Below are positions 1 to 64,000 of a stretch of DNA of 64,000 bases, piece after piece. Origin of the DNA: Geosiphon pyriformis (Eukaryota > Glomeromycota > Glomeromycetes > Archaeosporales > Geosiphonaceae). The notes below the pieces were generated by a model that was not told the DNA's origin, did not search any database, and saw nothing but the letters and a program-made list of their open reading frames with translations. Position numbers and translations under genes: made by a program. How positions within the stretch are numbered: position 1 is the first letter of the stretch; the number at the start of each line of letters is the position of its first letter. The stretch is from NCBI GenBank assembly GCA_016748015.1, contig JAAOMT010000446.1:1752-65751 (forward strand). The letters are read 5' to 3'.

Positions 1-367
1 GTTCCCAGCAATCATAATGAAAAAATATTTTTATATTGGTTTAATATTTTCAATTTTAATATTTTTAATAAACAATTTTATTCAATATTAAAACGGATGG
101 CTCGTCACATCTTTTGTATGGTAATTATTCATTGTATGGTTTGAGGTAGTGATTGCGTCACACTGTGTTAAAGCGTAGTAAAAACAATAATAATGTTAAT
201 TTAACAAAACAAAAATAATTAATATAGCATACTACAAGGGTTAAAAACTCTGATTAATTTAAAAATAGTGGGTTTGTAACCTAAATAGTAAATTTATACT
301 GATAAATCAAAAATCTGAAAAGTCATTGACACGAACCAAACAAACCATAACAAACACGCGAAACACC
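1..367. other. 5' flank without a recognisable gene
   Basis: AT-rich sequence with no convincing coding potential on either strand. The part nearest position 368 may hold the promoter and 5' UTR of the next gene, but I see no specific element. Confidence 0.4.
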
Positions 368-2624
368 ATGACTACTGTTGAAAATATTAAACGTCAATTA
401 GAGGTGGCTACGACCGAGTATAGGAGATGTGTGGAGGAGCTGAAGGAGTTTAGGAAGGGTGAGGAGGGAAATAGGTTGAGTGAATTAAAGAAGAATTTGA
501 GAGAGAAGGAGGATGTGGACGAAAACCAAAGGAAGAAGTGGACAGAAGAAAAAGAAGATCTGGAAAAGGAAGAAAAAAACCTGGAGGTAGAAAAGAACGA
601 ATGGAAGGTGCAGATGCAAAAACTACAAAATGCCTTGATGGAAACAAATAAGACAGGTGACTCGGCCTCTATTTCAGTATATTATCCTACGCTCTTATGG
701 TTTAGCCCTTTAATTGATGTTTGGATTAGAGTGTTATGAGCAAATCTCTATGACTTTTTACGTAATGGCTCTTAGTGCCTCAGCCTGCGCTCTATTTCCA
801 GTATCTTATCCTACGCCCTTTGGCAGATGTTTGGATTAGAGTGTTATGAATAAATCGCTATGACTTGTTATGTGTTCGTAATGGCTCTTAGTGCCTCAGC
901 CTGGGCCTCTATTTCATAATCTTTATTGTCATTAAAACTTCTGTTTTCTTGTAATCGTCCAACAGGTTTTATTAAGTTATGTTGTTTAATATCACTAACA
1001 GTAACCTTCTTTTGAGAAATAGAATTTGATTATTACCAGGAGCTGTCATTATTTGAGGTCCGAAATCTCTATCTTTTAAATATTTCATTATTGTCTGTTA
1101 TTAATAAACCTTTATTTCATAATAGACTTCATCAAATTCGGCTATCGGAACGCTTATTAATAGTGAAAATGCTATTGCAAGATATCGGATTTTATTTTTA
1201 CCAGAAGATAATATTCATAGTCCAATTAAGAGCTTATTTACCAACGAAGAGTGGTCAATAATGGAATCGAACTGGGAAAAGGTTTTATTTTTTATTTATT
1301 TTACTTTTATTTTAACGCGGATATTATTTATAGGTTGAAAAAAGGATCGCGGATTCGCTTCCCGAGATTGATGAGGATGTAAAATTACTTTTAAAGAAGT
1401 ATAGCAAGGGTATAAAAGATGCCACCATCAATTGTTATGTTGACCTAAACAAAGTCGAAGGCATCATTTGTAAAAACCCATTTGAAGATCAGCATTCGTA
1501 TCTGTTCGAAAGAGACTATCATCTTCGATGGGTACAATCAGTATATAATGCTTTGTAAGAAACTTTAAGCATTTTCTATGATTTTTTATTTAACTAATAT
1601 ACTAATATACTAATACATATAATTGTTAGTATATTGTGTCTTCAGAGATCATTTAGCCCCCTATTTGATCCGGATGCATCTGAATATGCATATAAAAGCC
1701 AGATTATAAACTATATTTGGGAGGCACTTTTCTTTGATGTAAATGTTATAGCCATGATGAAGACGTAAGTAATTTCATTTTAGGTTGACTTTCTAAGAAG
1801 GTTTTATATTTATGTGTATTTATTTCAAATTAGAGGTGAAGTTGAAAATGCGGACCGAAAAAAACAACTGGACTTATCAAAGAATTTGGATCACCTTAAA
1901 TCAACTATTGGAAATTGGCATCATGATGCTGTTCTAGTCATAAAAGTTGGAAGCATGTTTGTTCAAGTAGCATTTGGGGAGGTAATTGGAAATGCTTTTA
2001 AGCGTGATGACAAGAAATTCAATGATGATAAAGAAAAAATGCTTAAAGGTAAAAAGCATAACATAACTTTAATTGTTTTTGTTAAAATTACTAATATGAT
2101 TATTTTTATCTATAGCTATGCAATTGGCTCTTTTTAACCTTCGAAAATCATTACCTGAAAAGGCTCCAGGTCTTGATGATTTAGAAACCTTTGGATTACT
2201 TGTAAATAGTATGTAACGTCTAGCTTATTAATTTTTTAATATAATATTTACTAATCTTAAATATACTTTAATAATTTAGGAAAGGAGTTTTTAATGTATT
2301 CGATGCATTGGGTGGATGGAATATATTTGGTTGATCAATTTGATGGATTTACGATTCCAGATACATCACTGGATCTAGAGAATCTATCTGGTATCATTAA
2401 AATAATGATCAATTTTAAGGTAACAAATTTTATCATTTGGTTCGATTATTATTTTTAAAATAATCTTAATGTATTTTTTATTATATTATTAGAATCGCAT
2501 CATGAAATTGCGGGCCCATATGGAAGTTTTGTATAAATCAAACCAAAAATTTAAACGTGGTGGATCTCGACATATTAATGATTCTATTGTTTATGCATCG
2601 CCATTAAAGGGTACAAAAAGTTGA
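368..2624 (+). CDS. Uncharacterised multi-exon protein with coiled-coil N-terminus and possible nuclease-like core
   Basis: Exons that join in phase are 1126-1281, 1334-1540, 1646-1764, 1834-2048, 2116-2208, 2280-2419 and 2493-2624. A first exon starts at ATG 368 and encodes about 80-95 residues of charged Lys/Glu coiled coil. Its junction to 1126 is unresolved: 1126 needs a phase-0 partner, for example a donor at 609, while the obvious donor at 657 is out of phase, so a small exon may be missing. The middle of the protein has a GNWHHDAVLVIK stretch, then FGEVIGNAFKRDDKK and a conserved-looking YSMHWVDGIYLVDQFDGF stretch. The spacing of acidic residues and lysines recalls PD-(D/E)XK-type folds in orphan proteins of glomeromycete fungi. 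That resemblance is my inference and no function is assigned. No in-frame stop occurs in exons 2-8, so the gene is probably intact. Confidence 0.7.
664..916. repeat. Tandem duplication (124 + 116 bp plus a 13-bp start of a third unit)
   Basis: Unit 1 is 664-787 and unit 2 is 788-903. The first bases of another unit follow at 904-916. Units share TTTGGATTAGAGTGTTATGA and CTCTTAGTGCCTCAGCCTG. Each unit begins with CTCTATTTC, followed in the first two by (C)AG, which looks like a 3' splice site. The array lies in or at the end of the first exon of the gene starting at 368. Confidence 0.85.
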
Positions 2625-2697
2625 AGAAATTTGTTTAATTATATACTTTAAAAATAATAAAAATAGTTATTAGATTAATAAAAAGATTTAAAAAAAA

Positions 2698-2893
2698 GCA
2701 ATTATAAATAATTAGAGCTTTCATTTCTTTTAAAATAAGAAAAACAAGCAAGGGGAAATAGCATTGAAAAATCCAGAATAGACATTAATTATATAAATAA
2801 TTTGCTAGTTTATTATCAATATTTTATATTCAAATGATTGTTTATCAAATTTATTTCTAGTAAAAACAGCATTCGAGAAATTTTCAGTGTACT
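2698..2893 (+). repeat. Dispersed ~190-bp direct repeat, copy 1
   Basis: Strongly similar to 9538-9731. Shared blocks include TTTGCTAGTTTATTATCAAT, ATTCAAATGATTGTTTAT and AACAGCATTCGAGAAATTTT. This copy lies about 75 bp after the stop codon of the preceding gene. Copy 2 abuts the stop codon of the condensin gene. No open reading frame is shared. Confidence 0.8.
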
Positions 2894-5566
2894 AATAGAA
2901 TTCAAGACGTTCATTCAATGCTCGAAAATTTTTGTGAACTTTTGCATAAATTTCAAAAACTGGAAATATTTAATACCCAAAATTCACAAAAGCAAAGTTT
3001 TATAAAGAGCTTAAACAATATACTAGTTATTATCAATCTTATAATTTTGTGAATACATTAACAAAAATATAAATATATTCAGAAGACATTTCCACTCAAT
3101 ACAGAAAATAAGAAATCCAAACCACTATAGATACTAGCTGCAACACCCAACAAAATAATTATATCTTTATGAACAAAACCAAGAGTTGTTTTGTTTTTAG
3201 AATTATTGTATAAAATTCTGATGTTTAATTTGGTTTAATTTGGTTTAGTTTGAGTTCAATTAAATTATTAAATCAAACCAAACTTAAACAGAGATTTTGG
3301 CTAAATTTTGAACTTAAACTTAAATCAAACTTATAATTATTGAACCTGAATTCAACTTAAATCTAAACAACAAGTTTAGCTCAAAATTTGTAAATATATT
3401 AAATTTAATTATTAAAAATTATATTATATTATTAACAAATTTTTCTTTCAATGGTTTTTGTATTTATGATTAAAAATATTGTGCTGCTTTTATAGTTTTA
3501 GGCATTAAGTAAAATTTTTTCTTGAATTAATATAATATAAAGTATTATAATTGTATTTATTTTAAAGTAATATTTAACTAATTTTTTTTTGCTGCTTTAA
3601 TTATTACAATAAGTAATAAATCTAATATTAAATATATTAAAATAAATAAATAAATCCAATTAAAATTATAATATTTTATCAGATTTATTATTATTAATTG
3701 TGTCTTTAATATTATTAAATATAATATTAAAATGAAAAATAATTAAAAAGACAATATTATTTGAATTAAGTAATATTTTGATTATAATATTCTTAAATAA
3801 TTTAACAATTTTATCAAAAACAATCCAATAATTATATAAAATAACATATTAATAAAAGTTAATATAAGTATTAATAAAAATATTAAGTATTTATAAATTT
3901 ACAATTAAAATTTTTGTATTTAAAATATATAAAATAAAAAATAAAAAACTTATTAATTTAAAAAATAATCTATTCTTAATTTATGTTATTAAAAAATTTT
4001 CTATCTTTTTTTTGTTGTTATTAATGCTATTTTTTTGTTAATTCTGCTATTATTAAAAGTTAATAAATTTTTAATAAGTTAAGTTATTTTTTAAAATATC
4101 TTTTTATATTTTAGTTTATATATATTATTAAATTTATAAAAAAATAACCAATTCTATGCTAATTATTTTATATAATTACTTTGTAATAAAAGTCAACTTT
4201 TTTACAGAAATGTTTTATTTGTAAGTTTTTCAATAATGTATAATTACTTTGCTGTAAAAACAACTTTTTTACAAGAAATTTTAATTGTATGTTATTTAAT
4301 AATATAAGAAAATAAATGAAATAAATTTTAAAAAAAATAATAAAAAATGTGTTTAATAAAATATTTTCGTATTTAGATCTAAAAATACTAATAGTTACTG
4401 AAATTGATAGTTAGTTAATTTTAATTATTGTAATTTCATAATTAAAAATAGTTAAAAATTTGGATTAAAAAAGTTTTATTTAAAAGTAATTTATAATAGT
4501 TTTCTGACTAAATTGCTTCTAAAAAAAATGATTTTAAATTAAAATATTTGATTAAAATCTATTTTCTTAAAAAAGAAAACTTTTTTTTTATATATTTTGC
4601 TGTAGTATTATTTTCTAAACTAATATTTTTTTTTCTGATTTTTTGGCAAACTAAATATATTTTGTTAAACTATAAGTTATTTCTGTGAATTAATAATTAT
4701 TTTGTTAATTTTAAATATATTGGTAAATTTTTCAATATTATGTAGTTTAGTGTATTATATAATTTAATTATTACAATTAGTTATATTTGTATTTCTGTAC
4801 AAATTGAGTTATTAATTAAATAATATATGCTAATTAATAATAGAAATTATAAGAATAATTTTATGCTAATTAATATTTCAAATTTCTATTGATAATAATA
4901 TATGTTTATATATTATTTCTTAAAAGTTAATCTGAAATTTACCTATAATAATAAAATCTTTTTTAAAACTACTTTTATAATTATTTAATGTATTTTTTTA
5001 AGCTAAAAACATAAATGTTAATTTTAACAATAAAGCTTTTTATCAATTAGTAATAATATGATTAAAAATTATTTTTTTTAAAAATTTTGTTAATAAATAA
5101 TAGTTTTATTTAATAAATAACACAAATAAGTTTTCTAGTATTTTTATTTGTAATTATTTAGTTTTTAATATTATTTTTTATGTTTTTTTAATTAAAGATT
5201 TTTTTAAATATTTATTTTAAAAGTAAAAGTTAAAAGATAATTAAAATTGAAAATTAAAAATTAAAAGTTAATAAGATTAAAAAATAGTTTCTCTTAATAT
5301 TAAAGCTATAATATATATATATATTTATAGTTTTATAAAAAAACATATTATAATACTCTTTTTTTAATATTTTAATTTGATGTTTATTTTTATTATAAGC
5401 TGATATTTGCTGTCATTATAAAATAGTGTTTGCTGTTATATCTATTATTACTATTTTAAAATTATTATTATGATATATTATAATTATAAAATTTTTAAAT
5501 TATTATATTGGTTTGAATTTTAAACAAATGTTTTAGAAATATTATTTTTTATTTTATTTAGAATTA
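2894..5566. other. AT desert without genes
   Basis: Extremely AT-rich sequence with essentially no CpG and no coding potential. Positions 3218-3400 contain repeated TTTGGTTTA-type motifs on one strand followed by their complements (AAACTTAAAC, AAATCAAAC), so this part could fold back weakly. The remainder is homopolymer runs and simple AT sequence reaching to the tail of LINE copy A. Confidence 0.8.
4171..4304. repeat. Two-copy tandem duplication, ~67 bp
   Basis: Copy 1 (4171-4238) and copy 2 (4239-4304) both start TATAATTACTTTG, contain CAACTTTTTTACA and end near AATAAT. Several substitutions separate them. Confidence 0.65.
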
Positions 5567-5673
5567 TTTTTTTTTTATTAGAGTTTAACGAGCAAGGTCC
5601 AACCACTATCTAATACATTATGATTATGTAGAATCTTAAAATTAGATGTAGTTTATGTGTTTTCTACATGTAA

Positions 5674-5690
5674 CCAGCTACTCGAGCCAG
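5674..5690 (-). promoter_or_regulatory. LINE 3' stem-loop, copy A
   Basis: In element sense: CTGGCTCGAGTAGCTGG, a 6-bp stem (Watson-Crick plus G-U pairs) with a 5-nt loop, followed by TTACATGTAG. The same fold recurs at five LINE 3' ends in the window. It is the likely recognition site for the LINE reverse transcriptase. Confidence 0.7.
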
Positions 5691-5701
5691 TTCAGACTAT
5701 A

Positions 5702-7825
5702 CTACATTGATGCACCAGAAGAAAACTTACCCAAAGATAACATCTTTTGAATAACAAAAAACAGAGTCACACTACAAGGAACCAATCCAACCAGCCATTC
5801 AGCTGTTTTTAAGGCATCAGCTTTAACATCAATAGGCTCATGTTCTCAAAGGAACAACAAGTTAGAAAACACCTCATCATCCAAACCAACTGGATGCTCT
5901 GAATCACCAGACATATCAATATCCTCCATGCAGCATTTTTTTTTTAAAGAAACCACTTCTCTCTCCAATTTACCAACCATCTTACTAAAAGAACCCATAT
6001 GTACCATAACTTCATTGATCTTAAGGCCAAGTTTACTGCTTGAGACCAAATCCCTATTAATAAATTGCTCAAACAATTTGACCAAAAAACCAACTGGTTT
6101 AACAATAGACTCAACCAAAGTAAAAAGCTTGACCATATCAGATTCCAAAGAAGCCAACCAGAAAGACACTAAGGAATCACCAACAACCATAGAAAGTGAA
6201 GTAGAAGCTGCCAAGAGAGGAAACTCAGAAGAATCCAGGGAAGCAGAAGCTTTTGCATAGGAAACACCACCCACAAAACAAGACTTGAAAACCATGAGAA
6301 TCTTGGGAGTAGAAGGTGGGGAAATTTTGCAATCCACAGCCAGATGGCCCATCTCTTGACACCTAAAGCAGTGCTGGCAGCCAGGAGTTTTCCACCAGAT
6401 ATGGCATTTCCTTAGAGTACTAGTCTTGACTACAGCAGAATCCAAATCACCTTGAGAGTTAAATGTAATCAAAGCAAACTGGGAATAACGACCAGAATCA
6501 GAAAAACAAGGGATAAAACATGTTTGACTACCAATCTGAGAAATCATATCACTGATTTCAAAAGCGGTGCAGCCAGGGGGAAGGTTGACCAATTTGGCCT
6601 TAAACTTATCACGAAAAATAGTCTCATTTTAATTCACTAGAAAAAGGATTTTAACACTATCCTTGCCCATCAAGACTGACCAATGCTTCAAGGCAGACAC
6701 AGCAGAGTCCAATTTTTTAAAATAAACCACCACATACTGCCAAATGCCAGCAGACTTCAGCACAACATGAGTGACACTACCAAACACACTGAGAGCCAAC
6801 TTAACATCAGCAGCAGACACACCCAAAGGTACATTACACAGTGCAACAATAGCAGGAGAGGAACCAGATTCAGAAACCACCAAAAACTTGGCAATTTTAA
6901 AAGTGGCCAAACGAACAGAACTTATAAGCTTAACCAGAAACGCAGCTTTCAAAGACTGTTGAAAAGCAAACTCCACACAGAAAAGCTTCACATTGTTTTT
7001 TGAAACAGATTTAGCACCTAAAAAACCATGTACAGACTGAAAAACAGTCTTAACATGAGCCAATTTGATCTTAAAAGTAGCACCAAACACCAGAATAAAG
7101 GCCACCCACTCAGCAAATCTTTAATGATTAGTAATAGTTTTTCAAACACCACCAGAAGTAGCACCAGAAGCTAAAGAAGAAGATGATTCAGTTTTCATCT
7201 GATCAGCCCAGTTCCCAAAAATAAGTGACTCAACAGGAGAAGATTGTTTTGCTTCTAAAACTGGTAATAATCTGCTGGAAGAAACCACATTTGACAACAC
7301 AGCCAGTGGTTAATCTTGGCTCATCTTGGATGACATGTCGGATGATGCTATGGAGATTTCATCTAAGATCTCATTGAGAACCACAAAGGGGTTCAGTATA
7401 ACAATAGTAAAGGCAAGCAACTATCTCCACTTTTTTGAACTTTTGGTCTTTTTGACTATTTTTTTTAAAGAGGAGGTGCTAGCAGCACCAAGTAAAAAAT
7501 CTATGGAGGGAAAAACCAGCTTATTTACTGGTTTATTATTAAAAACTTTTGGGCTCTTGGTTGGGGTGGAGGCAACACTGGAACTAACCCAAGTGTGTCT
7601 CTTTGAAAGAACTTTGACTGGTGAGAAACCAGCCAAAGATGAGGAAATTGCTTCAGTGGCTACCAAAGGCAGCTTATCACAATTACTGGGTAAAAGAAAG
7701 GCTTCTAAAACGTTTTGCCTAGTTGCTTCTACAACAAAGAGAGCTTCTCTGGTTGAAATTTTATTAGATATCTTAGAACAGATATCAGGTGCAGCTTTTT
7801 TACTCTTTGTTCTGGTCGTGGTCAT
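5702..7825 (-). pseudogene. LINE ORF1 protein (RRM-like, zinc knuckle), decayed, copy A
   Basis: Starts at ATG 7825 (MTTTRTKSKKAAPD) and ends at the stop at 5702, 11 nt before the 3' stem-loop. Several stops and at least one frame change interrupt it, including stops near 7421 and 5846. The N-terminal third is basic and Ser/Thr-rich. Next comes an RRM-like segment (VALCNVPLGVSAADVKLALS), then a second RRM-like segment followed by an intact CCHC knuckle, CFRCQEMGHLAVDC (Cys-x2-Cys-x4-His-x4-Cys), and a Leu/Ser-rich tail. Such proteins bind LINE RNA and form the transposition particle. This copy cannot make a full protein. Confidence 0.85.
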
Positions 7826-7848
7826 AAAATTTTAAGGAGACAAAGAGT

Positions 7849-9237
7849 TTTTTTGGTTTGTTTTATTCAGAATTATTTGTATTGTTAAATTAAATATATA
7901 ATTAAAGTATTGAAATTAAAAATATTTTGAGTTTTATTAAATGTTTTTTCTTTTAATTTTCTTTTTAATTCTTTTATAAAAGTATTATTATTTGCAATAT
8001 TATTTAAGATAATAGCAAGAAACTGTAAAAAAAAATTGGTTTAATAACTAATAAAATTAATAATAAAATTATATAAAAAAAATAAGTGTAACTTTTTTTT
8101 AAACTGTTTTTTAATCTTTTTGACTAAAAATTTGGCTTAAAACAATGATGAAAACTATTTAAGCTAATATTAAAAAAATGTAATTTTCAATAATTTAGAC
8201 ATCATAGTAATTTTAAGTTTTAAATAATGCTAATATTAAAAATTTAGCTCTATAGTAATAATAAAAACTAACTTAGGTTAATATTAAAAAAATATTATTT
8301 TTAATAATATAAACACTATAATAACTTTAAGTTTTAAATAATACTAATACTGAAAATTTAGTTTTAAAACAATAATAAAAACTAACTTAAGCTAATATTA
8401 ATATAATTTTTAATAATATAAACACTATAATAATTATAAGTCTTAAATAATATTAATATCAAAAATTTGGCTCTAAAACAATGATAAAAACCAATTTAAA
8501 TTAATATTAAAAAACACAATTTTTAATAATATTAATAATATAATATTTTTAAGTTTTAAATAATACTAATTTGTTATATAATATGCCGATTTTATTATTA
8601 ATTATTGACTAATTCAAATTTATATAAAAGAGATATATATATATGTATATTTAATATAATTCTATAATATTTTAATACTTTAAAAAATCTGTTTATAATA
8701 TTTATTTTGAAAATAATTAAAATAGCAATTATAATATTTAATGTAATATATTTAAATTATTTTAGATTTTTAGAGTAATAAAAGATTTTTAAAATTATAT
8801 AGTAAAATTTTGAGTATATATTTTTAAAATTAGTATATTTATTGGATATGCTTAGGCTTTGTACACCATAGTAAAATTTTTCATATTTGATTTTTGATTT
8901 AACCAAGTAGGATATTTTAAATTAAGAATAACATAATTGTTAACATATTTATCAATTTTTAAAATTAAAAAAATCTTGAAAAAATGCTTTTTTAATTGTC
9001 AACAAGGTATTTAAGAGATAAAAAAATGATATTCAAATTTAAAAGCTTTATTTATAACATCCATTCAACACACATTTTATTTCGACTACATAGGTAATTG
9101 CGAGCCATTTTATTACATGGAAAAAGCATTTTGTCTGCTTATAAAAGAAAAACAACCCACTAAATAGTTTGCATGACGATAAAATGGTTGAACAAGCAGG
9201 CTATATCCAAATCACAAATCCACAATAAAAGAAACAA
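7849..9237. other. AT desert, containing a satellite
   Basis: No gene seen. The first part (7849-8125) is the 5' flank of LINE copy A. Positions 8126-8572 hold a four-copy satellite, listed separately. 8573-9060 is simple AT sequence with a short TA microsatellite near 8631-8650. 9061-9237 is somewhat richer in GC but shows no recognisable coding. Confidence 0.7.
8126..8572. repeat. Four-copy tandem satellite, ~112-bp unit
   Basis: Units are 8126-8237, 8238-8352, 8353-8460 and 8461-8572. Each begins AAAATTTRG, continues with an AATRATRAAAAC block and a CTAATATTAA or similar block, and ends TTTTAAGTTTTAAATAATRCTAAT with small changes. Units are roughly 75-85 % alike by eye and contain no CpG. 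Confidence 0.85.
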
Positions 9238-9545
9238 ATTAATGCTAATAATATTCAAAGGAAAGATATTAATAGTCCAAAAAAATTATTCTCGATTATT
9301 CTAATTAGATTTAGAACGCAGCTGAAAGATGTTTCACCTTTTCTTTCAGATGAATTAAAAGAAGAGTTATAAAGGTATTTGACGTTACTGGAATTGATTA
9401 TGTTAAATTGCCTGGAAACGTTAAAACACATCTTTCTTGAGATCAATGAAATACTAGAAGGCAGAGGCGAAAGTATTATCGAAGATGTGAAAAATATAAA
9501 ATCGAAGAGAAATAGAGAAATTTTACCAGAGCAAAAATTATTATA
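9238..9545 (+). pseudogene. Coding relic, 3' end of an unknown gene
   Basis: One frame reads LKDVSPFLSDELKEEL, a stop, then about 55 residues of amphipathic, Leu/Glu/Lys-rich sequence ending EILPEQKLL with a stop just before the 190-bp dispersed repeat. The codon use looks coding, but there is no start and at least one internal stop. I do not recognise the family. Confidence 0.4.
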
Positions 9546-9731
9546 AATAAATAGAGCTTCCATTTCTTTCTTTTAAAATAAGAAAATCAAGAAAAGGGAA
9601 ATAGTATTGAAAAATTTAGAATAAATATTAATTTAAATAAATAATTTGCTAGTTTATTATCAATAGTTCATATTCAAATGATTGTTTATAAAATTTATTC
9701 TTAGCAAAAACAGCATTCGAGAAATTTTCTA
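9538..9731 (+). repeat. Dispersed ~190-bp direct repeat, copy 2
   Basis: Partner of 2698-2893. It begins with TTATAAATAAATAGAGCTTC and runs up to four bases before the condensin gene's stop codon, so it forms that gene's immediate 3' flank. Confidence 0.8.
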
Positions 9732-9734
9732 TTT

Positions 9735-12479
9735 CTAGTAAATATTGTCATGAACAGGATCGCTCTCTTGAACTATCAATAAATCTGTGCAAGTCTCATT
9801 TGATATAAGATTCAGGTTCTTCTCATTAGCCAGGTAAAGTAAACATACGAAACAAAAAGAGACCGAAATATCTTTCATCATTAGCTGAGTATAGAAGGGT
9901 TTTAGGTTATGAATTATATCGGTAAATTTATACGCCCCGCTAATTTTTTCTTTTCCATTTTCGTCTTGACTGCTTGTAGAGAGATTGGGGGGAAATGTAT
10001 TGCTTAATCTCTGCTTTTTGATTGGCAAATATATATTAGACAAAGTTCTAAAGGCCTCTAGTTTGGAATCAAAAATATTGAGAGAAAAACCTGATTATGA
10101 AATGACGCGTTTGTCATTGTTTTCCAAAGATTATCTTTCAACTGTTTTACGTCAATTTTTTTCTGAAGTCTGGCATATGGGATAGTCTCCGGTTTGATTA
10201 CCTTTGGCAGTGATACTAAATGTTCGTCATATTCGCCAGATAGCTCGAACATGTCATCTTCATAGACGGCGTTTTCTTGGTTTCCAAAAGTATCTGTTAA
10301 TACTTCAAATAAAAATCCAGCATTAGTATACGGAAATCCTTCATTTCATTTGGCCTCTGTTTTCACTTAATTATATACCTGTCGGTGGATTCAAAGAAAT
10401 TTCATTTTGGCCATCCTTTTTCCCGTCTGAAATTTCGATTTTGTTTGCAGCTTCAAAAATATTCGACCATCATATTACTAATTCAGAGTGAGGCAAACGG
10501 AAAAGAATTGTAATTTAACTCACCAAGAATAATATTTTGCCGACTCTTTAATAGCATGTGCGTTTTCGACTTTCAACAAACAAGTTAATAACAAGCACTT
10601 TTAAAAACCAACCATTATATGTTTAGGCTGCTACTACCTTGTCTCTTGGTTTCAAAAACAACAGGAATAATTTCTGCGAAGTAAAATGCATATCATCAGG
10701 AAGGAGATGCCAGTTAAAAAATTCTGAAGATTTTGGAAGACATATGGAAGAGCCCCCTTTGACAAATAGCACATTTTCATCGATATAGTCGGCATTTTTA
10801 AAATCGATAAAAGAAGAAACTCTTTTTTCTCTTCTCTTAAATACTTGAATTGAGGTTTCTGATTTCTCTAATGAAATAAAAATTTTGAACCGAGAATTCA
10901 GTTTGTATTTGTTTTTGGAGCATAACATTTATACCTTTTGTAATGTGTTTGACCTTCCAGTGCTCAGGACCTGTCCAGCTATTTGAAAAAGAGGAGTCAA
11001 AATAAGAGAAATAATCATTTATTTCATCCGCATAAGAAATTGCAATATCTCTCTCAGCAATTTGCTGTCCAAGGTTAAATTCATGAACCACAGATTCGGT
11101 GTCGCTGAATAGATTTTCAAAAACCTGGGGGTGACCAAAATTCAATGAATCATTTTCCTCAACTAAATCAGTTTCCTCATCTTCTAATATATTTTCAGAA
11201 TCATCTCTTAATATTTCAATATCGCCTTCGTCTTTCATGGAAATATCGAATTCTTTCAATGATGGACAAATATCTGTTTTAAATATCTCTTTTAATTCCT
11301 CTTGAAATTTTCCTAAAATATGTTATTAACAAAGAATTGATTTCCAATTAGGCAAAATTGTTTGGTTATTTCTGGGTCAACTCACCACGTAATTTTCTTA
11401 TATTGATTTTAAGTTCCTCGATTTCTACCTCTTTCATTTCAGTCATTTTTTCTTCTGAATTATTCAAATCGGCAACGGTACCAGCCGAATCAAAAATAAT
11501 TTTGCTTTCTGTGTCAATAAATAAATGATTCAGCAATAAACCACCAGCACCACCTTCATCAAAGTCTGCCGATGTTTTTTTGAATAGAGGGTCAACTTCA
11601 AATTCCAAATCAAATTTCTTGAGAGTCAATGTGGAATATTCTTTCACCAATGTAGGTTCTGATCTTGTTGTCTATAGGAAGAACTCAGTTATCATAGAAT
11701 CTGAATTTTTTATGAATTGGAAAGGTAAAATGACCTTGCTGGAAATACGTCGTGACACACGGATTTGAGGTTGCTCTTTTTGATGTAATTCTTCGTCTTC
11801 ATTTTCATTTTCATCTTCTGGAACTTTTATGGACAAATATTTCTAATAATTGTTGGAGGCTTTCTTGCAATCAATTAGATCCATTATTAAACCTACTTGA
11901 ATTTTGTGCCAAACCATTAAGAAGTTTACCGGTTTCCGTCGCAACTGAGTCAACGCGTGATGTATAAATTTTGATGCAGCCATCTAAAGTGCAAGAGGCT
12001 TTTTGGAAATTGATGGAGTCACCCTCCCTCAGCAAACTCATTTCGTAAAAGTAATCAATCAATGCAAGCCTCCAACTATTGTGTGTATTTATTTTCTAAG
12101 ATTATATTAAAGATTGTTTGTTAAAACTTAAGGAAGACCAAAGATGAAACCGCAACACAAATATAATTAAATATATGTCAAAAACTACATTATCGGTAGC
12201 CATTTTCAACCATTCTTCAAAGTTAACGTGCATTTGCTCAATAGATATTTTTGGCATAGGTGACGAAGAAAAATTTTGATTAATTTGCTGTCTTTGTGAA
12301 TTTGAAGCAGATGCTTGGTTGCCACCAGATCGTTTAGGGGTTAAAGCCTTCTTTCGTAAGAAAGATTCACGGCGACGACGTTTTTCAGACTCATCATCAT
12401 TGAAAATGAAATGCGTCGAAGCTGTATTTTCAGGCGAGTAAAAACAAAGCTGACGCAAAGGTGGTGTTGACAATTGCAT
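9735..12479 (-). CDS. BRN1: Condensin complex subunit 2 (Barren/CAP-H, kleisin)
   Basis: Ten phase-consistent exons encode about 704 residues: 12479-12189, 12095-11897, 11823-11735, 11671-11386, 11312-10935, 10867-10638, 10569-10524, 10450-10379, 10293-10091 and 10055-9735. Family landmarks appear in order: a basic N-terminus with a Ser/Arg segment, the SMC-binding region (NSWRLALIDYFYEM, then NFQKASCTLDGCIKIYTSRV), the STLTLKKFDLEFEVDPLF block, an acidic middle, WTGPEHWKVKH, RREKRVSSFIDFKNADY, LLPDDMHF and the C-terminal kleisin end (IPYARLQKKIDVKQLKDNLW, then SVSFCFVCLLYLANEKNLNL). It bridges the SMC2/SMC4 ATPases and recruits the HEAT subunits during mitotic chromosome condensation. Length matches fungal orthologues. 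Intron 8 is modelled with a TACTAAT branch-like site and acceptor at 10294; a 40-nt alternative intron also keeps the frame. No disruption was seen. Confidence 0.92.
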
Positions 12480-13564
12480 AGGTTTTGGAGTAAGCAGTTT
12501 AAATAACTCCCTGTGTAGTATTAAATAAACTTGGTGTTCAAAATAGAAACAGGGAAATATTTAATCTTTTGAAAAAGTAATATTCTGAAAATTTTTGATT
12601 AAGGATGAAAAAAAACAATTTGTGCGTTTAACGGAATCATCAGAAATAATTTTATATTATCTTTGTAAAAAGATTGGGGAAAAATAATCTGATAAAAATC
12701 GATAGTATTTTTTGTTATACTGTTTTTTTGTAAAAGTGGCAAACTTTATATTAATTAGTAATATTTTATAATTTTCTAATATGTAAAAAGTTAAATAATT
12801 TGAATTAAGGTTGGTTTTAATTTTTATGTTTTATTGCAAAAGAATAACTTGGGGAATTTTTTATTCAGTTCTATTATCATTTTATATAATTTTTTCAAAT
12901 CATATTTATTAATAAACAATTTTTATTTTTTGTACATTTATGACTTTTTGATTATTTTAAAAAACATTAATAATTAAATTAACAGAAAGCAAAATAATTA
13001 TACATGGGATAAATTATATAATCTTGATGTTTAAAAAATAACCAGATGGAGATTTGGTAATAGATATGACCACAGAAATGGTTAGGAAGGCACCCAAATA
13101 TCCTGTTGTGTAACATCTCGCTGGATCGTTATTATTATGATTATTATTTAAATTCGGACAACTGGACGCAAAGTGGTGGAGTTTTGCGTTTTTTACATTC
13201 AGGGTGGGTTGGGGTATATGTGTCGACAAGAGCCAGAGGTCAATTTTCCTAAAGAAATTAATGAACTTCGCTTCATTTGCCTATTTTTGGATAGATATCA
13301 ACACCTGGAAACACAAGCGGGACGTTTTCCAATATTTCGAATGTGACAAATGATGTAAGCGAATGAGTTCGTCCAGTCAGGTGCAAATGAGAATGGCCAA
13401 ATAAATTTTACCTCTTTGAATATTCATAAGATGAAGGGCTTTTATTAGACTCTCCTTTTTGTAAACAAAATATTTGAATTTTTTTTATAACTTCTTTGAA
13501 AAGTATGTGTTCAAATTCAACAACTGAAAACACCATTTCACTTTTTGACTAGCTTGAAAAATTA
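12480..13564. other. Intergenic region between BRN1 start and kinase relic
   Basis: Positions 12480-13000 are AT-rich and would contain the BRN1 promoter. 13000-13560 is closer to genic base composition, but I can defend no reading frame. A 71-codon open frame on the minus strand (13014-13229) has low-complexity Asn and no recognisable domain. Confidence 0.5.
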
Positions 13565-14560
13565 ATTCAAGAGGAAAATATTAAAATTTTTTAGTTATGA
13601 CGAATTTCATAGCATTCAAAGTATTTGGAAAGGTTGGATTTGAAGAGGTCTTTAGAGAAGTGGCAAGGTTAACTTAATAGCAACTAGAAATGAGGTAGCA
13701 ACGACAATGCTGTATTTGAAATAAAAGAATTTTTTAAAAGAGTAAATATTCAATCTAGATTAACGCTTTCAAAACTTAATATACTATGAAAAGTACTTGG
13801 ATGGAGTTTTTATACCAAAGTAAAATTTTAGTTATTAACGAATATATGCTCATTTCGGAATATGCAAATGGAGGAACTCTGCGTCAATATCAACATTCGA
13901 ACTTTTCTAACAGTTACTGAAAATTTACGACTTAAAAATGAACTGGCTAGCAAGATTGCCCGTCTCCATGAAGAGAATATTATTTCTAGAGATCTTGCGA
14001 GTTTAAAGAGGTAATTTCTTTCTTCAATAGTAAAAATCACAATATTTATTTATCTTTTTTTTACCTTGTATTCCCAAAAAAGAGTTCTTGATTCACAATA
14101 ACTCGATAAAAATTTCGGTTCTAAGAATCTAAAAGAAATATTTGGAAAATATCTTATGTTGGAGCCTCAGTGACTACTGGAAAATTTTGATTTATATGTG
14201 CTCGGTCTACTTTTATTCCAATTTTGAGTGCATCGTTCATGCTAAATGGAGTTCGGGAAAAAATAATTCTGCAAATTACGTCGGTCTTTACACTGAATGT
14301 TGGACAACTCAACCCAGTTGAAGTTCTTTACCGCCTTGGCGAAAACTGAATGCAAGTCGGTTGTCCTTTTCCAGAAGTTGATTCCTGGTGTTACCAATTA
14401 CTGTCAGCTTAAATGGTATATATACTGAGTCTGAAAATTCATATGCACAATACAATCTTCGATAACCTTAAGAAAATGGATGGTGAATAACGAGAAACCC
14501 ACAAGAAACATTCGAATTTTACTTGTAAGCAGCAGAAGCGGGAAATACAATTTCGGACAT
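13565..14560 (+). pseudogene. Protein-kinase relic (Rhizophagus-type kinase family)
   Basis: Fragments appear in kinase order across three frames. A glycine-loop-like KVFGKVGFEEVFREVA lies near 13625, a hinge-like INEYMLISEYANGGTLRQY near 13835-13895, then LHEENIISRDLAS, where HRD has become SRD, near 13965-14005. IHNNSIKIS follows near 14090, and ENFDLYVLGLLL, matching the FDLYSLGVLLWE helix, near 14180. Many stops and frame changes lie between them. This family is greatly expanded in Rhizophagus genomes, and this copy is dead. The assignment rests on the order of weak motifs. Confidence 0.6.
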
Positions 14561-15031
14561 TTTTATTTCAATGGAAATTTGTTAAAATAATTTGAATTTT
14601 TATTTCTACTGAATTTTTCGTAATTTACAATTGATTAATTAATATTTCATTTTTGTTTTTATAACAAATAAAAATTCATGCTTTTGGTTATTAATTATGT
14701 GAATATTTGATCAAATATAAGTTCAAAATAAACAATAATTAATATTATTGTTTATTTAAATCCAATTTATTATTATTATTATTATTATACAATTTTTTTT
14801 TTATTTATAAATTATAAAAGATAATATGTTTTTTTGAAAAAACTTATATTGTAAGAATGTTATAAAATAAATTAATTTAATATATATATATGTATATAAT
14901 TATATGTAACAAAAAATTAATCACAGAATTTTAATTTTTTAAAAATATGCTATTTTTAATTTTCAAGTTTTATTATTAAACAACAAACAAATTATTAACC
15001 AATTACTTTTTTTCATTTTTGAATGAATCTT

Positions 15032-15064
<33 letters not shown>

Positions 15065-15535
15065 ATGAAAATTATATCTTATTATGTATGTTAAACGAAA
15101 ATATTTTATTAAAATTGTTCAAATAAAAACAAAACAAAAAATATAATTAAAAGACTTAAATATATTAATACGCTTAATATTTTATTAAACTTTGAATACA
15201 AAATAATACTATTAAAAATAAATTACAATTCTTTATTCACAAATTCTTTATAAAAATTTGATATTACATTAAATAATTAATTAAATTATTGTCTTAATTA
15301 ATAAATAATAACAACTTATTTACAAAAAAATTATTAAACAATTAAAAATTTAAACCTAATATTTTTAACCCACATTGAACTCTGACAATAAAAAATTACA
15401 TAATTAAAAAATATAAATGGTTAAACATCTAGTGTTTTAACAAAAAAAACCTAGAACATCATACAAAATCAGGATATTCTAATTCATTGTATAATCATTG
15501 AAAATTTATAATCCTCAGGGAACCTAAAAATTATT
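14561..15535. other. AT-rich intergenic sequence with microsatellites
   Basis: No gene seen. It contains a short ATT run (14770-14788) and a TA run (15043-15064). The last part is the 3' flank of the enoyl-CoA hydratase gene. Confidence 0.7.
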
Positions 15536-16954
<1,419 letters not shown>

Positions 16955-17042
16955 AATTTTGAGCAATTTGTAAACCCTGGTGATTGTGCGGCTTTATGGT
17001 TAAACAATGATTAATATAACAATTGATTCCGAAATATAATGA
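16955..17042. promoter_or_regulatory. Compact bidirectional promoter between ECHS1 and ALG13
   Basis: Only 88 bp separate the two divergent start codons, so core promoters and both 5' UTRs must lie here or overlap the coding starts. An ATTG (reverse CAAT) within GTGATTGTGCGGC and AT-rich sequence are visible. No TATA box is obvious. Confidence 0.6.
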
Positions 17043-17945
17043 ATGGTCCTACCCAATCAGAATATTTATAATCGAGGAAAATTTATTAATCCCTTTAGTA
17101 TGGAACCCTTAGCACCTTTAGAAAAAACAGTTTTTATCACTGTAGGTTCGACTAGTTTCGATCAACTAGTCGAAGTGGTTACTTCCGAATCTTTTACTTC
17201 CCTTCTCGCATCGCTCGGGTATAAACGTTTATTGATTCAATACGGAAAAAGTTGGAGCACGTTTCAAAAAGCTATGACTAGACAAACATCCCAAACATCA
17301 TATCTTATCCCCTCGTTACCTTCCTCAATAAAAATAGACAGTTACGATTTTAAACCTTCTTTAACCCATGATTTGCAAGAAGCCAACTTGGTGATCAGTC
17401 ACGCTGGTATTAAATTCTGTTGAATATCGGAATTTCTTGTTTAATCTCTGCTTTGAGTGCTTATTTTTTCCAGACCTGGTTTCTTCAAAATTTCAAGGAT
17501 TTTAAGTTTAATTCAATATTCGAGTTTAAGGCCTATGACTATATGCCTTTTCTGTACAAACATATTACTTTGTATGATAGCTTAATACAACAATACCCTA
17601 TTTTCAGGTTCAGGGTCTATTCTGGAATCATTACGCCTACAGAAAAAGCTAATTGTAGTTGTTAACAACTCTTTAATGGATAATCATCAATCTGAATTAG
17701 CTATCGAATTGCACTCACTCGGGTATTTGTTAAATACTTCCATGAGGTAAATAATTTAATTCAAGTGAAATCCTCCTATGTTTTATTACTGATTCAAAAG
17801 TATTAACTTTTGAACAAATAGTGATCTAGCTGAAGCAATTAAATCTCATCACGATCAAAATTTCAAACCCTTTCTCAAGCATATCAAAGAAACATTTGCT
17901 AATATATTAGATGAGGAGATGGGTTTTGAAAACGACAAAAAGTAA
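17043..17945 (+). CDS. ALG13: UDP-N-acetylglucosamine transferase subunit ALG13
   Basis: Three exons (17043-17406, 17608-17746, 17822-17945) encode 208 residues, matching yeast Alg13 (about 200). With the membrane anchor Alg14 it forms the enzyme that adds the second GlcNAc to dolichol-PP-GlcNAc on the cytosolic face of the ER, at the start of N-glycosylation. Visible family marks are KTVFITVGSTSFDQLV near the N-terminus, a Tyr/Asp-rich middle, and HAGSGSILESL with the following NNSLMDNHQSELA, the UDP-sugar-binding C-terminal part of GT28 enzymes. A second in-frame Met (17100) sits closer to the conserved start and could be used. No signal peptide or membrane segment is seen, as expected. Confidence 0.94.
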
Positions 17946-17974
17946 TACAGAAATCATGGAACAAAGTTGTAATT

Positions 17975-18250
17975 TTAGATAATATGTTTGCCCCAATTTA
18001 TTTCTTGGATTAGTGAATTTAGGTTTTTGTCATAAGTGTCTTTAATGGCAATAGATGAAGCGTTTTCACATGAGCTAAAATCAACCTTCTTTAAAACATC
18101 AATAACTGTTGGGTTATGAACAGTCAATAAGTGGTGAATCTAATTGCTAGAAATCATGTGAGATCTTAAGGAAATTCGTTCAACATTGATCGTTTCTTGA
18201 GTGACGTAAGGGACATTTGAAACTCGAATTTTGAAAACAAACAAATCCAT
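17975..18250 (-). pseudogene. Possible small gene or relic antisense to the ALG13 3' flank
   Basis: A 92-codon frame starts with MDLFVFKIRVSNVPYVTQET. It is broken by a single TAG after about 36 codons and continues as a coding-like stretch (VIDVLKKVDFSSCENASSIA) to a stop at 17975. No intron that would remove the TAG is evident. The family is not recognised. It could be a recent pseudogene or chance. Confidence 0.3.
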
Positions 18251-18465
18251 TGCTTAAATTTTTTTTGTATTTTTGCTCATCCTTGAGTTTATATTTTTTT
18301 GTACGGTAGGCTCGCCTCTGTACAACTATTTTGAAAAAAGTATTCTCAACGATCTTCTATTTCGTTTAGATTTTCGCCCGTCTTGATCAATATTGCTCGT
18401 TGAAGTCGCCGGGCGTTTACTATTTTACTTTTAAAAGAAGCCCTTCCCTTTACAACCTTTGGTAA

Positions 18466-21141
18466 ATGGTTCACGCAACCTCGAAGACGATTACCCAAGC
18501 TACCACTATGACTGCTTCAAAAGAAGTCGATAAAAAAGCCGCTAGAAATTCTACCCGTTTTCTAGCGCAACAACAGCAAAATAATCAACAGCAACAGTCA
18601 CAATCACACGGTTTCAATAGCCAGAGTTCACTTTCGATTTCTCGCAACAAACACTGGAAATACATCTCTTCGTATCATGGACCTTGGCTTCAACTTCCCC
18701 TCGAATTGCTCGAATCATTATATGTATTTAATACTGATAACGTGGCTACTCCACCACCGCCAATAGACCCAATAATTTTTGGAAACTTGATTTCTATTCG
18801 TCGTTTAGTCGACGAAGCCGCCGATTTGTCTGTACGTGCTGCTTCCGGAATTTCTACTTCCAGCGGAAGCATGAGAAACACAATGTCACATACCCGACAG
18901 CATAGAATGAGAGAACTTGCTGTTAATAAATTGGCTCTGGCCTATCGAATAGATGAGATAGCGACCGCTGTTGTGACTATGCAGTCTGCAAGTGCTATTG
19001 ATGAAGTTGCTAGTAGGGTCTTGAAGAAGAACTCCACAAATCTGGAGGCGATGTACGTGAATTTTTTTCACGAAAAAATTCCCTCGAGGTAAACAGAATT
19101 TATAATGTCCCCTAAAGACATCTGCTGCATTATTATTCCTACATTTCCAATTCTTGTATGAAGATAAGGAACTAATGAAAGGCCTAGCCCAGCTTTTTTG
19201 GATTTTCCATTTCAACAAGGCGATAATTTGAGGAAAATAAACTGGAGCGTTGAATATGTGCCTTACCCATTATTTCACAATATTTATATTGCAAATGCAC
19301 AAATTTGTGATAGATTGGACCTAATACCATTTTGTTCCTTAAAAACCTAAAGTAGAATGTTGTCGCAATCTACATCCACCGAAGTGTTGGATCAAATTAT
19401 TGGGACATCTCCAAATACTCCAGAATTTTACCGTACTCGTGGGGTGGTTAAATGTTTTAAAGAAGAATTCTCTGGAGCTCTTCGTGATTTCAAAACTGCA
19501 CTTGCACACGTCAAGCACAAAAAACGAGTGAACAGTGTATTATTAGGCAAAAAAACCTCAAATTCGTTGCATAATCATCACGGAAAAGACTCGGATGAAT
19601 GTACTGGCACTGAAAGCCAATTGTATTTTCTTCGTGCAGCCTGTTATCTCCAATACGCTATCAATATGGTCGACAAAGCCATTCAAAAAGTTGATGGCAT
19701 TGATCGGAGGGATGGCGAAGGAAATGATTTACGATTAAACGTAAAAAAAGAAAACAAAAGCAATCTTGAAAATGCCAAAAATCATCCGCAATTATCAAAA
19801 ATTGAACAGCACCGACAAGAATTTTTACCAATTATGCATCAAATACAAAATATGGCGAAGCGTTCTATTAGAGACTATACTCATTTTTTGGGATTTTATT
19901 CCAGCTCTTTGCCCCCTTTTATTGGAGCAAACGATGAAACCGCTTCTTCAAAAGCAAGCAGCCCAACTGCTTCACGAGAATCTTCTCCAAATCGTAATAT
20001 AAACCATCTTCCTATAACTGAGACGGAACTTATCGTTGCTACAGGCTCACAAACCACAGATCCTATTCGTAAGCATGAAAGTTCCAGTGTCCGTTTGACG
20101 TTTAACAATGGTGGGTCTGATTATGGGAACACACTCGTTCCTTCAAAGGATCAAAATCACCATAACCATCATCATAATACTTGTAACCATAATGGGCATA
20201 ATCATCATCACTATCACCACCATCATCACCATCATCATCACCATTTTCATGGTTTTCAACCACCGCATTCATTCGCCACCTATCACCCTCTGCTCATTGA
20301 GGCTTGGTATGCAATCGCTTTGAATTATATCCTTCTTGGGGATATTCCCACTGCAGCTTTATGGCACGCTCGAATTTCAGAGATGCATGAATGTATAGAA
20401 GGATATCCTGTTTTTCTTCCTGCTAGATCTATGGCGCAAGCAGACTACATGGAAGTTTTAGAAAGGATAAAGAAAGCGACCAGCTTAGTACAACATGAGA
20501 AATTGAGAGAATTAATTGATGTTGTAAAACAAAAAGAGAGAGAGAGAGAAGAGAAAGAACGAGAATGGCTGGAAAAACATCAACACCACAAGATGTTATT
20601 GGCCACAGCTGAAGAAGAAAAGGAAAGAGAAAGAGAAAAGGAATTAGCTTCTGGAAAGAAAGGCAATGGGAAGGCGAACAGGAAGTCCAGAGAGATTGGA
20701 AATTTAAATGGACGGAATGGAGGTAATAATTCTATTGCTCCACTTATGGGCATCGATGGTCAGAAGCATCATCCATGTTGCCCGCTTGCACCTGGTAACC
20801 ATAATTCCTATATAAACAACAAAGATATTATCCATTCCTCCGCCTCTTCCTCTTCTTCCAACCCTTTCTCCCCTTCCAACTCTCCTTCCTCTACTGGTTC
20901 AATGGCCACTACATCAAACAACAGTACAACAAGCATTAGTGCAACTACCACCACCACCACCACCACCACCACCACCACCACCACCACGATTGCGACTACA
21001 ACCGGGCCAAGGCAGTATCCGTTGCATACTCAACGCGCCGATTCCGTAATGCTATGGTTGAGAGCTGTGACCTTGCGACAAGATAAAGAATTGCTTACTA
21101 CCAAAGGTCTACCTGCCGTTAAAAATGTGGATGCATCCTAA
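18466..21141 (+). CDS. Large TPR-like protein with polyhistidine and polythreonine tracts
   Basis: Two exons (18466-19088 and 19356-21141) join in phase to give 802 residues. The conserved-looking core spans the junction: EAMYVNFFHEKIPSR then MLSQSTSTEVLDQIIG, followed by SPNTPEFYRTRGVVKCFKEE and FSGALRDFKTAL, a TPR-like helix pair near residues 225-262. A second helical pair, LIEAWYAIALNYILLGDIPT, lies near 520-550. Between them are Gln-, Ser- and His-rich spacers. A Glu/Arg/Lys coiled coil follows (about 590-640), then Ser- and Thr-rich tracts and a short conserved C-terminus (DSVMLWLRAVTLRQDKELLT). Related hypothetical proteins occur across Mucoromycota and Dikarya as far as I know. The partner and function are unknown. 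The single 267-nt intron is unusually long and gene-like in composition. Confidence 0.85.
20152..20253 (+). repeat. CAT/CAC repeat encoding a His-rich tract
   Basis: An imperfect CAY array encodes His/Asn clusters and one run of ten His near residues 475-507 of the TPR-like protein. Mixed CAT and CAC codons suggest selection or age rather than a fresh slippage product. Confidence 0.85.
20943..20990 (+). repeat. (ACC)n microsatellite encoding polythreonine
   Basis: An almost pure ACC array of about 15 units near residue 740 of the TPR-like protein. It is likely to be length-variable between strains. Confidence 0.85.
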
Positions 21142-21438
21142 TTTTTTTTGTTTTTTTTTTGAGTCCATCTTTACAAAGCTATTCATTTTAATGATAAATC
21201 TTGACTCCTGGCGTTGATGGATAAATGTACTGTACAAATTGATGGACAATCGAGGGAGTAAATCTCACCAATTTGATTATTTTTGGAGGGAAGATTTTTT
21301 GCTTTTCCCTGTATATTTCTATAATTTTTGAAAAAGCTTATCACTTCAATTATATTTCCTTTTTGGAAAAGGTAAAAGCTATCATTTCTATAAAAAAGAA
21401 ACGACGACTTTATTTTCTCAACTCGAGATCAAATCACC

Positions 21439-23661
21439 ATGCCCAATATACAAAATTCCCAAATTCTACATAATGGAGTTCCCAAAAACGTTCGTGCATC
21501 AGATACTATTTTTGATTTGGCAAAAGACGAATTTGCCAAATTGGGCATTTTGGCAATCTTGTGACACGATAATTTCTTATAAATGTCGTCAAATTCTGGC
21601 ATGACATTGGCTCAATAACATTACCCATCTATCATTTCCCTCTTTCGGGAATTTTATTAATGCCACGCACACCTTCTATACTCCATATTCAAAGTTCATT
21701 AAGACGCATAGATATTGGACCCAGACAAAAAACCAAATGGCGAGATCGTTTGAATAAACAACAGTTACTCTCATTGAAGCTTTCTTATAAAGAACTAAAG
21801 AGACAAGAAATAATCAACGAAATTGTTCTAACGGAACAAGAATACTTGAGTGACTTAAAATTTGTTCACAAGGTGTGTCAACCATTTGGGTAAAAATTTG
21901 GAAGCTTTATGACCGGTTCGCAATAATGTCTTGATCTTTTTGATTTAATAGAACTTTTCTAAACCCGCAAATCGAGCAGGCGTTATAATGGAGGTTCCCG
22001 AACAAGTTACTCGGATATTCAGTAATATGGAAGACATGATACGATTACATGATCATATATACATGGTTGGTTTTCTTCGCAATTATTTTTTCCTAATTCA
22101 TCATCAACACTAACATTATTACAATCAAAATTTTCAGTCTTTGCAGACGAGACAAAGTCGACAGGATCCCGTTGTTCAATGTATTTCTGATGTTTTTCTT
22201 CCATTTGTAATATATTTACCTAACAGCTATTTATTTACACTGCAACTTTTGTGGTCATTTTGAAAACGAAAAAACTAAAATGATTTCGTTTCCCATCATT
22301 CAATAAAAGGTGGACAGGTTTGATATTTATGAGGCATACCTTCTTAATTATACCAGCGCAACTCAGCATGTCGATCGAATGATGCGCACTCAGACAGAAT
22401 ACGGTCGTTTCTTAAAGGTCTATTAAATTTGATTTATGCTAAGAAATCAAGTCTCAATCTCAAGGGGCCATTTGTGATTCATGAATTCTAGGAAAAAGAA
22501 CGTCTTCCCGATTGTCGAAAACTTCCTCTGCAGGCTTTTTTAATAGCGCCAGGTTTGTCACCTTAATGAATAATTATAATATTCTGATGACAAATCTTAA
22601 GATAAAAATCTAAGCTCTTTTGTAGTTCAACGGCTGGCTAAATATCCGTTGTTATTTAAGGTAAATTTTGGTTGTTTATATAATTCTTTTTGGTTCTTTG
22701 CTTAACTAGATAATATAGGCTGCTAACCGCGTCGCGTTAATTGAAAATTAGGGATTGTTAGATGTCACCTTCCCCGATAGCCTCGATTACGAATCCACTT
22801 TTAGACTTTATAAGCAAATGGATTCGCTGATAAGAAAGCTTGAAGATGAAAAGCTTAGGGAAGACACGTTGGAAAGACTCGAAACTTTGGAATCGAGAAT
22901 ACAAGGCCTGGCGGTAAACGTCATTTTTAATAACTTTGGTGTCTGTCAGAAATGGAATAATCTAAGTTTGAATATCAATGAGCATCGCTTCTTAATTTAT
23001 ATTCCACCTTAGATTTCCTGAACTCCTTCCCCAAAAAAGCTGCGTCATTTCTGACAGACCCGTTTGGGTATTTCTTGTAATATTATAATATCTGTTTAAT
23101 TTCCTGAACCCAATAAAGCCCTTTAAACTAGCAGTGCGTGATCGACAATTGGTACACGAAGGTGTTCTTCGTCGCCTAGTAACACCTCCTAAAAACTTTA
23201 CAGGATCTCCTATCATATCTCCGTTAGCATTTTCGCATGGGAGTCTAGTGACCATCTATGTTTTGCTGTTTGACGATGTGGTGCTCTGGACGCGAAAGGA
23301 GAAGAAAAAGGAGATTCACAAACTGCTAGAACCACCAGCTCGAATTACCCATGTAACAGAAATACCCGATAAGCAAGGTCTTTAATTCAAAATTATATTA
23401 TCTCATTCTAATTTTGATTCTTGCCTTATTTTGTCTCAACATTTTACAGATTATTCCAATCTCTTTGAATGCACCTCTGTTCATAACGGCAGAGCCACTT
23501 TTGTTTTACAGGCTAACAATCCCAAAGAAAAATTGCGTTGGATTAATTCATTTCAGAGTGTTTTACGAAAGCACACGAACCGTGGAATCGACGATACTCA
23601 TGATAAATGGTGGTTTTACAACCAGATAAAAGAAGAAAGTCGAAAAAGCTTGGATTTATAA
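21439..23661 (+). CDS. Small Rho guanine-nucleotide exchange factor (DH-PH)
   Basis: The core exons are 21660 or 21695-21872, 21952-22065, 22138-22206, 22310-22417, 22492-22552, 22626-22660, 22752-22913, 23119-23377 and 23450-23661. Starting at ATG 21660 gives 410 residues. Adding an upstream exon (21439-21560) spliced to 21695 also keeps the frame and gives 439. The DH domain begins ELKRQEIINEIVLTEQEYLS and continues through DRFDIYEAYLLNYTSA, ending with LQAFLIAPVQRLAKYPLLFK, the conserved helix that contacts the GTPase. The PH domain runs from VRDRQLVHEGVLRRL through VLLFDDVVLWTRK to NPKEKLRWINSF. It would activate a Rho-family GTPase at the cortex. Unlike Rom1/2-type GEFs there is no CNH domain after PH and no DEP domain before DH. 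The gene is convergent with CDC24. Confidence 0.85.
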
Positions 23662-25013
23662 TATTCGTTCAACTTCGCGTCGACCTAGTGAGATTTACTA
23701 TGTATGTTTTGAATTGACACCTTTTTTAGCATTGTACTTTTAAACAACATTGATGTATTAATCTGTTATAAGTAGAATACCTTATTCATTTTCTCAGTTT
23801 ACAATTATGTATTAGTTTAATTTTTTGTTTTCGTGTTCTATTCTTAATAATAGACAGAAATGGCTAATTCAAATTATTAAATCCAAATTCACATGAATTA
23901 TTTGCCGAAGGGACAAAAGGACATCAAGATTTATTTATTTTAGAATCACGTGCCAAAATTCAATGTCTGGTTCTTAGAGTTTTCTAAAGGGTAGCACGAT
24001 TCCCAGGGGCTCAACAATAATTATGCAGAAGATGCAGAAAAACGATAGCTCCTGGGGGAACAGCAATGTTGAAATTATATCAGATCACAAAAGACACAAA
24101 TGATCATATTGATAGCAACGAAGCCCCTTAAAACTTGATATCTTTGTACCATGTACACCGGATACGGAGTAATTTTCAAAATAAATTTTACATAGTTATC
24201 ACTATTTTAACTTAAAACATGATTTTATAGTAAGATGCGCAAAGCTTTGATCTAAGTAGTATCTGATAGTAACCCATCGTGTGTACGTTTTTTGGTGACA
24301 AAATTTACAAAAAGATGATGGAGGAAAAAAGAAAAGAACATGTGGGGTGGGGGGTGAGTAGGGAGGGAAGCAAGGATTCAAGTATCACAGGAACATATTT
24401 GTTTTACCGACGATATAGAAGTTAAAATACGAGTTTTGAATCGTTATTGGTGATATATATTTCGATAATGAAGATTGGTAGAAATTGATAAAATAAATGT
24501 GGTTGAATAATGGTAGCGGTGATAGTAATCAATTTATAAAAGTCAAATTTCTGATGATGAGAGTAGCATTATATAATGGGAATTTAATATTTAAAGAAAG
24601 TTTCATTCCATGATTAATTGGTCTATAAAAACAATCATCAAAAAATTACATGAACAGATCATGGGGGAAGGAGGGTGGGTAGTTGATGAAAATTTTCCTA
24701 GCAACTCAGTAATAAAAGCCAAAAGTGGTACAAATGCCGTCTAAATAAGAGCAATATCATTTGAAGACGACCACGAAGGCCAAAAAGTTTGGTAATAAAA
24801 ATATCTTTATCCAATTCCAATGTTGCTCCCGCGATCTTGGTTCAAACCGAAATCCCACCTTTCAAGGATGCGATCATGTGAGGCTTTTATCATATCTAAT
24901 GTAGATATCTCGTCACAAATGACTGGGGGTAAGGGAATTCCAGCACAGATTTCTTTCGTTAATTAATTATTTTATCAAATTCTCCTTCATTTCATGAGCC
25001 CTTTCAAAGTTTA
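23662..25013. other. Convergent intergenic region
   Basis: No coding sequence is recognised. It must carry the 3' UTRs of the RhoGEF and CDC24. A purine-rich, G-clustered stretch lies at 24316-24376 (GTGGGGTGGGGGGTGAGTAG). Confidence 0.6.
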
Positions 25014-28000
25014 TTAACCAACATATAAATTTACAAAATTGCCCCCAGCTGCTAGCCGTCCTTCAAATGCCATTTGCACATCTTCATCGGAATTAATGGT
25101 AACAAGATCACCATCTTCATCCTGGTATTTTATGCGGATTGGAATGCTATCATCTCGGCCAACTGTACATAATCGAATTTTGCGTTCAACTCGTTCACAC
25201 AAGTCTCGATACTCAATTTCTTGAGGTACAACGATAACAAAAATCTCTCCTGCGTAATTAACCTTAATCTTCATAGATATTCCATAACTAGTGCTGGAGT
25301 AACTGGAAGATGAAAAATGGTGACCATTTGTAGATCCATTTGAAGTGGGTGATAGTAATGAATGTGAAGAATTGCTACCGGTTGGACTAATTGTTGGTGC
25401 CCCAGTTGATTGTTGCGAGGAGGTACTTGAATCACTATGACGTTGTTGGGTAGCAGCTGAACGAAATCCATTACTGTTTGATCTTGAAAGATTACCATTG
25501 CTAGGTAAAACAGGCAAAGAATCTTCGGCAGAATCCCATGAAGCTTCTGGAATAGCATGAATATTAGGACTACTTTGAGATCGCATCCGCACAGAGTTAC
25601 TACTAACAAGTCCGCTAGCTTGTTGTTGTTGGGACAGTAAGGGTCCATGAACTTGTTGAAATGTTTGTCCAGAAGCAGCACTATGTGATTGTGCTCGCTG
25701 AATTGACGGAGGAACATTATATTCTTCGTCTTCAGTTGCCATCATGAATTTGGCAATTGTATCTGCCAGTGGATGTTCAATGCTTCGACGATGCCATACA
25801 CCCATCGAGTGAGAACCGCCAGTACTACTACTGCTACGTGCTGATTGCGCTGGAGATCCGGGATATGAAGGTGGTGGTGAATTTGGGTAATAACCATTGC
25901 TGCTTGGGTTGGTGGTATTAGCAGCGTATTCATTGGGTATTAGAGAATTTGGTGGGAAATATGGGATTATTGAAGGTGCAGTGGTTGACCCGTTCCTAGG
26001 TAATGGGGGCATCGACATGTTGTGGTGACGAGGTTGATGTGATTGTTGATTTTGTGTTGGTTGTTGAATGGGTATATTAGGCAAAGGTGGGGTATTAGAT
26101 CTCCAATTATAGGGTGGGAGTACGTTTATATCTTCGCGTGATCTTCCTTTCCCATTATATTGGGGTAGCTGTCCATAAGGTAATGATTGACTTCGGGATT
26201 GTTTAACAGCCCAATCCTCAGTAAAATCATCTTCGTCATCTTCGTCATCATCATCATCGTCGTCCTCATCTTCGTCGATAAATGAAGCGGCATCATCATC
26301 GAGATTTCTTCTAGAATACGGAGGAAGATCGAGATTCTGCAAGGAAACCAAATGTGTGTTTGAAACCCCAGCGCGTTTAGTAGAAGCAGAAGGTGTGTCG
26401 AAAGATCCTTTAAATGAAGAATTAGTAGTCAAGGCATGACGACTGCTTATATCAGCTAGCAATTTTTCTAAAGTCGCCTGCCACTGTTTGAGTTGCTCTT
26501 CGTTACGACACTTTAGTGAGAATGATTCCATTTCGGTATCACCTCGCCAGAATACTTTTATTGACCATACTAATAAAGAAAGTTTACGAGAAATAATGTC
26601 AAACTAGAAGTTCTTAAAAACAGTTATCAATTTCAAAAGTGACTTACATCCAGATCGACTGTTATTAACAACAGCCGTGATATTATGTATATAAATTCTT
26701 CCCTTAAGCTGTAAACTTGCTCTCTTCTGTCTTCTATTGTTATTCCTCAACATAGTAGACCTTTGGTTGCCCTTGGCAGTTTCCTTGCAACACAGTAGAA
26801 TTCTTTCAAAAAGATACACGTGATACTCTCGCTCCGAGTCGTCCTTGGACATTACAAAAACATCTTCAAGCAATAATGAACCAAAAGAAGAAATGTTGTG
26901 GCCTTTCCAATGTTCGACACGACCCTCAAGATCTTTTACCACCGCCTCATTTTCTTGTTTGCGCCTTGTTTCGTTAACTCGATCTGTCACACGCTTTATA
27001 GCGCGAAGACCTTCTTCGATTTCATCATAATAGGGGGTTTCAGTTTTTTCCGAGTATTTTAATAATTCCTGTGAGGAAAAAAGATGTTAAAAAAGTACTA
27101 TTCAAATTTTTGTATATAGGTGGTTACTTGAATTTTTATTTATTTTCGAGATACCTGTAATAACAAAGGATATTTACAAATACGCTGAATGGGTTTAATT
27201 AATAAAGATGGAAGTTCATATGTCGGTTCTACCACTTCTTTTAATTGCTGTGGTATAAAAAGAGAATAACTCGATTATTTTCGGATATTAGGATAGGAAA
27301 AAGCCCAAATGTAACTTGGATGTGTCACCTGCAAATTTTGTCGCTCTTGAATTACCAAATCAGAGGCAGATTGATAATTTGCACAAAAAGGTTGGTAGAC
27401 CTCAAAATTTTCTTCCTGAATAAAATTTTTTTGAAATTTAGTGTCTAATATTTCTTGAGAATGTATATTTCGTTATAATAGGAAAGCCATATTGCAAACT
27501 CAATTATTTTACCATAAATAAAAAATTATTAATGTGCTTTACTGACCATTGATAAAAACAAATAGCCAAATCTTTGCTCTGATGATGGTAGGCTAGCATT
27601 GGTTTCTACGCCAATGAGAAAACGGCGTTGAAAATCCACCAACTGATTAAGATTGGCGAAAAGATGATGAATAGTGTCTGGGCTCACAATCTCCTGATTT
27701 TGAAGTTGCCTCGCATAATCCTAAAAAAATGATTTTGAACTATTTGAGTGATCGTTATAATATTTTGATATAGTTACTGGAATCACTTACTTGAAGAACT
27801 TCCATGTCTTGTACATATTTACGTTCCGTCTCCAATAGTTCATGGACAACTCGTGCTCGATTGTCCGTGGGTGCCAGTGGATCGGAGTTTCGTAAAAATT
27901 GTCTTCGTGATAAATTAAGAAGCCCTTTCTCTTCAATTTTGTCAGTTACACATTTAACGGTGTTAATGACCTTTTTTTAAAGTAAATATGTGTAATGTTA

Positions 28001-28887
28001 AAAAAATGATTCAAGTGAAAATAAAATATATTCAATAATAGTTTAAATAGTGTTTTTGATAATGTGTTTTGTCTTACACAAACTCATCCCAAAAATAAAA
28101 CTGAAGTATTCAATTCAACTCGGCTTTATTCGTATTCCCTATATTTGATTCAATCCTCCGAATACGAACATAGCCCAATCTTATTTTAATAAATGAATGA
28201 TTCACCCAAATTCTCAATTCAAAAATAATTAATAATAAGGGGATTTTCACTTAATTATATTTTATAACCATTTTCTGTAACCCATTAAATTTATTTTATG
28301 CTTTCAATGATTCAGTGAAAAAAAATTCCTACTTTGACAAAATCATTCGTATCATCCTTGAATAATGAAGAAATGGCAAACATTGATTCCTGTCCGAGAT
28401 CAAGCTCTTTTTTGCAAGCTACTAGAAAGTGGTATACACTTTTTTGATTGGTCTTAACATGAGTGCTACTAGGTTTCGTTAGGCTTGGAGGTTGACAAAA
28501 CTCTACTGGTATTAGAACCAGTGGTTCCATAGCATTAAACAAAGCACATAGTGGATAGCCGAGGCGAAAAGTTTGCCACAGGAGAGTCACTGGGTCATTT
28601 TGAACGTGACCGTTTGACAAAGATTCTGAATTTGATGTTCCAGCTGTAGAAGTGTTATTTTGTATATTGTTTCGCCCTTGTTCTAGATAATCATCGAAAC
28701 CATCAACACAATAAAGTCTTTCCAATAGTTCTAGACATGACTGATATAGAGATTGTGAGGCTTGAGCTGGTCTGTTAAGCGTATTAGCACCAGTAGGACT
28801 TGGCGTATCAATCGAAGATATCGAAAGGGCCCCAACATTTGGAAATTGATTTAAACTGGGAGAACGTTTGATTAATCCCTTGCTCAT
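25014..28887 (-). CDS. CDC24: CDC24-type Cdc42 guanine-nucleotide exchange factor
   Basis: Seven exons in phase (28887-28333, 27970-27791, 27720-27547, 27415-27329, 27247-27155, 27068-26648, 26569-25014) encode 1,021 residues, somewhat longer than yeast Cdc24 (854). It activates Cdc42 for polarised hyphal growth. Domains in order are a calponin-homology-like region (PVTLLWQTFRLGYPLCALFN, about 50-175), a DH domain (ARVVHELLETERKYVQDMEV through LLIKPIQRICKYPLLLQELL, about 220-395), a PH domain (ISSFGSLLLEDVFVMSKDD through WSIKVFWRG to EEQLKQWQATL, about 415-530), a long low-complexity linker and a C-terminal PB1 domain (KIKVNYAGEIFVIVVPQEIE, about 936-1021). The PB1 has DEDGDLVTINSDEDVQMAF, an OPCA-type acidic motif that pairs with the basic PB1 surface of the scaffold Bem1/Scd2. 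The linker contains a run of Asp/Glu near 26219-26285 and PxxP-rich stretches. Intact. Confidence 0.96.
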
Positions 28888-30005
28888 TGTTAATGATTAC
28901 CGCTGGTTTTCCAATGTTGTGTATTAATACACAACTTTGGAGCTGGTGAGTCTCAGAGAAATGGTAAACTTCTTAAAGATTTACTGATAGCTTTGGTTAG
29001 CTTTCAGTTTTTATGAAAAGAAAAAGTGGTTTGGAAGGAACTTGAAATAAAAGCTTTTTCAGTTTCTTTTCTTAGCTCTTTAAGTCGTTTAACCTCTTAA
29101 GAGTGGGTTAGGGTGAACGGAATTTGAGATGGATACTGTTGGCGGTAAGAAGACGTCTCGCCAGCGAGCGGTTTTTCGGGGTTAATTTCCAAAAGTTGAA
29201 AGTTGGTAGAGATTTGTATTAAGAGAGGCAAGTATACTTTATTGAGATATTTATTGAAAGTTTATGAACAGAAGTATAAGGTAGGTGGTGATACCCGTTG
29301 ATGTAAGACAAACCAAAGCAACCCGTCACACTACTTTCCACCCAAGTAGCTTGCAAATAACAATACATTTTTTTTTATCCAATGGCCGAAAATGGGATCG
29401 ACAATCAAGCAATTTGAACTTACTGAATTAGATTGTCAATGTAACAGGCTTTAAAATGGTGACAATGGTTCGCCCAGCACTCGTGGATTTCCCAATTTTT
29501 CATGATATTATCAATTTTCATATTTCTAAAAAACAAAGAGAAAATTGGACACCTGACCCGCCGGAAAGTATGAAATTTTAATTTCCAATTGCCAATTCGT
29601 TATCTTTTAAATTTAATTGTTTGATTGTTTTTTCACCACGAAATTGTAGACTCCAACTTTGAAAAGTTTCTTGCGTGATAACAATTATTACAAATTAGGG
29701 GTAACATATTAGAATTTGATCAAATAATGTGATGGTGATGACGCAAATCTTTTTGTCAGACACAGGAGGAATTATGTAAAACGTTTCCCCCTCTGTGAAA
29801 TCAAATTATTTATCTTAAATTAATGCTCGAACTGATCATTTAATTTTGCGTTGTATGAAACAATGGTAGCTTGATTGGCTCCTGATAAGAATACTTTTCT
29901 CGCATCACTTTTTGTGATCTAACAGATTAACTATTGCCGCAGATTATGAATCTTTATATACGCGCAGTTACAGCGTAGCTAACGTTCGCTTTTTGAAACT
30001 TCCAC
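28888..30005. other. Divergent promoter region between CDC24 and the ABC transporter
   Basis: About 1.1 kb with no supported coding sequence. It should hold both promoters and 5' UTRs. Individual sites cannot be named. Confidence 0.6.
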
Positions 30006-37218
<7,213 letters not shown>

Positions 37219-38104
37219 TATATAATATCCTTGTACACTGTCTCTTTCATAAAAATTCTTGAGTTTCTTAGCTTAGGAACTATGTTAGTTTTGTATTCAA
37301 AAGAAAGTATATTTATGAATTTAGATATCACAAGCTGAATGTACCTAATATTTGTGTGAATTTCTGAAATCAATATTAAATTCGAATTCGATAATGATGT
37401 TCATGAATAGTGTGGATATTTGACAGCGAAATTTATAATTTTGATGCTAAATTTAACTTGAAAATGGTTAATGAGAAATATTTGCTAAGAACAATCAAGT
37501 AAAATAATTGATTACAAACGCAATCTAAAATTTTTATTGTGTTTTAAAATTATAATATTATCAAATTGATAAAATCAACCATTTTAAATCAATAATTAGT
37601 ATTTAAAAATTTAAAAAAATAAATAGAAAATATTTTAATAAAACTCAAAAATAAATCACAAAGTTTAAAATTGATGAATAAATTCTATTAAAAATTGGTA
37701 AAAAATTATAAACTAAAATTAATTTTAATTGATAAAAGGTCATAAATAAAAAAAATTTCTATAATTAAATTTTATTAATTTATTTATACAAATGCTTTAA
37801 TAAAATATAATTTAACTACTATTTACATATTTATAATAGCATAAATTATGTATTTTTACATATAACTAATTACTTAAACTTATATTAAGACTACTTTAAT
37901 ATATGTACTTTAAATAAATTACTTGTTTTTATTTTTAATATTATTGTTTAAAACTTTATTATTTTAAGCATAGTTGTTTTAATGGCTTTTTTGTTGTTTT
38001 TAACTATATTATTTTATAAATTTTACAAGATTAATATTTAATTTTTATAATTTAATTAAACTTTTTTTTGTTTATTTTAAAAAAAAAAAAGGTTTTTTGT
38101 AGGT
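37219..38104. other. ABC gene 3' flank passing into AT desert
   Basis: The first 250 bp are the likely 3' UTR and terminator area. After about 37500 it becomes homopolymer-rich AT sequence with no CpG seen and no coding potential. Confidence 0.7.
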
Positions 38105-38150
38105 TTTTATTATTAAGTTTTATGAGTGCAGTCCAACCACTTTTTTTTAT
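38105..38150 (-). mobile_element. LINE 3' tip, severely truncated (fragment F)
   Basis: On the minus strand it reads AGTGGTTGGACTGCACTCAT followed by an A-rich end. This matches the last 45 nt of the LINE tails (TAGTGGTTRGRCC, TRCTYGTTAAACT, A-rich) at 5567, 39448, 43253, 44341 and 61690. No stem-loop precedes it, so the copy would be only about 50 bp. Confidence 0.45.
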
Positions 38151-38324
38151 TTTTATTTTACAATATATATATATCTATATATTATTGTATGCTAGTCTCT
38201 AATCTAGTTACTTTGTTCATAAACAGTCAAGCTTTATTGGACATGTGTTGCTCATACAATAGTGTATTTAGTTCTAATTTTTACAATAAATACTGAATTG
38301 AGAAGGAATATATTCATTAGATTA

Positions 38325-39448
38325 TTTCGAAAAAAAATTTGTCAGTTATGTAAAATAATGTCAAAGATTATTCTGGGAATATTGAAAATAAGCATGCTAA
38401 TTTCTATGCTAATGCTGTAATTAATTTTAAGTTTTCTTTGTTTTTGGTGGTTTTATGTTGTTTTCTCAATATTAAAGGCAGGTCTGTTTTCAGAAATGTT
38501 TGTTACTTTACTAAAAAATTGTTCAATACAGTTAATTTTATTGGGTGAGAAGCCAAATATATTGGTAGAATTGTAAATTTAAGTTTCTATATTAATTTTG
38601 ATATGACTAAGACTTTTAGTGTTTGGTATTCTAATAACAAGATATGATCTGGCTACACCAGCTCAGCATCAGTTATACTTTAGTTGTACTTTATGAAAGC
38701 ATTACATTATCGCTTACCAGTTGCTATAAGGGAAAAAAAATATAATCTAAAATATTTAAGCATTACTTGCATTAGATATGAGTTGATAAAAGACTCTAAT
38801 TATATATCCTCTTGTGCTTATAACAGTGAAGTTAAAGATGAGATATTGTCAGACACTGCTCTGGAGTGGAATGTGTTGTTAAGAGCTTTAGCTAAAGGGA
38901 ATGTAGTTGTTTAATTCTTAGATAAGACTGTTTTATCTGTTGATTTGTATATGGTACTGGCTAAGAGATTTGTTCTAAAGGATTGGGTGGCTAATATGGC
39001 CCACTATTTGGGTGCTGGTTCTGATAGTGGTGCAATAGTTGTTAAGTTAGTTTATTGTTTTGCTGAGAAACACTAATCTGCTATTTGATTACCTACAGCT
39101 AAGCTAAAATCCTACTATAAAAAACATGACTTTTTGCCACATAATGAATCTCCTATTTCTTCAGTGTCTGGTTTGTTAACCTTGTAGTCTAATAAAATAA
39201 TTCACAGTTTTAGTATTAGATTAAGTATTCATGTCTGCTTTGGTTTGTATTCCTGCTTATTCAGATTGGATTTTGGTTTTTTAAATAACATTTCCATAAT
39301 AAGTAGTTTAGATATATAGTGCTGTTTTGATTGGTTTGAGTGGCTGGTCATGTGTAGAAAGAGCATAAACCATATTTAATTTAGGATCTGTCTTGATTTT
39401 ATGTACTTAAGTAGTGGTTAGGCTGTACTTGTAAAACTTTAATAAAAA
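38325..39448 (+). mobile_element. 5'-truncated LINE, copy E (end of RNase H to 3' tail)
   Basis: Begins within the end of RNase H (VKDYSGNIENKHANFYANA, equivalent to the WLKVKGHSDILENVYAD block of copy C) and continues through the C-terminal domain of ORF2 (ALHYRLPVAIREKKYNLKYL). It keeps the 3' stem-loop (39331-39347) and ends in TAGTGGTTAGGCTGTACTTG with an A-rich tail near 39448. Numerous stops. The CCHC-like motif of the C-terminal domain is lost in this copy. Confidence 0.85.
39331..39347 (+). promoter_or_regulatory. LINE 3' stem-loop, copy E
   Basis: TTGGTTTGAGTGGCTGG: the same 6-bp stem and 5-nt loop as the other copies, held almost entirely by G-U pairs here, then TCATGTGTAG. Confidence 0.6.
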
Positions 39449-40973
39449 AAATATATATTATTGCAAAAAACTCTTTTGTTAATCTTAATATAATAAACTT
39501 TAAACAAAATATTAAAAATATAATAAAATTTTTTAAAACATTAAACTTTAATATACTTAATAATAATAATAATAATAATAATCTTAAAATAATCTTAAGT
39601 GGTTTTTTATTATTATTTAAGAAAAAATTATGTTTTTTATTAGAAAATTTTTTGTAGTTATAAAAAAAATTTATTTCAAAAAAATAGTAAATAAAAAAAA
39701 TTATTTGTATTAATAAAAAGACAAACATATATCACATTATTATAAAAGGGGGAGAAAGAGAAATTCAAAATTTTATGTCTCATATAATTTTATATGGCAT
39801 GTGATTTTGGATTTTTATTAGCTAATTAGAATATAGAAATGCAGTCTAATTTATGGTACATAAATTGAACTTTTGGTATGCTGAATTTCCTGTGTTTATC
39901 ATATAACTATATCCATTGCAAAATCTCTGGTGTTAATTTGTAGGAGTTTTATAAATATAAAACTTGTTGTATTGTAGTGTAGTTAGAAAAGCTTGCATAT
40001 TAGGAGAGTTTAGCAATAAATGAAATCAAAAATATAATATTAAAGATGCAATAGATCAGAAAATAAAAGACATGAATAAAAGATGCACTAGATCAGAAAA
40101 TAAAAGATGTGCTAGATTAGGAGATAAAAGACATATTAGATTAAATATAAATTTATAATCATTTTATATAAATAGGACAATATAATAAGTTGAGATGTTT
40201 AGACTAGTATATTTTTATAATAATTTCGATCATAATTTTGATCATATTTATTATATAAGTTTGATCATATTATGTCATATATTTTTAGTGCATGTATTTA
40301 TAATTGTGTATTATAAATAGCATATTATTATAATGTAAGATAACATTATTATGGAATGTTTAATTACATATCTTACCAGAGAAAGGGAAAAATGGTCCTA
40401 TAGTAATCAATAATGATGTATATATATTTATCTTCTAATTGGTTTAAAAAGTTTTTATTCTTTTAAAGTTTTAGAAAATTAACAAATTAATATTTATTTT
40501 TAAATTAAATTTAATTGTAAAAAGTTTTAGTTGTAAAAAATAATTTGATTTTAAATATTAATTTTAAGTGTATAATTATTTAATTAAATTAAAAAATATT
40601 TATTAAAAAATTATAATTAATACTTCAAAAAACTGTAATTTTAATGTTAATTGAATTTAATAAAATTAAGTTAATTAAATTGTAATTAATAAGTTTTTAA
40701 TTAAAAATTAATAGAATTGCCAAATTAATTTAATTATATAGTTTTAATATGATCTATTTTAATACTATATATATTGTTAAAGTTAATATAAACAAAAAAT
40801 TTTGAATTAAAAAAATGTGTATTATATATTATTATATATTTTATTAATAAATATTAATGTTTATAATCTTAAAAAAATTTTGAATTTTATAAATAAAAAA
40901 ACTTGTATTATTAATAAAAATTTTTTAATTTATATATAATATACATTAAAGAAAAACATAAAAAAAGTTATGT
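39449..40973. other. AT-rich stretch with a minisatellite
   Basis: No gene. 39740-40430 is less extreme in composition and carries the 24-bp minisatellite listed separately. 40191-40300 has repeated TTTGATCATA-like motifs. The remainder to 40973 is AT desert upstream of LINE copy B. Confidence 0.65.
40044..40152. repeat. 24-bp minisatellite, four units
   Basis: Units are 40044-40067, 40081-40104, 40105-40128 and 40129-40152. The consensus is AGATGYRCTAGATCAGAAAATAAA in two parts (AGATGYRCTAGATCAG plus AAAATAAA). A 13-bp partial unit (AGACATGAATAAA) lies between units 1 and 2. Confidence 0.8.
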
Positions 40974-40994
40974 ACTCTTTGTCTCCTTAATTTT

Positions 40995-43121
40995 AGGATC
41001 ACAACCAGAGCAAAGAGTAAAAAAGCTGCATCTAATATCTGTCCTAAGATATCTAATAAAATTTCAACTAGAGGAGCTTTCTTTGTTGTAGAAACAACTA
41101 GGCAAAATGTTTTGGAAGTCTTTTTCTTACCCAGTAATTGTGATAAGCTGCCTTTGGTAGCCGCTAAAGCAACTTTTTTATCTTTGGCTGGTTTCTCATC
41201 AGTCAAAGTCCCCTCAAAGAGACACATCTGAGTTAGTCTCAGTGTTGCCTCCACTCCAACCAAGAGCCCAAAAGTTTTTAATAATAGACCAGTGAATAAG
41301 CTGGTTTTCCCTTCTATAGATTCTACACCTGGTGTTTCTAGTACCACCTCTTCAAAAAAAATGATCAAAAAGACCAAAAGTTCAGAAAAGTGGGAACAGT
41401 CACTTGTTTCTGCTATTGTTACACCGAACTCCTTTGTGATTCCCAATGAAATTTTAGATGAGATCTTCATAGCATCATCCAGCACATCATCCAAGATGGG
41501 CCAAGATCAACCACTGACTGTATTGTCAAATATGGTGTCTTCTGGCAAATTATCACCAGTTGTGGAAGCAAAACAATCTCCTTCTGTTGGATCACCTGTT
41601 CTTGGGAACTGGGCTGATCAAATGGAAACTGATTCATCTCCTCCTCTAGTTTCTGGTGTTACTTCTGGTAATGCTTGGAAAACTATTACTAGTCATCAAA
41701 GATTTGCTGAGTGAGTGGCCTCCACTCTGGTGTCTTGTGTTACTTTTAAGATCAAATTGGTTTATGTTAAGACTGTTTTTCAGTCTGTGCATGGTTTCTT
41801 AGGTGCTAAATCTGTTTTAAAAGACAATGTGAAGCTTTTCTGTATGGAGTTTGCTTCTCAACAGTCTTTGGAAGCTGCGTTTCTGGTTGAGCTTACAAGC
41901 TCTGTTCATTTGACCACTCTCAAAATTGCCAAGTCTTTGGTGGTTTCTGAATCTGGTTCCTCTCCTGCTGTTGTTGCACTGCGTGATGTACCTTTGGATG
42001 TGTCTGCTGCTGACGTTAAGTTGGCTCTCAGTGTTTTTGGTAGTGTTACTCATGTTGTACTAAAGCCTGCTGGCATTTAGCAGTATGTGGTGGTTTATTT
42101 TTAAAAGTTGGACTCTGTTGTGTCTGTCTTAAAGCATTGGTCAGTCTTGATGGGCAAAGATAGTGTTAGAATCCTCCCTTTGGTAAATCAAAATGAGACT
42201 ATTTTGTCTTGTGATAAGTTTAAGGCCAAATTGGTTAACCTTCCTCCTAGTTGTACCACCTTTGAAATCAGTGATATGATTTCTCAGATTGGTGGTCGAA
42301 CATGTTTCATCCCTTATTCTCCTAATTCTGGTTGTTGTTCCCAGTTTGCTTTGGTTACATTTGAATTTCAAGGTGATTTGGATTCTGCTGTAGTCAAAAC
42401 TGGTACTCTAAGGAAATGCCATATCTGGTGGGAAACTTCTGGCTGCTGGCACTGCTTTAGGTGTCAAAAAATGGGCCATCTGGCTGTGGATTGCAAGATT
42501 TTCTTACCTCCTACTCTCAAAGTTCCCAAGGTCTTCAAGTCTCATTTTGTGGGTGGTGTTTCTTATGCAAAAGCTTCTGCTTCTCTAGATTCTTCTGAGT
42601 TTCCTCCCTTGGCAGCTTCTACTTCCCCTTCTATGGTTGTTGGTGATTTCTTAGTGTCTTCCTGGTTGGCTTCTTTGGAATCTGATTTGGTCAAGCTTTC
42701 TACTTTGGTTGAGTCTATTGTTAAACCAGTTGGTTTCTTGGTCAAATTATTTGAGCAATTTATTAATGGAGATTTGGTCTTAAGCAGTAAACTTGGCCTT
42801 AAGGTCAATGAGGTTATGGTATATATGGGTTCTTTTAGTAAGATTGTTAGTAAGTTGGGGAGGGAAGTGGTTTCTTTAAAGAAAAAATGCTGCATGGAGG
42901 ATATTGATATGTCTGGTGATTCAGAGCATCCAGTTGATTTGAATGATGAGGTGTTTTCTAACTTGCTGTCCCTTTGGGAACATAAGCCTATTGATGTTAA
43001 AACTGATGTCTTAAAAACAGCTGAATGGCTGGTTGGATTGGTTTCTTGTAGTGCAACTCTGTTTTTTGTTATTCAAAAGATGTCATTTTTGGGTAAGTTT
43101 TCTTCTAGTGCATCAATGTAG
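40995..43121 (+). pseudogene. LINE ORF1 protein (RRM-like, zinc knuckle), decayed, copy B
   Basis: A single frame spans the whole element, about 709 codons, interrupted only by stops at 41229, 41712, 42078 and 42102. At the first three, copy A has Trp (TGG); at the last it has Lys. The start codon seen in copy A (ATGACC) reads AGGATC here. The CCHC knuckle CFRCQKMGHLAVDC is intact near 42455-42495. The RRM-like segment VALRDVPLDVSAADVKLALS lies near 41975. The C-terminus ends GKFSSSASM, 11 nt before the stem-loop. Not translatable as a whole. Confidence 0.88.
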
Positions 43122-43132
43122 TATAGCTTAAA

Positions 43133-43149
43133 CTGGCTCGAATAGCTGA
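43133..43149 (+). promoter_or_regulatory. LINE 3' stem-loop, copy B
   Basis: CTGGCTCGAATAGCTGA: stem pairs are kept except the outermost, which is C-A here. It is followed by TTACATGTAG as in copy A. Confidence 0.65.
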
Positions 43150-43253
43150 TTACATGTAGAAAATGCATGAACTACATCTAATTTAAGACCCTACGTAGTC
43201 TTATTGTATTAGATAGTGGTTGGGCCTTGCTTGTTAAACTCTAATAAAAAAAA

Positions 43254-44340
43254 AAATATATAATATTAATATATAATAATTTGCTTTAAATTACTAATTT
43301 TAAAAAATTTAAATATTGTTTTAAATTATATTGAATTCAATTTTTTTAAGTATATTATTTATAATTATCATAATTATATAACTTTAAATCTAATTTTGTT
43401 AATTTATTTTTTTATATTTATGTTAAAAAATTTGTTGTTTAATTGATTTTAACAATAAAACTTAAATATTAATAATTATTAAAAATTTAAATAAGAATAA
43501 TTTTATTTTTGGTTTTTTTAAATTTGGCTTTTTCTTTAATAATATTAATTAATTTTGGTTTTAAGAATAAACAAAATCAAAAAAATTATAAGCTGTTAAT
43601 AAATTAAATAAATAAATTTATTAAATAATTATTTTTTGCTTATTAAAATTAATATTAAATTTTTGGTTTCTTTGTTAATTTTTTTTTATTAGTTTTTATT
43701 TCTGTTTTAATATTAAATAAAAATGTAAAAATAGGTTTGAATTTTTTTAAAAATAAAGTTAAAAAGTTTTTTAAAAACTTTTAGAAATTTATTATATAAA
43801 TAAAATTTTTTGAGAATAATTATTTATTTTATTTATAAATAGTTTAATCTGAATATTGCTATATATAATATAAAAAAATAAATAATTATACAAAACAGAA
43901 AAATATTATCGAATAATACAGAAATAAAATTAATTTTTTTTATTTTTATTAAAACAAAGTTAAAAAATTAGACTAAGTTATAAATTATAAATAAATTTAT
44001 TACTATTAAAATTTTTGTTTTGAATATAAATATTAATTATTTAAGTTTAAAAACTGTTATTATTTTTAATAACATGATTAATAAACATATATATAAAATA
44101 TTTAAGATAAAAAACAGACTTTTATTAAACTTTTTATTATTAATTTAAAATTATATTTTAATATTAAAGTTTTATTACAAAATTTATTAATTTTGTTATT
44201 TTTAAAGCTAATTTTTTTACTAATTTTATGATTTAAATATGTTTATTTAATTATAAATTTAATTTAATATAATCAAATAAAAAAACAATAAAATTATTAT
44301 TATTTATTTAAATAAAATTTTTTATTATTATTATTTTGGT
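43254..44340. other. AT desert between LINE copies B and C
   Basis: Homopolymer-rich AT sequence with one CpG noticed (43909). No coding sequence or tandem array is evident. Confidence 0.8.
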
Positions 44341-44398
44341 TTAATGAGTATGGACCAATTGCTATTTAGAAAACATGTAATATATACACATTACAAAG

Positions 44399-47300
44399 CT
44401 AAATGCAATTCACGTGCTTACAATATGTGACCAGCCACTCAGACCAGTTTAGGCTACAATACAAATTAGCCATCACTGATATCATACCCCCCATATCCAA
44501 AAAAATCTGACAACTAATACACAGACCAGAATATATTTCTCTGGTTTTATTTACACTAAGCAATCTGACAACTTCAACACTCAACCTATCTTTAACAATA
44601 TCCACTAAATGCAACACACTGTTATTAGCAACTATTTTTTTTGCCTTTTCCATGGACAATCAGTGATTAGATCTCTCATATTATATTACAGATCTGTGCA
44701 ATGAAGCCAGGTCCCTGACAAAATCAATCACTATTGCACCAGCCACAACAAAGCAACCAAGAGCATCTAAAGCCTTACAGTACCAGTCACTCAACACGAA
44801 GTCTTTAGCCAACATGGAATAAAACTCAGCATTACTCACACCAAAAGATAGGTTTTATATTATTATAAAAGAAGAAACAATAACATTAGACAGTAATGAC
44901 TATTTTACACAAAACCCAGACAAGATTTCATTATAAGCCAACATATCAGAGAAGCACACAAAAGAATGTTCAAATGTGTCAACCTTATCACAAAACAGAC
45001 ACTTGACACTAGGATAAAAAATGTAGTATATATACTTATGAGCTGCTACAGGAAAACAGCCATGTAATGATTTTATAAAATATGACCTCAAAGCTGCCAA
45101 CTGACAGCTCGTATAGCCAGAAGCCATGTGACTATTAGAGTGCCAGACTGCAAAGGTTCTCTTTCAATCTACTAAATTGACCTTATAAGTATCACTGATT
45201 TTGGAACCAAACTCATTTTTCCAATTTGTTCGATATAATGTTTGAAAAAAGTCTGTAACATAGTGTCTAATGTTGCAAGATAGCACCAGATCACCCAATT
45301 TTAAAAAAAACTTATTGACATAAGTAGGAAATGAGGCATCATACCAGCAGGCATCCGAAGTGATCTTATCAGCATATACGTTTTCTAGGATGTCAGAATG
45401 GCCTTTAACTTTGAGCCATGTTACAGCAAGTGACTTCCTCCTAATAAAGTTGACTATCTGTTTATGTTCCATCTATAAATTTTTTTTAAAATCAGGACAA
45501 GCCAAAAGCAATTCATCTGAACAAGCAAAAAGAGCCGTCTGGCTATCAGAGTGAATAAAAACACTACTATCTGAAAGAACACAGGTGAGTACAAGAGCAA
45601 TAGCTTTGAGTTCCACTAAAGTAGATGACATGACCTCCTGAACTTTCACACCAATACCAAGGCCCAACTTTGGAAAAAATGCAGCAGTCCCAGCTACAAC
45701 AAAACAAGAACCAAAATGTTTTACAGAACTGTCTGTAAACACATCAAATGAGACTAGACCAGAATTCAAAAGAATAGTTTGAGCCTCACTAATTGTGCCA
45801 GCGACAACAGGATTCACTGAATGGTCAACAGACATACATGGCCTGACATCAGCAGCTAGCAAATAAGCACCCAAAAAGCAAATGGCCAAGTCAAATCAGA
45901 CTGGGACAGGGCCACACAAATCCAACTGCTTCCAATGCTTAAAGCATTTCCAGTCGAAGCACTCACCCTTTTTGTTTAATAGTTGATCCATAAAAGTGAT
46001 TCCATAGTGCATCAGCAAACAGGCCACTCCGAAGAATACACTATCACCAAGAACTTCAGAGATTGGCATTCCAATAGAGTGATGAAAAGCTGTCAGTAAA
46101 ATAGAAAAGAACAGTCCACAGAATGAAAAAATTTTTACCATTCCAGCTAAAAAATTATCTCTAGAATTGACCTGCAATCTGATAAAATGACACAACAGAT
46201 AAACAGGTGACCAGCTGGCAACTTGCAAATCCAAACTCCAATGAATGAAAAGTCATCCCAAAATATCTGGAGCATTCACAAAATTAATAATGGATAATGA
46301 TTTACTTTCAGACTGTACTTGGGCGAATGTTTTGACACCATAAAATGAAGGATGTAACAATGCAATCATAAGAAAATCACGAAGGAGATGTGCCTTAAAT
46401 TTTAAGCCTCTCCTAATAATAGCATTCCATCTAAAGCAAATGGCACTAGAAATGAAACTAAACTGGATTCTGTAGCTGATAATAGGTTGCAGAACAGATG
46501 ACACCAGATAGCAGAATTGTTTATCAAATATAGCTTTGCGCAAAACCACATTTGAGAAAAAATGCACATCTGAATGCACCTTCAGCAAACTCGGCTTTGA
46601 AAGCCCTTTCATTGATAAAAAAATGCCCAAATAATGATGAGATTCACCCTTTTTGGCCACAGCAATTGGTGTGTCACTAATGGTCAAGAAAATGTCCTTT
46701 ACTTTTTGATTGAAAAGAATGGTGACAGTTTTTTCTGTGTTTATAGAAATATTATTGAGAACAAAAAACTCGCTTGCAACATCCAAAATACATTGGGTGG
46801 CAGCTTGACTACTGCCCACCCAGATTGTATCATCCACAAAAGCCCCAGCAGTAAAGAAAGATGTTATCTCTGCCTGTGATTCTACTCTGCCTGACTTAGC
46901 AACAAATCTCAAGTCAATTCTGTATCCACACAAGTGTTCTTGACTTTTGATTTCACACAAAAGAGGATCATAAAAGATTCTCCAAAGAAGTGGAGAAAAC
47001 ACTTCATTTTGGTCAAGTCTATCCAATACCTTATAACCATTAGAAAGGCCAAAATCTGTCATAATCCTGTTGGTTTTGTTTAAATAGATATTCTCAAAAA
47101 ATTTAATAAATCTATTGCATATTTTAATGTGTTTTAAACTAGACATTAGATGAAACCATCCTACAGAGTCATAAGCCTTCCACATGTCTTGTAATACCAT
47201 CCAAAGTTCCCTACTCTTTTCCAAGGCATTCTTTATAATTAATCCAATAACAAACACAGGCAACTGAGTTGAAGTATCTTTCAAGACTGAAAATTGTCAC

Positions 47301-49143
47301 CTTTAAGGACATCAAATATGTTGCAAGTCAAAGATATACAGTCAGACAAAATTTTTGACAAAATTTTATGAGTAGTTTCTATTAAAGCAATTGGCTGCAT
47401 ATTAGTGAGACATTCTTCCCATTCATATGGTTTAGGAATTATAGAAATCCAGGTGCATTTCCACAAAGCTAGAACATTTCCATACATGAGACAAGAATTC
47501 AGCAAGTTCAGAAGACAACCCAACACCAAATTACCACTATGTTTCCAAAGTTCATTTGAAACACCTAAGAGACCAGCAGCTTTGCCATCTGGCAAATTTT
47601 TTACAACTGCACATAAATCACCCAATCTGATTTTATTCATTACATCAAAAAAAGTATTGTCAACTACATAGGCCAAAGGGGCATATTAATGGGACCACAG
47701 GTCAGGCACTAATTCAGATACTTTGCATTTCCTAGTCCAATCAACCATAATATTATCAACTTTGGCCTTTACTTTAGCCAGTTCTAGAATTAAGTCTCCA
47801 TCCAATACCAAGTGATTAAGAACAACCTTGCAAAAGGGGTGCTCTAGAATACTACTAATCATATTACCCTTTCCTGAAACAAAGTTATCCATGTGTTTAC
47901 TAATTGTTCTGTTGATAGAAACACTCTTAGCCAGCTTAGATTCAATATACTTAGTCTTATGGTAATGTTTTTTAGCAACTGACAATTGTTTGAAAACCTT
48001 TACAGAATTGCTACATATATTAAGCAAACCAGAAATTTTGGAGGATTCCACATCATTCAGAACTGACCAAATTTTAGCAAGATGGACAAATCTCAGAGAA
48101 TCACCCATACTCAGAGCCTTAACTATCTTGGCAATTAACAATTTAAGTCTGTAAAACCTAGATGAATATTTGTTCTTGAAACAGTCAAAAGTACTGTACC
48201 AATATTTAGAAAAAATGGAGTCTGCTGACTTTGTTAACATCTTTTCCAAAAGTTTCCACATAGTATTCAAGTCACTAAGATCCTTAGCAGCAGTAAAGTC
48301 ATCTCTTAAAAGCAACATATTAGTAGTAGCACAATCATTAAAACATTTTCATTTAGCAACATCTGAGTCCTTAAAATTAAACTTCCAACAGTCTGTGTTT
48401 GCAAACTTACACAATGTATTTAACCACTTGTCTAAAAGGCCACCCAGCCCCACTGAGATCAACACAGCCAAGTGATTAGTATTAAAATGGTCAGAAACTC
48501 CACCAACACATCCACCAAACACAGCTGATAAGAGATGATTGCTCACAAAAATAAAATCAATAGTCTTCTTTACTCCTCTGGAATTGTATTATGTAGAAAA
48601 CTTGGATATGGGACCCGCTGAGAGTACATTGTGTAAACCCAAATCTGAGTATTTTTTGAAACTCGCACTATGTCCAGCCCCATTCTCATTAAAATTACCA
48701 CCAAGAAGAACATAAGAGCTAGAGCTAATTGCCAACACAATAAGAGCATTGACAACAGAAGCCTGTTTGAATCTTACACCAGCTAAAGTACCAGCATACA
48801 GACCCAAAATTATAACAAAAGCCTTGTTGGCAAAAAAAAAACAAACAGAAATAAGGCATCCAGGGACTTCTGAGATTTTACACACATAACAAGCAAGATC
48901 ATTATTTAAAACAATTGCAACCCCTGATCCACAATGTCTAGAATCTATTCCAGAGCTAAAAACTTTTAAACCAGAAAACCTATTTTTAATCCATGACCCA
49001 GCATGACCTTTGAGCTTAGTCTCAATAAAAACAGAAACCAAATTGCAAGAATCTTTATGCCATCTAATAACAGCTTCTTATTTAGCTAAATTGTTTAAAT
49101 CCCTAACATTACACGTGGCAAATTTCCAGACCAAATCACTCAT
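44399..49143 (-). pseudogene. LINE ORF2 polyprotein (APE-RT-RNase H-zinc finger), copy C
   Basis: ATG at 49143 overlaps the ORF1 stop (ATGA). Domains in order are AP endonuclease (FATCNVRDLNNLAK, FIETKLKGHAGSWI, LLGGNFNENGAGHSASF; about 49130-48600), a linker, and reverse transcriptase (LPDGKAAGLLGVSNELWKH, WISIIPKPYEW, MWKAYDSVGWFHL, DQNEVFSPLLWRIFYDPLL, the catalytic FVDDTIWVGS; about 47680-46260). RNase H (FTDSSVKHFG, LVELKAIAL, FIHSDSQTAL, KGHSDILENVYAD) holds all acidic positions at about 45770-45350. The C-terminal CCHC motif CLFCDKVDTFEHSFVC lies near 45000. About nine stops or frame breaks separate otherwise continuous blocks. The catalytic residues are still readable, so decay is moderate. 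Confidence 0.93.
44431..44447 (-). promoter_or_regulatory. LINE 3' stem-loop, copy C
   Basis: In element sense: CTGGTCTGAGTGGCTGG, a 6-bp stem with three Watson-Crick and three G-U pairs, a 5-nt loop, then TCACATATTG. Confidence 0.7.
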
Positions 49144-50995
49144 TGAGAGATAATAAGAGCTGGTGAACCCAAACCAGAATACAATTGATCCAACTTCTCC
49201 AATACTGACTCAACTGACACTTCCAAAGCTACCAACTTAGATTCTAATCTACTCACCTTGGTGGTTAAAACCTTAGAACTACTTGAGCTAAGATCAGCAA
49301 TTATGTCTGCAACAACTAAAGGAGGAAGGACAAAAGATGCCAATGTATCATCTATAGCCATATCTGAATCTACAACAGAGTCCAAAGGCACTGGAATAAC
49401 CAAAGGTGAGACAGATGACTTGGATGCCAGAGGCACCAATTCTACAAAACTCAGCTTCTTCATAATGTCAAACATCTGATCTGCCAAAAGCTCCAGAGAT
49501 CTTTCCAAAACTGCTAAACAATTACTTAAGCCAGAAGAAACTGTAGATGCAGAAGAAGGGATACCACTAAGACCTGAGAGTCCATGAGAAAAAAAACTAA
49601 GACCAGATCCAAAGTGAGCACTACCAGAAGACTTAGAGAGTGAGACTACTTGGGCCCAAGATTTGCCACCAAAAACAGTAGAACGAGATATTGGAACACA
49701 TTTTTTTTCATACAATTTAGTAAGCTGAAAACAAAGTTCCTCTGAAGCACCCTTTTTGTATAATTCCTTAGATGACAGCAAAATGATTACATCTGGTGTA
49801 TTATATTCAAGAGCCGAATGTCTAAAACATCTACACTTCTTACAATGAACCAAATTCATTCTAGCCCAAAAGAGTTTTATCCCATTGAAGATAGGCTCCA
49901 TATGAAAGGCAGATTCCAGATCATTATCAGAGACAAAACTGACTACTACACAGCAAATTCTATTACCAGTTTCCATAGATCTGTTTATAATACATGTTTT
50001 CCTACCAGCTCTTTCCAAAAGATTGCCCAGATCATAAGCAGTTATTCCTACAGGTAGAATAAACAGAAGTGCTCTGAACTAATCCTTAGATGCTCAAGTT
50101 TCACAATCCTCTACTGCTTTGGCTACATGCACAGTATCTTTACCAATTAGGAATGACCACTTTGAGGCCAATGAATTAGCTTGATTTAATTCAGCAAACT
50201 CTACCACAGCCTTTTGTCACATTCCAATTAATTGGATTTTGATCGACTTAATTTCCCCAAATTCAGATACTGTGACAACAATTATATCTTTAGATGTATT
50301 CATTAGAATTTCCTTAATTATCACAGTCTGATCTGACCTCATTCTTTGTCTCTTAAGATCACTGTTTACATTGATCCCTTTTTCTCTGGCCAATGATGTG
50401 GCCATATTCATGCTTTTTTCGGAAGTAAAAATAGATCAGATGATTCCTTCAAATTTTGAGGGGGTAGTGGCTCCCCCCAAAACTATTGACTAATGAAAAA
50501 AATTTTCTAATTAACTGGGTTTTTGCTGTTGCTAATTTCCCTTTCATAGCACTAAGATTGATATCAAGAGCAAAAGATTTTTTGGCAGACATCTTAACTT
50601 GAGTCTTAATAATTTTTGGGTCAATCCATTTTTTTTCCAGAGAAATTGAAAAGTGAGAAAAAAGAGAGACATCTTTATTATCATTCATGACAAAATTAGG
50701 AGCTCCAAGAGGTGAACCAAAAATAGCACCAGTATTGATATGCTTGGTTTTAAAAGTATTGGCAGCTGAATTCAGAAAAGACCCAATATTAATGCCAGTT
50801 ATGTTAGCACTTTTTTTATCACCAGACACACTATCTACATCAAAGAACATATTGTCACCAAGCTCAGACTTGTCTAGAGAGATATCTTTTTCATCACTTG
50901 AATGTTTAATATTCTCAAGCACAACTTTTTTTTTTCTGTGAGAAAGAGCCACTAGCAGAACCATGAAAAGCCTTTGGTGCCCTCTTTTTAAACAT
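49140..50995 (-). pseudogene. LINE ORF1 protein, copy C
   Basis: Starts at ATG 50995 (MFKKRAPKAFHG). A run of ten A soon after (about 50927-50936 on the plus strand) shifts the frame, and other stops follow. Order: a basic Ser-rich N-terminus, IVVTVSEFGEIKSIKIQLIG (RRM-like), a second RRM-like segment with VVVSFVSDNDLESAFHME, then the zinc knuckle CKKCRCFRHSALEY. There the last Cys has become Tyr, and a long Ser/Leu coiled-coil tail follows. Its TGA overlaps the ORF2 ATG. Confidence 0.85.
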
Positions 50996-51078
50996 ATTGC
51001 TACTAGAAACAGCCTCCAGGTCCACGAAAAATGGGTTATTAGAAAGAAAAATTGTGAAATACTAATAAGAAAAAATAA

Positions 51079-51143
51079 AAAAACTTCTTTTTCAGAAAAG
51101 CACTTTTTGAGGATTTGTGGATGTAAGAGAAAAAGAAGTTTTT
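51079..51143 (-). promoter_or_regulatory. 5'-terminal stem-loop of LINE copy C
   Basis: AAAAACTTCTTTTTC (51079-51093) and GAAAAAGAAGTTTTT (51129-51143) are a perfect 15-bp inverted repeat around a 35-nt loop at the very 5' end of the element. Copy D keeps a weaker version (53483-53550). It could structure the 5' UTR or mark the transcription start. Confidence 0.7.
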
Positions 51144-51145
51144 AT

Positions 51146-53489
51146 AAAATTAATCAAATTTTATAATAAATTTAAATTATTAAAGCCAATTATTATATTA
51201 TTGCTCAGATTTAAAAAAATTAAAAAGTAGTATTCTATAATAAATTTAATTTTAATATTTTAATAACTTATAAGTTACTATAATTTTGGCTAAAAACTTT
51301 AAATTTATAAAACAAAAAGCAAATTATATTTAAATAATTAATTCTATTATAAATAAAACAATTAATTTAAATACCAAATTAGTTAATTAATTAAAAAACT
51401 TATTTAAATAATTAAAAATACTTTTTCAAAAATAAATATACTTATTAATTTTTATATTATTAAAAAAATAACAATTTTTAATTATAATATTAACCATATT
51501 AATAATAATACTCTTAATTATAACAATAATAATAAAAAACAAAAATTTGTAATTTCTATTACAAAATAAATTATATTTAATAAGATTATTATACTTAATT
51601 AACTTATTAAAATCAAAATTAACAAAATATGTTTTATTAGTTTTTTATATATTAATTTTTTTTATATAATATTAATAATATAACAAAATTTTTATTAATT
51701 ATTTTTAATTAATACTTAATTTTAGTTTTTTTAAAAAATATTTAATAAAAACTTCAAATTATAAATTATTAATTATACATAAAATTAGAAATTAACTATT
51801 AAAAACTAGTTAATAATTTTTAATATTATTAATTTATAAAATTTAAGTTGTTAAAATACTTAATTTTAAATTAAATATTATATTTTAGTCTTTAAAAAAC
51901 ACAGAATTTTTTTAATATTATATTTTTAAAAGAAAAAAATACAGTAGTTTTTTAATTTTTTCTTATTAATATAATTATTTTTAACATAATTTTTTAATGA
52001 AAATTACTAAAAATAAAACATTAAAAATTAGTTTTTTATTTTAATTTAACAATTTAAATATTGTTAAGTTATTTAATAAAACTACTTTTATTTAGATTAA
52101 AATAATTATAATAATATATATTAATTAAAATATTTATTAAAAACAAATATTATTTTTAATTAAAATATACAAAAACTTAGCTTATTTATAATAATTAATA
52201 TACTTAAATATTAATAATATTTAATTATTTTAAAATAATATTTTCTTTAAAACAATTTTATTGAATTTAAAAAAATAATTGTTTAATTAATTTTTAAACT
52301 ATATAATATTACATAAGCCAATAATTTTTAAAATAAATTATTATTATTATCTTTAACTTAAAAAAAATTAGTTGAAAAATATATTTTTTTTTATTGATAA
52401 AATCAACAATATTATTAATTTTATTTAATATATAAACAATATAATAAACAATTCTTATTTATAAAAGTTTGTTATATATTTAATAAAGAATAAAATTTAG
52501 TTGTTTATTTTTACTATAATATTTATTATAAAAAAATATTTAATTGTTTTAAATATTATAAAAAATAAAATAAAATACTTTGTTTTATATGTAAAAAAAT
52601 TTTATTAAATAAGTATAAATAAATTAATATTTTAGAAAAAGTTTATATATAATACAATATATTAATATATAATTTTATTTATATTAAGTACAAAAAAACA
52701 CTTTTTTAGTAATTGTTTATAATTAAACTTTATTTAAACTTAAATATTACTTTATAATAATAATATATTATAATAAATTGTTTTAATTAAATTAATAAAA
52801 CCATACTTATTAATATTTTGCAAATTAAGTAAAAATTTAAATATATTAATAAATAAATCCAAAATTATTATTAAGTATTAATCTTAATAAAATAAAAATA
52901 ATAACAATAATTAAAAAGTTTTAATATTAAGCTATATAACTATTGTTTTATTTTTTAATATTTTAAATACTATAATAATTGTAATTTTGTGTATTAATAT
53001 ATTATTATATGTTTTATATTTAATTTTTAAATAGAAAAATTGAAATTAAAAATAAAAACTTTTTTTAATAATTTAAATTCTCCTAAAAACAAAACTTAAT
53101 TACAAATTATTTTAAGATTAAATCTAACAAAAAAAATTAACATTAAAAAAAATAATTAATATTAAATATATTAGAAATATAATTATAATACTATAAAATA
53201 ATTTTAATAAAACATATATAATTAAACCAAAAAAATTGCTCAAGCTATTTTTTGTTTTTTATAAAAATTTATTAATTAATACTTAAAATAAATTAAAATT
53301 TATTACCAAAAAATTTTTTTTAACTTAATAAAAAAATTAACAATTAAGATAAAAAATATTTATATTAATTATATAATTTTATTTTATTACAATAATATTA
53401 TTTATAAAAAATTGAAAAATAAATTAAAATTTAAATCCAGTTATTTAAAATTAAATTAATTATATGTTAAATAATTATTTTAAAAAAAA
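51146..53489. other. AT desert between head-to-head LINEs C and D
   Basis: About 2.3 kb of almost pure A/T with very few G or C and no CpG seen. No coding sequence. Both LINE 5' ends face it. Confidence 0.8.
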
Positions 53490-53639
53490 AACTTATTTCT
53501 TTCTTACCTCCAAAATTCTTAAAGAGCACATTTTCTGAAAAAAAAGTTTTTTATTTTTTTTTTGCTAGTTTATATCAATATTTTTTTACCTAATAATAAC
53601 CTATTTTTTGTGAATTTGGAGGCTACTGTTAGTAGTATT

Positions 53640-55492
53640 ATGTCTAAAAAAAAGGTGCTCAAAGGCACTTTTCATGGTCCTATTAATGGTTTTTTTTCTC
53701 AGAAAAAGAAAGTTGTCTTTGAAAATATTAAACACTTTGGTAAAAAAAAAGATATATCTTTGAGTAATTCTAAACCTAGTAATAATGTATATTCTAATGT
53801 GGATAGTCTGTTTGATAATAATAAAGATGTTAGCATATCTGACTTGAATAGTAGGTCTTTTTTGGACTTGGCTGCAACCACTCTCAAGACAAAACATGTC
53901 AACATTAGTGCTGTCTTTGGATCTCCACTCAGGTCTCCCAATTTTAATATAAATAATAATAAAGTTGTTATTTCTTTTTATTTGTCCATTTCTCTGGACA
54001 GAAAGTGGATTAACTTGAAGATTATTAAAACTTCAGTAGAAATATTAGTTAAGAAGTCATTTACTTTGGATATTAATCTTTTATTAATAGAGAGCAAATC
54101 TATTACAGCTAAAATTTAACTTATTAGAAAATTATTCTCATCAGTCAATGATTTTGGGGGGACTACTACCTCTTTAAAATTTGAAGAAATTATCTGATTT
54201 ACCTTTACTTTGGAAAAAAGCATGGAAAAGACTGCTTTATTGGCCAGAAAAAAAGAGATTAACATAAACAGCAATCTTAAAAGACGAGAAATAAAATCAA
54301 ATTAGGCTGTAGTAATCAAAGAGATTCCCATAAAAATGCTTAAAAATATGATCATTGTTACAGTATTCGAATTTGGGAAGATTAAATCAATCAAAATTCA
54401 ATTGGTTAGAATGTGACAGAAGGCTGTAATGAAGTTTGCTGAATCAAGTCATGTTAATATGTTGACTGCAAAATGGTCTTCTTAATTGAGAAAAACTTTG
54501 TGTGAGTGGCCAAAGCCATAAAAGATCATGATATTTGGGCATCAAGAGATTGGTTTAGAGCACTTTTGTTTACTCTGCCTGTGGGAACAATGGCTTATAA
54601 TTTGAGCACTTTGTTGGAAGAGAATGGTAGAAAAACTTACATCATCAATTGCTTACTTGAATCTGGTAATAGAGTCTACTATACTGTGATTGGCTTTAAA
54701 TTTGAGAAGGAACTTGACTCTGTTTTTTACATAGAACTGATCTTTGATGGAATTAAATTTTTTTGGGCTAGATTTGATTTGGTTTGTTGTAGGAAATGTG
54801 AGCACTTTGGTTATTTTGTCTTAAAGTGTGATACACTGGATGCATCAGTCATGTCTCTCACAAAACTTTATAAAAGATTTGTTTTGAAAGTGAACTGTTT
54901 CCAGCTTGTCAAGTTATATGCAAAAAAAAGTGTCTCAATCTCTTGTCCTGTTGTCTTTGGTGGCAAATTTTGAGTACAAGTAGTCTTAATTGCTTCTGTT
55001 TCTTCTGAAAGTTTTAAGTTCAATTCTGGTTTTGGTTTTGGTGCCTCTTCTTTTAGTGTTTCATATAATAGGATAAACAATCTGGTCTCTTAAAATAGGT
55101 CTCCAATTGATAATTATTTGGCTTTTTTAGAATGTTCTTTGGAGCTTTTGGCTAACCAAGTAGCAAATATTGTAAAAAAATTAAGCATGATTGACTTAGT
55201 ACTTCAAGCCTCTATTTCTCAACTTTCTTCTCCTGCTGCATTTGCACTTTTAAGTTTAGATTCAGATTCAAATATGGTTATAAATGTCTTATAAGCTTCC
55301 CTTGTAGCCCTCTCTTCAGTTCTAAATAAAACCACTTTAACATTGAATTTAAATAGTTTGAAAATTTTAACCTCCAAGGTAGACAGTCTGAAATCAAAGT
55401 TGTTAGCTTTTGAGACTTCTGTAAATTCAGTTTTAGTAAAATTAGATCTGTTATGTGTCAATTCAGTCTTATTAACATTAGCTTCCTCTTAA
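53640..55492 (+). pseudogene. LINE ORF1 protein, copy D
   Basis: ATG 53640 (MSKKKVLKGTFHGPING) is open to about 54117, then broken by stops. The second RRM-like segment (RALLFTLPVGTMAYNLSTLL) and the zinc knuckle CRKCEHFGYFVLKC follow. Its histidine has become tyrosine, a different lesion from copy C. The reading frame ends in TAATG, overlapping the ORF2 start by one base. Confidence 0.85.
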
Positions 55493-58400
55493 TGAATAAC
55501 TTTATCTGGAAAATTGCTATGTGTAATATTCGAGAGATAAACAATTTAGCTAAACAGAAAGATATAATAAAATGGCATATTGAGTCTGACAATTGGATTT
55601 CTTTTCTTACTGAGACTAAACTAAAATGTTAGGCTTGATCTTGAATTAAGGATAGGTTTCAAGGTGTAAAAGTTTTTGTTTTTGGATTGAATGCTAAACA
55701 CATAGATGCTGAAGTGGCTATTGTGTTAAATAATTTTTTGGCTCAGCATATCTGTAAGATCTTTGAAATTCTGGGTTGTTTTGTTTTAGTTTATTTACTA
55801 TTTGATAATAAGATTTTGGTAATATTGATTGAGTTGTATGCTGATGTCTTGGCTAATGTGTGATTTGGTCAAGCCAACACAGTAAACTTTTTTGTTGTTC
55901 AAGCAATCAATTCAAGCTTTCATATTGTATTAAGTAATAATTTCAATAAAAATAGGATAAAACACAGTGCCAGTTTTAAGAAATGTTTTGATCTGGGTTT
56001 ATGTAATTCTCTTTCTAGTGGTGCTGTCTTTAAGCTATTAACATAGTCTAATTCCTAAGATGTAAAAAAAACCATCAACTATGTTTTTGTTAATAACCAC
56101 CTTGTCTTTTCTGTAATAACTTAAGATGTTGAAAGTGTGGCTGAATTCTTTAATACTGATTATAATACTGTTACAATTGATCTTAGTATTAATAGTTTAT
56201 TAAATGAATGTTTGTTTACAATTCATAAGCAAACTAACAAGAACTGCTAAAAATTTAGCATTAAAGATCTAAATAATGCCAATTAGTCTTGTTTTTAAAA
56301 TAGTGTCTTTACTGGTTTGCTTAAGATCTTAGACAGTTTTGATATTGCAAAAAGTTTAAAAGATTTAAACAATATGTGGGAGATTTTGAAGAGAGTAATA
56401 ATTATTTTGGCTAATAAGAATTTTTCTAAGCAATGGTTTAATGATTTTGAACACTCAAAAAATAAGAAATCTTCAAAGTTTTTTAACATGGTGTTACCAG
56501 AAGATTTTTACACTTTTCAATGCAAAAAATTACAACACATACAATAGAAATTAACATTAAAATCATGCAAAAAAGACCTATATCATTGCACTTAATCAAC
56601 AAAATCAGCCAGCAATCAATCCAATTACAACAATGAAATATGACACAATCCAACAGTTTAACTAAGTTGGATACAAAAAAATCTTGACAAACTAAGAAAC
56701 ACCAATGGAAATGAATGATTGTCACATGTAATCAGATAACAACAGGTTTTGTTATGCTCCAAAATTCTCATAGGTTCTTATTAGAACAATCTAACATTCT
56801 AGATCTGCGATCAATGGTTAAAAGTAGTTACCAAGAAATGTAATTAATTGATCTATTTTTGATTACATTGATCATAATCACAATTGATATCATTGATTGA
56901 CAATTAATGTTCTAGATTCAGCCATTTAAATCTGATCATCTAAAAATCACTAGCTCTGAGAAAATAACATGCTGAGTAAGCTTATTATAAATTGATTAAT
57001 TAAATGTATATAAATAATTGATGTATTTTAAATAGTTCTAATATAGTATGTAGATCTGATGTAATTTAGCTATATATACAGCCCCTCTGTCAGTTTAGGA
57101 AAATATCAGTTCAACACTGAGCCAACTCTTCACTATAGTTTTATAATAAGCAGTTAGTTCTTTTCTTTACTCTCCTTTTCCCTTTTCTATGCTCTAAATA
57201 TTTGTTATCACAATCTCAAGTATGTCTTTCCATATTTCTTATTACTATTTGGAATCATATTATTTATAAACTTCTTACATATTTGCTAAAACAAAATCAT
57301 CAAGCTTTCTATTACTTCTGATTTTTCAAATTATGTGTTATTACCATTTCACATTAAGTCTTGTTTCACCAAACAAGTTGTTAAATATAAAAATAAGTAA
57401 TAAAGTATCATGTTGTTAGAGAGTAATCTCAACAATAAAAAGTTAAATCTATTTCAGTTATGTTTTACTTTTACAATCTTTTTATAATTCCTATAACTTC
57501 ATTTTTAAAGCAGGCATTTGAACACCACACCCTTTTGATGACTAATTGAAAGAATTTTGGTTACAATTTTCTTAAATAGTTTTGGTTTCTCCTTGTTGCT
57601 GGTTGTGCTTCTAATACATATAAAAAGATGTGATTTCTCTTTTCTCTTTAAAATACCTAAGACTGGTTTTTGCCCAAAAACAAATAATAATGACAATACT
57701 TTCTTTCACTTTTAATAACCTTATCACGTACCTCTTTTGCTCTCCCACCTACTGAAATAGTCCATACACCCATGATATGCTATAGCCAGTAGCATAAACA
57801 TGGTAATGTGTGTGTTCTAAGTGAAAGTTATTGTCATTGCTAAAAAGTTACAAATCTATAGCTTTCACCTGGTAACAATGGAAATGCTAGTTTCTAAGAT
57901 AATGAAAAGTGTGGTAGTAAGCAATTTGTCAGTATTTGATTGTTTTATCAAGAAATAATTGAGTTTAGATAATGAAAAGACTTCAAAAATTGCAGATATG
58001 TTTTATAGTAGTATAAAAGTAGGTGAAATGTTAAGTCAGCTGTTTCTGGTTAAGAAAAGGTACAGAAAATCCAAATATTGTGAATTTAAAATGGCAGAAA
58101 ATGCTGCCATAAAGAAAACAATTGAAAAGTGCATGGAAAATTTTAGTTCAAACAAAGGCAACATGATAAAAAGTATTCTGAAATAATCTTTTCACAAAGT
58201 TGTTTTGGATCATTTGGTAATTGGAGATGAGTTGGTTCTAAAATCTAATGAGATAAAAAATAAGATAAATGAAATTATAGTGGATTAGATGAGGAAGCAT
58301 AAGGTACAACCAGTACTTTCTGCTGTGTAGTCTTGTCAATATGTGTTCTAGGATTATGTTAGTAAGAATGTTTTCTCTGGTGTAATGAATGCAATCAGTA

Positions 58401-61400
58401 TGAGTGAATTGATTCAAGTTGTTAGTGACTTGCCTGAGAGCAAAGCAGCTGGATTGTCTAGAATTTTTAATGAATTGTGAAAACATTGTAGTGATGTAAT
58501 ATTAGAATACTTGTTGTGTCTGCTAAATTCTTGTTTATCTTGTGAAAATGTTCTTGATTTCTGGAAAAAAGCATGGATCTCAATAATTTCCAAGCCATAT
58601 GAGTAGAAAGATGTCTTAACAAATACAAAACTTATAGCTCTGATTAAAACAGCTAAAAAAATTCTTTTAAAAATTTTATTAGATTGCATTTTTTTTTCTT
58701 GTTCTAAGTACAATGTCTTTTATGATAACAATTTTTCTATTTTAAAGAGTATTTCCATTTAGTCTTTTGTATTTGCTATTGGCTCAATAGTAAAAGATGC
58801 TTTAAAAAAGAGCCACAAGATCTGACTTGTCCTTTAAGATATGCAAAAAGCATATAATTTAGTAAAATGGCATTATCTGAAGGTTAGTTTGAAGTATGTT
58901 AAGATGTATAACAGATTTATAAAGTTTTTTGGATGCATACATAAGGGCAGAGTTAACAAAGTAATGACTAATTTTGGTCTCTCCAATGGTTACAGAGTGT
59001 CAGATGGGCTCAATTAGAGCAAGGTGTTTTTACTATTTCTTTAGAGGATCTTTTATGATTCTTTGTTGTGTAAAGTCAAAAGACAGAAGCATTTATATAG
59101 TTATAGAATCAATATAAACTTTGTGGCAAGAACAGGCAGATTGGAATTTAGTGGAAACAGGTTTTTTTTTTTTGCAGCAGGTGCTTTTATTGACAACACA
59201 ATTTGAGTAGAGAATAGTCAGACTTTGATGCAGCACATTTTGGACATTACTAATGAGTTTTTCAGAATAAATGACATTTCTATTAACATTGATAAAACAG
59301 TGGCTATTCTTATTAATCAGAAGATTGATTTTGCTTTCTTGTACATTTGTGAACAGCTTATCTCAATAGCCAAGCACAGTAAACATCATTGTTACTTGAG
59401 AATCTATTTTTTTGTAGAAGACATATTCAAATCTAGTTTTGCTAAAGTACAGTCTAATCTTAAATTTTTTTCAAATTTGGTTCTTAAGAAAGCTGTATCT
59501 GATAAACAATTTTTTTATTTGGTCTCAACTGTTTTGCAGCCCATTATTAGCTACCAAATACAATTTAGCTTTATTTCTAAGATAATGTATCAAAGATGAG
59601 ATGTTTTTATAAAAAAGAGACTAAGATCAAAAGCCTGTTTGTCCAAAAACTTTCTCAACAAGGTCCTGTATTATTCATTTTTTTACAGTTTAAAAATATT
59701 TACACAATTACAGACTAAGAGTAAGGTTGTTGTATTGATAGTATTTGTTAACTTATCTGGAATTCTTAAGCAATTGTTTAAGCATTGTTTTTTGGATTTG
59801 CAAATTTTGGGATGAACTTCTGTAAACTCTCTACAACATTCTGTTAGATTGATGGTTAATCTTACAAATAACTTTCTTACAGATATAATAAGAGTGCTTT
59901 TGGACAACAAAATCTTTTTGGTTAATAATCTTTCCAGTGCTTTTCATGGTTCTGGCCACTTTCTTATGTCTGAGATTTTGGGGAATTGTTTTTATTTCAG
60001 TGTGGTTTGCTCTTTGAAGCATTTTGGTATTGCTTTTGGAGACAGGTTATTGGATAAATATAAAGTATTAATGAAGTAAAAAACCTTTTGTTATTAAAAA
60101 AGACTGGATCCTAGGGGCCCAGCTCTTTTGTGGTTCAAGAGAACTTTGTTTTATATAGACAAACTTCTGGTTGTGTCAGTTTTTGATTTGGGTTATTTGG
60201 ATCTATTACATTCAGATATCTTTCTGAATATTTGTAATAGTTTATATGAACTGTGAGCAAGTGATTTCAGTGTGTATACAGATGGTTCAATAAAACACTT
60301 AAGTATATTGAAAGTTTCTAATGGAGTGGCAGTTTATTTGTTAGACATTGAGATAGACATAGGTGTTGAGGTGCATGAGCTGTTATTTTTTACATTAACT
60401 GAATCGCAGGCAGTAGTCTTAGTTTTGGAGTGTATTTCTTTTGATTGCTCTATAGTTATGTACTCAGACAGTCAAGCTATACTGAATGCATGTGTTTTAG
60501 AATTTATGTTGAATTGTCTGAACTTTTGTAATAAGTGCTAAATAGAAAGGCACCATATTGCTAATTTAATTAGAACTAAAAACATTTCTGTTAAGTAAAT
60601 AAAGATCAAGAAGCATTTAAGGGTTTTGGGCAATGATAAAGCTAATATTTTAGTGAGCAAAGTTGCACATTTTGGTTTGTTGCTTTCTGTGGATATTTAT
60701 AAAAGATTTATAATGGCTGATAGCCGAATTGTTTCTAGGAATGTTTGCCACTTTGTTTAGAATGTTTATTAGTCTGTATATTATGCTTAATAGGAAGCTA
60801 GTTCTGGTGTCAAAATAGTAGATAAATTTTTTATTGTAAATATTAACTGGATTGGTACTGCTGCAGTTTGGCATCCAGATTCACATATTCTAGCTGGATT
60901 CATGAGCAGAGCTTCTGCCACCCTTTGTACTTATATAATAAAGGCTGTTCACAAAAGACTGCCAACTGCAGTGAGAAAGAGACTTTACAACAGAGCATAT
61001 TCAAGCATATTGTGCCTGTTTTGTAATAATATTGAACTATCTGATCATGTTTTTACTGGTTCAAAGAACTCTAATACACAGACTAAAATTTTATTGGATT
61101 ATGTTAAACTCTGAAAATCTCTAAAAAATGGTAACTGTACATTGTCTTTTATGGTACTTTATTCACTTTTCTCTAAGATCTTAGATGTTGGTATCTACAT
61201 GGTTTTGTATAAGAATTTTATTTTTAGAAAATAGGTAAATGAGATGGTTAATATTTTCAATGATAAAAAAAAAGCACTGTTAATGATAGTTGATTTTGTT
61301 TAAGATTTGGCTAAAAGATATTGGAGTGAGTTTTAATTAATTAGAGCTAAGTTTAAGGCAGAGTTGGAGAAAACCAGTTTAACTGAAAATATTGGTTCAG

Positions 61401-61540
61401 TTAATGTGGCTTTAAATAAAAATCTGGGTCTTCTGTCTTTGAGAACTATTTGTCTGTTTGGTATTTACAAATCTTTTGCTATTAGTTTTGGTTTGCATAA
61501 GTTGTGCATTTTTTTTTGGGTATTAATAATTATGTGAAGA
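55492..61540 (+). pseudogene. LINE ORF2 polyprotein, copy D, split by a transposon
   Basis: ATG 55492 (MNNFIWKIAMCNIREINNLA). Endonuclease remnants lie at 55500-56100. The linker is split at 56491/57878 by a DNA transposon; the flanks join in frame and align with copy C. Reverse transcriptase remnants cover about 58380-59600, with the catalytic motif changed to FIDNTI, so the second Asp is lost. RNase H at about 60260-60560 still shows YTDGS, LTESQAV and MYSDSQA. The C-terminal domain shows CLFCNNIELSDHVF but lacks the last Cys. Dozens of stops; certainly non-functional. Confidence 0.9.
56492..57877. mobile_element. 1,386-bp DNA transposon inserted in LINE copy D
   Basis: Ends are TGTTACCAG (56492-56500) and CTGGTAACA (57869-57877), perfect 9-bp terminal inverted repeats. 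They extend imperfectly inwards: GATTTTTACACTTTTCAATG on the left matches GATTTGTAACTTTTTAGCAATG on the right, read on the opposite strand, after a short indel. ATGG flanks both sides (56488-56491, 57878-57881) as a 4-bp target duplication. Removing the element and one ATGG restores a reading frame that aligns with copy C. Inside I recognise no transposase. The longest open frame is 63 codons (57696-57505, minus). A promoter-like segment with TATATATAC lies near 57075. It may be a non-autonomous (MITE-like) element. A 4-bp duplication fits few superfamilies and is not diagnostic here. Confidence 0.85.
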
Positions 61541-61568
61541 TTTTTATAAGTGTATAGTATAGTTTGAG

Positions 61569-61585
61569 CTGGTTCAAATGACCAG
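61569..61585 (+). promoter_or_regulatory. LINE 3' stem-loop, copy D
   Basis: CTGGTTCAAATGACCAG: a 6-bp stem made almost wholly of Watson-Crick pairs with loop CAAAT, then TCACATGTAG. Pairs that are T-G or G-T in other copies are T-A and G-C here, which supports a real stem. Confidence 0.75.
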
Positions 61586-61690
61586 TCACATGTAGCAAGC
61601 ATATGAATTATGTTTAATTATATTCTTTTATTATGTTTCTGTATATTAAATAGTGGTTAGATCATACTTGTTAATAAAATTAAAAAAAAT

Positions 61691-64000
61691 TATTTTAATT
61701 AATTTATATATATTGTTCAAGTTTTATTAATATATTTAAATTTTAATTTACAATTTTAATAAAATTGTTTATTAAAATATTTTTTGGTTAATTTAATAAT
61801 AATATTAAAAATATTGTTATTTTTTAATTAATTTTTAATTTGTTTAATTTTATTTATATTATAATATTACTTATCAAGTTTAAAAACTATTTGTTTATTT
61901 TAAAAAAATTAAAGAATTATATCTTAAAAATCTAAATTATATTTAATAAATATAATTTTAAATTTTTATTTATAGTTTTTATTATTAAAAAAATAGAAAT
62001 TTTTAATTTTGTTTTAATTATTAAAAATTTAATAATATTATAATAATAATTATTTAATTTTTTTTATTTAAATTATAAATAATTTAATTAATATACAATA
62101 GTTTTTTATATATTAATTTAACAAGTAAATATTAGTTAATTAAAATATAGGTTATTAGCTGATAACAAAAAGCTGTAATAAAATTTAAAAATAAAATAAT
62201 TACTAAGTTAGTTGTTTTTAAGTAATTAATTTTTGTAAATAAAAATTTTATATATGTGATTAATATTATTAAAAAAATCATAAATTTTTAAGAATTTATC
62301 TTGAATATTTTTATATATTTTTTTAATAAATTTTACTGTTCATAATCTTTCTAATTTATGATTTTATATAATAAAAAAATTTGTATTATTTCTTATAATT
62401 TTGTTTTTTATGTCTATACAAAATATATTACTGTTTGCTTTAAAACAATTTTTTTTAAAAATAAGACTATTTATTTAATTTTAGTGTTTAAAATAGAAAT
62501 TTGTGCTAATTGATTTGTTTTTTTATTTTATTTTTGTTTATAAATTAGCTAATTATATATTATTAATGTGTATATTTAGTAAAAATTTCAGAAGTTATAT
62601 TAAAAAAAATTTTATTGTACTTAATAGACAATAATTTATACATATATATATAATTAAAAAAAACTTTTATTTTTTGTTTTATGTTTTTTGGTAATGTAAA
62701 TTGCTAATAGTATTTTATTAAAGATTAATTTATTTTTACATATTAAATCTTTTTTTATTAGTTATTTTTATAATAAAAAACTAATTAAATATTTTATCTA
62801 TTTAGATTTTTGGACTATTTTAAAAATTAAATTTTTTGCTGACTGTTTTTTTTGTTTTTTTTGTTGTAATTATATTAAAAAATTTAAAATACATAATAAT
62901 ATATTATTAAATATTAATTGGTTTAATATAATTCAAAAAACTTTATCAAAAACATTAAAAATTATTTTAATATTAACAAAAATATATTCGAAAATATATT
63001 AAACAGAATAATAATAACAAAAAAAAAACTTAAAAATTTTTATAAATTTAGCAATCTTGAAAATAAAAAAAGTATTAAAATATATTGTTTTATTTTTAAA
63101 ACCAATAATAATTGGTTAAAAATTAATATATTAAAAAATACAGTCAAAAGTTAATTCAATTTAATTAATATGTTTCTATTATTGCTGTTTAAACAAAAAA
63201 AAATTCTATTTATAGTTATAATAAAACTAAATATTATAATTAATATTAATAATACAAAATTAATAAAAAACCAGAAAAAATAATAAAAACCAAAGTTTTA
63301 TTTTTTATAAAAGAAAAAACTGGTTTTAAAATATTAGAATTAACAAAAGCATTAAAAAAACCTTTTATTGGTTTAAAAAATTACTATTAAACATAGCAAA
63401 GATTTAAAAAAGTTGTTTTTTGGCTGTTTTGGCTTTTTTAATTATTTAAATAACAGTAAAAAAAAATTAACTTAATTATTAACTTCTTATTAAATACTTT
63501 AAAATCTATTTGCTGATAAATAAAATTAAAGTACATTTTCACGATTTTATTTAGTTTATAAGGAGTTAAAAAGGTTTTAAAAAAGACAAAAATTATATCA
63601 AAACTATTTTAGATAGATTTTTTTAATAAAAAACTTTTAATCAAATATAAAAAAAGTGTTTTTAAGTAAACAAATAACTAGTTAACTCTTATTTTATTTA
63701 AAAAAAGTTATTATTATTTTTATACAATAAAATAATTTTATAAATATAAATAATTTGTAATATTATGAAAAAAATAGAAAAAATAAACAGAAAACAAAAA
63801 TTAGAGTTTATTGATATTTAAAAATGTAATTTTAAATATAAATATTATAATATTAATTATTAATACTAACTTAATTTGGAACTTTTTATTGTCATTAAAT
63901 GTATTTAATTAAAAAACAATGTTTTTTGCAATTAAATATTATTAAAACTTTATTAAAAAATAATATTTACTAATTTAAAATTATTTAATTAAAAACATAT
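61691..64000. other. AT desert to the window end
   Basis: Homopolymer-rich AT sequence with two CpGs noticed (near 62987 and 63541). No coding sequence, LINE tail or clear tandem array is recognised. Confidence 0.8.

Follow-up and report, generated by a model that had tools for sequence, protein, structure and literature searches.

Why should the 3' ends of retroelements with different bodies share one short hairpin, and which protein would read it? The question arises from a window of 64,000 nucleotides of the Geosiphon pyriformis genome (the whole stretch of DNA analysed here), in which a sequence-only reading had noticed the same 17-nt fold at five LINE-derived ends, some on LINEs encoding a reverse transcriptase (RT) and others on elements encoding only ORF1. 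Detailed knowledge of how LINE enzymes recognize their RNA is confined to a few elements, mostly from animals.

Elements and other features of the window

Reading the coordinates back placed all five hairpins at the positions and on the strands reported for them (Table 1). Based on tblastn, ORF1-only elements (A and C) account for two of these ends and LINE bodies with RT, RNase H or ORF2 C-terminal matches (B, D and E) for the other three, so that the occurrence of the same end on RT-encoding LINEs and on ORF1-only elements with differing bodies was borne out in both classes. The RT of LINE D matched the R2 and L1 ORF2p RTs in PDB, the R2 enzymes being its best solved relatives by sequence. 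In LINE E the linker between the endonuclease and the RT is interrupted at 56497-57856 by about 1.36 kb without match to LINE D, possibly a nested insertion.

Other features accompany these elements. Just upstream of element A, tandem-like direct repeats of about 114 nt (8112-8570) are 65-83% alike, and direct repeats of about 160 nt (2724-2885 and 9567-9729; 88-93% identical, 6.84 kb apart) flank its region. Host genes, recognized from their translations only, lie between the repeats at 18466-36000.

Table 1. Positions of the elements, 3' domains, hairpins and host genes in the window.
Feature	Position	Strand	Remarks
ORF1-only element A	5565-7846	-	RRM + CCHC ORF1 (broken), no RT, domain, A-rich end
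Domain of element A	5583-5705	-	110 bits, E 3.3e-24
Hairpin, copy A	5690-5674	-	CTGGCTCGAGTAGCTGG
TPR-like protein	18.5-21.1 kb		translation only
Cdc24-like PH/PB1 protein	25-29 kb	-	translation only
ABC transporter	30.7-34 kb		translation only
LINE B, 5'-truncated	38297-39450	+	ORF2 C-terminal region + domain; tblastn 28% over 264 aa
Domain of LINE B	39316-39437	+	107.2 bits, E 1.6e-23; upstream ORF2 C-terminal match
Hairpin, copy B	39331-39347	+	TTGGTTTGAGTGGCTGG
ORF1-only element C	40974-43252	+	ORF1 then domain; no RT
ORF1 frame, element C	42105-43121	+	338-aa segment
Domain of element C	43118-43239	+	cmsearch 117.7 bits, E 4.4e-26
ORF1 stop TAG at domain start, element C	43119-43121	+	
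H0, element C	43120-43123/43228-43231 and 43126-43129/43222-43225	+	
H1, element C	43133-43138/43144-43149	+	stem of the 17-nt hairpin
Hairpin, copy C	43133-43149	+	CTGGCTCGAATAGCTGA
H2, element C	43153-43157/43165-43169	+	
H3, element C	43170-43181/43209-43221	+	
H4, element C	43185-43189/43198-43202	+	
LINE D	44330-51141	-	ORF1, EN, RT, RNase H, C-terminal region, then domain
Domain of LINE D	44339-44462	-	93.3 bits, E 3.8e-20
Hairpin, copy D	44447-44431	-	CTGGTCTGAGTGGCTGG
RNase H, LINE D	45895-45473	-	Pfam RNase_H weak
RT, LINE D	47685-46253	-	Pfam RVT_1 E 8.7e-11
Endonuclease region, LINE D	49077-48589	-	
ORF1 (broken), LINE D	51141-49140	-	
LINE E	53501-61690	+	degraded ORF1, EN, RT, RNase H, C-terminal region, domain; tblastn map
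Domain of LINE E	61554-61676	+	86.6 bits, E 1.7e-18
Hairpin, copy E	61569-61585	+	CTGGTTCAAATGACCAG

The hairpin and the domain to which it belongs

The five copies taken alone say little about selection on the hairpin. A 6-bp stem had been described in all of them, but in copy C (43133) the closing pair is a C.A mismatch, leaving 5 bp; a variant with T-A and G-C at stem positions 2 and 3 does exist, but in the copy at 61569 (E) and not in D, to which it had been assigned. The differences among the five are one-sided, from G.U to Watson-Crick pairs, and are therefore weak evidence of covariation by themselves. True double changes in this stem emerge only with more copies (CTGGACTGAGTGTCCAG, TTGGGCCGAGTGTCCAG). 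The suggested likeness to a tRNA T-arm or B-box is likewise confined to a single decayed copy, the usual loop being YGAGT or YAAGT, and a conserved GGTTCRANNCC box or tRNA fold in the hairpin was rejected on that ground. ARAGORN identified no tRNA and Rfam gave no match in the window.

The 17-nt unit is real but was drawn too small: it is one of several conserved helices, and not the best supported of them. It forms one arm (H1) of a domain of about 120 nt that amounts to nearly the whole 3' UTR. RNAalifold, run on 155 tails aligned beforehand by sequence alone, gave an outer stem (H0), two hairpins (H1 and H2) and a long stem (H3) with another hairpin (H4) at its tip. In H0, AGTR and GYCT pair with RGRC and TRCT; in H3, AACYAC-ATTTAG pairs with CTAGAT-A-GTGGTT. 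The long stem joins the TAGTGGTT tail to upstream sequence, so that the conserved TAGTGGTTRGRCC tail supplies the 3' strand of both H3 and H0. LINE D shows a compensated version of AACYAC/GTGGTT, in which TAGCAATT is paired to AATTGC.

The domain starts at a UAG stop codon, that of ORF2 in LINEs and that of ORF1 in ORF1-only elements. The TAGTGG motif lies 95-97 nt beyond the end of the last open frame in 31 of 36 RT loci, and that end is the UAG at which the ORF1 of ORF1-only elements also terminates, so the 3' UTR of both classes is essentially the domain. AATAAA-like and A-rich ends follow directly 3' of it in most copies. The final covariance model, which superseded one built from the five copies with long flanks, was trained with copies A, B and E included and C and D left out; over the window it found exactly the five domains listed in Table 1 (E 1e-18 to 1e-26) and no further significant match.

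Covariation and preservation of the fold

Covariation was assessed against a home-made tree null of 1,000 simulated alignments, in which sites evolved independently on a FastTree tree of 146 non-redundant tails with the composition and number of changes of each column matched. The whole structure exceeded this null (p=0.001), as did H4 (p=0.001), H3b (p=0.005), H0b (p=0.03) and H0a (p=0.05), whereas H2 and H3a, each taken alone in the 146 tails, did not. Covariation of the H1 stem beyond phylogeny, which the sequence-only reading had proposed, was confirmed on the same null (p=0.005), and H1 was fully paired in 73% of the sequences against 49% expected (p=0.013). A ranking by mutual information alone was dominated by deep subfamily splits, and among structural pairs only pair 80-91 of H4 reached an E near 0 in this R-scape-like statistic; for that reason the tests aware of canonical pairs were chosen on the same null.

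The fold is also preserved cell by cell. Among 36 diverse tails, 90.1% of the cells were paired, against 86.2% in shuffled and 32-40% in slid alignments, and cells with double changes numbered 109 against 59 expected. Subfamily majority sequences, in which the decay of dead copies is largely removed, paired at 37, 37, 32, 37, 35, 35, 38, 37 and 37 of 38 positions in nine subfamilies, with many double changes; the outer part of H3, for example, reads AACTAC/GTGGTT, AATTGC/GCAATT or AGTCGC/GCGATT across subfamilies.

Occurrence at insertion ends

One AT-rich genome was scanned (124.7 Mb in 406 contigs), and copy counts in it are lower bounds. Its genes, base composition and very heavy load of LINEs are compatible with an arbuscular mycorrhizal fungus such as Rhizophagus. 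Pattern matching with up to three mismatches located the tail 732+737 times (about 1,470), against 4+0 matches for a reversed-pattern control; the motif is thus real and abundant, far beyond chance. Its expected presence at most insertion 3' ends was borne out in loci chosen blind to the tail: it was carried by 36 of 40 RT loci, picked by protein similarity to the D-type RT and read in the stretch lying about 1.9 kb downstream, and by 19 of 20 ORF1-only loci, taken from a search with the ORF1-only ORF1 and read for 300 nt downstream. Nearly all of the 36 tail-bearing RT loci have it at one offset. For LINE L203 the upstream region consists of N and could not be used. Random pieces of the window (451 nt) contained a tail in 7 of 300 cases, as expected from overlap with the known tails.

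Clear target-site duplications were recognized in one of seven copies tested; the flanks are very rich in AT, and duplications are mostly unreadable. Element A has a 20-nt candidate with 2 mismatches. Truncation at the 5' end was seen among the insertions (LINE B). Two loci have unusual tails. ORF1-only copy L184 is devoid of nearly the whole domain through a clean deletion that runs from near the domain start to the A-rich end (GTAGTATAGCCTAAACTCTAATAAAA). In L049 the 5' half of the domain is replaced, and the 3' part of the tail is fused to a piece resembling the N-terminal region of LINE D ORF1 (47% over 176 aa); this is perhaps a chimaeric insertion.

The ORF1-only family

A first look yielded 4190 ORF1-only candidates, giving at least 120 protein matches. 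Seven of the eight copies whose start was read share the same 5' start base, and copies with an intact tail measure 2262-2265 nt up to and including the tail motif; these elements are therefore a mobile family, as opposed to truncations that arose by chance. Element A has the common start and a length of 2262 nt. They are defined repeated elements with ORF1 and without ORF2, as is proper to a HAL1-like half-LINE. The Pol III-derived 5' head of a SINE (tRNA, 7SL or 5S) is absent: the body is an ORF1-coding element of about 2.26 kb, and neither a tRNA nor an Rfam family was matched anywhere in the window. In element A the ORF1 shows a Pfam zf-CCHC domain and a weak RRM. No sign of site-specific insertion like that of R2 into 28S rDNA was seen in the ORF1-only flanks, which are AT-rich and differ between loci, or in LINE flanks, viewed only past the tail.

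Most copies are dead, with stops and flat codon-position divergence (0.109, 0.103 and 0.087 between close ORF1-only copies). Between most subfamily majorities, however, there is an excess at third positions (e.g. 0.172, 0.130, 0.266), and three of four groups have an open ORF1 frame in their majority sequence. As the excess is found between majorities and not in young copies, active members needed the ORF1 protein: judging from these divergences, copies decay neutrally once inserted while active lineages kept ORF1 under selection. The tail is better conserved between ORF1-only subfamilies than the sequence adjoining it upstream. The ORF1 of this family shows about 26-32% identity to those of LINE-D and LINE-T alike and 55-85% within the family; because it is so distant from both LINE proteins, an origin by simple deletion of a sampled LINE is unsupported.

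Body and tail histories

The histories of bodies and tails disagree. In the tail tree the ORF1-only tails occupy two positions, with 56 of them next to LINE-D tails and six inside LINE-T tails, and in a smaller and more careful tree the ORF1-only-T and LINE-T tails form one clade (100/99). In the body tree, all ORF1-only bodies are one family and the six with T tails are nested inside those with D tails. Forcing a single origin of the ORF1-only tails cost 16.4 log-likelihood units, and such an origin occurred in no bootstrap tree, yet the AU test did not reject it below 0.05 (p-AU 0.095, 131 columns). One ORF1-only lineage thus appears, from these trees, to have exchanged its own domain for one belonging to another LINE clade, with the change-over at or near the ORF1 stop. 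Support for the exchange is good, although so short a tail alignment leaves some doubt.

What looked like a junction fossil in L195 and L199 proved to be ordinary homology close to the stop codon. LINE-T and ORF1-only-T tails (L054, L055, L119, L187, L191 and others) have in common two adjacent T.T positions in H3a, and this conserved internal loop might mark enzyme specificity.

Proposed mechanism and alternatives

We consider it likely that the domain is an RT recognition unit, used in cis on LINEs and in trans on ORF1-only elements, with one change of partner. The folded 3' UTR of about 120 nt would be bound by the LINE-encoded ORF2 protein, which RT-encoding LINEs would employ on their own transcripts to prime target-primed reverse transcription. 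The ORF1-only family, which has its own RRM/CCHC ORF1 protein and neither endonuclease nor RT, would be copied by LINE enzymes in trans; we infer this recognition from the anatomy of the domain, the switched tail and the behaviour of stringent-type LINEs. At least one ORF1-only lineage would have taken the domain of another LINE clade, and hence another partner, putatively by template switching. A common end combined with a switch between body and tail is what one expects if the fold is the grip of the enzyme. With rather less assurance, we also lean towards the idea that this coding family persists by exchanging its 3' domain and so following different LINE RTs, the tail type recording the driver enzyme.

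The RT need not be the reader, since both classes encode an ORF1 with RRM and CCHC and that of the ORF1-only elements was under coding constraint; the domain could instead serve the ORF1 protein in RNA packaging or chaperone loading. A tail read in that manner should track ORF1, whereas it changed to the type of another LINE clade while ORF1 remained one family. Because the tail follows the LINE clade and not its own ORF1, ORF2 is the better candidate, and a role of ORF1 as reader seems unlikely to us. Much less probable still is common descent only, with ORF1-only elements as old internal deletions of LINEs that retained a 3' UTR whose fold was unselected. The homology of the tail across both classes and the dead state of most copies would suit such a history, but compensatory changes above the tree null (p=0.001), the survival of 32-38 of the 38 pairs in the majority sequences of subfamilies and a fixed-length family with thousands of first-look candidates would not. 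Equally slight is the chance that the domain acts mainly in the formation or stability of the transcript 3' end, as a terminator or polyadenylation element shared through common host signals: its place immediately before AATAAA-like, A-rich ends in most copies agrees with this, yet a host signal needs no subfamily-specific compensated helices tied to particular LINE clades.

Recognition by the LINE RT, the reading preferred here, suggests that coding non-autonomous LINEs can hitchhike via a structured tail. More than 1,000 natural variants of one RNA domain occur in one genome, on several RT clades and on a coding parasite; with so many variants across RT clades and a parasite that appears to have changed clade, a code of RNA-enzyme specificity becomes testable by pairing tails with RTs. 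The covariance model of this domain is also an annotation tool for a lineage, probably that of the arbuscular mycorrhizal fungi, whose repeats are in large part unclassified (PMC11075540).

Comparison with known systems

Shared LINE tails and ORF1-only elements are already known separately. A literature search of limited coverage revealed no direct precedent for ORF1-only LINEs with shared tails, nor any fungal genome that combines a coding ORF1-only passenger with a 3' domain of about 120 nt opening at the stop codon and a change of tail between LINE clades. The HAL1 half-LINEs of mammals are also coding, ORF1-only and non-autonomous relatives of LINEs, but they depend on L1, a relaxed-type LINE that works via poly(A), whereas here a structured tail is shared and apparently exchanged between LINE clades. 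R2 elements have a folded 3' UTR recognized by the RT; the elements described here resemble them in that the 3' UTR folds as a whole and that the closest solved relatives of the D RT are R2 RTs, and differ in the presence of ORF1, EN and RNase H domains and of a tail common to ORF1-only elements. The template requirements of R2 are cited in PMC4176376.

Among fungi, the EKA genes of powdery mildew are described as truncated copies of LINE ORF1 recruited as effectors and, like the family described here, are RT-less derivatives of ORF1 present in very large numbers, but the portion of PMC4641428 on which this comparison draws describes neither a shared structured tail nor mobilisation in trans. 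For Rhizophagus irregularis, whose genome is probably of the same kind, the catalogue in the main texts of PMC11075540 and PMC8647823 includes LINE/L1-R1, L1-Tx1, CR1-Zenon, I and others, plus SINEs, and a search of those main texts by term turned up neither an ORF1-only or other non-autonomous LINE nor a 3' structure.

The closest parallel is offered by stringent LINEs, which require recognition of the 3' stem-loop by their cognate ORF2 (PMC4176376). In the zebrafish LINEs studied by Hayashi et al., the 3' stem-loop is bound by the segment that separates EN from RT, and retrotransposition is lost when the stem-loop is swapped (PMC4176376). Stringent LINE/SINE pairs include UnaL2 and its SINE, ZfL2-1 and ZfL2-2 (PMC4176376; Kajikawa and Okada 2002 cited there), and LINE/non-autonomous pairs have also been noted in the CR1, Tad1 and RTE clades (PMC4176376). 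As in the stringent pairs, an RT-encoding LINE and a non-autonomous partner have here a common 3' tail with a conserved stem-loop. The 17-nt hairpin is similar in size to the UnaL2 stem-loop, but it is only one arm of a multi-helix domain of about 120 nt that runs from the stop codon, and the partner that carries it is a coding ORF1-only element of about 2.26 kb instead of a SINE.
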